From Paracyclopina nana (lineage: Eukaryota > Arthropoda > Copepoda > Cyclopoida > Cyclopettidae), in NCBI GenBank assembly GCA_019096065.1, contig JAGUCH010000004.1, positions 806,001 to 870,000 on the forward strand: a stretch of DNA of 64,000 nucleotides, in the 5' to 3' direction. This document shows positions 1-64,000 of the stretch, piece by piece. Below the pieces are notes generated by a model, which worked only from the letters and a program-made list of their open reading frames with translations, had not been told where the DNA came from and searched no databases. Every line of letters begins with the position of its first letter. Positions within the stretch are counted from its first letter, which is position 1. Position numbers and translations under genes: made by a program.

Positions 1-116
1 GAAAATTGTAAAATTTGGACTGAAAACCAGACTGGTAACGCTGAATTGGTTCGAACGAAAATAAGATAAGTAAACAAAAACAGAAACGTTCCTGAGGAAA
101 GTGAAATTCTTCAGAA

Positions 117-3086
117 ATGTCGAATATTCCGAGTGCAGCAGTGATCAATGCACAGCATGCAGCCAAAAAGCATTTTATGGGCGTGCCAGCACCTTTGGGG
201 TACGTGGCAGGTGTGGGTAGAGGTGCCACTGGCTTCACAACTCGTTCTGACATAGGACCGGCAAGGGAAGCCACTGATGTCTCTGATGAAAGGCATCCCC
301 AGCCTGCTAAAAAGGTAGTAAAAAACAACCGTGAGAAATCTCGCGAAATGTGGCGGAATTTTTATATTATTTTATTTTATTAATGGAAAACTCGTTAAAT
401 GGCAGTCGGTAAATGCTGTTGTTTTTTTCAGGCTAAAAAAGATGACGAGGACGAAGAGGAAGATTTGAACGAGTCCAATTATGACGAATTTGCGGGGTAT
501 GGAGGATCTTTGTTTGGAAAAGATCCGTACGAGAAAGATGACGAGGAGGCTGATGCCATTTACGCTGCAATTGACGATCGCATGGACGAAAAGAGGAAAC
601 AGTACAGAGAGGAGCGTATCAAAAAGGAGGTGGAAAAGTACCGCCAAGAGAGGCCTAAGATTCAGCAGCAATTCTCAGACTTGAAACGCGAATTGCGTAA
701 TGTCTCGGCCGAAGAATGGAGCTCAATTCCAGAGGTGGGAGACGCAAGAAATCGCAAACAAAGGACGGCCGGCCTTCGTGAAAAATACACCCCTATTTCC
801 GACTCACTTTTGGCCAAGAGTCTTGGTGGTGATCAGGTGTCGGCGCTTGATCCAACTTCATCATTGGCTTCAGTCATTCCTGGTACAGCCACTGGACTGT
901 TGACTCCGTCTGGCGATTTGGACTTGCGTAAAATCGGGCAAGCTCGCAACACTTTGATGGACCTGAAGCTCAAGCAGAGTTCCGATTCTGTCTCTGGTCA
1001 GACCGTGGTCGACCCCAAAGGCTACTTGACTGACATGAACTCCATGATTCCTTCCTATGGAGGAGACATCAATGATGTGAAGAAAGCGCGTCTGCTTCTG
1101 AAATCAATTCGTGAAACGAACCCCAATCATCCTCCCGCGTGGATTGCATCTGCCAGATTGGAAGAAATCACTGGTAGAGTCCAATCCGCGAGAAACCTCA
1201 TCACCAAAGGTATGTGACATTTTCTATCGTCACTTTGAAAGGATACATTGTTTTAACTAATAGGAACTGAGGTGTGCCCTCGTTCTGAGGATGTATGGCT
1301 TGAAGCTGCTCGGCTGCAGCCTCCAGAAATCGCCAAGCACGTGGTAGCAAAAGCTGTCACTGAAGTTCCCAATGCGGTCAAATTGTGGATCAAAGCGGCT
1401 GACTTGGAAACCGAAGCCAAGGCCAAAAAACGAGTGTTTCGCAAGGCTCTTGAGCAGATTCCAAACTCGGTGCGTTTGTGGAAGTTGGCAGTGGAGCTGG
1501 AAGATCCAGAAGATGCAAGGATTATGCTTGCTCGTGCAGTCGAGTGTTGTCCCACTTCCACCGAGTTGTGGCTAGCCTTGGCCAGACTGGAGACCTACGA
1601 AAACGCCCGGAAGGTGCTGAACAAAGCTCGCGAACACGTGCCCACTGACAGACTCATTTGGATCACTGCTGCCAAGCTGGAAGAGGCTCAGGGCAACAGT
1701 GTCATGGTGACCAAGATCATTGATCGTGGCATCAGCTCCCTTTCAGCCAACGGAGTCGAAATCAACAAAGAGTTGTGGATGAAGGATGCGATGGACTCTG
1801 AAAAGGCCGGGTCCATCCAGACATGCCAAGCTGTTGTCAAGGCTGTCATTGGTGTGGGCGTCGATGAAGAGGATCGCAAAGACACTTGGTTGGAAGATGC
1901 GGAAACGTGCATCACATCTGGAGCATATGAGTGCGCAAGAGCTATATTTGCCCATGCCCTGTCAGTGTTTCCCAAGAAGAAGTCCATTTGGTTGCGGGCA
2001 GCCTTTTTCGAAAAGGAGCACGGCACTCGAGATTCCCTGGAGAGTCTGTTACAGCAGGCTGTCGCACATTGTCCGCAAGCTGAGGTGTTGTGGCTGATGG
2101 GTGCCAAATCCAAGTGGATGGCTGGTGACGTGCCAGCCGCGCGCCACATTTTGTCCCTAGCCTTCGAGGCCAACCCGAACTCCGAGGACATTTGGTTGGC
2201 TGCCGTGAAACTCGAGTCGGAAAACAATGACAACAACCGAGCCCGAAAACTGCTCACTCGTGCGCGAAACTCTGCTCCAACTGCACGCGTCTACATGAAA
2301 TCAGCCAAATTGGAATGGGCGCTCAAGGAGGAGCAGGAGGCTCTCAAATTGGTCAAGGAGGGCCTGAGTAAATACCCATCAGACGAGAAATTGTGGATGA
2401 TGAAAGGCCAACTGGAGATTGCATTGAAGAGGACTGATGAGGCACGCAAAACTTTTTCTCACGCAGTGAGAAAATGCCCCCAGTGCACCCCTCTGTGGAC
2501 CATGGCTGCAGACCTGGAGTTGCAGCTGAAGAATGAACCCAAGGCCAGGTCAATCATGGAGCAGGCCAGGAAGGACAATGGCACAAATCCGGAATTGTGG
2601 CTGAAAGCCATCCGCATTGAGAACGAGTGTGGCAAAGTGGAGCAAGCTGCTGCGCTTTTGGCAAGAGCCCTTCAAGTGTGCCCCAATTCGGGTGTTTTGT
2701 GGGCTGAGGCCATTTTCATGGAGAAAAGGCCTCAGCGAAAGACCAAAAGTGTGGATGCTATGAAGAAATGTGAGCATGATCCTGCAGTTCTACTGGCTGT
2801 TGCCAAACTATTTTGGGCAGAGCGGAAAACGCAGAAAGCCCGCGAGTGGTTCACACGAACAGTGAAGCTCGAGCCAGATTTTGGCGACGCGTGGGCCAAC
2901 TTTTACAAGTTTGAATTGTTGAATGGGAGTGAGCAGCAGCAGAATGAAGTGAAGACCAGATGTATTGCAGCAGAGCCCAAGCATGGCGAATTTTGGTGCA
3001 AGTTTGCCAAGGATATCAGGTATTGGCAGAAAAAGGTGGATTACTTCCTGGAAAAAGCTGCCAAAGAGTGCCCTGTGCCTATTTAA
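117..3086 (+). CDS. PRPF6: Pre-mRNA-processing factor 6 (Prp6), 3 exons
   Basis: Prp6 is a U5 snRNP/tri-snRNP bridging protein of the nuclear spliceosome. Exons are 117-314, 432-1209 and 1264-3086 (introns of 117 and 54 bp, both GT-AG, phases 0 and 1), giving 932 residues, close to the usual length of about 940. The N-terminus carries the PRP1 motif ([20 protein letters not shown], residues about 27-46), then an acidic stretch and a charged helix. The third exon is a long series of HAT/TPR-like repeats ([17 protein letters not shown] and similar). The start is the first ATG and matches the family N-terminus. The stop codon at 3084-3086 overlaps an AATAAA at 3085-3090, so the 3' UTR is minimal. 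The sulfotransferase gene converges from the other strand with its stop 13 bp away. No breaks were seen. Confidence 0.95.
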
Positions 3087-3099
3087 TAAATGACTATAA

Positions 3100-4666
3100 T
3101 TATGTGTGAATCAGTTTTGGCATTGGAAAGATGGTGGAAGTGTTGTTGCTGACAGTTTCCAAATCTTGGAGTGATTGCACTGGAATGTATCCCCAATTCC
3201 TCATTGGTTCAATGCAGCCATCTTGAATGCTTTTGATGTTGTCCCATGTTAAGTGATTTTTCCATTTGTTCAAAATTGGTATGGGATCTTCATGGTTTTG
3301 TCCGCCATTGTTGATGTAATCTTTGGTGGCTTGTTCCATATTGAGTCCCAAGAATTCCATAATGATTTGAGTCATTTTTCCTCCTTGAGTGAGTAAATCT
3401 TCCATCCTCACAGCCCTATATAACAAGCTTCATTAGAATCTAAAAAATCTTTTCGCCTCAATTCTCCGACATAAATTGCTTGGGATATTTTGCCTGCAGC
3501 TGTTGGGCTGATACAAAATCCTGCTGAATTTGATTGCATAGAATTTTAGAGCTGTTGCAAAAGGGATTGTTACGGCACCAATTTGCTTCAATTCTGGAAC
3601 TCATTGTTGCTCTGGGGTCTCTGACTTCATACACAATTCTAAAGTTTTCATTTGGCAAGTGCGCCAGCAAAAATTCTGCTCCTCGGAGGGAGAGTCTATC
3701 CAACTTCAATACTTCCACTGGTATTTGTTTGCAGATCTGATTGAGATAGCTAGGATTAAGGCATTTTTCAAAATCCTTGCCACAGTAGTCGGGAAAGAAC
3801 AGTTTTTTCGTCTTCTCCTGCAAGGCTAAAGCTATCCTGATTACATTTTTCCAAGATTGAATAGTTTTAACAGATCCTGTTTTTTAAATGTTAGCTGCCT
3901 TGAGTAAATAATCCTGCTTATATAGTAATACTTTTATCTGCACTGAAGTCACAGTTGATCATTTTCAGCAAAACCTCCAGCTGCACCAAGTCTGACTTTT
4001 GCACTGTGGTCATCACCCTCTCAAATCCAAAGTGATGAAGAGGCTCATATATGAGGAATGACGCAGGGTGAGAAGCCAGAAGCATTCCAGTGAAAGTGGA
4101 TCCGCTTCTCCAGTTGGAGACAACTATTGCTTTCAGAGAGCTTTGACCAGCCTTAAGACCGCTTGTATTGTACCTATAAGTCACATTGATGAACAATTCC
4201 AATCATAAAAAACTTTAACTAGCTTGAGGTTTTTGACAATTTCCACTTCCATTTCTAACGCTCTTTTGGCAGCTTTGTCAGCCAAACTTTGTGGGCTAAG
4301 GCTGAAAATATTTCCAGATTTTATGATTGTTACAGCTTGCCTGATTCTCACTTGCCTGTCATGTGAAATCTCCCTTTCTTGAATCTTTCCAAGGCTTTTG
4401 CTTTTTTCCTTATTTACCAGAATGTCATCTTTGGTATCCACTTGACTTTTTTCAACATTATAATGGTCATCATCATTCTGCTTTGGAGGGTAAGTTTGAT
4501 CACTATTCATTGCTTTGGGATTGTTGAAGTCCTTCAAGGATTCCTGGGCAATGACATCCCTGTTCACCAATAAAAACAAAGCAGAAGCAACCACGCCAAT
4601 CATGCATAGAATTCCAGCCACTTTCAGAATCATGCTAGGTCTTGGCAAGTCCAAAGTTTTGTTCAT
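3100..4666 (-). CDS. Carbohydrate sulfotransferase, tandem copy 1 (4 exons)
   Basis: Predicted Golgi type II enzyme moving sulfate from PAPS to a sugar hydroxyl (Gal/GlcNAc/GalNAc 6-O-sulfotransferase, CHST family). Exons on the minus strand are 4666-4224, 4173-3932, 3876-3471 and 3415-3100; they sum to 1,407 nt, or 468 residues in frame. Residues about 13-34 form a signal anchor after a short cytosolic tail. The 5'-phosphosulfate loop SNWRSGSTFTG lies near residue 167, followed by the family motif YEPLH. The 3'-phosphate motif VYEVRDPRATMSSR lies at about 310-323, and the VR(M/Y)EDL motif opens exon 4. Introns are 50-56 bp. Intron 1 fits the frame only with a GC-AG boundary; introns 2 and 3 use GT-AG. 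The acceptor specificity (which sugar) cannot be read from the sequence. Confidence 0.85.
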
Positions 4667-4844
4667 TTCATTCAGGAGCAAATGTGAACAAATAATGAAA
4701 TGATCACCTGCATGTGGCTAACGGTAGGTTTGCCAGAGATTGAAATATGGTCACATGTGTTTTGCAATAAATATACTCTGAAATATAATATAAAGATCGC
4801 GGCCGGCTCAACAATAGTGATGAAATAATCAACTCTATTCTACC

Positions 4845-5616
4845 CGGGACATACTAAATACCGCACACAAACGCAACGCAACGCACACTACTAAATATCT
4901 CACAATACTAAATACCGCACACTACTAAATACCGCACTCTACTTTTTATATCATGTTATATTTAATATCAATGAATTAATGAAACTGGCTTGAGAAAAAC
5001 ACAAATTATTTTTTTAGTAACTAGAAACACGAGTAAGCATGAATACATATATTAATGTGTGAATCCGGATAGCTCAACCAGAATCTGGGTCTTTAGCCCT
5101 TTTTTTGTTTTTATTAGTGTGTGCGGTATTGAGTATGTTTGCCTACTAAATACCGCACACTATGTATATAGTATTGAATTAATGAAAGGGTGAAATTTGG
5201 CTGATAGAGGGTCCATTTTTTATCCAAAATTGGCTTACTTGCGAAGCACCAGAAAATCATTGTTTAGCACTTACAAGTAGGTACTAAATAAATTACTTAC
5301 AAGCCATTTAGATGGTGGTTCAAAAAGCCATTTTCATGAGCATGAGAAATTCTGCCTAGTCACCAAATTCTCATTTTGCCACCAAAAAAACTGCTATAGC
5401 CCGGTTGCATCAATGAAAATTAGTTTACACTAAAAAGACCTATATGTTGTCTCTCAATCAATGGCAGCGAACTACATACATGCAGCCCTTTAGTTTATAC
5501 GCCAAAACTAATGATTTTAGTAGTGTGCGGTATTTAGTATTGTGTGATATTTAGTAGTGTGCGGTATTTAGTAGTGTGCGTTGCGGTGCGTTTGTGTGCG
5601 GTATTTAGTAAATACG
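4845..5616. mobile_element. MITE-like DNA transposon, unit 1
   Basis: 772-bp element with long inverted ends of about 95 bp built from short subrepeats of the type ACTAAATACCGCACAC; another inverted pair lies inside, near 5115-5160. It is flanked by the direct repeat ATTCTACC at 4837-4844 and 5617-5624. An 8-bp duplication fits a hAT-type transposase acting in trans. It has no coding potential. Confidence 0.8.
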
Positions 5617-5624
5617 ATTCTACC

Positions 5625-6031
5625 TGAATTTTTTCTAAATCATCTGATCTTAACTTTGGTTAACAAAAGCCTTTTTTGGCTTTGTTTGGTCGGTGGTCAG
5701 TCAGAAAAGTGGTTGTTAAATTGTTTTTTGATAATGACCAGAGCTGGGGTATGAAAATTCTGATTTCAAGCAAGTTTTTGTAAAAAAAATGACTCGTTTT
5801 GTACGCCCTATTTATTGTATCAAAAACTTGGTAGAAGAAAAAAGTGACATTTCATGCATAAATTGGATGAGTTTCGGCAATTTTAAGATATACACGGTCA
5901 GATGATATCATTATTGGATGAGAGTAAGCACTATTACTAAGAGTACATCCAGCGCAAACAGGATTAACTTTAGAGGGTTAATTACCTAACCAGAAAATTT
6001 CCCAAGTTTTCTGGTGGTTATAGTTATGTGT
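5625..6031. other. Non-coding spacer, unit 1
   Basis: AT-rich sequence between the MITE and the LTR-like fragment, repeated at about 10487-10894. The first 50 bp match 28320-28375, the right flank of element 1, so this is ancestral host sequence. No gene seen. Confidence 0.6.
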
Positions 6032-6870
6032 TGATGGGCAATGAGCACATCACATCCTTGGAAAGTAACATGACTGGAATAGGACTGGACTGGACTGGAC
6101 CTTCCCTGTGGAGCCCATGGAGCCACCCGGAGGCCAGGAGGCCATGTCTATTCAACGCAACATCACCACCTCAAAATCACCCAAACCTCTCTCCTTCCAT
6201 CATCATTTCATCACCTCTAAACTCGCCAACCACTGCTGCTGCTGTTAATGCCTACCAATGTGAGCCGTGCATGGGCACTCTACCTGACCTTGGTTGGAGG
6301 AGAAGTGGCTAGTCAATGCATAGAGGATTTTCTAGCTGCCAACTAGAGAAGCTGCATGCTGCTGCAAGATGATGGAGAGAAGCAGATGGAAGCTGATGGA
6401 ACACGCTGCCTGGGCATCGACTGGAAAAGGGAGAGAAGAATTGAGGAGTTACCTGGGAGACTTCAGAGAAGCAAGATGTAGGCCTTAGAGCTCAAGGCCT
6501 ACTGAGTGAGCTCTGCCTTGCTACTGTCTGACCAGAGTTTCCCCACTGTGTGCTGAGACATGAAGAAGATGGCCACAAGAATATTTACTTCTGTATTTAG
6601 TTCATTGTGCTAGTAGCCATTAATTTGTGTGATGTTGCAAAGCTGTGAGAATAGACTGACACCTGACCATAATTCGTATATTGGATCTCCTGGGCAGTTA
6701 TGCATTCGAGTCTGAGGCTGTTGAGGTTGTTGAGGACTTGGATAGGGGACCTAATCACAGGTCTACAGCACTGTAGCTTTACCAAGAGATGTCCTCGCCG
6801 GAGTTGGAGCTCTAGGGTTGCGAATTATCCAAGCAGTGCTGCAAAGCCTGCCAAGGACGCCTAGCTAGTT
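6032..6870 (+). mobile_element. Diverged solo LTR of the giant-element family, unit 1
   Basis: It begins TGATGGGCAATGAGCACATC, matching the reverse complement of the outer giant element's LTR start at 55553 (TGATGGGCAATAAGTACATC). Further blocks match the outer LTR remnant at 30052-30310 in inverted orientation and 30640-30688. No internal region is attached, so it looks like an old solo LTR. The right end is approximate and no target duplication was identified. Confidence 0.65.
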
Positions 6871-7128
6871 TTTATTGCCGCTCATGCTTGTGCACTTCTT
6901 TGCTGTAATAGCGCATGTGCGGCCTCATATCCGAGGGTTTTTTATTATACCATATGTTGCACGTTATATGTATTTAAAAAATGATATTTGGTTTAAATAT
7001 GGAAAAACATGCAAATTTGCAACAACATGTTCAAATTGCACACAGTCGGTATCTTGCTTGAAAAACTTGCCAGCTGTCATGTGGCCTTTTTTCTGCGATG
7101 ACATTCTATCCTTTTTATTTTTTCCATT

Positions 7129-7384
7129 TTATCCTTCTATCATTAAAATGAAGAGATCTCTGATGCCATACTCTTCTTTTCTGGCCTCCCAGTGAGGAGT
7201 GAGTTGTGGTGGCTTGTTGATGTCGGTGGATGGCTTGAAGCAGAGATCAGCCAGCACCTTTGCAAATGGCATGAGTTTGTGAACCTTGCTCAAAATTGGG
7301 TGCTCCTTTGAAGAGTAGCCAGAGGTTGCTATCACATCGCCATCCGGCCTCAAGTAGACTGACCAGAACCCAAACGAGCCAAAC
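7129..7384 (-). pseudogene. Exon-like coding fragment, unit 1
   Basis: Open minus-strand stretch from a possible acceptor (TTTTAAG, at 7385) to a stop at 7129-7131, about 85 residues, including WSVYLRPDGDVIAT and HPILSKVHKLMPFAK. The composition looks like a real terminal exon, but no upstream exon was found and the family is not recognised. It is either a scrap of a host gene or the last exon of a gene lost in the rearrangement. Confidence 0.35.
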
Positions 7385-7867
7385 CTTAAAATAGATTTAT
7401 AGCTAACTATAAAGTCTGATCTGGAATGACTTAGCTTAACCGGTTCGAGAGAAGAAGAGTGCTATGACATGAAGAAAATAGCCACAAGAATAATTACTGC
7501 CTTCTAGTACTTGTGTGTATATTGTGAGCCTATTAATTGTGTGCCAATTTTATACTGATTGTGTGCAGTTGAGGGCCAAAAATAGAGTTAGCTTTTAAAA
7601 ATATATAAGGAATCATGATACAGTGTTGCTTATTTAGCAAAAAATGAAGATTATGTGACACATTTTCCAAAAATGTATACTTAATAATTTTCTGACTTTT
7701 AATTGCTGAGTAAATAACAAAAATTGGGCCATAACAGCTAAGGTTGATTCAGCCAATTTCCACTCAATTTTTGCAGATAACTCAGCATTGCAATATCTAA
7801 AAAAATAATTGTTTACAGATTTTTAAAGTTCCAGCGCGTATGGTAGATTTAAAGATAAATTGTTGCA
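7385..7867. other. Non-coding spacer
   Basis: AT-rich sequence repeated at about 12247-12729. No gene or clear element seen. Confidence 0.5.
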
Positions 7868-7950
7868 GGATATTATATTAGGTATTGACAGAAAAAGGTG
7901 GATTACTTCCTAGAAAAAGCTGCCAAGGAGTGCCCTGTGCCTATTTAATA
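7868..7950 (+). pseudogene. PRPF6 3'-end fragment, unit 2 boundary
   Basis: Copy of about the last 70 bp of the PRPF6 coding region plus its stop and AATAAA, with a few changes. It was created by the tandem duplication and has no upstream coding sequence, so it cannot encode PRPF6. It supplies the 3' flank of sulfotransferase copy 2. Confidence 0.85.
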
Positions 7951-7961
7951 AATGACTATAA

Positions 7962-9528
7962 TTATGTGTGAATCAGTTTTGGCATTGGAAAGATGGTGAA
8001 AGTGTTGTTGCTGACAGTTTCCAAATCTTGGAGTGATTGCACTGGAATGTATCCCCAATTCCTCATTGGTTCAATGCAGCCATCTTGAATGCTTTTGATG
8101 TTGTCCCATGTTAAGTGATTTTTCCATTTGTTCAAAATTGGTATGGGATCTTCATGGTTTTGTCCGCCATTGTTGATGTAATCTTTGGTGGCTTGTTCCA
8201 TATTGAGTCCCAAGAATTCCATAATGATTTGAGTCATTTTTCCTCCTTGAGTGAGTAAATCTTCCATCCTCACAGCCCTATATAACAAGCTTCATTAGAA
8301 TCTAAAAAATCTTTTCGCCTCAATTCTCCGACATAAATTGCTTGGGATATTTTGCCTGCAGCTGTTGGGCTGATACAAAATCCTGCTGAATTTGATTGCA
8401 TAGAATTTTAGAGCTGTTGCAAAAGGGATTGTTACGGCACCAATTTGCTTCAATTCTGGAACTCATTGTTGCTCTGGGGTCTCTGACTTCATACACAATT
8501 CTAAAGTTTTCATTTGGCAAGTGCGCCAGCAAAAATTCTGCTCCTCGGAGGGAGAGTCTATCCAACTTCAATACTTCCACTGGTATTTGTTTGCAGATCT
8601 GATTGAGATAGCTAGGATTAAGGCATTTTTCAAAATCCTTGCCACAGTAGTCGGGAAAGAACAGTTTTTTCGTCTTCTCCTGCAAGGCTAAAGCTATCCT
8701 GATTACATTTTTCCAAGATTGAATAGTTTTAACAGATCCTGTTTTTTAAATGTTAGCTGCCTTGAGTAAATAATCCTGCTTATATAGAAATACTTTTATC
8801 TGCACTGAAGTCACAGTTGATCATTTTCAGCAAAACCTCCAGCTGCACCAAGTCTGACTTTTGCACTGTGGTCATCACCCTCTCAAATCCAAAGTGATGA
8901 AGAGGCTCATATATGAGGAATGACGCAGGGTGAGAAGCCAGAAGCATTCCAGTGAAAGTGGATCCGCTTCTCCAGTTGGAGACAACTATTGCTTTCAGAG
9001 AGCTTTGACCAGCCTTAAGACCGCTTGTATTGTACCTATAAGTCACATTGATGAACAATTCCAATCATAAAAAACTTTAACTAGCTTGAGGTTTTTGACA
9101 ATTTCCACTTCCATTTCTAACGCTCTTTTGGCAGCTTTGTCAGCCAAACTTTGTGGGCTAAGGCTGAAAATATTTCCAGATTTTATGATTGTTACAGCTT
9201 GCCTGATTCTCACTTGCCTGTCATGTGAAATCTCCCTTTCTTGAATCTTTCCAAGGCTTTTGCTTTTTTCCTTATTTACCAGAATGTCATCTTTGGTATC
9301 CACTTGACTTTTTTCAACATTATAATGGTCATCATCATTCTGCTTTGGAGGGTAAGTTTGATCACTATTCATTGCTTTGGGATTGTTGAAGTCCTTCAAG
9401 GATTCCTGGGCAATGACATCCCTGTTCACCAATAAAAACAAAGCAGAAGCAACCACGCCAATCATGCATAGAATTCCAGCCACTTTCAGAATCATGCTAG
9501 GTCTTGGCAAGTCCAAAGTTTTGTTCAT
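7962..9528 (-). CDS. Carbohydrate sulfotransferase, tandem copy 2 (4 exons)
   Basis: Same structure as copy 1, shifted by exactly 4,862 bp: exons 9528-9082, with the coding end of exon 1 at 9086 under the GC-AG model, then 9035-8794, 8738-8333 and 8277-7962. It differs from copy 1 by a handful of bases; the tail reads NNTFTIF where copy 1 has NNTSTIF, and an S replaces a T at the exon 2 end. All PAPS-binding motifs are intact. Its 3' end lies in a duplicated scrap of the PRPF6 tail rather than against a real PRPF6 gene. Confidence 0.85.
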
Positions 9529-9706
9529 TTCATTCAGGAGCAAATGTGAACAAATAATGAAATGATCACCTGCATGTGGCTAACGGTAGGTTTGCCAGAG
9601 ATTGAAATATGGTCACATGTGTTTTGCAATAAATATACTCTGAAATATAATATAAAGATCGCGGCCGGCTCAACAATAGTGATGAAATAATCAACTCTAT
9701 TCTACC

Positions 9707-10478
9707 CGGGACATACTAAATACCGCACACAAACGCAACGCAACGCACACTACTAAATATCTCACAATACTAAATACCGCACACTACTAAATACCGCACT
9801 CTACTTTTTATATCATGTTATATTTAATATCAATGAATTAATGAAACTGGCTTGAGAAAAACACAAATTATTTTTTTAGTAACTAGAAACACGAGTAAGC
9901 ATGAATACATATATTAATGTGTGAATCCGGATAGCTCAACCAGAATCTGGGTCTTTAGCCCTTTTTTTGTTTTTATTAGTGTGTGCGGTATTGAGTATGT
10001 TTGCCTACTAAATACCGCACACTATGTATATAGTATTGAATTAATGAAAGGGTGAAATTTGGCTGATAGAGGGTCCATTTTTTATCCAAAATTGGCTTAC
10101 TTGCGAAGCACCAGAAAATCATTGTTTAGCACTTACAAGTAGGTACTAAATAAATTACTTACAAGCCATTTAGATGGTGGTTCAAAAAGCCATTTTCATG
10201 AGCATGAGAAATTCTGCCTAGTCACCAAATTCTCATTTTGCCACCAAAAAAACTGCTATAGCCCGGTTGCATCAATGAAAATTAGTTTACACTAAAAAGA
10301 CCTATATGTTGTCTCTCAATCAATGGCAGCGAACTACATACATGCAGCCCTTTAGTTTATACGCCAAAACTAATGATTTTAGTAGTGTGCGGTATTTAGT
10401 ATTGTGTGATATTTAGTAGTGTGCGGTATTTAGTAGTGTGCGTTGCGATGCGTTTGTGTGCGGTATTTAGTAAATACG
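9707..10478. mobile_element. MITE-like DNA transposon, unit 2
   Basis: Copy of the element at 4845-5616, carried along by the tandem duplication. It has the same 8-bp flanking ATTCTACC and one substitution in the right arm (gcgatgcg for gcggtgcg). It is not an independent insertion. Confidence 0.8.
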
Positions 10479-10894
10479 ATTCTACCTGAATTTTTTCTAA
10501 ATCATCTGATCTTAACTTTGGTTAACAAAAGCCTTTTTTGGCTTTGTTTGGTCGGTGGTCAGTCAGAAAAGTGGTTGTTAAATTGTTTTTTGATAATGAC
10601 CAGAGCTGGGGTATGAAAATTCTGATTTCAAGCAAGTTTTTGTAAAAAAAAATGACTCGTTTTGTACGCCCTATTTATTGTATCAAAAACTTGGTAGAAG
10701 AAAAAAGTGACATTTCATGCATAAATTGGATGAGTTTCGGCAATTTTAAGATATACACGGTCAGATGATATCATTATTGGATGAGAGTAAGCACTATTAC
10801 TAAGAGTACATCCAGCGCAAACAGGATTAACTTTAGAGGGTTAATTACCTAACCAGAAAATTTCCCAAGTTTTCTGGTGGTTATAGTTATGTGT

Positions 10895-11733
10895 TGATGG
10901 GCAATGAGCACATCACATCCTTGGAAAGTAACATGACTGGAATAGGACTGGACTGGACTGGACCTTCCCTGTGGAGCCCATGGAGCCACCCGGAGGCCAG
11001 GAGGCCATGTCTATTCAACGCAACATCACCACCTCAAAATCACCCAAACCTCTCTCCTTCCATCATCATTTCATCACCTCTAAACTCGCCAACCACTGCT
11101 GCTGCTGTTAATGCCTACCAATGTGAGCCATGCATGGGCACTCTACCTGACCTTGGTTGGAGGAGAAGTGGCTAGTCAATGCATAGAGGATTTTCTAGCT
11201 GCCAACTAGAGAAGCTGCATGCTGCTGCAAGATGATGGAGAGAAGCAGATGGAAGCTGATGGAACACGCTGCCTGGGCATCGACTGGAAAAGGGAGAGAA
11301 GAATTGAGGAGTTACCTGGGAGACTTCAGAGAAGCAAGATGTAGGCCTTAGAGCTCAAGGCCTACTGAGTGAGCTCTGCCTTGCTACTGTCTGACCAGAG
11401 TTTCCCCACTGTGTGCTGAGACATGAAGAAGATGGCCACAAGAATATTTACTTCTGTATTTAGTTCATTGTGCTAGTAGCCATTAATTTGTGTGATGTTG
11501 CAAAGCTGTGAGAATAGACTGACACCTGACCATAATTCGTATATTGGATCTCCTGGGCAGTTATGCATTCGAGTCTGAGGCTGTTGAGGTTGTTGAGGAC
11601 TTGGATAGGGGACCTAATCACAGGTCTACAGCACTGTAGCTTTACCAAGAGATGTCCTCGCCGGAGTTGGAGCTCTAGGGTTGCGAATTATCCAAGCAGT
11701 GCTGCAAAGCCTGCCAAGGACGCCTAGCTAGTT
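10895..11733 (+). mobile_element. Diverged solo LTR of the giant-element family, unit 2
   Basis: Tandem-duplicated copy of 6032-6870, nearly identical to it (for example one G-to-A change near 11130). Confidence 0.65.
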
Positions 11734-11990
11734 TTTATTGCCGCTCATGCTTGTGCACTTCTTTGCTGTAATAGCGCATGTGCGGCCTCATATCCGAGGG
11801 TTTTTTATTATACCATATGTTGCACGTTATATGTATTTAAAAATGATATTTGGTTTAAATATGGAAAAACATGCAAATTTGCAACAACATGTTCAAATTG
11901 CACACAGTCGGTATCTTGCTTGAAAAACTTGCCAGCTGTCATGTGGCCTTTTTTCTGCGATGACATTCTATCCTTTTTATTTTTTCCATT

Positions 11991-12246
11991 TTATCCTTCT
12001 ATCATTAAAATGAAGAGATCTCTGATGCCATACTCTTCTTTTCTGGCCTCCCAGTGAGGAGTGAGTTGTGGTGGCTTGTTGATGTCGGTGGATGGCTTGA
12101 AGCAGAGATCAGCCAGCACCTTTGCAAATGGCATGAGTTTGTGAACCTTGCTCAAAATTGGGTGCTCCTTTGAAGAGTAGCCAGAGGTTGCTATCACATC
12201 GCCATCCGGCCTCAAGTAGACTGACCAGAACCCAAACGAGCCAAAC
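11991..12246 (-). pseudogene. Exon-like coding fragment, unit 2
   Basis: Tandem copy of the fragment at 7129-7384, with an identical predicted peptide and no companion exons. Confidence 0.35.
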
Positions 12247-12729
12247 CTTAAAATAGATTTATAGCTAACTATAAAGTCTGATCTGGAATGACTTAGCTTA
12301 ACCGGTTCGAGAGAAGAAGAGTGCTATGACATGAAGAAAATAGCCACAAGAATAATTACTGCCTTCTAGTACTTGTGTGTATATTGTGAGCCTATTAATT
12401 GTGTGCCAATTTTATACTGATTGTGTGCAGTTGAGGGCCAAAAATAGAGTTAGCTTTTAAAAATATATAAGGAATCATGATACAGTGTTGCTTATTTAGC
12501 AAAAAATGAAGATTATGTGACACATTTTCCAAAAATGTATACTTAATAATTTTCTGACTTTTAATTGCTGAGTAAATAACAAAAATTGGGCCATAACAGC
12601 TAAGGTTGATTCAGCCAATTTCCACTCAATTTTTGCAGATAACTCAGCATTGCAATATCTAAAAAAATAATTGTTTACAGATTTTTAAAGTTCCAGCGCG
12701 TATGGTAGATTTAAAGATAAATTGTTGCA

Positions 12730-12812
12730 GGATATTATATTAGGTATTGACAGAAAAAGGTGGATTACTTCCTAGAAAAAGCTGCCAAGGAGTGCCCTGT
12801 GCCTATTTAATA
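12730..12812 (+). pseudogene. PRPF6 3'-end fragment, unit 3 boundary
   Basis: Second duplicated scrap of the PRPF6 tail, identical to the one at 7868-7950 and adjoining sulfotransferase copy 3. Confidence 0.85.
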
Positions 12813-12823
12813 AATGACTATAA

Positions 12824-14405
12824 TTATGTGTGAATCAGTTTTGGCATTGGAAAGATGGTGAAAGTGTTGTTGCTGACAGTTTCCAAATCTTGGAGTGATT
12901 GCACTGGAATGTATCCCCAATTCCTCATTGGTTCAATGCAGCCATCTTGAATGCTTTTGATGTTGTCCCATGTTAAGTGATTTTTCCATTTGTTCAAAAT
13001 TGGTATGGGATCTTCATGGTTTTGTCCGCCATTGTTGATGTAATCTTTGGTGGCTTGTTCCATATTGAGTCCCAAGAATTCCATAATGATTTGAGTCATT
13101 TTTCCTCCTTGAGTGAGTAAATCTTCCATCCTCACAGCCCTATATAACAAGCTTCATTAGAATCTAAAAAATCTTTTCGCCTCAATTTTCTGACATAAAT
13201 TGCTTGGGATATTTTGTCTGCAACTCTCCTGCTGATTCAAAATCCTGCTGAATTTGATTGCATAGAATTTTAGAGCTGTTGCAAAAGGGATTGTTACGGC
13301 ACCAATACTCTTCCATTCTGGAACTCATTGTTGCTCTGGGGTCTCTGACTTCATACAAAATTTTAAAGTTTTCATTTGGCAAGTGTGTCAGCAAAAATTC
13401 TGCTCCTCGGAGGGAGAGTCTATCCAACTTCAATACTTCCACTGGTATTTGTTTGCAGACCTGATTGAGATGGCTTGGATTAAGACACTTTTCATAATTC
13501 CTTCCACAGAAGTCTGGAAAGAACAGTCTTTTTGTCTTCTCCTGCTTGGCTATAGCTGTCCTGATTTCTTTTTTCCAAGTTTGAATATTTTTAGCAGACC
13601 CTGTTTTTTGCAGAAGTGACATCAATGTTAGCTGCCTTTAGCAAATCACCCAATTTTGACAGTAATACTTTTATCTGCAGTAAAGTCACAGTTGATCATT
13701 TTCAGCAAAACCTCCAGCTGCACCAAGTCTGATTTTTGCACTGTGGTCATCACCCTCTCAAATCCAAAGTGATGAAGAGGCTCATATATGAGGAATGAGG
13801 CAGGGTGAGAAGCCAGAAGCATTCCAGTGAAAGTGGATCCGCTTCTCCAGTTGGAGACAACCATTGCTTTCAGAGAGCTGTGACCAGCCTCAAGACCAAT
13901 TGTATTGTACCTAAAAGTCACATTGATGAACAATTCGAAGCTAAAAAAACCCTGCTACTTGCTTGAGGTTTTTGACAATTTCCACTTCCATTTCTAATGC
14001 TCTTTTGGCAGCTCTATCTGCCAGACTTATTTGGTTAAGGCTGAAAATAATTCCAGATTTTATGATTGTTACAGCGTGCCTGATTCTCACTTGCCTGTCA
14101 TTTGAAATCTCCCTTTCTTGAATCTTTCCAAGGCTTTTGCTATTTTCCTTATTTACCAGAATGTCATCTTTGGTATCCACTTGACTTTTTTCAGTATTAT
14201 GATGATCATCATCAGTCTGCTTTGGAGGGGTAGTTTGATCACTATTCACTGCTTTGGGATTGTTGAAGTCCTTCAAGGATTCCTGGGCAATGACATCTCT
14301 ATTGCCCAATAAAAGCAAGGCAGATGCAACCACGCCAAGCAAGCATAGAATTCCAGCCACTTTCAGAATCATGCCAGGTCTTGCCCAGTCCAAAGTTTTG
14401 TTCAT
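12824..14405 (-). CDS. Carbohydrate sulfotransferase, tandem copy 3 (4 exons, diverged)
   Basis: Exons 14405-13963, 13910-13669, 13600-13195 and 13139-12824 again give 1,407 nt and 468 residues with the same phases, so all exon lengths are conserved. Exon 4 is identical to copy 2, but exons 1-3 carry many substitutions (FCGRNYEKC in place of YCGKDFEKC, for example). That mosaic suggests a crossover or gene conversion near 13185. Intron 1 begins GCAAGT, the standard GC-AG donor, which supports the model used for copies 1 and 2. Intron 2 is 13 bp longer than in copies 1 and 2 without affecting the frame. All sulfate-donor motifs are intact. Confidence 0.85.
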
Positions 14406-14628
14406 TTCGTTCAGGAGCAAATGTGAACAAAAAATTAAATCATCACCTTTGTGTGGCTGACGGTGGAAAAGCATAAATAAAATTTGCACGAAATTGATAT
14501 CTGGTCACATGTGTTTTGCATATAGTGCATTTGCATAATATACCTATACTGAAATAAAATGAAGATCGCGGCCGGCGCAATATTAGTAAGAGAAGTACAT
14601 TTTGATGAAAAAAATTAATTATATTCTA

Positions 14629-14876
14629 TGTACGCAATGTCGCTGCAAAAGTACTAAGGCCTTTGAGAGAATTGCGGAAGACTATGAAGTATTGTTCAAG
14701 TTTTTAATGAAACGATGAAGTTTTCAATAAAGACGTGGAAACGATGAATGCAAGGAAGTAACTGAGGTTTTATTCACTGAGAAACAGTATCGTTGATTGA
14801 CTGAGAAAGTTGAGGTTGGGAGGGAAAAATACAAAGAGCGGGAATATTCAAATAGAGTAGCGAGATATTCCAAACA
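14629..14876 (-). repeat. Element 1 3' LTR (248 bp)
   Basis: On the minus strand it runs TGTTTGGAATATC to ATTGCGTACA. It differs from the partner LTR at 28068 by a one-base length change and very few substitutions, indicating a fairly recent insertion. Confidence 0.92.
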
Positions 14877-15747
14877 TTCCCCGCTAAAGCACTTTGCTTT
14901 ACATGAACAAATATTGAGCTTCTCCTTTTCTCTTGTCCTATTTTCGTCAGGGTTATGGGCAGTGAAGATCTTCAATGGAAGTTTTCTTCAATGCGCTTGC
15001 TCGTGCGATTGTGGTGAGCGCATTCAACTCGCTTGTACCATCGTATCCACTTGGGCTCGTTGGATTTGTAATTGTGGTGGACTTGTTTTTCCCCGCAATT
15101 ACACGTCATCTTCATCGAGGTGAATGTACTTTTCGGTTCGTCTTTTGGGTGTGGCATTTCTAGTGCAAGTTTTTGTTTTTCAGTTTTCAATGTCAGGAGT
15201 TTGTTTGTTTTGGTAAGCGTAATTTCAAATCTGACAATTTGCGCTTTTATGAGTTTTTTGTTCGTAATGTTTTGGGGCAATTCTAACTTCTTCCCCGCAA
15301 TTACGAAGTAATTAAACCATGGAATTGCTACCTTACTGTTTTTCGTATGAAGTGTTTTGATTGGTAAAGTCGAGCAAGTTCCCCGCGTTTCCCCGCAATT
15401 GTGCGCGAGTATGGGAAAGTCTTACTGACTGGGGAAAGTTTGCCATCATTTTGTCCTCATTTTGTGTAGATCTAGTTTTGAACCTTCGTTTTTCAGTTTG
15501 AGTTGAAGGTTGAGCGTTTTTAAAGACTCTGTTTGAGTTTGACGAGGGATTTGATGTGAATTAAAGTAAGAATTCTGTCTTTAGATTGAATTCTCGCAAA
15601 AATGAGTTCATCTTGTATGATTTCAGCTTTTGACTTTAGTTGAAAGCCTTTGAATCATTTTTGCTTTAGGGGAATTGAACAATGTCAAATTGAACAATGT
15701 CAAATTGCAAAATGCGTTTGGTGGGGACTTTCCCCGCATTTTTGCAG
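14877..15747 (-). other. Element 1 3' non-coding region with repeated purine-tract motif
   Basis: Follows the ORF stop on the minus strand and ends in the polypurine tract beside the LTR. GCGGGGAA (plus-strand TTCCCCGC) occurs six times: 14877, 15089, 15291, 15379, 15389 and 15730. No coding region is supported. Confidence 0.7.
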
Positions 15748-16862
15748 TTAAAAATACAAGTTTTCGACCCTTGATAGGTATGATTCGCCCCCTTGCTTGA
15801 TATGCCTGATGACAGTTTTTAGGGGGCAATAGTTTTGACTAGAGAGTTTCACGAATTTCGCAGACTTGTTGCGGATTTTTGAAATCAGCCAAGGTGGTGC
15901 GCTTCTGTGAGGCCAAGGTGGTTCACTCTCATGAGTGGTCTGCCCAAAAGTATTGGCCACATTCTCGAAGATGGTGCTTTCAATTCGTGATAATGAAAGC
16001 AACTTTGCAGGTGATACACGAATTGACCTCGGAATCGTCTGCTCATGTTTGGCTTTAGCTTTGTGGGCTTCCAAGACTAGTTTTGTTTCAAATTTGAGAT
16101 CGTTAGCGGCCTCGTTTTCAAGTTTTTCGAGTAGTTCGCTAGGTTTGCTACCCACTGTCGTTTTTTGGGGTGCTGGAGTTAGCTCCAATTTTTGTTTTGC
16201 TAGGGTTGTGAGTGTCATTTGCGCATCGGGCTGCGGCAGCTTAATTTTCCGGATTAGTATGCCAGAGCTACTTCGAAATCGGACGATGTTTCCTAGGTAG
16301 CTGCTGAGTTGTTTGGGATCAATTTTGGCATGTTTGAATGCCTCCTTGGCTTCCTGAGCTTTTAAAGCTATTTTTGAGTACATTTTTTCTAGGAGCTGCT
16401 TTCGAATTAAATACAGGTCCGGATTGGGATCATTTTCGAAGGTATCAGCAGCTTGTTTCAGTTCTGTTGCCAATGTTTTGAGTGTGTCATAGGCTTCCTT
16501 AGTTTGAGTCATTTTTAAAGATTTTTGCTTTTCGTTTTCGGCTTGGTAAACTTTTAAGGTTGCATGCCAAGACAGTTTACGATTCATGAGCTTTTGAAGT
16601 TGCTCGTCAAGGTTTATGGCTTGACAATTTTTCATTTTTCCGTCCTCAAAGTCAGGACAGTCCATTTTGTAGAGCATTTTGACTTTTTCTAGTAGGACTT
16701 TCAATTTTGGTTTCATGTTCTTGAGCACTTTGGTCATGTTTTTGGCGTCAGCTTTTATTGTATCAATAGGAATTTTGTACCAGTCCTTGAAGACTTGGAA
16801 GAGAGCTTCAAGTTCCCTTTCAATGTCACTGGCAGCTGTTTTCCAATCAAATCCGGATTCGT
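15748..16862 (-). pseudogene. Element 1 Gag-like ORF, interrupted (main part)
   Basis: Main part of the only ORF of element 1. Translation starts at the ATG at 27338-27336, runs to 27296, is interrupted by element 2 and resumes at 16862, ending at 15748. Counting one copy of the CCTC duplication, the lengths add to exactly 386 codons, so the frame was intact before the insertion. The predicted product is highly helical, Lys/Leu-rich and lacks a zinc knuckle. There is no recognised domain; Gag-like is inferred from its position only. Any apparent ORF running on into 16867-17038 is LTR sequence of element 2. Confidence 0.7.
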
Positions 16863-16866
16863 CCTC

Positions 16867-17038
16867 TGTAGCAGGATCACGAGCCTGCGCGTCCGGGCGC
16901 TCACGCCTGCCTTCCCGGTGCGATCTTTGTGCTGTACAGAACGACAGTAAATACACGGCTGTGTTTGAGTAAAGGTCTCTATTCATCGTCTGGTACGAGC
17001 GTCGCGTGTCGGGCTCTAAGAGTGTTTGAACCCCTACA
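16867..17038 (+). repeat. Element 2 5' LTR (172 bp)
   Basis: Begins TGTAGCAGG and ends CCCCTACA; preceded by the target duplication CCTC. No differences from 27124-27295 seen. Confidence 0.95.
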
Positions 17039-18973
17039 AATTGGCGCGGTGCTGAGGACAACTCTCCGAGTACCGTTACACGACACCTTCGCTCCCATGG
17101 AGGATGGAGGCCAAACTTTTGACCATGAGAAGCAACAACAAAGACAACAAAGAACAAAGGAACAATGGCTGCTGTGACACGCCCTAGCATCAGCAGGGTG
17201 ACCAGAACATTTAAGTTTTCCCAAAAAAGCCACAATTGGTTATCTTTAAAGAACAAAACTCAAAATGGCCACAAATGGCTGTTTGGCAAGAAAACAAATT
17301 ACTGTAGCAAAAGAAACAAACAAGATAAAAAATAGCCACTTTGGCTATAAACAGCCACACCTGGTCACCCTGTTGCACAAGCCATTACACAAAAGCCCAC
17401 ACCACTATGGCAGAAAGTGTGGATGGCTGTCTTATTCTGGCTGGAAGTATGCCAAGTTACAACAAGCCTGGCATCACAAATTATTGTGACCACGCTGTTT
17501 TTGCATTCAGGCTGAAAGCATGCCTTGAACATTAACCTCACCCTCGCTGAGGCTGGGTGGTAGAGGCCGCCCAGATCACGAGAGGAAGCAACAATAGTGT
17601 GACTATCCTCTGTAGAGCCACCAGGTGGCAGAACGAGCAGGATCATCGCGTTCAGGCTGAAAGCATGCCACGAACACATCGACCTCGCCTCGTGAGGCTG
17701 GAGGCTGCGGTAGCTGTGGCTACCCATCAATGCGTTCAGGCTGAAAGCATGCCACGAACATCAACCTCACCCTCGCAGAGGCCATGGTGGTTGCGACCAC
17801 CGAGAGCTCACGAGCGGGAGCAGTAGTGGGCAGCAGGTCCCGTCACTCACGTAGTCCATTGAGACACCGGGTGCGGACGCTGGGCCCCCTGGCTTAGACG
17901 CCAGGACCGTCTCTGCGTCGACGCCGGGGCGCACCTCCGTAAAGGGAGGCTGCCTAACCCCCGGGTCACCAGAAACGTGGGAACAGTAGGCATCGCGTCA
18001 CTCTGGCAGAAAAACGCGAACACGCTGTTGGCCGGCTACGATCAACGCCGAGCAACCCTTGCCTCAGCCGATACCTTGGGCCTGTGAAAGGAGCCACCCA
18101 GAGGATCGCACGAGAGAGGCACCAGGCTTCGTCTCAGCCAACACCCGGGCCCTTAGGGGGATCCCACCTGGGGGAAGTTGGAGAGAGAGGCGCATCACTC
18201 AGCAGAAAGATGCTCTGAGCTAATTGTACGATAACTGCTGCATACGCACCGCAAATGCTAATAAATTGAATAAACGGAATCAATGCGATTGATCCACCAT
18301 TTATGTTCATGCTCCCAACACGAAACAATCACCCTGCGCAGCGAGGCTGCCAGGTCGGCCACACGCAATCAGAGCCGGCGGCTGCATAGGCTGCGGCCCT
18401 TGAGAGGTCCAGGTGAAGGGCCATGGAACCTCACCAAGGACAGAGATCCTAGATCACATCAGATTAGAGTGCCAGAGCACTTCATTGCTTAAGCTGCATT
18501 TCAGCGCATTATTGCCTGCTGCAGTAGCATCTCACGGTCACTTCTTGCGCGGCAAAAAGATGGCCAATAAACAAGTTGTAAGCCGGCCCCTTTATGAGGG
18601 CTGCATGCTGCGTCCTTCACATGTGCAAGGCAATTTGCGAGATTGTCCGTCAACGCACCATGAGCCATTAAGCTGCCTCTAATGCGCAGAAGCTCTGTCC
18701 CAAATAACCGTCTTGTTTAACGATCGTCAAAATCTCCCATCTGGGACCGGATCGCATAAACTAGCTCAAATTTGCTGCACTAAAATTAATTGTCCGAGGG
18801 GCAGGGGGCTGCAGCGGATGCTGCTGTGAGTGACCGTTGCACAGGCGGACGAGAGTGGCTATAAAAGATCGAGCAGCAGGGGGAAAAAGCACCGTTCGTG
18901 GGAATACTTCCAATTTACTACACTCCCCTGATCTCGCGCTTTTTACGCTACTCTTGCCACTCACTCGCTCATC
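17039..18973 (+). other. Element 2 long leader with primer-binding site and CTCF-like site
   Basis: TTGGCGCGGTG starts 3 bp after the LTR and is the probable primer-binding site. Three spaced copies of a block beginning TTCAGGCTGAAAGCATGCC occur near 17505, 17651 and 17735. At about 17619 the sequence CCACCAGGTGGCAG matches the vertebrate CTCF core. Short ORFs here do not look coding. The 1.9-kb length is unusual for the type. Confidence 0.6.
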
Positions 18974-20327
18974 ATGCCTTTCAGCCGCTCACCTCCTCCA
19001 CCATCGGGCAATGATCAATCGGGCATTTTGCCTGATAGCAATGCGTCAGCCGCTTCCCCGTTGAATCTGCAGCAGCGCTTCGAGTGCGACCTCGAAAGCC
19101 TCGGAGCTGCCGGGCCCGCTGTGGGGTCCAGGCCGGGTTTGAACCCGTTTGGATTCCCTAGGAACGCTGAGGCAGCCGTGGTCCCCACCGTAGGGGCGCG
19201 GCCCCGCCCAGGGGCCGGGGAGGATTTGCCGACTGAGGCTAACCCGGCGACGGCCACCACGGGTGTGGAAGGCCTCTCCCTGGCTATGTTGCTGCAATTT
19301 ATGCAACACATGGAGGCTCAACGCCAAGCCAATGCCCGAGCTCGCCAACAGGAGGCCGAGCTGCGGCTCCTGGAAGCTAACACCCGCTGCCTCGAGGCCG
19401 AGGCCGCTGCAGCTCGCACCGGGCGGAAGCGCAAGCTCAAGAAATTCGAGGACACTGAGGCGGACAAGTGGCTCACCTCCCGCCTCCACGTGGAGGCTAC
19501 CTTCCTGGGGTCCAAGGAATCTGAGGCCTCCAAGAAGCTGGAGGTCAAGCATGCCATGGTGGGTGTGGCTCTCCGTCCCGTCAATGAAGTGGAGCTCCAC
19601 CTGACGGATGAGAGATTCACCCTCGCGCATCTGCTCGACGCCTACGAGAAGTTTCGTCATCGCCACGTCCTCCCAGGTCGCCCGTATCGCCCTCGAGACC
19701 GCTCAACAGCGTCCCGACGAGGGCATTCCCCAGTGGCATGCTTGGTTGCGCAGCATCTTTGTCCGTGCTAGACCGGAGTTGTCCAAGGAAGTCGAGACTT
19801 ACCCGGATCTTGTCCGCATCTTTGTTACCAAGCTGCATCGCAAAGACGTGGTCATGGGCATTGCCGGCCACAGGTCCACTACCATGGCTGAGGCCCTAGA
19901 AGCCCCCTGCCAGGCCAAATGCTGGTTATCGCTGGGGCAAGGCAAGGGCCGCATCGCCGCCCTGCTTCCGGGCTCAGGAGACGATTCGCAGGTCGTTTGC
20001 TTCTACTCCGACCGTAAGGGCCATCGCGAGTCCGAGTGCCGAACGCTCGAGAGCGACAAGCGGGCCGGCCGTTACGATCCTAAGGTGGACATGTGGGCTT
20101 ATGCCGCCACTTTCGACAAGGACCAAGGATCCAGAGGCCAACCTTCTCGAGGCCCGAGCCAACGCCGAGCCTCCAGGCGGACCAACAACTCTGACTGCCG
20201 GAGCTCCAGCAATAAGAACAACAAGAAGCCGTGGGTCAACAAAATCCGCGAGGCTGAGTCGGAGGGAGAGCATGAGCAAGAGGCTTCGGACGACCCTGCC
20301 CAGGGAAACGACTTGACCCGGTTGTAG
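18974..20327 (+). pseudogene. Element 2 gag, frameshifted
   Basis: Two overlapping frames (18974 onward, then the frame ending at 20327) together make one Gag. The change of frame lies near 19660. The first half has a Pro/Gly-rich N-terminus and a Glu/Ala-rich coiled coil. The second half holds a Ty3-type capsid-like region and a degenerate zinc knuckle, CFYSDRKGHRESEC, in which the second Cys is Ser. The downstream strand is Arg/Ser-rich. Confidence 0.75.
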
Positions 20328-20401
20328 AGAGCACCAACCAGGTCTCGCCTTCCTCCCTCATCCTAGCAGCTCTTGACCACATCAGCAGCCACCAACAGTT
20401 C

Positions 20402-21004
20402 ATGGCCCAATTTCCGATCCGCATCGGCAAGGTCAAAACGAGGGCCCTTGTTGACAGTGGCAACAGTTGGCGCATATGCATCTACGAAGACTTTGCCCGC
20501 CGCCTCGGCGTCTTCCCTTACGGCATGTGGCCCATGCCAGACATGCCGGCCGTGGGCACTGCCTACCTGCAACAGAGGCTCCAGGTCTTAGGAGAACTCC
20601 GGCAGCCACTGCAGGTGCAGCTAGGGGACCACCCTCACTCATTCTACATTCGACCCGCTGTGGTGCGCAACCTCTCCATGGACTTCAATCTATCCGGGCC
20701 GTTCTTGAGCCATTACCGTATCGACCAGCTCCACTCCCAAGGGACTCTTCATGTGCATGGGAGGCAGATTCCCCTGGTGGTCGCCCTACAACCGACGGCG
20801 ACCTCTGATGAATACGAGTTCCGCATAGTGCGGCCGGCCTTGATTCCAGCCCGCATGGTGACCCTGGTGGCGGCCATGGCAGCCCACTGGCCCCACGGGA
20901 CCACGAGGCCCGCCGCTATCGAGGCCGGGGCCCAGTTCGCTGCACAAACCCAATTGGCCCCTGGAATGCCGCTGTGGTGCAGCCCGCCGCCGGTGGCCAC
21001 CTGA
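20402..21004 (+). pseudogene. Element 2 aspartic protease region
   Basis: Retroviral-type protease with catalytic LVDSGN near residue 17 of this frame. It overlaps the RT frame by about 30 nt in another reading frame, indicating a further frame change. The start shown is simply the first Met in frame; it was probably made as part of a Gag-Pol polyprotein. Confidence 0.75.
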
Positions 21005-22640
21005 GGGTTGGGGTGCTGAACCCCATGGACCATCCGCTCCGCCTCAAAGGTGGAATCGTCTACGTCACCTTACGCCGCTACGAGGATGTCAATTTAGGTG
21101 ACCAGGCAGAGGCCGAGCCTGCCGTGCAAGCGATGCCAACCCGATCCGCTGATCGCAAGGCCACTCTCGGTCATGAGCCAGTACCAAGCGGCCCTTCTAG
21201 CGAACTGGACAAAGTTAACTTCGTTATTGATGCCTTCAAGCAGGAAGAAAACGAGATGCTCCGGGGAGATCAGCGACGGCTGACCGAGGCTGCTGCGCTG
21301 CTTGCCTCCTACATGGACACATTCTCCTTTGATGGTCGCACCGGACAGACTAAGCTGGTTGAGCACACCATAGACCTCAAGCCAGGCACCAAGCCTATCA
21401 ATATCCGGCGCCGACCAATCAACCCAAACCTCGAGGCTTCCCTCAAGGAGCAAATCCAGAAGTGGCTGGAGGAGGAGGTCATCACCCCCATCACGTCTCC
21501 GTGGTCCGCCCCGCTCGTCTCCGTGCGGAATAAGGATGGGACCCTGCAATGGTGTGTTGATTATCGTGAGCTCAACAAGGCCATGGTAGTCGACTCGCAT
21601 CCTATCGGGGACATGAGGGACAACCTCAGCCGGCTGGCCCGCTCCACTGTCTTCTCCATCCTGGATGCGGTGGGGGCCTCGGGACCTTTAATGTGGTCCC
21701 AATCCGAGCAGAGGACGTAGAGAAAACCACCTTCTCCACTGGGGACGGCTCCTACGCTTTCCTCAAGATGCCTTTTGGGCTGACGAATGCACCAAAAACC
21801 TACAGCTGCCTCAACAGGCTCGTGCTGGAAGGAGTGTCTTGGGACGTTGCTCTCCCCTTCGAGTCTCACCTATGCAACCTCCATTTGGTGCTCCGGGCTC
21901 ATCAAAAGGCGGGGCTCTTGTTGAAACCCTCCAAGTGCCACCTCTTTCAGTCGAGGGTAACCTATCTAGGACATGTGGTCATGCCCCAAGGCCTCGAGGT
22001 CATGCCAGCCTACATTGACCTCATCCGCAAATGGCCGCTACCGAATACGCGGAAGCTACTGCGGGTGTTCCTCGGCAAGGCTAATTACTATCGGTCCTTC
22101 ATCGAGAAATACCAGCACGTTGCGGCCCCTCTGTCAGACAAGCTTTCCAAGGAAGATGGTGTGAGCGACACCCATGTCTTCCAGCCTACTCCAGAGTTCC
22201 GAGCCGCATTTGAAGAGCTCAAGCAACGGCTCACCTCAGCACCAGTGCTGGCCTACCCCGACTTCGCCTCACCGAACCCCTTTATCCTGGATACCGACTT
22301 CTCGCAGGAGAACAGGGCTGTGGGAGGTGTTCTCTCACAAGTGCAAAACGGCAAGGAGAGGGTCATTTTGTACTGGGCAAAGAAGCTCAACGCCGCTCAG
22401 AGCAAATCAAGGCGAGCTGGTAGCAGTGATCATCTTTATCAAGCAGTTTCAGTATTATCTACAGCATTGTCAATTTATTCTGCGTACCGATCACAGGGCC
22501 TTACTCTGGATCCGCTCCATGGAGGCCCCCACCGGGATGCTGGCCTGCTGGTTGGATACCATCTCAAACTACGACTTTGAGGTGGTTCATCGTGCGGGGG
22601 TCAAACACGGTAATGCCGACTCGCTCAGTCGCACGCCCCA
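20974..22640 (+). pseudogene. Element 2 reverse transcriptase and RNase H, disrupted
   Basis: RT fingers/palm motifs are clear (WCVDYRELNKA, MPFGLTNAP, TYLGHVV), followed by RNase H (FILDTDFS, FILRTDHRALL). Frame changes occur near 21680 and 22400. Between WDVALPF and ESHLCNLHLVL the segment that should carry the catalytic YxDD is absent, a short internal deletion near 21855. The copy therefore cannot encode an active RT. Confidence 0.85.
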
Positions 22641-24508
22641 CCTCGAATCGATGGGAGACCACATCAGCTCTGAGGTCTCTGACGACGACTATTTCCGGGT
22701 GGCCAACCTGAAACTTATCCCGACAAGACCTGAGCTGAGGGTCGCCGCCCAAGATGAGGACGACAACCTAGTCCTCGTCAAGCAACTGGTACGACTGAAG
22801 CAACGGCCTACGCCAGAACACCTCAATACCGCTTCCGCTCGAGGCCGCGTGCTGCTGGAACAGCTTGACAGCATCGTCCTTGACCCCCAGGGTGCATTGC
22901 GACTAATGAAACCGGACAAGAAATCTTCACGGCTGATAGTACCTCTGAAATGGCAGGAAGCGAGCCTCCGCCATGTACACGACACGAGGGGCCATCAGGG
23001 ACGTGATTCTGTGGTACATCGGGCCGTGCAACATTTCTATTTCCCTGGCATGACGCAACAAGCCGATGATGTTGTCAAATCCTGCCCTCTCTGCCAAAAG
23101 TCTAAACCGGCACAGAAGAACCAGCAGCACACCCTCTGATCGCACCATTTGGGCTACCTGTTCCAGATACTGAGTTTGGACTATGTTGGACCATTCAAGC
23201 CTTCCTCCAATCAAGTACCGCTACTTCTTCACTGCAAAGTGCGTGTTCACTAGATGGATCGAAGCCTTTCCTTGCCGCTCCAACGACGCCGAGACTGCAG
23301 TGCGATGCCTCACCACTGAGATCATCCCCAGGTTCGGCCTGCCAGAACGTCTGCATACCAACCAGGGAACACACTTCACTGCCACCTTATGCGGGAAGTC
23401 TGTGCGGCCCTGGGGATCCAGGTGACCACCACGCCCTCGTACAATCCTCGGAGTAACCCGGTAGAGAGAGAGCACCGGGATCTTGATGAACTCATTCGGA
23501 AATTAATCAAGGGGCGCTACTCAGACTGGTCTGAAGTAGTTCCATTCGCGCTCTTCATACTGCGAACCACCAAAAACCGCTGGGCCGGCCTGGCCCCCTA
23601 CGAGATGGTTTTTGGGCGACAACCCTCGACCAATCTGGACTTGATCTTCGGGGACCCGCAACCGGCGGTATTCAAAGCCACACAGGCGGGCCGTTCGCTA
23701 ACCAACTAAAAGAGCGAATACAGCTCGCGCATGAGTGGGCGCGCAAGAACATCTCAGCGTCTATTGAGCGACAGAGAAGGGCCTATCACATGGACAAGCG
23801 GAAGTTCAACCCTGGACAGAGGGTGTGGCTGTTCACGCCTAGGTCACACCGCGTATCTCCAAAAAGCTCCAAACATTTTGGACTGGGCCATGGACCATCG
23901 CAAGGCAAATCAACGAGCTCACCTACGAAATCTCGCTAGATCCTTCCTGGGCCCAGACCAAAAATCAGGTCGTGTCGGTTGACCTCCTCAAACTGTACAT
24001 AACCCCTGAGGAAGGCAGTGATGAACCAACCTCCGCTCCGCCGACAGAGGACCTCGACTTGTCCATGCTAGGAGACGAGTCCGCAGAATTTATTGCCACT
24101 CAGCCGGAGGAACTTACTCCAGAAACAGATGCTCAATTCCACACTCCTTTCCAATACGCTGTCGCACCGACGCAGCGCAAATATGGGTCTCCGGAAGCAA
24201 AGGACGATTCCATTCCAGCCTTCAACAATGATCCGACAATTCCGGAGTATGAATGCACACAATACCAACCGGAATCGGAGGAACAAGACGAACGAGAATC
24301 CAACCCACTGCCAGGCAGTCCAGGCAAGTGGACGCGTGAAGCGCCAAGCCCAATCGAGTCACCAGCTCATCAAGCCACACGTTCCGAACGCACCAGCACG
24401 GTTGCCAGGCGGAAGCGCCGGTCAAATGCGGAACTGCTGCAAGCCAACACCGAGCGGCTCCTTGGAGGTCCAGATGAATTTGCAAAAAGGTCAAGGTCGC
24501 AGCGGTGA
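22641..24508 (+). pseudogene. Element 2 integrase and pol tail, disrupted
   Basis: The HHCC zinc domain is visible (HDTRGHQGRDSV, then CPLCQKSK). The catalytic core is broken by stops or frame changes near 23139, 23400 and 23709. The second catalytic Asp appears as Asn (LHTNQGTHF). A GPY/F-like C-terminus near 23940-23990 (VSVDLLKLY) is followed by an acidic Pro/Glu-rich tail ending at 24508. Confidence 0.75.
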
Positions 24509-25206
24509 ACGCCAATCGGAAATTCACGATGACATGCTACCACTTCAACACTTGCAACCAAAACCACCGCAAGTGCACCCCACCGCGCGATATCTGCTGC
24601 CACCACTGGAGCCTCAACCCCTTCCGATGAGGCCATCTATTCCATCACCAATCAGAGAAGCATCGAACTCGACATCATCCTCTGTGCCGTCGGCAAACAC
24701 AGCTCCTCTACAGGACAACGTGTTTTCAGACAATAAGTAAAACATGTCTTACAGGACATGCGAAATCCCTGCACTGAGTGCCTAGTGGCTTAATTGTCGT
24801 CAGTATTGAAAATCTCCTTAAAACTGTCATCACGGACTCTGCTTCCGCTGCGTTACTCTGCCCACATATTGTTGCTCCCTGTATGCCAAAGTTTGGGGGG
24901 GTAACCATCAAATTATTCAGCATATCATGTCATATTATTTGATTCATAATCTGATCATGTACATAAACCATGGCATCCGGTCGCAAACGAGTTATGTGTT
25001 GTACATAATAATCACACTACTCTTTTCTCTTACAGTCTGAGCTTCTAGCTGACAACGCATAACCTCTAAATCCACATATTAGCAACATCACGGTCCAGGT
25101 CCTCCAGACAGCTTCTACTCTGTCAATTAAGGCCTACCGCTGCCGGGTTCACATCTCCAGGCAAGTCACCCGCTGCGGATACGACAGTATCAGCTATTGA
25201 AGCCAA
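24509..25206 (+). other. Element 2 pol-env spacer
   Basis: About 700 bp without a convincing gene. It includes a G-run near 24894-24900. A splice acceptor for env mRNA would be expected here, but none could be chosen with confidence. Confidence 0.4.
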
Positions 25207-26597
25207 ATGACCGACGTAAATCGACCCTACTTGGTGACACCTCAGGTGTGCCGGGATGCGGCTGAGAAGCACTTTCTAGTTGTGGAAAACAAGAGGGTTC
25301 AGGTTGCTCTAAATAATCCAGTTTCCATCTTGTACTTCTCCAAGGGTGGGCTTGACAGAGACCACGAGTACACCACGACCAGGTTCATCAGAGGCGGAGC
25401 AACGTTGACGCGCTCATATGAGACCACTACCATCCATGCCCTGGTAGAACCGACCTATGGCAAACTGAACACCGCGAATGGCAGGGTGGTTTTCTCCAGC
25501 CACTTGACCGCCAACTTCCAGGACTTAATGGTCCAGGATGATGCTGAATGCACCATCATGTGGCCGAAGCGCAAGGCCCCGCGTTGTGAGGACAAACTCA
25601 GCAAGGTATACAAAGGGCCTGCCATGCTCTATCCTCACCGGAACGCGTCCAGCCTCTCGGGAAGTTCCGGCCATTTGGGAGACTCGCTCCTTTTGACCCA
25701 CGAAGAAGAGTCCAGCTCCGTGACTTCGCAGTTCTCATTGTCGGACCAGGGGATGGGCCTCTCCAGGCCAAGTACTTGCACCCCGAGGATATGGATGGTG
25801 CCAACATCCAGACGCAGTTGGCGTTTGTACACTCGCAGCACGCTCATCACATCCAAGACCATTTCAAGTTCCTCCAGGAGCTTATCTGTAAGAATGAGCA
25901 GTCAATCTTGAATTCCAAGCTGCAGAGCATGGCCTCTGGTTCCTCCTTGGACGCTACCCTAGACAGCCACAGTCCTGGGCACCTGGTCACCCAAGCAGGA
26001 GCTGTGGCTTATGTCACATCGTGCTATCCTGTGCAGGCTGTCACCCGGTCCATTGCAAACCACACTCAGGAGATTCCAGTTCTGGTTAACAACGAGACAA
26101 GGTTCGCCGATCCTTTGTCCTTTGTACTGACAGATCGGCCCAGCATCGTCCCTTGCGACTCCATCACCCCGATCAAGTGGAAGATCCCCAACCAATGGAT
26201 GTGCGCCACTCCGCAGATACCTGCCTGTATCGCCCCGATGCAGCTCAACCCCATGTCCGATGCGGCACCCCGCCGTGGGCACTATGACATCAGCCGAGGA
26301 CTGGGAGGAGGAGTATTCTCAGCTGAACAACGGGCCAATCGTATTCTCTATCTACATCTCTTCAGTAGCCGTGAGGCGGTGGTGAACACGATTACAAGTA
26401 ACGTATTACACAACTCGTTCATTTCAGGCAGCCGATCGGCCACGTTATGGACTCAGGAAGACATCGACCAGATGGTGGACCACATTGGCAGTGCCGTCAT
26501 TCTTTTCTTCAGCTCAGTGGGGAAGTATTACTCCTACTTCACAGGGTTCCTCATCACCATCGGGTTGGTCAAGCTCGTCCTGGGTGCCATTATTTGA
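25207..26597 (+). pseudogene. Element 2 envelope-like glycoprotein, frameshifted
   Basis: Two frames (25207 onward and 25776-26597) overlap; the change of frame lies between about 25640 and 25770. The C-terminal half has a helical HIQDHFKFLQELIC-type segment, spaced Cys residues and a hydrophobic membrane anchor at the end (about 26505-26597). Spacing and motif style resemble mononegavirus-type (chuvirus-like) glycoproteins captured by invertebrate LTR elements, but this is from memory of the family only. The frame break prevents an intact product. Confidence 0.55.
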
Positions 26598-27123
26598 ATG
26601 GTCATCCTCTACCGGCAACGGGGACTCGGTGGATACGATGTTGACGATCAGCTACCGGCACGGGATCGATGACGCTCACAAGCGAGGACTGGACCTGAGG
26701 CTTACTGACTAGCTGCCCTCAGTGACGGGATGAGGACGAGGACGACCAGGAGGATGCGCCCCCGAATTACGGAGCCGCCGAGACGGACGACACCGAAGGG
26801 CCCCGCCGATCCGGATTTCGCCAACGAGTAAGGGAAGCCCTCTTCAAGGAACAAGACGGCCTCTACCGGAATCTCCAGGCTCAGGTGGACGCCCTGGCTA
26901 GGCAGAACGAAACCATGCACAACTACATAATGGCTGTGCTTCCTTCTGCTCCTGCTCCCAATACAATGGCATCAGCAACGTCGACTCCTTTGAAGTCACC
27001 CATGGACGGGGGAGCTATCACGGGCCCGCCTATCTCACCGGTACCTCCTGCTACAGGATCGCCAAGGCATAGAGTTCCCATTCAGTGTCGTGAGGACACG
27101 ACCAATCCTCAATAGGGGGAAAT
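26598..27123 (+). other. Element 2 3' region with polypurine tract
   Basis: Contains a 76-codon ORF (26885-27115) with a Pro/Ser-rich tail that may be a remnant of the env cytoplasmic region. The polypurine tract AGGGGGAAAT (27114-27123) abuts the 3' LTR. Confidence 0.6.
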
Positions 27124-27295
27124 TGTAGCAGGATCACGAGCCTGCGCGTCCGGGCGCTCACGCCTGCCTTCCCGGTGCGATCTTTGTGCTGTACAGAACG
27201 ACAGTAAATACACGGCTGTGTTTGAGTAAAGGTCTCTATTCATCGTCTGGTACGAGCGTCGCGTGTCGGGCTCTAAGAGTGTTTGAACCCCTACA
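27124..27295 (+). repeat. Element 2 3' LTR (172 bp)
   Basis: Matches 16867-17038 in every base read; followed by the CCTC target duplication at 27296-27299. Confidence 0.95.
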
Positions 27296-27338
27296 CCTCG
27301 TTTGAGTTGGACGAGCTGTTTAGAACTTTTTCAGCCAT
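27296..27338 (-). pseudogene. Element 1 ORF, start segment
   Basis: First 14 codons of the element 1 ORF, cut off by element 2. The ATG (27338) lies about 730 nt after the primer-binding site on the minus strand. Confidence 0.7.
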
Positions 27339-28067
27339 TTTTGACACGAATTGAACGAGTTTGACTCGTTTTAGTTTTTTATCACAAATAAGTTTTTATT
27401 TTCGTATAGACACGATATTGTACTGTAAATCGGAAGTTTTGAATGACAAGTAGTCGATAGTTTTATAGATATAGATAGAGGTTGACAATCCTTTGAGTTT
27501 TTAGGATTGCCTGGGTTGGGTTCACTGTAAGGAAAGTTTTAGAAGGGGTTGACAGAAAAGTTTTTGTTTAGAAAAGGAAGGTTTTGAAGAAAATGACGAT
27601 TTCAGAGCTCTGATGCCTCGGGATTATACGAATGCCGGGGGATTTCGCTCGTCTGATGGTCATATGCCAGATGGAAGCTCAGGTTTGATGGTGCTTTCGA
27701 AGTTCTGATGCCACAGGATTATACGAATGCTGTGGGATTTCACTTGTCTGAGGACCACCTAAAGCTGGGTTGCCACGTGGTTTTTGATCCTTGGCTCACG
27801 GGATTTCGACGCCGCTTGTTTAGAGCGTGTTTTCTGATGCCATTTGCGAGGATCGGTTCAATAGCTTTCGTCAATCACGGGATTTCAACGCCGTTTGGTG
27901 TGAACGTGTTTTCTGATGCCGTGAGAGAGATTGCCGTTAGCTGAAATAAACGGGATTTCAACACGAGGTTTCTGATGCCGTTTTATTTGAGCCCCAAGAG
28001 CTACTGCATTCAATACTTACCTGCGGTTACACGGGGGCTGAGTCTGTCCCGTGCACGTTGGGCGCCA
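27339..28067 (-). other. Element 1 leader: primer-binding site and hairpin series
   Basis: The primer-binding site lies at 28051-28067. From 27616 to 27988 there are four related stem-loops sharing a GGATT and (T)GATGCC or AATGC core: 27616-27640 (stem CCTCGG/CCGGGG), 27711-27735 (CCACAG/CTGTGG), 27876-27923 (CACGG/CCGTG) and 27944-27988 (AAATAAACGG paired with CCGTTTTATTT). The stems differ in sequence but keep pairing. A packaging or dimerisation role is possible. Confidence 0.65.
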
Positions 28068-28314
28068 TGTACGCAATGTCGCTGCAAAAGTACTAAGGCC
28101 TTTGAGAGAATTGCGGAAGACTATGAAGTATTGTTCAAGTTTTTATGAAACGATGAAGTTTTCAATAAAGACGTGTAAACGATGAATGCAAGGAAGTAAC
28201 TGAGGTTTTATTCACTGAGAAACAGTATCGTTGATTGACTGAGAAAGTTGAGGTCGGGAGGGAAAAATACAAAGAGCGGGAATATTCAAATAGAGTAGCG
28301 AGATATTCCAAACA
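28068..28314 (-). repeat. Element 1 5' LTR (247 bp)
   Basis: Partner of 14629-14876. It is upstream on the minus strand, since the primer-binding site abuts it at 28067. Confidence 0.92.
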
Positions 28315-28849
28315 TTCTACCCTAATAAGAATTTTTACTCAAAAATCTGATCTTAACTTTGGTTTACAAAAGTTCAAGCTTTCCAGCAAAGACAAGGTAG
28401 GGCCAATTTCTCAGACCTACGTATGAAGAATTAGCACGCCTTGGTTACCAACGGGATATACTAAAATACGCAACATGCGCAATTTGCGCAATATCCACAA
28501 TGTGCGCAACAAACTACTAAAATGCGCAACATGCGTAACTACTAAAATGCGCAGCATGCACAATAACCATGAATATTTTTTTTAAAAAAGGGCATAACCT
28601 TCTTTACATCCTTTAAACTAGTGAAATACATTTGCTGCTGGAATAAATAAATGGAGTTAAAATCTTTAAAAATCTGACATTTCACAGACTAAACTTGTGT
28701 ATTTTCTTTTTAAATATTTCATGACTTTTTATAAAAGTCTGAGCATATCAGCGCTATTGGCGTTATTTTGTTATTTATTTGCAGGCGGGTGAGCCGATTG
28801 GCCTGAAATTTGGCGCATGCATGCATCTCGCCATTGCGCATAATGTAAC

Positions 28850-28997
28850 AATACTGTCCTGATGACGAGTCCATATAGGGTTTTTCGCTCATGAGTAGTC
28901 AAATGAAAGATCACCGAGTGGCGAAGCCACGAGTGATCTGGAATTTTACTACGAATGAGCGAAAAACCCTATATGGACGAGTCATCTGGACAGTATT
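28850..28997. repeat. Nested foldback palindrome (148 bp)
   Basis: Long arms (about 50 bp, starting AATACTGTCC at 28850 and ending GGACAGTATT at 28997) enclose a second perfect-looking hairpin at 28909-28938 (GATCAC, GTGGC, GAA loop, GCCAC, GTGATC). The two-level design and lack of coding potential suggest a foldback mobile element. Confidence 0.75.
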
Positions 28998-29658
28998 GAC
29001 ATTTTTGTCAGCTTCGTGACGGTTTAAAGTCCCAATAGTATTTTTAGATGCTAAAAAATGATCAATTTAACGGAGAAATTAGCCTTAAAAAAGATAGCTC
29101 GTTTGCAGGTCAAGCTCTGCGGTCAATCGCGCACGCACATTTCCAGCAAGAGCTCAGCACTTGCAGGGTAACCAGATATTTGGAGGGATATTTACTATTT
29201 AGCCAGAATTTTTACAAAAAGCACCAAATTAACGAGTTGGGCTCAAAAATTGATTGAGAATGTTTAATGTTCTGTCGCGCGTGAACTTTTCACGTGATCA
29301 CGAGCGACAATTTGATTGGCTGACCAGCGGAGCCAGGCTAGAAAAATTTGGTTTCAACCATGAAAAGCTTGCAAATTTGTGTGAGTTGCATATGATTTTA
29401 AGGCTTGAAAGGGGGCCATATATCCGTAGAATATGTCATGTTAATAAAGTTTTTAGAATTTGTGCACCAAAAGCCAAAAAATAGCCCATTTTTGATTGCC
29501 AATGTAGTGCAGCCATATCAAATGTACTGGACAAAGTTGCCGGGCTAGATGGCGCATGGAATTAGTGACTTTACGCCTTTGGCTTAGGATGATTTGGAAG
29601 ACTTTAATAAAACGTAATGCAATATTTTTAGAAAGCAGAATGCTGTATGAGTGTGTGT

Positions 29659-29728
29659 TCTGATAGTACAGTGGTATGGTACAGACCTTTCACTCAGCAG
29701 ACCCTGGTTCGAATCCTGGTCAAGTCTT
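29659..29728 (+). other. tRNA-like sequence (Glu-like, degenerate)
   Basis: Contains a B-box-like GGTTCGAATCC, a GTAC/GTAC D-stem and a CTTTCAC anticodon-like loop (TTC), then a T-run at 29728. The acceptor and anticodon stems pair poorly, so it is more likely a tRNA pseudogene or the head of a tRNA-derived SINE than a working gene. Confidence 0.35.
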
Positions 29729-29902
29729 TTTTTATTGAAGAAGAACTCTCAAGCTGCCAACTGTACAATAATGAGCATTATTTCTTCACATGTGACGAAA
29801 AAATCCATTATTGTACGGTGGATGAGAGCGCACGCCAAATCTCAGCAAAATACCGGGATTTTCGCTTCACTGCCGTATGTAGTGAACCCACCGCCAAGTT
29901 GA

Positions 29903-30688
29903 TGGTGTGCGACGGTCACACCCTCTGAAGCCTAGGATGGTTAGCATCGGCTTCATGGTCACGGTACCGTTCGCAGCCTCCGGGTGCTGGCCGGATGTCT
30001 ACCCGCCTTGGACCCAAAGCCGCAGCCTCGGTGCTCCAACTCTGGCGAGATACATCACATGGCAAGCTTCAGTGCTGTAGACCAGTGATTGGGCTTCCTA
30101 CCCACGTCCTCAACGGCCTCAACAGCCTCAGACTAGGATGCATAACTGCCCAGGAAACCTCTATACAAGTTATGGTCGAACAAAGTCAAACAGGGTTGTC
30201 TTATTCACTCAGCTTTTAACACCACACAAATTAATGGCAGCAAATACAAAGAAATAAGTACTGCAGTAAATATTCTTGTGGCCATCTTCTTCATGCCTCA
30301 GCACACTTTGGAGAACTTTGGTGGGACAATAGCAGGGCAGAGCTCACTCAATGGGCCATGTGCACTTGGTCCATGTCTTGCTTCTCTGAAGTCCCCCATC
30401 GAACTCCCCGAGTCTTCTCCTTCTTCTCCACTCGATGCCTTGCAGCAAGTTCCATCCACTTCCATCTGCTTCTCTCCATTATCATGCAGCTGCAGGTCCT
30501 CTCTATATAGCAGCTAGCAACTCCTCCACACAATGGCTAGCAACTTCTCCACTCAAGGTCAGGTGAATTGCCATAGGTAAGGCTCAACGCATAGGTAGTA
30601 GCAGCAGCAGCAACAACAATCAGAGAGTTGGAGGAGATGAAAAGGTGTTTTTTAAGAAGGGAGGTTTTGTGATTTTGAGGTGGTGATG
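29903..30688 (-). repeat. Outer giant element 3' LTR, left piece
   Basis: The minus-strand reading ends GTCGCACACCA, matching the end GTACACCA of the inner LTR. Inner sections match the solo LTR at 6032-6870 in inverted orientation. The last four bases, GATG (30685-30688), are the target duplication of the inner element. Confidence 0.75.
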
Positions 30689-31395
30689 TGATGGACGACA
30701 AGTTCATCATGGCGTTATGATATGGAAATGGGATGACAGAAACAGAAGGAAGAAGAAGATGACTATTCAACGCAAAAATATCAACCATAACCTCGCAACC
30801 TCCAGTTGAATTGCATCAGAAATATGGGAAGGAAGATGAAGCTACCTGGAAGGGAGGTTAGCCTTGGGAGGACAAGGCAGGATTGCGGGGAAGAGGGGAG
30901 TTCTTCAGGGGACCTCAGAGAAGCAACATGTCAACTTTATAGCTAGAAGTTGACTGGTGTGAACTCTGCCAGCAGCTGGAACCAGAAGATCCTCACCAAG
31001 TTTGATGTGTACAGTACTGAAGAGGCAGCCACAGAGAAGAACTTTATTGTTATATACATATTGTTTTGAGCTCTGACTAGAAGCAGCTGTTATTCGTGTT
31101 GTGCCTGCTAATGAATAGAAAATACCACCAGACCTTAATGAAGTATATTAGTGCTCGGACTCATAGCGAGGTCCTGATCCCTGGAATGATCAGGGTGAAA
31201 GGGCGAGCCTTAACCACTGGTCAACTGTACATAAGCGTGCCGAGAGGTTCCTTGCCAGAAGCTGTGTACGTGAGGCTGCGGCCTCTGCATAGCGGCTTGT
31301 GAGACCTGGCAGCTCCGGTGTTGCGAATGAGTACTGGACTTGGGACCGATGCTTAACCTTCCTAGGTTCCTGAAGAGAGTACGAATTGTAAACCA
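30689..31395 (+). repeat. Inner giant element 5' LTR (707 bp)
   Basis: Begins TGATGGACGAC, ends TTGTAAACCA. Preceded by GATG at 30685-30688. TTTTGGAGGCCCCGGAGGG follows and is the likely primer-binding region. Confidence 0.93.
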
Positions 31396-32681
31396 TTTTG
31401 GAGGCCCCGGAGGGATTGAATGGCCACTCTCTCTCTAGTGGTTTGAAGACCAAAAAGAAGTCCTGGAAAAAGATGGATGGATGCGTCCTGAAGTTACCCA
31501 TTTGTGGCTGTGAATTGCCGAGGGCGAGGCTGCAATGGTTAGGCGGCACTTTAGTTGCGACTGGGGTGTGTCAATACTGTAAAAGTCCTGAGGCTGACGA
31601 GCCAAGAAGGCCATCCCGGTGGAAGTGTCTATGTGTAGTCTAGCGGTAAATGCAATGAAAAAGGCACACGTACATTTCGCATCGTTGCCACATTTAGAGG
31701 TTGTGCCTAAAAGAGACTATATCTATTAATGGACAGCCCTAGTTTGTGATGAAAATTCCATGGACCCTAGCCAGACAAATTTCCTACGTTGTGTGGCCTG
31801 GAACTATCATTTCCTAAGGGAGAAGGTCCGTGGGGACGTCCTTGCTTGGCTTAAGCTGGAAAATGGGAGCCAAGCAGCCGGAAATGGTAGCTGGGTGGTG
31901 GCATGCGTGTCATTGCCTCTGTGGGCTTTAATGGGTCAATGGAGCTCAAGATGGGAGCCATTTTGGAAAGTTGAACCCGTTAGAAGCTGAAGCAGATGGA
32001 AGAACAAAAACCTGGAGCGCGTAGGGCGTGCATGGAGCTTGAGGTGGAAGCCACCTTGGAAAGTGTATGGTGCTCTGGACCAGGGCTCTTCTAGGGCGCA
32101 AAGAATGCGCGCCTGGGCGAGCTTCGTATACCTGTGTGTGTGTGTACCTCTTTCTCTTTCCATTCACTTTGTTGAGCTTGCTCAGCTTAGTGGCGTTCAA
32201 AATTGGTAAAAGTGAATGCAACCCTTGTTTTTCAGCTTGTGGGCACTTAGGATTCTGTTGGACATCTGGTGCCTAGGTTTGGTAATATCTCTTCTGAGCA
32301 AGTGCTCATCTTTATTCTTGTGTGTGTGTGTGTATATTTGTGTGCGTGTGGGTCTTTGGTGAAGGCTACTTAGGTAAAAGTGGTCCTAATCATTGAAATA
32401 AAATTTGTCATAGTAATTGTAACCTTTTCCCCGAGTCACTTGACCGGCGTAAGTAGGAAGCTAACTGTGCTTTGAACAGTATTACGATTAAAAGCTTTAG
32501 CTTTTAATTGAGTGCGATTAGAGGCCTAGTGCTTTTAAGTCGTGCGACGTAGCTCAGTACGAAAAGTTAGCATTTGTGTTAACTTAGTACAAAACCTAGT
32601 TGAGTCTTAGAGATTAACTTCTCTGACGAAACTAAAGGACAAGTTGAGTTAAAGAGAACCTCTCTTTAGCGAAACGGAAGG
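31396..32681 (+). other. Inner giant element leader
   Basis: 1.3-kb untranslated region from primer-binding site (TGGAGGCCCCGGAGGGATT, 31399) to gag. Includes short GT-repeats near 32130 and 32320. Small ORFs here show no coding character. Confidence 0.65.
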
Positions 32682-35168
32682 ATGTCTCGTGATTTGAAAA
32701 ATGCACTTTTAGTGCACTTGGAAGTCACTGATATTGCATTGGAGAAACTGCTGAAACCTTGCACTCCTACTGGGGGAAGCAGGGAGGCAGTGAAGGACTT
32801 TCTATCGTGGGTCAAGTATCCGACGTCTACGGGTCCCTTGAATGTCACCAAGGCAGAGGTGATAAGAGCATGGAATGCTACACAAATTATTGTCCTAAGC
32901 ACCGAGGAGCCCCTTTCTCTTGATTTGCATATTATGAAAATCATAGAGCAAATGCCCCAGGATGATCCTATTAGACAGATTATGGTGGTGGTCAGGTATG
33001 TCAATGCAATTGACCCTCCTGACCGCAATTCGGCTACGTGTGCTTTGCTCCTCTATTGTTTTGGTATGGAGTATTTAAATAAAGCATTCAGGGAGAAGAA
33101 AACGATCATTCTTAATAGATCCACTGATGCCGGTGAAGGGGACTTTGCTAGCCCTAATGAGGAATTGGAGCCAATAATAACAGCTCTGAGTACTATGATT
33201 AATAAGGAGAAACTTGCTAACCCAGCGACAGGATTAGATGCTGTGGCTGCTTTGTTCGGATTACGGCCTGACTTCTTCTCAGAACCTGATGATGAAGAGG
33301 GACTAGTGATCTCCACTTCGTTTGCAGTGGAGGATCCGCCAAAGGATGCTAATAAAAACAAGTCATTGGACCTGTCGGCCATCCCCAAGAAGGTTGGGTT
33401 CCAAGATGGCCAAAAATCAATCCTCACTTCTACTAAAATGACTTTGAAGGACTTGACTGTCCTAAATAATTCGGTGGTTCTGCCCCCTGGTAAGGTGATA
33501 GAAACCACAGTGATGAAATTGCTGAAAGGAAAGGCCTTGAGTCCGTATGACTTGGGTGTGGTGCGAGCCCACTACACTGCATTGCATGACGCGAGCACTG
33601 CCAATAAAATAATAGCTACTGCCCAAATGACTGCTAAGCACATGTTTGGGGCGGACCCGAATGATATTTATGAACGAAATCTGGAACGGGTCTTGAAATT
33701 AGCTGATGCTGCGTCCAAGGATTCATTAGTACCAGTTGCTGAGTCGGTCTACCATGAAGATGCTCCACTGGATGAACGGATTGAAGCTATCAATATTAAC
33801 GAAATAGTGGATGTTGAATCTGCTAGGCGAGTTGTGTTGCAAATGGTGGATCCGGATTTGTCTCCGGGAAAGAAGGTCATTGAGATGCAAAAGCTATTTC
33901 AGGCTTTGCAGACCAGGCCTGAGTTTACCGCATTGCAGCGCAAAATCTTTGTGGAATGTCACTTAAAGAGCCCTGAGGTGAGCTATGCGGTTCCCTCGTA
34001 CTCCGAACATTCGAAAAGTGTGTATGATCCTAAATACAATAAGGATTATATACCTTTGCCTCCTAATGGGCACCTGAAATTTGCCAATACTAGTGCCCTC
34101 AAGGAAATCAGAGCAAAGTACTCTAAGAGGTTCGATATGCAAAGTTCTTCTAATACTGCTGATAGTGTGTTAGAATTCTTGCGCACAATAAGTACACTGG
34201 CCCACCGGTATGATTGGAGCCATGATGCTATAATTGAAGGTTTATGCGAAGGGGCCACTGCAAGCACAGCTGAGTACTTCAGAGGTGTGGCAAGTGAAGG
34301 CGTAGAGATCCTTTGGAATGACATCTATGCTTACACTAAGAATGTCCAGGAGGTGGATGAGTTTATAAGAATACATAATATCATCAGGAATCCCACCCAG
34401 ACTTTTGACCAGTCTGTAAGGGAATTGTATAAACTCAGGTTGCGAATCCATAGAGACTCTATGGATGGGGATGGCAAAGCACATGCCATTTCTGAAACAA
34501 TCACTGATGCGCATGCCCTGCTGAAAAGGCATTGGCCTCAACAATACCAAGGGTATATCAATATATACCATGAGCATTTGTTGAAGCAAGGCACGCCCCT
34601 GAGGAGCATGGCTGCTCTATCTGAGATGGTCAAGGTAATTGGGGGCCATGTGGGGACCCACATACCGAAAACTGAGCGAGACAGAGGGGCTAGAGATGCT
34701 AGACTACCTATGGCCCCAGCTGTTAAACACAAAGCCCATCTTGCTATGGTTGAAGTTGATGAGGACAATTTGGACAGTGCTAGCATGCTATCAGTGATGT
34801 CACATGTTAGCTCAAAGAGTGCCAAAATAATAAGTGCTCTGCATGGTGAGTTGGCTAGAAAGAATACAGAATTGGAACGCCAAACTGCTGAAGTAGCGGC
34901 GTTAAAAGCTGAGACTGAGGCTGAGCGATCTAAAAGAATTGCAGCTACCTTTAATATCGACATTAGTAAGCTGCCGGCGGGGAACCCGTTCGAAACAGGT
35001 GGATGCCTGTTCTGCAATGGGACCCACTATGCCAAAAGTTGCGAGAACTATCCAGGTGTTTCACTGGATGAGTTAAAAAAGGATGGCACTGTGTGTATAT
35101 CTTGTAAAGGATTACACAAGGTCATAAATGGATTACCGTGCTGGAAGTCGCGACAAGCACGAAGGTAA
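32682..35168 (+). CDS. Inner giant element Gag (828 aa)
   Basis: Long Gag with an N-terminal helical region, a capsid-like central region and a coiled coil near residues 700-755 (SAKIISALHGELARKNTELE). Two zinc knuckles close it: CLFCNGTHYAKSC (C-x2-C-x3-H-x4-C) and CISCKGLHKVINGLPC (C-x2-C-x3-H-x7-C). The start is ATG at 32682 with an in-frame stop at 35166. Pol is open in the -1 frame from 35108, giving a 61-nt overlap, so -1 frameshifting is the likely expression route; no standard slippery heptamer was evident. Twice the usual length for Ty3-type Gag. Confidence 0.8.
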   Translation: MSRDLKNALLVHLEVTDIALEKLLKPCTPTGGSREAVKDFLSWVKYPTSTGPLNVTKAEVIRAWNATQIIVLSTEEPLSLDLHIMKIIEQMPQDDPIRQIMVVVRYVNAIDPPDRNSATCALLLYCFGMEYLNKAFREKKTIILNRSTDAGEGDFASPNEELEPIITALSTMINKEKLANPATGLDAVAALFGLRPDFFSEPDDEEGLVISTSFAVEDPPKDANKNKSLDLSAIPKKVGFQDGQKSILTSTKMTLKDLTVLNNSVVLPPGKVIETTVMKLLKGKALSPYDLGVVRAHYTALHDASTANKIIATAQMTAKHMFGADPNDIYERNLERVLKLADAASKDSLVPVAESVYHEDAPLDERIEAININEIVDVESARRVVLQMVDPDLSPGKKVIEMQKLFQALQTRPEFTALQRKIFVECHLKSPEVSYAVPSYSEHSKSVYDPKYNKDYIPLPPNGHLKFANTSALKEIRAKYSKRFDMQSSSNTADSVLEFLRTISTLAHRYDWSHDAIIEGLCEGATASTAEYFRGVASEGVEILWNDIYAYTKNVQEVDEFIRIHNIIRNPTQTFDQSVRELYKLRLRIHRDSMDGDGKAHAISETITDAHALLKRHWPQQYQGYINIYHEHLLKQGTPLRSMAALSEMVKVIGGHVGTHIPKTERDRGARDARLPMAPAVKHKAHLAMVEVDEDNLDSASMLSVMSHVSSKSAKIISALHGELARKNTELERQTAEVAALKAETEAERSKRIAATFNIDISKLPAGNPFETGGCLFCNGTHYAKSCENYPGVSLDELKKDGTVCISCKGLHKVINGLPCWKSRQARR

Positions 35169-38100
35169 TGTCTGAAATGGAAGAAAAACCTAAAACAGAC
35201 ACTACACATGATGATAGTTATGTTCTGCCCTCTTTTATGCGTGGAGAATGTAACAAAGAAGTAGGGAGAGTGTATTTTGATCACCTAAAAGCACTCTCAG
35301 AAAAGAGAAAACAGTGCGCAAAGAGGCCTGATGAAAAAACCTCAAGTGCCATTGTTTTGGCCATATCTGGTTCTCAGTACATGAATGAGACTAAAGATGG
35401 GTTAACCCCACCTAGGATGTGGAAAGAAATATTGTTATGGGTAATTGTTATGCTAGCTTTGGTGCTGTGGCTGAACAATTATGACCAAGTCGTGCCTGTA
35501 GCGATAGCATACATTATAATAATGGCATGCTTGTGCATGTGCTGGTTCTTTCCAGACACATCCTACAAGTATGATGTACCTGTACATGTGGCGAAGCTAA
35601 CTGCTGGCTGCATTGAAACTCCGGATGAAAATGTACAGCTAGAAAGGATCATTAAAGACGATGACACGCTAAGTGTATTTTCCTTAAAATTACACAATGT
35701 GTGTGAAAGGTACTACATACCTGTCCAAGTTACAGGCCAGATTAGACTTCATGCCTTATTCGACAGTGGAGCAATGGTTCAAATCATATCTCGCACTCTA
35801 GTAAGGTTAATTGAAGAAAAATTGGGTTACTCATTACCGCGAGTTCAAACCAATTATCTTATTAAGAATTTCAATGGGGAAGAATTTCCCAGCACTGAAG
35901 GCGTGGTTCTGCAAGTCGCCTTTAACAATAGAGTATTGATTAGACAAGCAGTGTTCTTAGTCTCTGACTGTGAGACCCTGCTTATGATTGGGAATTCGTT
36001 ATTAGTAGATAATAACATACGCTTGACTAGTAGGGATGGAAGTCATTTTATTGATTTCCCAGGGCGAATAAAATATAAAAAGATTCCCCTAGTCCTTACT
36101 AAGGAAGCGTTCTACCCTGTAGCTATAAATGAAAGTATTACTGTGCTACCTGGAAGGGAAGTGACAGTTAATGCTAGCTTTCCGCATGAGATACCTTTGG
36201 TAGCTGAGCCCAGTCTTGGTGATTCAGACGCCGAAGTGGATTATGATGAAGTTAAAATAAAGCCAAAAAGTAAAAGCGTTTACTCTAGCTTTCATGATAA
36301 GTGTTTGGAATTTAGTCCGGATGAGGATTATACCAGCGCTACTGCTGAAGGATGTGTTACTTCTGTGACCCGGAAGGGCACTTTCCCAGTGCAGATAGGT
36401 AATAATTCCAACGAGCCCATTTACATTGAGGCTCATTCTATCATAGGGAAGGCTAATATTGTTAAGAAACAACGCTATAAGCCTACCCAAATTGTGCATA
36501 AGTTAAACCTCAGTTTAAAGTCTTTGAACCATATAGTGGACACTTGCTATTGTGAGTTTATTGACACACATATATTGGTGCAATTTGTTGATATAAATGG
36601 ATTAGCGTTCACTGACATGCACACCTTTAATGAACAAGTTCACATAAAGGGTAATGTTAAACAAAAGCTGACCAGACATTGGAATCATGTTTTCATTGCC
36701 TCTAACCAATCTGATGGTTTTGAGGAAATCACGGATGACCTATTGATGGAGTTTGTCAGTAAATGGAACTGGAATAGCCTACCATGGGTAGTTGTTGTCC
36801 CTAGTGATAAATTATTGTCTGGGGAACAAAAGCGGATTATATTGAAGCTCAACGCTATAGTTGAAAAACTAAGTGTAGTTTGGGTGAAATACAAGAACGT
36901 TCATGATAAATGTAGGACTATAGCTCTCACTCCTATAGAAAATTACCTGGCTGGTATGGAGAGAGTGGTACTAACTATCATGGTTCATAGTTACGATTGC
37001 TTTCCTGTTGCTTATCAAAGAAATGGAAATGATAAATATTACGAATACACTGTCTTGGGTGCTCCCACCGTCTTGTATAAGATAGCAAATGACATAGAAC
37101 TAATGGTTCATGTGCCTTGCTCCAATTCAAAGGATGTTGGTTACATGGCTACCTTAGTTTACAATATATTTGGCCATTTACGTTACAAATGTGTAGCTGA
37201 TAATATATGGGTGAGAACCTTAATGGATGGTGATGTGTCAGTAGAAGAACCGGTGTGTTTAGCAGTGTCTTCTGCATTGTTATTACTATCGGGCTTGCCT
37301 ATGTATCCACATGAATCTACATTTGAGGATATAAAGACAAAGTTTGGTGGTTTTATACCTTTTGAGTACAAGCCAGACAATTGTGCTTGTGCCCTTTGTA
37401 TAGCTAAGCGTGCTGGATCTAAGATAATGTGTAAAAGTTACACTACTATATATGAAGGCCCAATAGCTGATCTCTGTGTCAGGCAAACGGTAATTAAAAA
37501 CCCCTCTGAATTGGACTTAGTGTCCGCCTCTTTAGAAATAACGCAAGACGAGGCAAAGAATCAGAGGCTGTATGAAGAGGTTTATAACCTTTTATTGCAG
37601 TTCCCTAGTGAATTTGACCCACATCGAGTTCTAAATGGAGTAGCTGGCTACACCTTTCCATTGGAACTTGACACAGTCTTAAAGTTTGACCTGGACCACA
37701 TACCAGTGGAAGTCAGAGAAGACTACAGGAATATATTGATAGAATATAAGGACATCTTCTCTGATGATCCGAGATCTTTTAGGTTATGGAATGTGGACCC
37801 CGTAAAATTTCAATTAAAGGACAATAAACCCCTGGTACCGAAGGTGTTTAACATGTCTGAGTATGAAACCACCCAAGTGGATAGGAAGATATCATTAATG
37901 TTATCTTCTGGCTTAATTGAAATAGTAGATAAGTCTTTAAATAGGTACTCTGCTTGCCCTTGCTTCTTAACATCAAGGCCAAACGATGAAAAGTTACCTA
38001 TGAAACAACGTAAACCTAGGTTATTAGTGGACCTGACGTCCTTTAATAAGAACCTGATTTTTACGCCATCTGAACATATTGTTCCGCCTATTCCTACATT

Positions 38101-38788
38101 ATTAGGGATGCTTTCGAACTCATGTTTGATGTCATCTTTTGATGTCACCTCAGGATATGACAACTTACCTGTTGATTCTGACAGTGCAGATATGTGCTGC
38201 CTGGCTGTGACGTCACCACGGTCTAGGTATAGAGGCCTTTATTTGAAAAGTAAGGCTATATTGCAGGGTACGGCCTTGGCTGTGAGAGAATTTTCATCTT
38301 TATTAATTCAGGCAATTAATCCTGAAATATTACCTTTCACTTGTGTCTATGTAGACGATTTATTGGTCTCTTGCAAGAATCCGGACAAACCGAAGCCGGC
38401 AACTCTAGACGATTATAAGAGGCATTTAGGTGATCTCAGGAAACTGTTTGACAGTTTAAGGGAACTAAATGCATTATTACAAATCAAAAAGACTCAATTA
38501 GGGGTCAAGGAAGCTACAGTCCTTGGACACCTCATAAAAATTGATGAGCATGGAGTTATGACGATGCAGATGCCTGATAAATACAGGACTGCGTTTGATG
38601 ACTTCCCGATGCCTTCAACAAAGAAGCAATTACAAAAGTTCATTGGTATGACCAACTGGTTAAGCCAATATTGTCCTAACATGGCCACTTACACGGCACC
38701 TCTATTGGATGTAATGGCAACTAAACAGGGGAAAACAGGAAGTTTAACTTCTCCCCTTTTCAAGAAAAATGCTTTTACAAGGTTATAG
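35108..38788 (+). CDS. Inner giant element Pol part 1: membrane hairpin, protease, RT
   Basis: Divergent Ty3-like Pol in -1 frame to Gag; no ATG is needed. Counting from 35138, two hydrophobic helices at about 98-112 and 119-138 precede an aspartic protease (LFDSGA, near residue 207). About 600 unrecognised residues follow, then RT from roughly residue 880, with SSFDVTSGYDNLP (first Asp), QGTALAVREF in place of the usual FGL-A-P, and YVDD at about 1070. The thumb region (GHLIKIDEHGV, KFIGMTNWLSQY) is Ty3-like, not BEL/Pao-like. The frame closes at 38788 while the homologous reading continues in the -1 frame, open through 38752-38806. Confidence 0.8.
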   Translation, partial: RITQGHKWITVLEVATSTKVMSEMEEKPKTDTTHDDSYVLPSFMRGECNKEVGRVYFDHLKALSEKRKQCAKRPDEKTSSAIVLAISGSQYMNETKDGLTPPRMWKEILLWVIVMLALVLWLNNYDQVVPVAIAYIIIMACLCMCWFFPDTSYKYDVPVHVAKLTAGCIETPDENVQLERIIKDDDTLSVFSLKLHNVCERYYIPVQVTGQIRLHALFDSGAMVQIISRTLVRLIEEKLGYSLPRVQTNYLIKNFNGEEFPSTEGVVLQVAFNNRVLIRQAVFLVSDCETLLMIGNSLLVDNNIRLTSRDGSHFIDFPGRIKYKKIPLVLTKEAFYPVAINESITVLPGREVTVNASFPHEIPLVAEPSLGDSDAEVDYDEVKIKPKSKSVYSSFHDKCLEFSPDEDYTSATAEGCVTSVTRKGTFPVQIGNNSNEPIYIEAHSIIGKANIVKKQRYKPTQIVHKLNLSLKSLNHIVDTCYCEFIDTHILVQFVDINGLAFTDMHTFNEQVHIKGNVKQKLTRHWNHVFIASNQSDGFEEITDDLLMEFVSKWNWNSLPWVVVVPSDKLLSGEQKRIILKLNAIVEKLSVVWVKYKNVHDKCRTIALTPIENYLAGMERVVLTIMVHSYDCFPVAYQRNGNDKYYEYTVLGAPTVLYKIANDIELMVHVPCSNSKDVGYMATLVYNIFGHLRYKCVADNIWVRTLMDGDVSVEEPVCLAVSSALLLLSGLPMYPHESTFEDIKTKFGGFIPFEYKPDNCACALCIAKRAGSKIMCKSYTTIYEGPIADLCVRQTVIKNPSELDLVSASLEITQDEAKNQRLYEEVYNLLLQFPSEFDPHRVLNGVAGYTFPLELDTVLKFDLDHIPVEVREDYRNILIEYKDIFSDDPRSFRLWNVDPVKFQLKDNKPLVPKVFNMSEYETTQVDRKISLMLSSGLIEIVDKSLNRYSACPCFLTSRPNDEKLPMKQRKPRLLVDLTSFNKNLIFTPSEHIVPPIPTLLGMLSNSCLMSSFDVTSGYDNLPVDSDSADMCCLAVTSPRSRYRGLYLKSKAILQGTALAVREFSSLLIQAINPEILPFTCVYVDDLLVSCKNPDKPKPATLDDYKRHLGDLRKLFDSLRELNALLQIKKTQLGVKEATVLGHLIKIDEHGVMTMQMPDKYRTAFDDFPMPSTKKQLQKFIGMTNWLSQYCPNMATYTAPLLDVMATKQGKTGSLTSPLFKKNAFTRL

Positions 38789-38805
38789 AGGAAATAAAGA
38801 CAGGA

Positions 38806-41800
38806 ATGTCCTTGGCCTTGCCTAACTTCAAGGAAGCGTATTTAGTAGTAGACTCGGGTGTAATAAGTACCTCAGCTCTACTTATGGAAATTGATGCCAA
38901 TGGGAAGGCAGTGTGTGTTGGGGCTCACAGTGCTAGATTCCCATTGTCAGTGTGCTTGTCTTACCACTCGTTTCAGCGAGAAGCATTAGGTGTATTAATG
39001 ATGATACACCACTATAAAAGTATACTCTTTGCGTATGAGCGGTTAGTGATAGTAACTGATTGTCTATCGATTGCCAGTATACTGGCTAGCTCATTTACTG
39101 GTAAAGATGCTTTTACGCACAGACTTGCAGCGAGAATATACTCCTTGCCAGTAGCGTGGAAAATACGTGCTGTGCCAAGAACTGAGATTGAAATTGTTGA
39201 TATATTATTGAATAAGTATCATCAAACTGAGGGAAATACAGTGTTCTTTGCACCGTATTCCATTCAATCGCAAATTACGAAGGACATTTATGCTGGTGTT
39301 TATCCACTCCCGGAGGAAATTTCCTCTAAAGTAATAACCACGCAGGAACTTTTGACACATGTATTTGACACTTTGGTTAATTCAGGTACTATGTCAAAGT
39401 CTTTACTACAAAAAAGATTACAATGTCTGAATGACAAGTGGGTTGAACTAATAGGTTCCTCTCCACCTTTTGTTCATGATGACACTTCCACTATTCTTCA
39501 TGCGCGTCATAAGGATGATGATGAGGTTGACAGGTTAACTGAGGTTTCGCATTCATTTGAAGGTGAAGCTAACCCTGAATCCCCTGTCTTTGACATAGAA
39601 AACAATGTTATTGTTGACGCAATTACTGTTAAGCGTAAAATATCGGTACATTTACCAGGAATTACACGCAACCTTCTCATACGTTTGCAACAAAACTGCG
39701 AGGAAACTCAAAAACTAGTGAACATGTTAGTTCTCACTCCTGAACACGAGGTACCTACCAGTATTGCGGCCAGGTACCGTGTCATTGATTGTGCACTTCT
39801 TGTTATTAGAAAGAATGTAAAGTTACCTTTTACGAAGGCCACCAACACGAAAGTGTATATGAGCATGCAAAATTGTGTTTACTTGATGGCCTGCATTCAC
39901 CTTTTACATAACCATTTAGGAAGTAAGAAGGTGAATACCTTGTTTACACAGTCTATGTTCTCAACTTATTCTGCTAGAATAAGTAGAATAATTGTAGGTG
40001 CGTGCATGCATTGTGCACTGTATAGACAAGCAAATACAAGGTTTGTGGGTAAGGGCAGATTCCGTATTCCGGATAAGCCCTTTGACCTTGTTATGATTGA
40101 CCTTGCTTACTTTGATCAAACTTTAGTCAAAGGAAAGGATGCCAAAGTATGCCTAGTTATTATCGATGTTTATTCGAAAATGATAATAGCTAAACCTTTG
40201 TTAAATTCCACTTACAGGGAGGTAGCTACTGCTATGGAAGAAGTAACCTCCTTGTTTGGTGTGCCTAAAACCTTATTGGCTGATAATGGAGCGCAGCTTA
40301 CTAGTAACCATGCCCTCCAGCGCTTGATTGACAAGTATAAAATACAGGAATTGTGCCAATACAGAACACTGTCACCAAACAAACATTCGAATGCTTATGC
40401 TGAGAACAGTGTTCGTGTTTTGAGGAATGCTTTAATACTAAACTCCAAGTCATATAAGCGGCCTATGAGTGAAGTATTTAAACTGTCTGTATATGCCATA
40501 AATAACCGCCCACTAACTTATTTATCATATACTGACCCGAATGGAGTCAAAGTAATACCTACTCCATTCTCTCTATTCTTTGACAAAATGCCAGGTTACC
40601 ACCTTGGACGTGATGTCTTTGAAATATTGAGCGAAAGTGAGGACATCATACATAAAGCTGAATGGCAGGATGTCATGAGGAAGTATGATGAGGAAGAGCA
40701 AAGACGTTTTGAACTAATGAAAGCCACTGAAAGGCCTTCGTTTAAACCTGAAATTGGTTCATTAGTCTTAGTTATTAAACATCCTGTAAATAAGCATGGG
40801 TACAAATTCATGCAGGATCTATTTGAGGTGATTGATGTGGGGTCCCACTCCACTGTGACAGTAAAACCTTATTTGCATGATGGACTAACTCGTGAAGTCA
40901 GTCTGGATCATGTAAAGTTGTACCGGTTTCATGAGTTATATAAGTTCTTACCTGAAAAGATAACTCACTTGCTTATGCGGCCTTACACTCCTGATGAGAT
41001 GTTACAACGTCTTTCCAGGAATGAAATGCTTAAATTCTTGGAGGAGGATGAGCCTGAAGTAAATGAGTATGCATTACGAAATCGAGTGTCACAAAGTATT
41101 GCCGCTCGAGATGAAGCGAAAAGTGAATGGGCTTCCAACGTAACAGAAGAACTTATTACTGCTACTTCTTCGCTAGGAACCTCTACCATAAAGGATCACC
41201 AAACCTTGAAACATTCTGGATCTATACTGCGGAAGAAGGCTACTGATTTGTTTAAGCCCTCTGATGTGCGTCGCATCCAGGAGGAAAATCGTAGAATTGT
41301 TAAGCAGCAATGGGACAATTATGTACCTAAACCACCGCCTAATGAAGGTGTGACTGATTCTGCTGATTCTGCTCATATGAAGGAAGGTTCGTACCTTTCT
41401 CCGGATGAACAGAAGGCTGATAAACTCATTGACCAGTTACTCGAATCTAGTAGCAAAACATATGAGACTACCCTCTACGAGGAGCTTAAGTCTCTCCAAT
41501 CGGAAGATTTACCCACTTTTGAAGACTTGGCTGCAAAAGGGAAGGTATTCCTCGAAGTACCGAAATCCACTCGACCACGCAGCCCCAGTCAAATAAGTAC
41601 ACCTACTAATATGACTGGGACACTATTGAATGATGATGTCAGTCCAGTTCCTCGTGCTTTTAGAGGTCGAAGGTCACCGCGCCCCAGCCCCAAAAGCCCA
41701 GAACAGGAAGAAGCTGACATCTCAAAAGTAGTGAGCGAGGCCTCGTTGCTTATAAATCAAGATAAGTTTGATACGGATCTTGAATCGCTAGCTTCGGCAC

Positions 41801-42648
41801 TAGAAAATGTAGGTGAATTCATAGATGATGAATATATAGACAGCCAACCACTATATCAGCCTACAATTGCTGATGTGCTAGAAACCTTTGAATCTGAGAA
41901 AGATTTTGAAGAGACTCTATCTAAAGTAATGGCGGAGAACAGAAAGTTTTCTCCTGATACGAAAAACCGATTTCTAGATGCCTTTAAGCGAGGCTCACAA
42001 TTACTAAAGAAAAAACTCTCTATGTCGCCAAAGAAAAATGACAAAGAAGAGGATGGAAATCAGAGTATAAAAAGTAATGTAATTCCGTCAGCCCCCACAC
42101 GGGAACAAATATACGAGACAGATATGTTACAAAATGATAGTGAGTCTTCTAGTACTAGTTCTCCGGAAGATGAATTGTTATCACCAATTAAGGAAGCCGC
42201 AGTGCCTGGGGCCAGTGATGAAGTGGAGCCGGAAGGTGCTGCTGCAGCGATACCTCTAAAAATTCTCCAGCGTCCTCGTGAAGGGCTACGAGACAAACCA
42301 AGAGTTGATTATAAAGCGATGGTAACACGCCGATATAATAGAAAATTACCTATCCACTATAATCCTGGACATCCACGTGAGTCTGCGCTCACTCCAGAGG
42401 AACGTGAATTGGCCCGGATCAAATATTCGTTCAGGAATCCTAGGCCAAAACCTAATGAAAAATATATTTTACAGAAGGTGGTTCCTGCTTGGAGGAAAGA
42501 TACTAACGTGGCAACGGTCCAAGATTACTCCAAGTTCCTGGAAGCAGGTGGCTTAGACCACTTGAATGATAGTTTTGTACAAGAGCTGAAAAAGTTGAGG
42601 CTGAACCGCCACGAACTCTATCTGCTGGTACATAAACAATTCAAGTAA
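38806..42648 (+). CDS. Inner giant element Pol part 2: RNase H, integrase, long tail
   Basis: Reading is open upstream of this ATG and joins naturally to part 1 with one change of frame, so the ATG is probably not a true start. RNase H begins at once (VVDSGVISTSALLMEI, VTDCLS). Integrase shows HLLHNHLG/CMHC zinc residues near 360-405, the core Asp in MIDLAYFD, the second Asp in LLADNGAQLT and the Glu in AYAENSVRVL. An SH3-like C-domain (SLVLVIKHP, VSLDHVKLY) follows near 645-705. The last ~560 residues are acidic, Ser/Pro-rich, mostly disordered, and have no counterpart I recognise in Ty3 elements. Confidence 0.8.
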   Translation: MSLALPNFKEAYLVVDSGVISTSALLMEIDANGKAVCVGAHSARFPLSVCLSYHSFQREALGVLMMIHHYKSILFAYERLVIVTDCLSIASILASSFTGKDAFTHRLAARIYSLPVAWKIRAVPRTEIEIVDILLNKYHQTEGNTVFFAPYSIQSQITKDIYAGVYPLPEEISSKVITTQELLTHVFDTLVNSGTMSKSLLQKRLQCLNDKWVELIGSSPPFVHDDTSTILHARHKDDDEVDRLTEVSHSFEGEANPESPVFDIENNVIVDAITVKRKISVHLPGITRNLLIRLQQNCEETQKLVNMLVLTPEHEVPTSIAARYRVIDCALLVIRKNVKLPFTKATNTKVYMSMQNCVYLMACIHLLHNHLGSKKVNTLFTQSMFSTYSARISRIIVGACMHCALYRQANTRFVGKGRFRIPDKPFDLVMIDLAYFDQTLVKGKDAKVCLVIIDVYSKMIIAKPLLNSTYREVATAMEEVTSLFGVPKTLLADNGAQLTSNHALQRLIDKYKIQELCQYRTLSPNKHSNAYAENSVRVLRNALILNSKSYKRPMSEVFKLSVYAINNRPLTYLSYTDPNGVKVIPTPFSLFFDKMPGYHLGRDVFEILSESEDIIHKAEWQDVMRKYDEEEQRRFELMKATERPSFKPEIGSLVLVIKHPVNKHGYKFMQDLFEVIDVGSHSTVTVKPYLHDGLTREVSLDHVKLYRFHELYKFLPEKITHLLMRPYTPDEMLQRLSRNEMLKFLEEDEPEVNEYALRNRVSQSIAARDEAKSEWASNVTEELITATSSLGTSTIKDHQTLKHSGSILRKKATDLFKPSDVRRIQEENRRIVKQQWDNYVPKPPPNEGVTDSADSAHMKEGSYLSPDEQKADKLIDQLLESSSKTYETTLYEELKSLQSEDLPTFEDLAAKGKVFLEVPKSTRPRSPSQISTPTNMTGTLLNDDVSPVPRAFRGRRSPRPSPKSPEQEEADISKVVSEASLLINQDKFDTDLESLASALENVGEFIDDEYIDSQPLYQPTIADVLETFESEKDFEETLSKVMAENRKFSPDTKNRFLDAFKRGSQLLKKKLSMSPKKNDKEEDGNQSIKSNVIPSAPTREQIYETDMLQNDSESSSTSSPEDELLSPIKEAAVPGASDEVEPEGAAAAIPLKILQRPREGLRDKPRVDYKAMVTRRYNRKLPIHYNPGHPRESALTPEERELARIKYSFRNPRPKPNEKYILQKVVPAWRKDTNVATVQDYSKFLEAGGLDHLNDSFVQELKKLRLNRHELYLLVHKQFK

Positions 42649-44189
42649 CCTGATAAAATGACCAGAATCTGGTCTTTATTTGGTATTCGTAAGATGCCAC
42701 ATTTTCATATAGTAAGTACGGTGGCCATGCTTTTTACGAAAACAAACATTACCAGCTAGTAACTGGTAATGGAATACTAAAAGTGTAAAGAAAAAGGTTA
42801 TATTTTGCCTATTGCTTTAACCATAACCGAGTGTGGTCATGCTTTCTAAGTATATACATTTGTACCATAAAGCACTTATGTATATGGGGAATCGTGATGC
42901 ACAAAGGCCAAATACTCCCGTGGCAGATGCCAGAAAGTATGGAAATAAAGTGAACAAAATATTGCTGCGTCTGATTTAACAAAATCAGTGTGTAGGGTAA
43001 TATGTCATCACCAGGGAATGGAGCCTCTTATTAGGCCCCTGATACTGTTATAGCTAGTATACTAAGAACGTCATGCAAATAAAAATCTGATTTGGCGTAA
43101 CTTAGGATGCTGGCTTCAGATGTATGATAAAATCTTTCAGAACTTTGCCCCTAGGCAATTGGAAGTTGCAAGTGGGGTTGATCAAAGTGATCAGTGGGGC
43201 GCAGCTTTTATGCCACTCCCACTGATGATATTACTATAAAATTAACGAAGTGCCTGATGCACTGTGGCTATGTTCAAATGGAACCCTTGAACAACGCATA
43301 GATGCGAATGGTACGATGTGTGGAACTGTTTTCGAGCTTATAACTTGAAAATAACCCGAACAAAATGTCACGAATGATTACAAATTCGTGTACCTTTTTT
43401 ACGATTTTTTACTCATCAGTGAAATGCTTAGCCAGCACAATAGCACTGGCGTCAGCGTTACAATATTATAAAATATAAGGCATTTATGTCTTGCTACCTT
43501 TTAATAGGAACACTATTTGTCTCCAAAAGATGATAAGTGAAAACCATTTGCAACCTTTTGGGGGCAGCTCTGGTGTGACTAGCTCCATACCAGTGTGCGA
43601 CTGCAAGTGCAAATGGGGTTGATTAAGGTTGATTAAGCAAAAATCTTGCTTCCATTATGGACTTCAGAGTTGACCGCCTCTTTGATAAAATCTTAATGAG
43701 GCGATGTAAGAGTTCAGCATAAAGGATAGTTGCTGGAATTCTACGCTTGAGTTCCACGAAGATGGTAAACACAAGCTATAAACTAAATGCGAAATGTACG
43801 CCACCCTCGGACTGAACCGAACAAGGGCATTCGCATAAGATTACCACTACTATCGGCCACTTGGCACGTAGTGTAATATAAATAAAATGAATGATAAAAT
43901 AAGGTGTGTGCTGAACAACTAGGGCACATCAATTCTTAACATCATGGACGAGAAGTATCAGGCTGCCACCTGATACTTGCATACTATATGGATTTGATAA
44001 AAAGAGCAAGAATAAAATAGGGGAGCTCAGTAGCGCCTCTTGGCTACTTCTTCTTGTCCCACGTACAGCTCTTTCAACTGAGCGTGTACTGTACAATATT
44101 GCCAAGCTTCCAGATGGAAAAGCAATCTGCTTAAGCTGCAAAAAGACTTTGGCCAACTTGACAAGTGCCAATCGACATTTCAATATGAA

Positions 44190-44430
44190 TCAAAGAACGG
44201 GTCGCCATTCTTTAATCGCAGCGCTGCCCAGCCATGGGTGGGCGTGGGCTAGCGCAATAATAGCCTACGTTGCATTAAGCAACTTTAAAAATAAAAATTA
44301 GAAGACAAAAATGAAGGATGCGACACCCTTGCAAGCGGGTCGCCGTTCTTCATGCACTGCTCTGCCCGAATTGGGCTAGAGCAAGCGCGATAATAGATTA
44401 CGTTGCATTAAGCAACTTTAGAAACGTTCA
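44190..44430. repeat. Two ~140-bp direct repeats with conserved hairpin
   Basis: Both copies contain GGGTCGCC(A/G)TTCTT, then ATAATAG..TACGTTGCATTAAGC ending in AACTTTA; GTTGCATTAAGCAAC is a perfect 5-bp stem hairpin. The middle is diverged. They could be a duplicated structured RNA or simple repeat growth. Confidence 0.55.
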
Positions 44431-44511
44431 TGGCCACAGCGTCCTGTGACCATGTTTATTTAAAAAATTATTATTATTTTATTAGTACTGAGCAAAAGGA
44501 TACTTACCTGA

Positions 44512-44590
44512 AGACTGCCAAGTTTTGGAAGGATTTTCCTCCCAAAACCTGAGCTTCTTGGGTAGGGGGGGTACCCAGAGCCAGAGCACG
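44512..44590 (-). promoter_or_regulatory. Putative antisense leader exon with strong splice donor
   Basis: On the minus strand a C-run (TACCCCCCCTACCC) is followed by a short hairpin and then TTCAG|GTAAGTATCC. The outer element has a counterpart at about 63351-63426 with ACTCCCCCCTCC and TTCAG|GTAAGTATG in the same orientation relative to the element. No downstream coding exon was found, so a non-coding antisense transcript is possible. Confidence 0.4.
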
Positions 44591-46743
44591 CACAAGCCAG
44601 AGAGCGAGTGCGCGCTGTCACTAAAAATTCCAAAAAATTGGAGGCGTCCTTAAAACAGACGCGACCACATCTAGTTTGAGGCGGTTTTACCCCTTTGTTA
44701 AAGCAAGCTGAAGTCTAGACCGAAACAGCCCAAGAATTCCAAGGGAACAGTCTGCCCTAAAGCTATAACAATGCACACCAATAGGAAAAACGTAGCGCTT
44801 ATATTATAACATCCTGGCCCGCGTCAGGGTGCAATTATATAAGGGGTGTGGCGCCACCTAGAGACCAAGGGGCCCGCGCCCATTTGAAAACGTTTTCGCT
44901 AAATTAGCAGATAATTTTGCAAAATAAGCAGACTGCAAACTAAAACATTGTAGTTTTGCTCGGGAAAAAGATATCCAAAAGCGACTGGATTTGTCAAAAT
45001 TCTGCCAAATTCTAATAAATGCTGAGTAGCCTTTGCAGAACTTTCCCTACAAGATATGTACACGTATGGAAATTTGAGCATTAAGGTAAACTAAGCTAAA
45101 GTTCTTGCTCGGTCAGCTGAACAAGCTTCTATATAAAAAAGCTGACTTATATCAAAAAATCTGTCTATGATATTTTGGGTGCAGTGACCACTGAAACCAT
45201 TAGTAAAAGTGTGCTGGCTGCAACGTATGTGACGTAGCCGTAGCCTCCAGGGGGCGCGACTATCCCCATATAACTGTGGCAAGGATGATGCATATTTTAT
45301 GCAACAACCTAGTACCTGAAACAGTACATCATTGGTGCCGTTATGCATGGCTTAATAAGTTGACCAGACCAATACTGAGTTTGGCAAGGAGTTTATAGAA
45401 AACATCCGGACTTGATTATGTATTCAAAGATAGATATCATGATGCTTGGTCATGAATTGAGCTAGAACCTACTGGAAACCATACTTTATTATCTTTTTGT
45501 TCCTCGTCTGGTTCTATGGTTTTGCCCTGGGACCAGATTGAGTTGCAAAGGTGACTGATGCCGCAGAGTACGCGCCTTATAAAAAGGCCGATAATTGCTC
45601 TAGTAGCTCTTGCTTTTCCGTCCTATAACCGAGCTATCTGTACTGGTACTCAGTCACAAATAAGCGCACAATTTTTATGTGGCCCCATTTTGGGCCTTTA
45701 ATGATAACTAGACAAAGCTATAAGGTAAAGCTTTACAATGAAAACAATAAACAGTGAGTGCTCGTTTACCATTACATGGAAACAAATAAATAGTACTCAA
45801 ACAGGTTAAGTGTCTGCGCCTAAAGTTGGCCTTTAGCGAGCCAGAAGTTTTGGGTTGGATGAGGGACAATGACCCTCCTGAACAGACAATGAACTACCAT
45901 GAATTGAGTAATGGTTATTGCTTGGCAAAAAACATTATTGAACGTCTTCCCCGCTGTGTGGTTTTGCTAGAAGATGAGAATAATGGCAGACACTGCCCAT
46001 AAAAAGTAATGGTACGGCAGACAGTAAATGGTTAAAACGTTACAAACGTTGCGGTTAATAGTACTGAGGGTTGCGCCAGAGGGCGCTCCATGACTCGTTG
46101 ACTATGCTGCACCTGAAAATTACTGCCTGCCTGCGAAGCGAAACCTGAAATAATAGCTTTGCAGGTATGTGCTTGGGGCTGTAATATATAGCCTTCTTTA
46201 CTGTAGCTGCAGGTGGCTTAAAAATGGCTATTCATGCTACAAGTATGAGAATGTTCAATGTAAATGAGAAAATGGTTTGATGGTTGCTAAACAAAAATGT
46301 ACGAACAAACCATTACTTTATGACAACTTTGTGCTTGTCTGCTTCTGGGGTTCTGCCCCCAGGAGTAGGTACCGTGCAGTAGCATTCAGTGGTCTGTCAT
46401 GTAGCAGTACACTGGAATCTTACTAAAAGCTTCCAGTTAGAAAGCGCTTAATATAAGCTTATGGCCATAGGACCACTGTCTGCTAAAGGTCACACAATTT
46501 TTGTAGGGCTTCGAGCCCATTATAATGTATTATGTGTGGCCTAAGAACACTTATGATGCTTATAAAAAATTTGAAGAAAAATTAATGTTCTATGAGCAAT
46601 AATGTTAAGCGTGGAGGCTAGTAAAGCTAGCTGACATGATGCTACTATAATTTTGCACTTCCTGTAAATCATTCGATTTTAGGGCTCGACCACTGTGCAA
46701 AATGGGGCGATCTGATCTGGAACGTGTTACTGAGGCTCCAGAC

Positions 46744-46851
46744 TTAGCTGAAAATAACTTTCTCAGTGAAAGAAGTAAGCTTGCCCACCAACAAAATGAT
46801 CGCTAATATAATGGCGATAAAGAATGCGAGATAAGCTGTGTACGCTGGCAT
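46744..46851 (-). CDS. Possible transmembrane microprotein (35 aa)
   Basis: ATG at 46849-46851 (context AAAATGCC) opens 35 codons with one strong hydrophobic helix (YLAFFIAIILAIILLVG) and a short basic end. A TATA-like TATATATTG lies about 110 bp upstream on the same strand. It is inside the repeat region and antisense to the element, like genes A and B. It could be chance. Confidence 0.3.
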   Translation of the reverse strand: MPAYTAYLAFFIAIILAIILLVGKLTSFTEKVIFS

Positions 46852-48431
46852 TTTACTTGCTTGCGCCTTATGAGCATAAAGGTTAGTACAGCAGTGAAGC
46901 TCGCTAGATGGTGCCGCTAGCCAAAGGAGTGGCTGGAACGGACAGTAAAGTTCGCAATATATAGAAGGTGTAGCGAAGGAACTATTTCCATTTGCTTCAT
47001 CGACAAAATATGACCTAGAGGGATCATGAATGCGCATATGCTTTGTGGATAAGAACTACGTAACACGCTATACTTTGAGAAGTGTGCAAACGAGGAGCTT
47101 ATCGCCATATTGTACGTAAAGAAAATGTGCATCAATAAAGGCATTTAACTTTGTGACTCTTTTTGTGCTTGGGGTTCTGCCCCCTACAAGCCAAATGAGA
47201 CGCTGCCGTAATAGTGGCCATAAGCTGAGTAGTTGCCTCTCCACCTCAGGTTAGTCTCATAAATGAGCTCTTGGCAAATGGCGCTAATTACGCGAAGGCA
47301 GTTAATTTCTGTGGGGCTCAAAAGCGAGCCCTATCATTAAAATATAAAATATGAGGGCAGTGACCTGGAAAGGTTCTGAGAATGCTGATGTGAAAAAGAG
47401 CTCATGATAATAACTGATGCCGCTTATGCGCCAATGAGGATGCAAATATCTTCTTAGCATTCAGCCTAAGAACGAAACGTTGTGAATATAAATTACCCCT
47501 GTGTTAGTGCTAGGGGGCGCCACGGGTGGTAATCGTGAATCATAAATTTCACTAGTAACACCATGCCACTATAGCGTAGAGGCATAAAAGCCAAGGAGCA
47601 GTACATTAATGTGGACCTATTATTAATGTGCATTGGGGACCTTTTCGAAGCCTTGAAAGGCGTCGAGGCTAATGTGTACTGTTTCTTTTACCAAAAGAGA
47701 AAATAAGACTGATGAAAAGATGGTACCGCGGTGTGTGCTAAACAGACTATCTTTTTGTTCACTTTTTGTTCCTAGTCTCAGTTTGGGTTTTGCCCCTTTC
47801 TTGAGCTAAGGTGCGTGAGGCATCTGGGATCAGAAGAATAAAGCAATGCTCCAGGGGCTAGTCCCTTGGTTTATGGGCTTGAACCTTCTTCTTTTCTCTG
47901 CTTATGACACCTGATTTCGGATCCCTCCGCGCATCCGTATTTTTGTTGGGCGATAGCGCCCCTTATTATAGCTAATATGGAAAGTAATCTACTCGTCGCA
48001 CCGTACAGAATTTTATGTGCAAGTGCTGAACCGAGTACGAGAAGGTTATTGTTATTACCTGCTCACGTGAGGTGACGAGATAAGACCTTAACCTCTGATT
48101 TTCGGCTATGGCTTTCTACCTGTGGAGCTAATTATAATGTGCGTGACAAACGCTGTAAATGTAGCTTTTCGTTAAGATGCTTGAGAAAATGCAAAGCTAC
48201 TATACACAAACATGAGAATATCGTAGTCGGCAAGGCTCGAGTTATGCCATGCTAGTGTAAATATGATATGATAAGATGAGGCAGGCAAAGCAAATCGGCA
48301 CTCGAAGAAGCCGTAGTTTTTGCTGAGGCTTTGGCAATGAATGGATGAGTCAGCAAAACATAGGTTGCTCAGCTCAGAAAACGCGAAATGATGTGCGATG
48401 ACTCAGATATCAAAAGTAGGGCGAAACTGGC

Positions 48432-49120
48432 TTTATTGCCCGAAAGGGAGGTGAGGCCGGGCCCGGCGGGAAGGTGGGCCGGGGGTGCGCCCTGTTGCCC
48501 CTCCTCGCATCCAGACAGTTCTGAAAGAATAAAAACAGTGTCAAGGGTAATTCCGTTAAGCCTGATAAGGACACTTACTACACCACGCCCTCGAGGGGGT
48601 CCTCGGTCTCGGGGATCCCGCAGAGGCTGAGGACCCAGCGGGTCGCCCGGGGGAGCTCCTCTGGCTCGGCCCAGAAGCGGCTGACGAGCCGGTACAGCCC
48701 CCGGGGCTTGGCCCGGTTGACCCAGACCAAGCCCGGGAGCACCACCCCATAATAGGCGGCCGCCGCTGCCACGTTTATGGCGATGCCCTAGAGAATCTCT
48801 TCGGCCTGCAATGAAAAGGAAGATCACTAATGGAATCTAATCTGTTATGAAAAGAACTTACAACACCATCCCCCTGGCAGGTCTGGCCTTGAAGGCCCGC
48901 TAGCTGGCCTGCGGGCTCCTGGGGCAGCAGGACCGCGGACTCGGCCGCGGCCTGCCCCCCTTCGACGGGAAGGTGGGCGGGGGCAGCCGTCGCTGCTGCT
49001 GCTGCTGTTGATTGTTCTTGAGACTGTAAAACATAAAATGTTGTTTTACGAATAAGATTGCACTGGAATTTAAAGATTTCTGTTTGCACTTACGAAAAAA
49101 CCGTCCAAAAACGGGGCCAT
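48432..49120 (-). CDS. Cassette gene A: small GC-rich single-pass protein, spliced, internal TAG
   Basis: Exons 49120-49094 (MAPFLDGFF), 49023-48862 and 48805-48579, with a fourth exon from 48520 to the AATAAA at 48437-48432. All introns are GT-AG and 56-70 bp. Exon 2 is Ala/Pro/Gln-rich. Exon 3 opens with five codons and then an in-frame TAG at 48790-48788, after which the same frame encodes a membrane segment (YYGVVLPGLVWV), a basic stretch and PLEGVV. The stop is split by the last intron (TA|A). The homologue A' has the same exon layout, the same internal TAG and the same split stop. Either the TAG is read through or an acceptor at CTCTAG removes it. Family unknown. A conserved CTGGTAGCGC lies upstream of both copies. 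Confidence 0.7.
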
Positions 49121-49503
49121 TTTGGGAAGAATGCTAACTGAAGCGCTACCAGGTAATTTGTCACTTATATGAGTAAGAAGTTAACCAAAAGTGCCAAAAT
49201 AAAAGGAACACTTGCGTTAGCTCATAAAGCAGTCCTGACTGCTATGCCGGCATTCTTGGTTGATGTAACTACCACACTTGGCGGTATTGAACTTGTGTTA
49301 TGAATATATGACTATTAGGGCATTAGTGCTTTTATTAGTTTATTGGGTCTGGCAATGCTTATGTAAATAAAAACAATAACATAGTGCTAAAACAGACCGC
49401 ATAAAATGAAGAATTTCCACCCGAAAAGTTGAACTTGACGAGTGGGATGACTAAGTGTAAGACTATTGGGCCCCGCGAGGTCTGATGAGGTCGCCATGGA
49501 TCA

Positions 49504-50512
49504 CTAATTGGTGGGCTCTGCAATAGTGCTTGACAATGCGTGGGTGGCCTCGTTTGGAAGTTCTTGGATCACTGCCCCAGTGGTCCTCGGGACATTGACG
49601 TAGAACTGGCTCCGGTTGCGGCGCCTTTTGTTCCTTCTCTGCTTAGAGCGTTGGCTTTCATCTGTTTGCCCCTGTAAAAAAGGCACCTGATGAGGATCCA
49701 AGGTACACAAAACGCATGGAGTAGACATCTTCATTGAGCTTTGATCCCATTAAGAAAACAAACGATTACTTACTTGTCCCAGTGGCCGCAGCACATCATA
49801 GATGGGCTCGTTCAATGAGGGGCGTGAAAAGGTGGTGACATGGTAAGGGGGCGTGCCTCCACGTACCCAGATCATGTTATCAAAATTGGACATTGGCACT
49901 GAAGGCAACGGTCTCCTACTCATAGTATCGTAAAGTTCCGGGAAAGAGGGGTTTGCCAATGGCAAGGCCAGAGGCTCCAGCTCAACCTGGTCAATGACCT
50001 CTGCGTTCTCAACGCAGGCTCGGCATAGACAGCACCGCTTGCACCTCTTGTACAGGCGGTACATGAAGCATGTGACCATGATTAGGAGAAGCTGCAATGG
50101 CGAGGGAAAGTATTAATGTCTAGCCTTGCTTAAATTCTATGGTCATAATTGGACTCACCAAAATGATCACTAGGGCCGCTACCAGGCCAACCCAATCCTG
50201 AACGCTGTACCGATCGAATTCGAAGAAACTTCGGGATGACGGTACAGAGGGGTCGACCTCCGCAGTATCCTTTGGAGCGGACTCCGTAGAGGTTGCAACC
50301 TCAGGGAAAGGACTAGTAGAGGCCGTGGTAACCCTAGTTGGGGGTGCTGCAGTCGCCATTGTTGAAGTTCTTGTCCAAGACTCGGGCAAGGTCCACCTAG
50401 TGGTGGTTGCAAGGGTCCTTGCAGTGGGACGAACAGTCGTTGGCAATGTGCTAGTCATTGCTGTTGTAGTTGTAGCCGCCGTAGTGGTGGTGGGCAACTG
50501 GAGGAAACCCAT
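49504..50512 (-). CDS. Cassette gene B: Thr-rich membrane protein, spliced
   Basis: Exons 50512-50159, 50091-49774 and 49671-49504 (GT-AG introns of 67 and 102 bp, phase 0) give 279 residues. The N-terminal ~90 residues are Thr/Pro/Ser-rich, a mucin-like ectodomain. One membrane segment spans the first splice junction (DWVGLVAALVIIL then LLLIMVTCFMY), followed by a Cys/Arg-rich juxtamembrane stretch, tyrosine-containing cytoplasmic motifs (EPIYDVL) and a very basic segment in exon 3 (RRNKRRRNRS). No clear signal peptide, so a further 5' exon is possible. An AATAAA lies at about 49336 on this strand. Antisense to the retroelement; diverges from gene C. Family unknown. Confidence 0.7.
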
Positions 50513-50839
50513 GACTTATGTATATAAACAACTGTAAAGTTGGGCTATTATAAGTTCAAGGGTTGATATGCCGCTAAAGACTGCGTGAAAGCTGACCAGG
50601 GCATTGCCTTTTATGCAAGAGAGCTTGACGTATGTCGCAAGACCGAGTCTTGAGCAGTGGAATTTGTTGACTCAGCAGCTTGGAGACAAGAGCAACAAAT
50701 TCAGCGGGGAGAAATGATTCACCCAGGCAACGAGAAAATTGCGCACTATAATATGAACGTGCTGGAGAAATTATGGTAATAATAACGCTGTGAGGCGCTG
50801 TTGGTTACCTGGTTGAGAGCTATAAAAGAAGGGGTGGAA
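50513..50839. promoter_or_regulatory. Bidirectional B/C promoter region
   Basis: 327-bp gap between divergent genes B and C; the outer element keeps the arrangement with a gap of 364 bp (59078-59441). TATAAAAG at 50821-50828 points toward C. No CTCF-like motif seen here. Confidence 0.5.
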
Positions 50840-52438
50840 ATGAGCAGGTTCCAGTCTATGATGAACACTGCTGCCGATACCACCCTCCCCAGCCTTGCCA
50901 AACTTGGTGAAGCTTTGCCTGAAAACGAGATGGATTCAAAAAAGAATGTTGAAGTCCGAAAGGTTGACGTGGTCATGATCCCGCAGATAGAGGATCATGA
51001 ACATGAGGCTTTGCTTATGGAAGAGGTACCTGAGGGTGTGGCCCCTGGTGCAATCGATCAGGATGCCTACCGGGCTAATGCCCAGTTTTGGGATGAAGAA
51101 AGTGCAGGGTTAGACCAGATGGCGCTCTTTGCTGATGCCCAAACTGGCGATGAAGCTGATGAGGCAGAGGGACATCCCTTACATGTGAGAGGAGGGGATG
51201 CTCCAAGGAAGGACTCTGGTGATCAGGTTATCCATGAGAATGTAGAACATGAGGTTGCAATTGTGACTCAGGCTCCTAATGCTAGAGTTCTGACTGAAAA
51301 AATGGATCAGGATGATGAAGGACCAGCACCTACTCACAATGGTGAGGTAGCCCGTGCTGACCCTAGATTGATGAGGCCTTGCATAGTTGAGCTCCCCCTT
51401 GGGGATGAAGCTGTGAGGCTAAGGTATCCTGTGGCGTATCAGGACTTGATCCGCCCTCCATTTCCGGATACTGTCAAGACTTATAACCGTCAAGCAATGG
51501 CTGTACGGGAGTTGGTCCAGAGGGGCTATAACGAAGCCATGTTAAAAGTGGCTGTTAGCAATGCTCCGATGGTTAGCCGTGAACGAGCCTTCGATGTCAC
51601 GGTACGGTGCAATGGTGAGGTCCTGGAGCAACCGGACTTTCGTCGCCCACTCAAGGTGTGTAACTTTGAAACCTTCGAGTTACAATTAAAGCCAGTTAGC
51701 GAGGGAGGACCGCTACCAGACTTTGTGGTGGTTTTCTTGATGTTGGGGACGCTCCCAGTCTTCAATTTGCCAAAGGAGGCTGCGTTCAATGACACCTATC
51801 ATCGACGCACGAATGTAAGGGATTGGGCTGCGATTCAAAGCCCCTCTGCACTTAGCTACGCAGTCTACAATGTCCAAGGAAGAGACGGTGCCAGAGTACC
51901 TGTTGTGGTATCCAAGCATCTGGCTAAACATGGCGTTGTTCAACTGAAGCCAACACTGGATAGGTCTTTTGCCAATGCCAGGCTTTTTATGGATGTAAGC
52001 TCACCTTACTTCCAGTTGCATGTTGGAACCCCATCTTGCCTAATGCATGAGGTTGCCCAAGCTCCTCGAAGAATCGATATCAAGGTCGACTTGACTGCCA
52101 TGCTGCCCCGCGAGGTGGGCAGGTTTGTGGAACGAGTTGAGCGCTCTAACCCCCAAGCGATGCGTTTCATCTCTGGGGCCCGCTCACTGAAGGTAGCCGA
52201 AATACAGGATCGGCCACAGAAAAACCGTCGAGGTACCCGCACTTACTTGGAGGCGGCGACTAATCAATCTGCTGGGGCCATGTCTATTAAACAAGGAGCT
52301 CCAAAAGCGAAACGTACCAAGGGCGACAAGGAAAAGGCTCGATTGGGCCAATTAATTGTAGCCAAGATGGAGACGCTATCATCAACTGACTTGAAGTCCT
52401 TTGGAGCGGCGATAAATAAGTTTGTTGACCAATTCTAA
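50840..52438 (+). CDS. Cassette gene C: unrecognised soluble protein (532 aa)
   Basis: Start chosen at the ATG at 50840 because GGAAATGAGC is shared with the start of the outer homologue C'; the upstream codons are not conserved. The first ~190 residues are acidic and variable. A conserved core follows, with DLIRPP, FDVTVR, RRPLKV, PVVVSKH and SPYFQLHVG blocks shared with C', and then a basic NLS-like KAKRTKGDKEK and a C-terminal helix ending FVDQF. No membrane segment, zinc knuckle or known fold is recognised. It may be a structural (matrix or nucleocapsid-like) or regulatory protein. It is intronless and carries its own TATA-like box. Confidence 0.75.
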   Translation: MSRFQSMMNTAADTTLPSLAKLGEALPENEMDSKKNVEVRKVDVVMIPQIEDHEHEALLMEEVPEGVAPGAIDQDAYRANAQFWDEESAGLDQMALFADAQTGDEADEAEGHPLHVRGGDAPRKDSGDQVIHENVEHEVAIVTQAPNARVLTEKMDQDDEGPAPTHNGEVARADPRLMRPCIVELPLGDEAVRLRYPVAYQDLIRPPFPDTVKTYNRQAMAVRELVQRGYNEAMLKVAVSNAPMVSRERAFDVTVRCNGEVLEQPDFRRPLKVCNFETFELQLKPVSEGGPLPDFVVVFLMLGTLPVFNLPKEAAFNDTYHRRTNVRDWAAIQSPSALSYAVYNVQGRDGARVPVVVSKHLAKHGVVQLKPTLDRSFANARLFMDVSSPYFQLHVGTPSCLMHEVAQAPRRIDIKVDLTAMLPREVGRFVERVERSNPQAMRFISGARSLKVAEIQDRPQKNRRGTRTYLEAATNQSAGAMSIKQGAPKAKRTKGDKEKARLGQLIVAKMETLSSTDLKSFGAAINKFVDQF

Positions 52439-52703
52439 ACATATGTATTTTGATTTTGGTGTAGATATGGATTATGAGTTTTGATCAACTTGCTAAAGGA
52501 CCTCGGGTTCTAAGTAGGTTAGACTCGAGATATACGGTATTATAAAGTAAGATATGGTCTTGTGCGCACCTGACTATACTAATAAATGTTTGGTGGGGAA
52601 GGCTGGCTCGCTTGCCTTACCCGAAACAAGTACCTGTTGTACATATAAGGCGGCGTGGGCCTGGGGCCTAGTCAGTTTGTGCTTGACATTCGCTGAGTTA
52701 ATA

Positions 52704-54587
52704 ATGTTGGTGCTTGTGCTTTTGACTTTGTCTGTGCCCATAATCAACGGCCGGGCTGCATCTAATGCACTATTAGATGGACCGGTATGTCACAAAGGGC
52801 ATGCCTTGGTCCCTGTGCGCGTGGTTTATCATCCTAAGCCTGATAAAAAAGCTATGATCATAGACACTGGTAATTTCCGCCAGCTCCTTGAAAAGACCCT
52901 TGACTCGGTGAATGTGCTCGAGGATGGTGTGGGACGATTAACAGAGGAGGTTCCTACAACTCAGACTCCCACTGATGTAGTGACCTACCAAGATAGAGAA
53001 TATGTGGGTGTTAAGGCTCCGCCAACGAAATTGGATGAGGAGTGTAAAACACTAGGACTTGATTTTAACTCGTTTATTCCGGAAAACCAAGTTGACATGG
53101 ACAGAACATTAGAACTTTTGACTCAAGCAGCAGATTCTAATACTGCAACTACCTTCACGTTTTGTTTGAAGTTTCGTTTCATTGGGAACTCTCCAGTTTC
53201 ACTGGATGGACGTGTTCCTTTTGATAGAATTCCATGGAAAGAAGTTCCCAAAGCTTCCATCAAACCTGGATTCCCATGCATAACAGGGAAGTTTGCTGAT
53301 AAAAAACTAGTAGAGGCCACGTCACATCTTTTTGACGGCACAAGCCCGGTGGGAACTATTTGTGTAAGGCATAAATACGCCATTAATCATAAGGGCCAGA
53401 TAAGCCATAAATTGTCCAAGGCCAAAAGTATGGTAAACCATGCTTTGACCGCTCTTAATAACCTTGCTGAAGCTGGTCGCACTACAAAATTTACTGAAGG
53501 AATGATGAAGAAAGTCAAACTTCTGGTCATTCCGGATAATATTAGTTTAGCAGTACACATGCTACGAAAGGTTAGTGACGCATTTGTAAAGCTTGGCTAC
53601 TTGCCCAGAGATTACAAGGAAGTGCTAGCGATGGTGGAACAAATAGTTACCTTTGCTAGAAACATTAGGCAGGTTGACAAGCGATTCAGTCTGCCCCGAG
53701 TTAACATAGCTAGTGATTTGGAGAACCAAGCTGTGACAAATAGTGTGTATGATCCACTAACTAATACTGAAGTGGTGGGCGATAGTGTATCTCAGGGAAT
53801 GGTGAGTTTCCACAGTCTGGATCCTGAACCCGAAGTGACATTTAAAGTAGTGTCTAGAAGTGTTCATGGACAAGTGTTAGCGGACACATTCTTAACAAAA
53901 TATAAAGATATGGCTTATGTCACTAAGGATCTACCTATTTATGGAGATTGCTATATGCATGATGCCAATGTCACTGTGTGTGGTCATAAGCTTGTTACAA
54001 TACCATACGGAGCCCAACAGTGTGCCAAGTTATTATTGGGCTTAGCTTTGGGTGACCCTTTTTCCGAGTGTAACATGGTCCCACTGACTGATAATACATT
54101 GGAAGAAGTGGCTTGCCATGAGTACAGAGGGTTCCTGAACGTCATCAAGGACACTTCTATAAACAGAACTTGCTTAAATGACTTTAAGAATTCCATAACT
54201 TTAGTGCCTGGCTCGTACCAAGTGCTGAGCCATTGCCTGGTCACGATGGGAAGTTATAGTACTGGGTATGAAGACTCCCCATGGGAAAGTGACATTTTGA
54301 AGTTCTTTACAAAGTTTCCAGAGGAAGAGCCACTGGGTTTGTTTGACCATTGGAAAATCATACTAATTATAAGCACACTTTCAGGCTTTATTATAATTTT
54401 GTTAGTCTGCATCCTAGTGTGGAAACGTCGGGCACTAATCCGCAAATGCTGTGGAGAGCCTGATTATGTTGAACCAAGAGCTGGGCGCCGGCGGATTAAT
54501 GCCAGGCGCCTTGACAATGGAAAGGACCCCATGGAAATGGGATTGATGGGTGGAAAAAACAAACTTGGGGCTGCTACGTTAGTATAA
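52704..54587 (+). CDS. Cassette gene D: envelope-like type I glycoprotein (627 aa)
   Basis: Start taken at the ATG at 52704, because the signal peptide there (MLVLVLLTLSVPI) aligns with the start of D'; the frame is open further upstream to 52554. A TATAAGG at 52648 lies about 56 bp upstream, as in D'. Conserved Cys residues, several N-x-T/S sites, one membrane helix near 550-574 and a ~50-residue basic Cys/Arg-rich tail indicate a surface glycoprotein. The last residues TLV resemble a class I PDZ ligand and are kept in D'. Position beside the 3' LTR is that of env. No furin site or fusion peptide recognised; family unknown. Confidence 0.75.
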   Translation: MLVLVLLTLSVPIINGRAASNALLDGPVCHKGHALVPVRVVYHPKPDKKAMIIDTGNFRQLLEKTLDSVNVLEDGVGRLTEEVPTTQTPTDVVTYQDREYVGVKAPPTKLDEECKTLGLDFNSFIPENQVDMDRTLELLTQAADSNTATTFTFCLKFRFIGNSPVSLDGRVPFDRIPWKEVPKASIKPGFPCITGKFADKKLVEATSHLFDGTSPVGTICVRHKYAINHKGQISHKLSKAKSMVNHALTALNNLAEAGRTTKFTEGMMKKVKLLVIPDNISLAVHMLRKVSDAFVKLGYLPRDYKEVLAMVEQIVTFARNIRQVDKRFSLPRVNIASDLENQAVTNSVYDPLTNTEVVGDSVSQGMVSFHSLDPEPEVTFKVVSRSVHGQVLADTFLTKYKDMAYVTKDLPIYGDCYMHDANVTVCGHKLVTIPYGAQQCAKLLLGLALGDPFSECNMVPLTDNTLEEVACHEYRGFLNVIKDTSINRTCLNDFKNSITLVPGSYQVLSHCLVTMGSYSTGYEDSPWESDILKFFTKFPEEEPLGLFDHWKIILIISTLSGFIIILLVCILVWKRRALIRKCCGEPDYVEPRAGRRRINARRLDNGKDPMEMGLMGGKNKLGAATLV

Positions 54588-54702
54588 AGCTAAAGTTTTG
54601 TTGTATCACTTATCATTTACTATATGAGCGATCTAGTCACCTTTTTTCATATTTTAGTTCATAAAATGATGACAAAAGCTGAAAAAGTTTGGGCCGGGGT
54701 AA
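54588..54702 (+). other. Inner giant element polypurine tract region
   Basis: GCTGAAAAAGTTTGGGCCGG starts near 54679 and leads to GGGGTAA just before the 3' LTR. The outer element has a matching GCTGAAAAAGTTAGGGCCGG tract. Confidence 0.75.
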
Positions 54703-55409
54703 TGATGGACGACAAGTTCATCATGGCGTTATGATATGGAAATGGGATGACAGAAACAGAAGGAAGAAGAAGATGACTATTCAACGCAAAAATATCAACC
54801 ATAACCTCGCAACCTCCAGTTGAATTGCATCAGAAATATGGGAAGGAAGATGAAGCTACCTGGAAGGGAGGTTAGCCTTGGGAGGACAAGGCAGGATTGC
54901 GGGGAAGAGGGGAGTTCTTCAGGGGACCTCAGAGAAGCAACATGTCAACTTTATAGCTAGAAGTTGACTGGTGTGAACTCTGCCAGCAGCTGGAACCAGA
55001 AGATCCTCACCAAGTTTGATGTGTACAGTACTGAAGAGGCAGCCACAGAGAAGAACTTTATTGTTATATACATATTGTTTTGAGCTCTGACTAGAAGCAG
55101 CTGTTATTCGTGTTGTGCCTGCTAATGAATAGAAAATACCACCAGACCTTAATGAAGTATATTAGTGCTCGGACTCATAGCGAGGTCCTGATCCCTGGAA
55201 TGATCAGGGTGAAAGGGCGAGCCTTAACCACTGGTCAACTGTACATAAGCGTGCCGAGAGGTTCCTTGCCAGAAGCTGTGTACGTGAGGCTGCGGCCTCT
55301 GCATAGCGGCTTGTGAGACCTGGCAGCTCCGGTGTTGCGAATGAGTACTGGACTTGGGACCGATGCTTAACCTTCCTAGGTTCCTGAAGAGAGTACGAAT
55401 TGTACACCA
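54703..55409 (+). repeat. Inner giant element 3' LTR (707 bp)
   Basis: Matches 30689-31395 except for C at 55405 in place of A; followed by the target duplication GATG (55410-55413). Confidence 0.93.
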
Positions 55410-55553
55410 GATGTAGCGGTGAATGGGCAACCTTCCGGACTTCTGGCGGCTCCACGGGCTCCACGGTTTCCACAGGTTCCACTGGAGGGGTCCAATCAAG
55501 TCCTATTCTGGTCGTAACGTGCACCAGAGACATGATGTACTTATTGCCCATCA
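55410..55553 (-). repeat. Outer giant element 3' LTR, right piece
   Basis: Minus-strand reading starts TGATGGGCAATAAGTACATC directly after the purine tract and resembles 6032-6120. It begins on the plus strand with the GATG duplication (55410-55413) of the inner insertion. Confidence 0.8.
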
Positions 55554-55655
55554 TTCCCCGGCCCTAACTTTTTCAGCTTTTGAAATATTTTAAGCTCTAA
55601 AAATATAAAAAAGGTGTCATTGATCGCTTACATCACATTAAGGTTGATACAGTTA

Positions 55656-57541
55656 TTATACTAACGTTGCGCCTCCCAGGCCACTCATTCGCACAGTAAG
55701 GCGCTGATTTTGGTCAGCATCTTTCTTGCGATCTCCTCTATTGTAGCGAAGCCGTGAGCGGGATGTATTAGGTCTCACATAGCCTCCATCATCATAACAT
55801 CGGCTGCATACTCGCCGCCTTTTCCAAATCAATATGCCCATACACGTGAATCCCAGTGCTGCAGACAATAGGCTCACCGTCAGGATTATTTCCCAATTAT
55901 TGAATAAACCTCCAAGTTCATCTTCAGGGAATTTTGTAAAGAACTTCACCATATCACTTTCCCAAGGAGAGTCCTCGTATCCAGTACTTTGAGTTCCAAG
56001 GGAAACCTTACAATTGCTAAGGATCTGATAGGATCCTGGTTCCAATACCATCGAGTTCTTGAAGTCATTTAAACAAGTCCTATTAATCATTGCACTTGAG
56101 ACCAAATTTAAGAACCCTTTATAATTAGCACATCCCACATCAGTGAGCGTGTTAGTTTTAAGTGGCTCTAATTCACAGGCGTCAAAAGGGTCACCCAGAG
56201 CTAGCCCTAAAAGTACTTTAGCACAGTGTTGGACTCCTTCTGTCAAGTCAAAGTCCTTGTTTTCACACACGGTTAAATTATGGTCATGAACGAAGCAATC
56301 ACTATAGATGGGTATTTCCCGAGACACAAACACTAGATCATTTGGCGGGTCAAATACCTATCATGCAGAAAGAATCCGTTTTTGCTTCGTGACACAATAT
56401 GATATGTGACCTCAGGGGTAGGGTCCATTTCTTTATACCCAACTATTCCCTGAGTGACAAAGTCTCCACTCTGCTCAGTGTTCGCCAACGGTTCATAAAC
56501 ATTAGTAATGGTGGCCGCATTTCTGTCACTATTATGCGCCAGAGTTGGTAAGCTGAACCGTGTGCCTGCCTGCCCAAAATTTCTGGCAAATTGCACAACT
56601 GTGTCAGCATATGACAATACTTGCTGCAGATCATTTGGTAATAATCCAGACTTCAAAAATACCTTGCTAAAACCTTTCAGTAGTCGAAAGGCCAAAGAAA
56701 CTTTCGGTGGTACTCTCAGTGGAGTGGTATTTGCTATCATGCCATCGGTGAATTTTGTCGATTTACCTGATTCTGCTAGGGCCATCACGGCGTTGTAGGC
56801 CTTTTCTAGGAAGCTTTTCCTCCCAGACAATTCAGATTTGACAAAGTCCTTATGGGTGATGACAAAGTCATTTTGGACACATATCGTTGCCTTCCCATCA
56901 CTGTGTGGTGCATGGGCTTTAACTGACGTCATGGTCCTCGGCCCTTGTCCCACAGTGAAATACCCCGTGATACACGGGTAACCTGCAATTATCTCATCGT
57001 CCGGTTTTTTCTCATACCCCACTTGAGGAAATGTGGTTTTCCCATCCAAGGACATAGGTACCTCATTGACAATTCGAAACTTTACACATAAAGTCACCTT
57101 AGTGGCAAGAGGGCTTTCCTTTGCCGTATAACGTAATAGTTCTAGAAAAACGTCCATGTCTTCATAAGTTTTAGGGGCAAATGGTACAAACCCTTGACGT
57201 TTGGAGCAAGCTTTGTCGATGGTGTTAGGGGTACTCTCTTCACCAACTGCCAACATATTCCCAATGTGGACCAAGTCCTCCTTGTCCTTAACTTCTTTTA
57301 CCACGGTGTCAATATTATTCAGGACGCCAATTGTTGATTGCAAAAGGCCACTGTAATCCTTCGTATCTAACACCATAGCCTTTTTCACCATTCTAGGATG
57401 GTGGACCACTCTAACTGGAACTAGGGCATGTCCGGAATGGCAAAGTGCCTCATCCAGTACGAACTGAGTATTTGGGTAGTTGGACAGGCCCCAAGTGCCA
57501 GATCCCAAAAGGGTGAGTATGAAGACCAATTCAAACAACAT
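55656..57541 (-). pseudogene. Outer-element gene D', envelope-like glycoprotein with frameshift
   Basis: Homologue of D over its full length, with a signal peptide (MLFELVFILTLLGS), matching Cys and N-glycosylation positions, a membrane helix, a basic tail and a C-terminal GGATLV. The frame breaks near 56345 by a one-base change: total span is 1,886 nt, one short of a multiple of three. A TATAAGG lies about 60 bp upstream at 57598-57604. The break may be decay or an assembly error. Confidence 0.75.
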
Positions 57542-57778
57542 CTTACCAGCACAAATTCTGATCAGAAACTATATGGGCCCCAAGACCGCTAACTTTCCTT
57601 ATAAACCCAGACAAGTGTGGGCACGCCACCTTACTATGTCTAGACACTCTTTGCTTTTTTCCATTGGTTTTTATTATCATAGCATGTCGACATGTATGGT
57701 AAAAAGTTAAGAGTATTGGCCCACAACCAAGTATTTTATCAATATGTACAATTCGATTCTGATGGGTAATTTCATTTT

Positions 57779-59077
57779 TTAGAACTGCCCGACAAATCCA
57801 TTAATCGCCTCAGTGAATACCTTGATGTCGCTGGGGGTCATTTCCTCCATTTTAGCCTGGAGGAGATAGTTCACACGCTCCTTATTCTTATCGACTTTGG
57901 AGCGCTTAGCGTGCAATATATCTGGTCCATTCGTTCCTGCACCAAAAGGGCGCCCGCGCGCTACATCGGCGTACAGTCTAGGTCCTCGCCTTGGTTTTTG
58001 TTGCCAAGACTTCTCCACGAACGCGGCTAGTTTTTGGGGCCTGGCCCCGGCTGTGTACCTAACGCATTGCGGATACGTTCCAATGGCTCGATCCACAAAC
58101 TGGGCTACCATGGTAGGCAGGAGTGCGGTCATATCGATCTTCACGTCCAATTTTCGTGGTGCTTGGGCCACGCCATTGTTAAGGCAGGACGGCGGTCCCA
58201 CATACAGTTGCAAGTAAGGCGACGTCAAATCATGGAACATCCGCGGATCCCAAAATGATGAGTCCAATGTTGGCATGATCTGAATGCAGCCTCGCTTGGT
58301 ATAATGTTTGGAGACTACTACAGGGAGTTGAGCTCCACCCTGTCCACGGATTCCATGGACATAATACCCAACAGCTGTTGGGCTCTGGACGGCAGACCAA
58401 CTTCTGACATTGGCCAACTTATGGACATTCTCGTCATATTCCATCTTGTCAGGCAAATTGTAGACTGGTAGATTGTCTAGCATCGGAAATATAACAAGAA
58501 AATCGGGAATCTCCCCTCCTTTACTCACTGGCTCGATAATCAATTCAATGCAGTCAAAGTTTTTCACCTTCAATGGCCTACGAGGCTCGGTCCGTTCATA
58601 GGGTTCTCCATTTATCCTAATCGTTAGGTCAAAAGGCACCTCCTTTCCAACAGTCATGACCTCTTTCGTAGCTATCTTCAACAGGCTTGCATCATAATGC
58701 TGCTGTATAGTAGCTCTGGTCCGGCTCGCCTCCCTCGCATAGGCCTGTAGGCCCTCCATGTGGGGAGGCCTGATCAAATCCTCAAATGGCAATGGGTACC
58801 CCAAACTGGAGGATACCCTTTCCAATGGGACCTCGAGGGGTTCCTCTTGGTCCTGGTGTCTAGTCGCCTGATTTAGGGCTTGGTTCTCAGTATTGACAGC
58901 AGGCATGTTGCGATCCATAACTGGCTCATCATCCTTTAGGAGCTCACTAACCTCATGCTCGTTGAACTCTCCAGTCTTATCAGTCTCCATCATGGAGACC
59001 AATGCAGATTCTCCTTCCATGGATTCGGTGATCAGAGACATCCTTAGGTTATCGAGGCTATTCAAGCTATCGCTCAT
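57779..59077 (-). CDS. Outer-element gene C' (432 aa)
   Basis: Homologue of C with an intact frame. The start at 59077 shares GGAAATGAGC with C. TATAAAAAG lies about 40 bp upstream. The acidic N-terminal region is about 100 residues shorter than in C. The core blocks (FEDLIRPP, RRPLKV, LPVVVSKH, SPYLQLYVG), the NLS-like AKRSKVDKNK and the final FVGQF are conserved. Survival of an open frame despite heavy divergence indicates past selection on the protein. Confidence 0.75.
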   Translation of the reverse strand: MSDSLNSLDNLRMSLITESMEGESALVSMMETDKTGEFNEHEVSELLKDDEPVMDRNMPAVNTENQALNQATRHQDQEEPLEVPLERVSSSLGYPLPFEDLIRPPHMEGLQAYAREASRTRATIQQHYDASLLKIATKEVMTVGKEVPFDLTIRINGEPYERTEPRRPLKVKNFDCIELIIEPVSKGGEIPDFLVIFPMLDNLPVYNLPDKMEYDENVHKLANVRSWSAVQSPTAVGYYVHGIRGQGGAQLPVVVSKHYTKRGCIQIMPTLDSSFWDPRMFHDLTSPYLQLYVGPPSCLNNGVAQAPRKLDVKIDMTALLPTMVAQFVDRAIGTYPQCVRYTAGARPQKLAAFVEKSWQQKPRRGPRLYADVARGRPFGAGTNGPDILHAKRSKVDKNKERVNYLLQAKMEEMTPSDIKVFTEAINGFVGQF

Positions 59078-59441
59078 TTCCAGACTGTTGCTGTAGGGCC
59101 GTAAACTGCCCTTTTTATACGCATCTTTACAGGTATGCCCCACACTCTCGGGCATTTAAATGCGTGGGTTGTCCCTTTTAAAAAACCCAAGGTCATTTTT
59201 TGTCTAGGTAAAAAAGAACAAGGTAACAGGACTTATACCACTTCCTTATAAGATGGGCGCGTGCGCGCACGCTCATCGTCGAGTTGCACGGACATTTTTG
59301 ACTTCCTAGGTCGAGAAACGTAGCGAGGGTGCAACAGGCAGTTGCAACTCTCAGCTTTCACTTAATGTTGATCATTCTCCCATCGGACTTCGTCCAAGCT
59401 GGTCACTTTTCTAGAGATATTCCAATCCTAATCAACTCGCG
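59078..59441. promoter_or_regulatory. Bidirectional C'/B' promoter region
   Basis: 364-bp divergent spacer. TTATAAG near 59245 is the probable TATA box for B', and TATAAAAAG at 59111-59118 (minus) serves C'. An alternating GCGCGTGCGCGCACGC run at about 59250 could adopt Z-DNA. Confidence 0.5.
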
Positions 59442-60492
59442 ATGGTCATTTTAGCCTGGGTTTCTCTAACTCCAGAGGGCAGCTCTACAGAGGCTCCCAC
59501 TGAGGTTCCAATCCAGCCATCAACGGAGGATCCTGCGCTAGTGGATTCTCAAACCACGGGCCCAGTAGGTCCTACTGTTGCTATTCCTGAGAGTGGCATT
59601 TCTGAAGCTGAGGGTGGACCTGGATTTGACCCAGCTCCTGTCGATCCCTTTGAGGTGGAGGTGTTTGACCCCCGAGATTTAATGCCAGCGGTACCAAATG
59701 GTTATCGTCCCGTTGCCCCTCAGAGGGACTGGATCGATGAGGTTTTCAATTATCACCGATACGGTGTAATGGGGTGGATCGGTCTTGGAGCCTCCATTGG
59801 GATGGCTTTGGTAAGTTCAACTTTATGGCTAGTTTTGCAACTATGGCCAAATTTTATTTACCACCTCTTCCTTACAGATTTTGCTTGGCATGTTGGTGTA
59901 CTTCTGCGTGTGGACATCACGATGGTGCCGTAGGTTCGTGGCCACGTTTCGAGCTATTAAATGCGGAGTCAGCGGCTGCCAGTGGAGCCATGCAAATGCT
60001 TCCAACAAAGGCCCCATCTGAGCATGCAGCGGTATTCCACTGCTGTACACCAGAGGTCCGAGCTTTGCCACCAGCCCCGATTATGCGTGACCCTGATGTC
60101 CATTCGCTCCAAATGGCAATGGCTGCCATGGACCCCTATGGAACACTACGCCGGAATCCCAGCATCATGTCCGGGCTGGCCCACATCTATGACGTCCCTA
60201 ATCCCAAGGGCTGGGTAAGGACCTATCAATTTATGAACTGTAAACAGGTTACTCATGTACTCTTTTTCGTGCACCTTTTCAGGTACCTGTTACTGAAGGG
60301 TGTGGACCGCGGACTTTGAAGAGACGATCTCGCCGGGCTCGAGCCCGAGATAACCGTCGCTTGGATTCGGCAGCGGAGTCCATTCCGGACAAGGACGAGA
60401 TCACTGAGGCTGAACCTCTCTCAATCGCAGATGAGGACCAGGATTCCGCCGAGTCAAAGGCTTCCCAGGACGTGAACAGCGATGCCAACTAA
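59442..60492 (+). CDS. Outer-element gene B', Pro/Thr-rich membrane protein (probably frameshifted)
   Basis: Exons 59442-59810, 59878-60214 and 60283-60492 mirror gene B. The ectodomain is Pro/Thr/Glu-rich. The membrane segment again spans the first junction (WIGLGASIGMAL then ILLGMLVYFCVW). Exon 3 again encodes a basic cluster (LKRRSRRARARDNRR). In exon 2 the frame set by exon 1 meets a TGA near 60028, while the frame that joins exon 3 is open there, so one frame change or an unseen splice lies between about 59935 and 60028. An AATAAA is at 60820-60825. Confidence 0.6.
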
Positions 60493-61000
60493 GGATCGCC
60501 ACAGACTTATTGCAAGACGAAGAACGCTTTCTTTTCGCACGTATTTAAGCGCGTTTTCTGTAACTTTTCGCACTTTGTACTTTCATCGCGTTGCAACTTT
60601 CTCACTTTATAACTCGCACTTTTCCGCAGTCTTCGCAGACTTTTCCACTTTTTCAAGAACTAGCAGACTTTTCGAGGCCTCGTAGACTTTTCGAGGCCTT
60701 GAAGACTTTTTTAAAGCCGGCTTTTGCACTTGCACTCGTCTTGTTTTTATTTTGATCTGATCTCAAAGCTTCCAATATACTCGAGTATATACTATAGTAC
60801 TTGTATTCTATATATATGTAATAAAGAATTCGAATTCAAGTGGAGTAGTAGGTATTAGCAAAGCCGTTACCTTCATCTGACAGCGCTCCCAGACTTTACG
60901 TAGATGCACGTAATAAAAAGAGGCTTTTTTACACGAAATTTGGCCGATTTCAGACCGGATTTTTCTGGTAGCGCGCCTTGTTTACTAAAAAGTCCAAAAC
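60493..61000 (+). other. B' 3' UTR and B'-A' spacer
   Basis: Contains many short repeats of the type ACTTTTCGCA and AGACTTTTCGAGGCC (60530-60710), then AATAAA (60820). The conserved upstream element CTGGTAGCGC of gene A lies at about 60966. No further gene. Confidence 0.5.
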
Positions 61001-61725
61001 ATGGCGGGCTTCCTACACGGCTTGTTCGTAAGTTTTTATTTCGATTAAAATCCGGTGAATCCTTTCGTTAAACTGTATCTTTTTCATTGGGAATGCAGAA
61101 TCCTTCTACTACAACGGTGGCGCCAGCCACCGAGGCTCCCGTAGGGGCGCCCCCCGCGGCCGAGTCCGCGGCGGGGTGGCCCCAGCCACCTGCGGCCCCG
61201 CCCGCAGGCCCTTTGGGCCATCAGGAGGCGTGTCCTCCCTGCCCCGTTCAGGGCTTCGTAAGTGCATTATTCGTTATCTATTTGGTCAAAGCTCGACTTT
61301 TTTCTCGTATTACAGGCCGAAGAGATCCTCTAGGGCGTGGCCCTGAACGTGGCAGGGGCGGCCACGTATTACGTGGTGGTGCTCCCCGCCCTCGTCTGGG
61401 TCCACCGGACGAAGCCGAGAGGCCTCTACCGGCTTGTCAGCCGCGTGTGGGCGGAGCCCGAGGACCTCCCCCGCATTTCTGCGTGGGTCCTCCGCATGAT
61501 GGGCGTGGCGGAGGCGGACCCCCTCGAAGGAGTCGTCTAGTAAGTCTAACTTATTCACTTAAGCTATCACAGCTTCACTATATTCATCTTATCTTTTGCA
61601 GAAATCGTCTCGTTATCGGTAGGCCACCGCACCGGCCAGGGCTGGCCCCAACGTGGCCCAAGGCCAGCCCGCCCCCCTCGCCTGGAGGCCTCCCTTACGG
61701 GACAATAAAGTCCACGTTCATTGTA
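61001..61725 (+). CDS. Outer-element gene A': small GC-rich protein, spliced, internal TAG
   Basis: Exons 61001-61027 (MAGFLHGLF), 61099-61257, 61316-61539 and 61602 onward, with AATAAA at 61704-61709. Exon 2 is Pro/Ala-rich. Exon 3 has the same five codons followed by TAG at 61331-61333, then an in-frame membrane segment (YYVVVLPALVWV), the conserved RGLYRLVSR and PLEGVV. The terminal stop is split by an intron after TA (donor TA|GTAAGT), giving TAA when spliced and TAG when not. Coding exons are markedly GC-rich against AT-rich surroundings, and almost every codon after the TAG ends in G or C. Confidence 0.7.
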
Positions 61726-63344
61726 CTTTTGTGTCTACTGTGTTTACCGCAACTCATTTCGCGTTTACCTCAGCAGATAGCTCAGCCTTATGAAGCTCAG
61801 CACCTTTCTAGTCAAGTTCAGCAGTTCATTATCATAGCCAAGCACATTTCGAGTCCAATTTTTTACATTTCATGGCCAAAAGGACCGTAGACCATATCTC
61901 AGGCGTCAAGAATTGCATTTTATTAGCGAATCATTAGCGGCCCAAATCCACAGATTCGGGCCTGTAAATAAGCTAGCATTCCAGCTCGACCTTGACGGCC
62001 TTGACACTGCAAACGATGCTTCAATGTTCAAGAAAAGCGTTCACTATAGCCCTGCATTCCAGCTCGGGCTTGATGCAGCACCATATTTGAGTGTCTGTGA
62101 TTACTACCGGCCAAGCGTTGGTGCTTATGGGCTACCAATGCCAATTTGGCATCCTTTTTTTCCTTGGGCATTCCGGCTCGGCCTTGAGTGCGGCGAAGGA
62201 AACGTAGTCCCTACAGGACTGGAAAACCGGCCGTATGTCATTGCACATAGCAAAAGCAAGCTCAAGCACTAGGCAATGGCACAATATTCTTTTCCATATC
62301 AGGCTAGAAGACGTGTATTTTTCATTTTCTCACATGTCAGTCTACAATGTGTGCTGACCTAGCTTGTTTTGCTAGTGCTGTGTTTAGCGTAAATTGAGTT
62401 CTCCACCAAAAAAGAGGGGATTCATGTGGCAACTGCAAGATAGCCATATTTCAGCACTTCTTTTATTTAACAATATGCCTAATCTTTGTGCACTTTGAAC
62501 CTTTTCTTCTGTTAGTCCATCTGGCGATCATTAGCGGTATCATTATAACATTAGTCATTTTCATTCTCTTGACTTTTATGCAACGTTTTATTTTATTCCT
62601 TGTACCCGCATAATAAATCCCGGAATTTGAGTCACCACTCGAGCCAAGTATGGCCATTTTTGAGTTTAGTTAGGTTCAAAAACCTTCCCAGGTGAATTGT
62701 AGGTGCACCGGCGGTTCCAATCTTCATTGTTCGTTTCAGCCTTGGGCAAAACGTTTTTGGTTCGTGGTTAGGCGCATGGTGGCGCCACCATTCTACATCT
62801 CCAAGCGAAGCCGCTCAAACTGGATTTTTCTAGTGTGGGAGCGTCTCTGGATTTTTGTTCCATAACAACTTTTTGCCCCCCTTGGAGTCGGGTATCTGTT
62901 CGACAAAAGCTGGCTCAGCGTCTTTGCGCAATGCAACTCACATTTCAGTCTATCTTGCTCAAATGTTTTTTGTCTAGCCATTTTGAACAGACTCATAGAT
63001 TATGTTTTATCTGTTATCACTGACTTGCATAGCTATTATAGCATTATAGCTCTGCATTCCAGCTCGGTCTTGATGCGTGCATCAAGTTCGGGTGCTCATA
63101 ACCGAAATTAATTTAAAAGATTGAGGTTGTCAGCACCGATCTTTTCAGCTAATTTCGGTTAGCACTAATAATAATATATGAAGCAGATTTTGCGACATTT
63201 ATGTGCTAGTGTTCAGGTTTATAGTTTTGTGTAGTCGTTTGCCATATCCATCATTTTCTAGAAATTTTGTTTACAATACTTTCTCAGAGCACGAGGGCGC
63301 TCAAATTTTGTGAAATTTTTGGGGCGCAGGCTGCATTTCCTGCG
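61726..63344. other. Outer-element non-coding region with a repeated CATTCCAGCTCG motif
   Basis: The motif CATTCC(A/G)GCTCG followed by (A/G)(C/T)CTTGA occurs at 61977, 62055, 62169 and 63055. An open plus-strand frame over 61913-62272 contains three versions of the encoded AFQLGLD, but it lacks an early ATG. The region corresponds in position to the inner element's 42.6-48.4 kb array. GGCGC-containing motifs occur near 62773 and 63295. Confidence 0.5.
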
Positions 63345-63426
63345 GCTACGTATATATACTCCCCCCTCCACAATTTTCTGCATTTTGTGGGAACTGCAGT
63401 GAGCAGTCACACAAAATTCAGGTAAG
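63345..63426 (+). promoter_or_regulatory. Putative promoter and leader exon, outer element
   Basis: A TATA box (GTATATATACTC, about 63349) is followed by a C-run, about 60 bp of leader and the strong donor TTCAG|GTAAGTATG at 63421. It matches the antisense element at 44512-44590 of the inner element in orientation and design. Confidence 0.45.
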
Positions 63427-63532
63427 TATGTTTTCGAATCTTTTACTATAAAAGATCTTATCGGCTAGGCTAATTTTATTCAATGTTATTTAAACGATGG
63501 CGCCCGTGGGCACCATCCATGATATCAATAAC

Positions 63533-63811
63533 CTAAATCGTGCCATAGTAAGAAGAGAAACGCGGCACATATTGAACTTTATTTTCATTTAGAATTACAA
63601 TTTCGTTTGTCACACATAGACTGTTGGGCAAATGAAATGTAAAATGGTATTTTATGGGGAAACACTTGTTCACCTCCAAGATACCCCAGTTGTATCCAAA
63701 GCTGATGAGTTCACCAGCATATAGGTTTTTTGTTGTCTTTAGTAGCCACAAAGGAGCGGCCCATTCCAATAGAGAGTGGGTCCCTACATTTTGTTGAGGC
63801 ATGAAGACCAT
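63533..63811 (-). other. Open frame of unknown nature (92 codons)
   Basis: Minus-strand frame with ordinary protein-like composition (HSLLEWAAPLWLLKTTKNLY). It is in the sense direction of the outer element. No domain recognised, and no splice or promoter support. It could be a pol-tail remnant or chance. Confidence 0.25.
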
Positions 63812-64000
63812 AGTTTGGGCTGATTATTCGCCCAGGCACAAAGCTGTACTTAGTATTTCAAGATCCCTTCTTAGGGAGATGAATCCCATTTTTGTACAGA
63901 TTTCCATGTTCCATCCTACTCAAAGTCCGGAGGCGTCACGCCTAGACCTGCGTTATGCAACCAGGTCATGGTCGAGACACTCTGATATTATAGGCACAGT

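What the first reader, a model, noticed from the sequence alone, without database searches (positions are those of the whole stretch)
30689..55409. A 24.7-kb LTR retroelement with a four-gene bidirectional cassette
Paired 707-bp LTRs, a 4-bp target duplication, primer-binding site and purine tract define one element that carries gag, pol and four further genes: A and B antisense and spliced, C and D sense and intronless. The same cassette in the same order sits beside the 3' LTR of a diverged second element. Two independent copies make capture by chance very unlikely. I do not know a described Ty3-like element with this gene set.
Basis: partly seen in the sequence, partly recalled or inferred. 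Interest (0 to 1): 0.95.

Follow-up and report, generated by a model that had tools for sequence, protein, structure and literature searches.

The report
Giant retroelements with bidirectional envelope cassette
In one small animal genome, a large group of giant virus-like jumping genes carries, beyond its copying genes, a conserved set of membrane-protein genes read in both directions, which may let the elements pass between cells the way enveloped viruses do.

Summary
Element 30689-55409 has 707-bp LTRs (one mismatch), a GATG target duplication, gag, a Ty3-type pol, genes B and A (antisense, three exons each) and C and D (sense). Of 12 fam1 LTR pairs in the 92-Mb animal assembly, 12 hold B, C and D in this order. 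Three further families share the cassette: fam2 (about 23 kb; 34 copies with an open D; this element sits inside the 3' LTR of one), fam3 (22.7 kb; B and D in 7 of 7 pairs) and fam4 (18.9-28 kb; D found in 5 of 7 pairs; A and C in the copy read, B not found). D falls to 26-31% identity between families, yet seven membrane-proximal cysteines, the A intron inside the transmembrane segment, gene order and a TATA box about 60 bp before D persist. C, D and A are under purifying selection. Gag, C and D diverge in step: one old acquisition, not two captures. D looks like a type I envelope glycoprotein; A and B like small N-out membrane proteins. No relative of D or C was found in the collections searched. 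Best reading: complex envelope-type LTR retroelements with internal promoters and a cell-to-cell transmission cassette. Function is inferred.

The parts
30689..31395 (+). 5' LTR of element 1 (fam1), 707 bp, TG..CA
   Evidence: homologous LTR pairs elsewhere
54703..55409 (+). 3' LTR of element 1, 1 mismatch to the 5' LTR
30685..30688 (.). target-site duplication GATG, left copy
55410..55413 (.). target-site duplication GATG, right copy
31399..31417 (+). primer-binding-like site (tRNA not identified)
   Evidence: same letters in fam2; the one guessed 20-nt tRNA end gave 0 matches
32682..35168 (+). gag, 828 aa, with two Cys/His knuckle-like motifs at its C-terminus (read by eye; no Pfam match); homologues in fam2 (46%), fam3 (25%), fam4 (25.6%)
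35168..42648 (+). pol (two hydrophobic segments, PR, RT, RNase H, integrase, long C-terminal extension); its ATG overlaps the gag stop (TAATG); frame broken at the RT/RNase H junction in this copy, while 4 other fam1 copies have a 2513-aa open pol frame
42649..48369 (.). about 5.7 kb between pol and the cassette without a convincing gene
48578..48787 (-). gene B exon 3 (transmembrane segment, basic tail)
48862..49023 (-). gene B exon 2 (Ala/Pro-rich N-terminal region)
49094..49120 (-). gene B exon 1 (9 codons)
49504..49671 (-). gene A exon 3
49774..50091 (-). gene A exon 2 (second half of transmembrane segment, basic/Cys cluster, Tyr motifs)
50159..50512 (-). gene A exon 1 (Thr-rich N-terminal region, first half of transmembrane segment)
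50821..50828 (+). TATAAAAG, core-promoter-like, just upstream of C
50840..52438 (+). gene C, 532 aa from this ATG (the ATG at 50858 is the likelier start given the TATA box)
52644..52651 (+). TATAAGGC 60 bp upstream of D's ATG; similar offset in fam2, fam3 and, with the signal-peptide-like start, fam4
52704..54587 (+). gene D, 627 aa, envelope-like type I glycoprotein (hydrophobic start, 7 invariant membrane-proximal Cys, C-terminal TM)
54691..54699 (+). G-rich tract before the 3' LTR (imperfect polypurine tract)
29902..30688 (-). distal part of the 3' LTR of the fam2 element (minus orientation), interrupted by element 1
55410..55553 (-). proximal part of the same fam2 3' LTR
55656..57541 (-). 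gene D of the fam2 element, in two overlapping frames (broken in this copy)
57779..59155 (-). gene C of the fam2 element, open
59442..60492 (+). gene A of the fam2 element (3 exons; exon 2 frame broken in this copy, open in the L011 copy)
61001..61540 (+). gene B of the fam2 element (exons 61001-61027, 61099-61257, 61334-61540)

Best explanation
Element 1 belongs to a lineage of giant Ty3-type LTR retroelements in an animal genome that is old (families down to 25% Gag identity) but has recent insertions. The lineage acquired once, and has kept in fixed order and orientation, a surface-protein cassette between pol and the 3' LTR: D, a large type I envelope-like glycoprotein; C, a soluble partner protein (matrix-like, less likely a transactivator); and A and B, two small N-out, single-pass membrane proteins with basic juxtamembrane tails, read from the opposite strand and spliced. 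Shown: the gene set, order, predicted exon structure, recurrence in four families (B not found in fam4), purifying selection on C, D and A (weaker for B), and near-identical LTRs in the pairs compared. Inferred: D, C, A and B are made from their own internal promoters as separate mRNAs, so the antisense introns survive because the genomic RNA is the other strand; Pol is made as a separate protein by restart at the ATG that overlaps or abuts the gag stop, and is membrane-anchored by its N-terminal hydrophobic pair; together these let Gag cores leave the cell enveloped, or pass between cells, and enter the germ line.
For: Cassette in 12 of 12 fam1 pairs (B, C, D), 7 of 7 fam3 pairs (B and D), 5 of 7 fam4 pairs (D). 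One fam4 copy has gag-pol, C, D and A with 615-bp LTRs at 100% identity. Four-base TSDs GATG, CATT, CCTT, GTAA with TG..CA ends for one copy each of fam1-4 (for fam3 and fam4 the boundary was placed by hand, 1-2 bp from the BLAST edge). D: 7 Cys at the same spacing in 4 of 4 families (one gap shorter by one residue in fam4) and one strongly hydrophobic C-terminal segment. A: phase-0 intron inside the TM with GT-AG sites in fam1, fam1b, fam2, fam3 and fam4; four N-x-S/T sites in the fam4 N-terminus (read by eye). dN/dS about 0.11 for C, 0.10 for the D C-terminal piece, 0.14-0.19 for A exons (fam1 against fam1b), about 0.3 for B (fam1 against fam2). TATA-like box at -60, -62, -61 of D in fam1-3 and -62 in fam4 if the later, signal-peptide-like ATG is taken (start chosen after the fact); such hexamers occur at 0.0016-0.0025 per base. 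Gag stop and pol ATG overlap in fam1-3 and abut in fam4; hydrophobic segments before PR in fam1, fam2, fam4.
Against: No sequence relative of D or C was found (Pfam 5, 62; PDB sequences 60, 61; viral contigs 63, 126; for D also 14, 69), so 'envelope' rests on topology alone. Structure models are poor (pLDDT 37-38) and fold matches useless. No RNA or protein data. No TATA match within 150 bp upstream of A or B in fam2, C in fam3, or D in fam4 from its first ATG. B was not found in fam4. The signal peptide of D passes the hydropathy cut-off in fam1 and fam4 only. fam3 Pol segments fall below the cut-off; fam3 C is split over two frames in both copies read. A fam1 resembles the host-type Commissureless family just under cut-off (26 against 27 bits), which could mean host origin or only a shared TM type.
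Confidence: 0.6

Rival explanations
1. The cassette is a transmission module of the FAST/sORF2 kind rather than a true virion envelope: A and B (N-out, TM, basic juxtamembrane patch) fuse or bridge neighbouring cells so that capsids pass directly into germ cells, with D as adhesion protein and C as linker.
For: A and B have no evident signal peptide, a central TM and a basic juxtamembrane stretch in the families where they were found; this resembles the hallmarks described for MDG1-group sORF2 (PMC11952523, abstract and sections 7 and 8).
Against: A is 280-305 aa, longer than sORF2 (about 70 aa); sORF2 lies upstream of gag and its RNA showed no splicing; a large glycoprotein D is also conserved. 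The myristoylation motif predicted for four of six sORF2 proteins (MGxxxS/T) is not at the start of A or B in fam1 or fam2 (read by eye).
Confidence: 0.17
2. The extra genes act inside the producing cell: C (acidic N-terminus, basic C-terminus) is a transactivator, and A, B and D change sorting, signalling or immunity of the host cell, as accessory genes of complex retroviruses do; particles stay intracellular.
For: C has an acidic variable N-terminus and basic C-terminal stretch. A carries two Tyr motifs shared by fam1, fam1b and fam2. The TM and basic part of fam1 A matches Pfam Comm (Commissureless, a receptor-sorting membrane protein; function seen in abstract starts) at E 1.1e-5, 26 bits, cut-off 27; fam1b at E 0.006.
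Against: The Comm match is below cut-off, covers mainly the TM, is accompanied by other weak TM families, and is absent in fam2, fam3 and fam4 A. D's envelope-like architecture and strong conservation fit surface function better; C's conserved core is in the middle and predicted beta-rich, at low confidence.
Confidence: 0.13
3. A captured host gene cluster hitchhiking without function for the element.
For: Spliced genes of ordinary eukaryotic appearance; no viral relatives found; the weak Comm match of A.
Against: Conserved in four families with purifying selection; the D matches that I placed lie in these LTR families. Not every match was checked: 65 of 129 candidates were scored and 74 of 118, and fam2 pairs were not tabulated.
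Confidence: 0.05
4. The whole unit is an endogenised complex retrovirus, or a cassette from an undescribed enveloped virus fused to a Ty3 element, that arrived by infection.
For: Four families with high-identity LTR pairs in the copies compared (fam1 99.86%; fam2 100%; fam3 99.5%; fam4 100%) and many open copies; no cellular homologues found.
Against: No virus record matches (for D); the host's relatives could not be searched.
Confidence: 0.05

Closest known systems
Metaviridae / Ty3-gypsy LTR retrotransposons
   Same: LTR TG..CA, 4-bp TSD, gag, PR-RT-RH-INT order; best solved-structure match of the RT is Ty3
   Different: RT part only 21-27% identical to the 6 hits of the protein collection; pol of 2513 aa (fam1) to 2688 aa (fam2) with hydrophobic N-terminus and long C-terminal extension; four extra genes
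Burro giant gypsy elements of planarians (PMC6431247, passages seen)
   Same: Giant gypsy-like element of an invertebrate with an envelope-like region
   Different: Burro's env homology lies in frame between gag and pol in one huge polyprotein; here D is a separate gene beside the 3' LTR, with antisense spliced partners
Plant Retand and Grande elements with antisense genes between pol and 3' LTR (PMC11963269, passages seen)
   Same: Long pol-3'LTR region with conserved antisense genes; a cited title says Grande's accessory gene has its own promoter
   Different: Retand antisense ORFs mostly encode TRP28, and its sense ORFs there had no transmembrane regions. Here A and B are membrane proteins and D is envelope-like
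MDG1-group sORF2 of Drosophila (PMC11952523, abstract and sections 7 and 8 read)
   Same: Small N-ectodomain, TM, basic cytoplasmic patch accessory protein in an LTR retrotransposon
   Different: sORF2 is about 70 aa, upstream of gag, with no evidence of splicing; no D-like glycoprotein
Foamy viruses (PMC7828637, passages seen)
   Same: Pol made as a separate protein, not a Gag-Pol fusion; internal promoter (recalled)
   Different: Foamy Pol comes from a spliced mRNA; here restart at an overlapping ATG is inferred. No relation of D to a foamy Env was found by Pfam or PDB search
Troyka (PMC12440569, abstract read)
   Same: Divergent animal gypsy-like lineage
   Different: Troyka has CG..CG termini and 3-bp TSDs; here TG..CA and 4 bp

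Membership tests
LTR retrotransposon, Ty3/Metaviridae type | Paired LTRs, TG..CA, 4-6 bp TSD | tested here: met
   (TSD for one copy per family)
LTR retrotransposon, Ty3/Metaviridae type | PR-RT-RNase H-integrase order | tested here: met
   RVT_1 3e-9 and rve 5e-8 above cut-off; protease (0.028) and RNase H (1e-4, 6e-4) below cut-off but in order
LTR retrotransposon, Ty3/Metaviridae type | RT groups with Ty3 in a phylogeny | not tested
   only nearest solved-structure match and protein hits; no tree built
LTR retrotransposon, Ty3/Metaviridae type | tRNA-complementary PBS and polypurine tract | tested here: inconclusive
   TGG-initial site in 4 of 4 families, tract G-rich not pure; one guessed tRNA pattern, 0 matches
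Envelope-bearing endogenous retrovirus | Recognisable viral fusion glycoprotein | tested here: not met
   no match for D; no similarity to the Monjiviricetes-type glycoprotein in the same window
Envelope-bearing endogenous retrovirus | Signal peptide, Cys-rich ectodomain, C-terminal TM | tested here: inconclusive
   by hydropathy: TM and Cys pattern in 4 of 4; hydrophobic start over the cut-off in fam1 and fam4, below it in fam2 and fam3
Envelope-bearing endogenous retrovirus | Membrane fusion / infectivity | not testable with these tools
   needs bench work
Burro | env homology in frame between gag and pol | tested here: not met
   against the description
Retand | antisense TRP28 domain ORF | tested here: not met
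   no TRP28 in Pfam scans of spliced fam1 A and B, fam2, fam1b and fam4 A and a fam3 A part
Troyka | CG..CG termini, 3-bp TSD | tested here: not met
FAST/sORF2-like proteins (for A, B) | N-ectodomain, single TM, basic juxtamembrane patch | tested here: met
   (topology inferred from sequence)
FAST/sORF2-like proteins (for A, B) | Cell-cell fusion activity | not testable with these tools
   needs bench work
Commissureless (Pfam Comm; for A) | Match over the curated cut-off | tested here: not met
   fam1 A 26.0 bits against 27; fam1b 17.3; fam2, fam3, fam4 none
Foamy-virus-like expression | Pol not fused to Gag | tested here: inconclusive
   stop/ATG overlap in fam1-3, abutting in fam4; a TAA inside the pol match of most fam2 copies listed

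The most novel reading that the evidence does not exclude
These are founding members of a new family-level group of complex, enveloped reverse-transcribing viruses of animals, now endogenous. Their surface proteins D, A and B and matrix-like C come from no known virus, each is made from its own internal promoter on both strands with introns on the antisense side, and Pol is a separate membrane-anchored protein.
Probability: 0.35. Interest if true: 0.92.

Novelty: new variant of a known kind. Interest (0 to 1): 0.76.

Why it matters
Envelope-bearing retroelements usually carry one env gene expressed with the LTR transcript (recalled). Here a lineage has kept, across families whose Gag is down to 25% identical, a bidirectional gene block with apparent promoters of its own and antisense spliced membrane proteins. 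It shows that LTR elements can carry a DNA-virus-style gene layout stably, offers a new protein family (D) with a fixed cysteine pattern and no relatives found, and makes the question how retroelements become infectious testable in an animal that carries dozens of near-identical copies.

Tried and rejected
Structure prediction of C and D from 2-3 sequence alignments gave pLDDT 37-38; BFVD fold searches gave no match at E <= 0.001 and I do not use the top names. PDB-sequence profile search gave only chance-level matches for D and none for C. Searches of the large protein collection gave none for D (7999 and 8000 best candidates scored); C was not searched there. Viral-contig scans gave none for D or C. 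D is not similar to the other glycoprotein in the window. Spliced A gave only a sub-cut-off Comm match and weaker ones, B none. A guessed tRNA 3' end was absent, so the primer tRNA is unnamed. A bacterial-type promoter scan is irrelevant here. I first took the two pol ORFs for a programmed frameshift; one search rejected that. Troyka was rejected on termini and TSD. The host species was not identified: Wnt matches at three places and a PRP6 matching human PRP6 at 908 bits show an animal; the 18S search did not complete. No RT tree was built; fam2 LTR pairs were not counted.
Full report
The element. The window is G000:C4:806001-870000 of a 92-Mb assembly in 10 contigs. The LTRs 30689-31395 and 54703-55409 differ at one base, the TSD is GATG, and RT and integrase domains pass Pfam cut-offs, protease and RNase H fall below, with Ty3 as best solved-structure match. 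Relatives of the RT part in 5.8 billion proteins are few and distant: 6 hits at 21-27% identity. Pol of this copy is broken at the RT/RNase H junction; in 8 of 8 other fam1 copies examined there (of 11 others) the frame runs through, one of them with another break nearby, and 4 fam1 copies have a 2513-aa open pol frame.

Nesting. BLAST of fetched fam2 stretches against the window shows that window 29902-30689 and 55410 onward are adjacent in other fam2 copies. So element 1 landed inside the 3' LTR of a minus-strand fam2 element, whose D, C, A and B occupy 55656-61540. fam2 LTRs are 926 bp, identical at both ends of the C1 copy; on C4 fam2 units follow each other at 22.3-kb spacing sharing LTRs, so one unit with both LTRs is about 23.2 kb. 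The fam2 copy of the window has a broken D and a broken A exon 2, while C is open; the L011 copy has A, C and D open but a pol with stops.

Copies in the genome. fam1: 12 LTR pairs, 11 of them 23.8-24.8 kb and one 37 kb; B, C and D in order in 12 of 12 (C or D in pieces in some), and pol, in part in some, in 12 of 12. D is one open frame of at least 628 aa in 9 of 12 and in pieces in 3; C is open over its full length in 10 of 12. A subfamily, fam1b, has 3 pairs with C and D, B in 2 of 3 at the threshold, and stops in D in 3 of 3. fam2: 40 DNA matches at 96-100% (40 of 137 candidates scored); 34 copies with a 637-aa D frame without stops among the 67 matches. fam3: 7 pairs, B and D in 7 of 7, D unbroken in 6. 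fam4: 7 pairs, four of 18.9-19.4 kb and three of 27-28 kb; D found in 5 of 7 (one search scored 74 of 118 candidates, so the 2 misses are not proof of absence); the copy read has gag, pol, C, D and A, and no B similarity was found. Further partial and solo copies exist. Counts are lower bounds.

Evolution. D of fam1 is 44% identical to fam2 D and 28% to fam3 D; fam4 D is 26-29% to the others by tblastn. Over aligned codons Gag fam1/fam2 is 46% and fam1/fam3 25%, D 46% and 30%, C fam1/fam2 46% and fam1/fam4 25%, so cassette and gag diverged together. Between fam1 and fam1b dN/dS is 0.106 for C (0.176/1.666) and 0.098 for the C-terminal piece of D (0.193/1.975; the N-terminal piece is saturated in dS), and 0.14-0.19 for A exons; B fam1/fam2 gives 0.295/0.935. 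dS values above 1 are rough. A is fast: fam1/fam2 exons 2 and 3 align poorly, and homology there rests on position, exon structure and the Tyr motifs.

Gene models. A: three exons, phase-0 introns, 279 aa in fam1 and 304 in fam2 without the stop; intron 1 falls within the TM segment in fam1 and fam2 and, with GT-AG sites seen in the DNA, in fam1b, fam3 and fam4. B: exons of 27/162/210 bp in fam1 and 27/159/207 in fam2, 132 and 130 aa. Both lack an evident signal peptide and have a Thr-, Pro-, Ala- or Asn-rich N-terminus, one TM and a basic tail. fam1 A matches Pfam Comm (Commissureless) at 26 bits, cut-off 27, over the TM and basic part; fam1b weaker; fam2, fam3 and fam4 not; B matches nothing. 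I treat this as a lead only. D: 7 Cys in the membrane-proximal part at the same spacing in 4 of 4 families (one gap one residue shorter in fam4) and one TM near the C-terminus. C: soluble, unknown.

Expression, inferred. TATA-like boxes lie at -60, -62 and -61 from the D ATG in fam1, fam2 and fam3. In fam4 none lies within 150 bp of the first ATG, but one lies at -62 from a later ATG that opens a signal-peptide-like stretch (that start was chosen after seeing the others). For C they lie at -42 in fam2 and -37 to the second ATG in fam1, more distant in fam4, none in fam3; for A and B fam1 has matches, fam2 none. The gag stop overlaps the pol ATG in fam1 and fam2 (TAATG) and fam3 (ATGA) and directly precedes it in fam4, which suggests restart rather than a Gag-Pol fusion. 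Two hydrophobic segments precede the protease in fam1, fam2 and fam4; fam3 has weaker ones below the cut-off.

What it is and is not. Nothing in Pfam, PDB sequences or IMG/VR matches D or C; the large protein collection was asked for D only. In papers I saw passages on Burro, Retand and foamy viruses, the abstract of Troyka and the abstract and two sections on MDG1 sORF2; each shares one feature and lacks others. Searches listed no paper that I recognised as describing this gene set; for most only titles and abstract starts were seen. I file it as a new variant of envelope-type Ty3 retroelements by architecture, with membership in the envelope-bearing class open because D has no recognised fusogen relative.

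Noticed in passing
window 16867-27295: A second, unrelated LTR element: 172-bp LTRs 100% identical, 4-bp TSD CCTC, Ty3-type RT/RNase H and integrase zinc domain in overlapping frames, and a Monjiviricetes-type viral fusion glycoprotein (E 2.5e-34) at 25593-26594. Frames look interrupted.
   Followed up: partly
window 3013-14245: Three tandem copies of a 4.86-kb unit; first two 98-100% identical in the stretches shown, third 91-98%.
   Followed up: no
window 14628-14887 and 28067-28325: A 250-bp direct repeat, 98.8% identical, flanking the region that holds the 16867-27295 element.
   Followed up: no
window 399-3086: Host PRP6 splicing-factor gene with few introns in the stretch read.
   Followed up: no
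L009-L012 and L013-L016: fam2 units share LTRs in tandem on C4, and the C1 copy contains an internal duplication of several kb, as by recombination.
   Followed up: partly
window 48570-48580 and 61534-61545; L017 near 697: In fam1, fam2 and fam3 the stop codon of B lies on a GTAAGT splice-donor-like sequence (TA|GTAAGT), which hints at a further 3' exon with the stop spanning the junction.
   Followed up: partly
window 49774-50512: Gene A of fam1 matches Pfam Comm (Commissureless) just below cut-off over its TM and basic part.
   Followed up: partly
L017:3435-4678 and L018:3423-4666: fam3 gene C is split over two overlapping frames in both copies read: shared break, intron or recoding.
   Followed up: no
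G000 fam4 pairs on C2, C3, C6: Three of 7 fam4 LTR pairs are 27-28 kb instead of 18.9-19.4 kb; extra content not examined.
   Followed up: no
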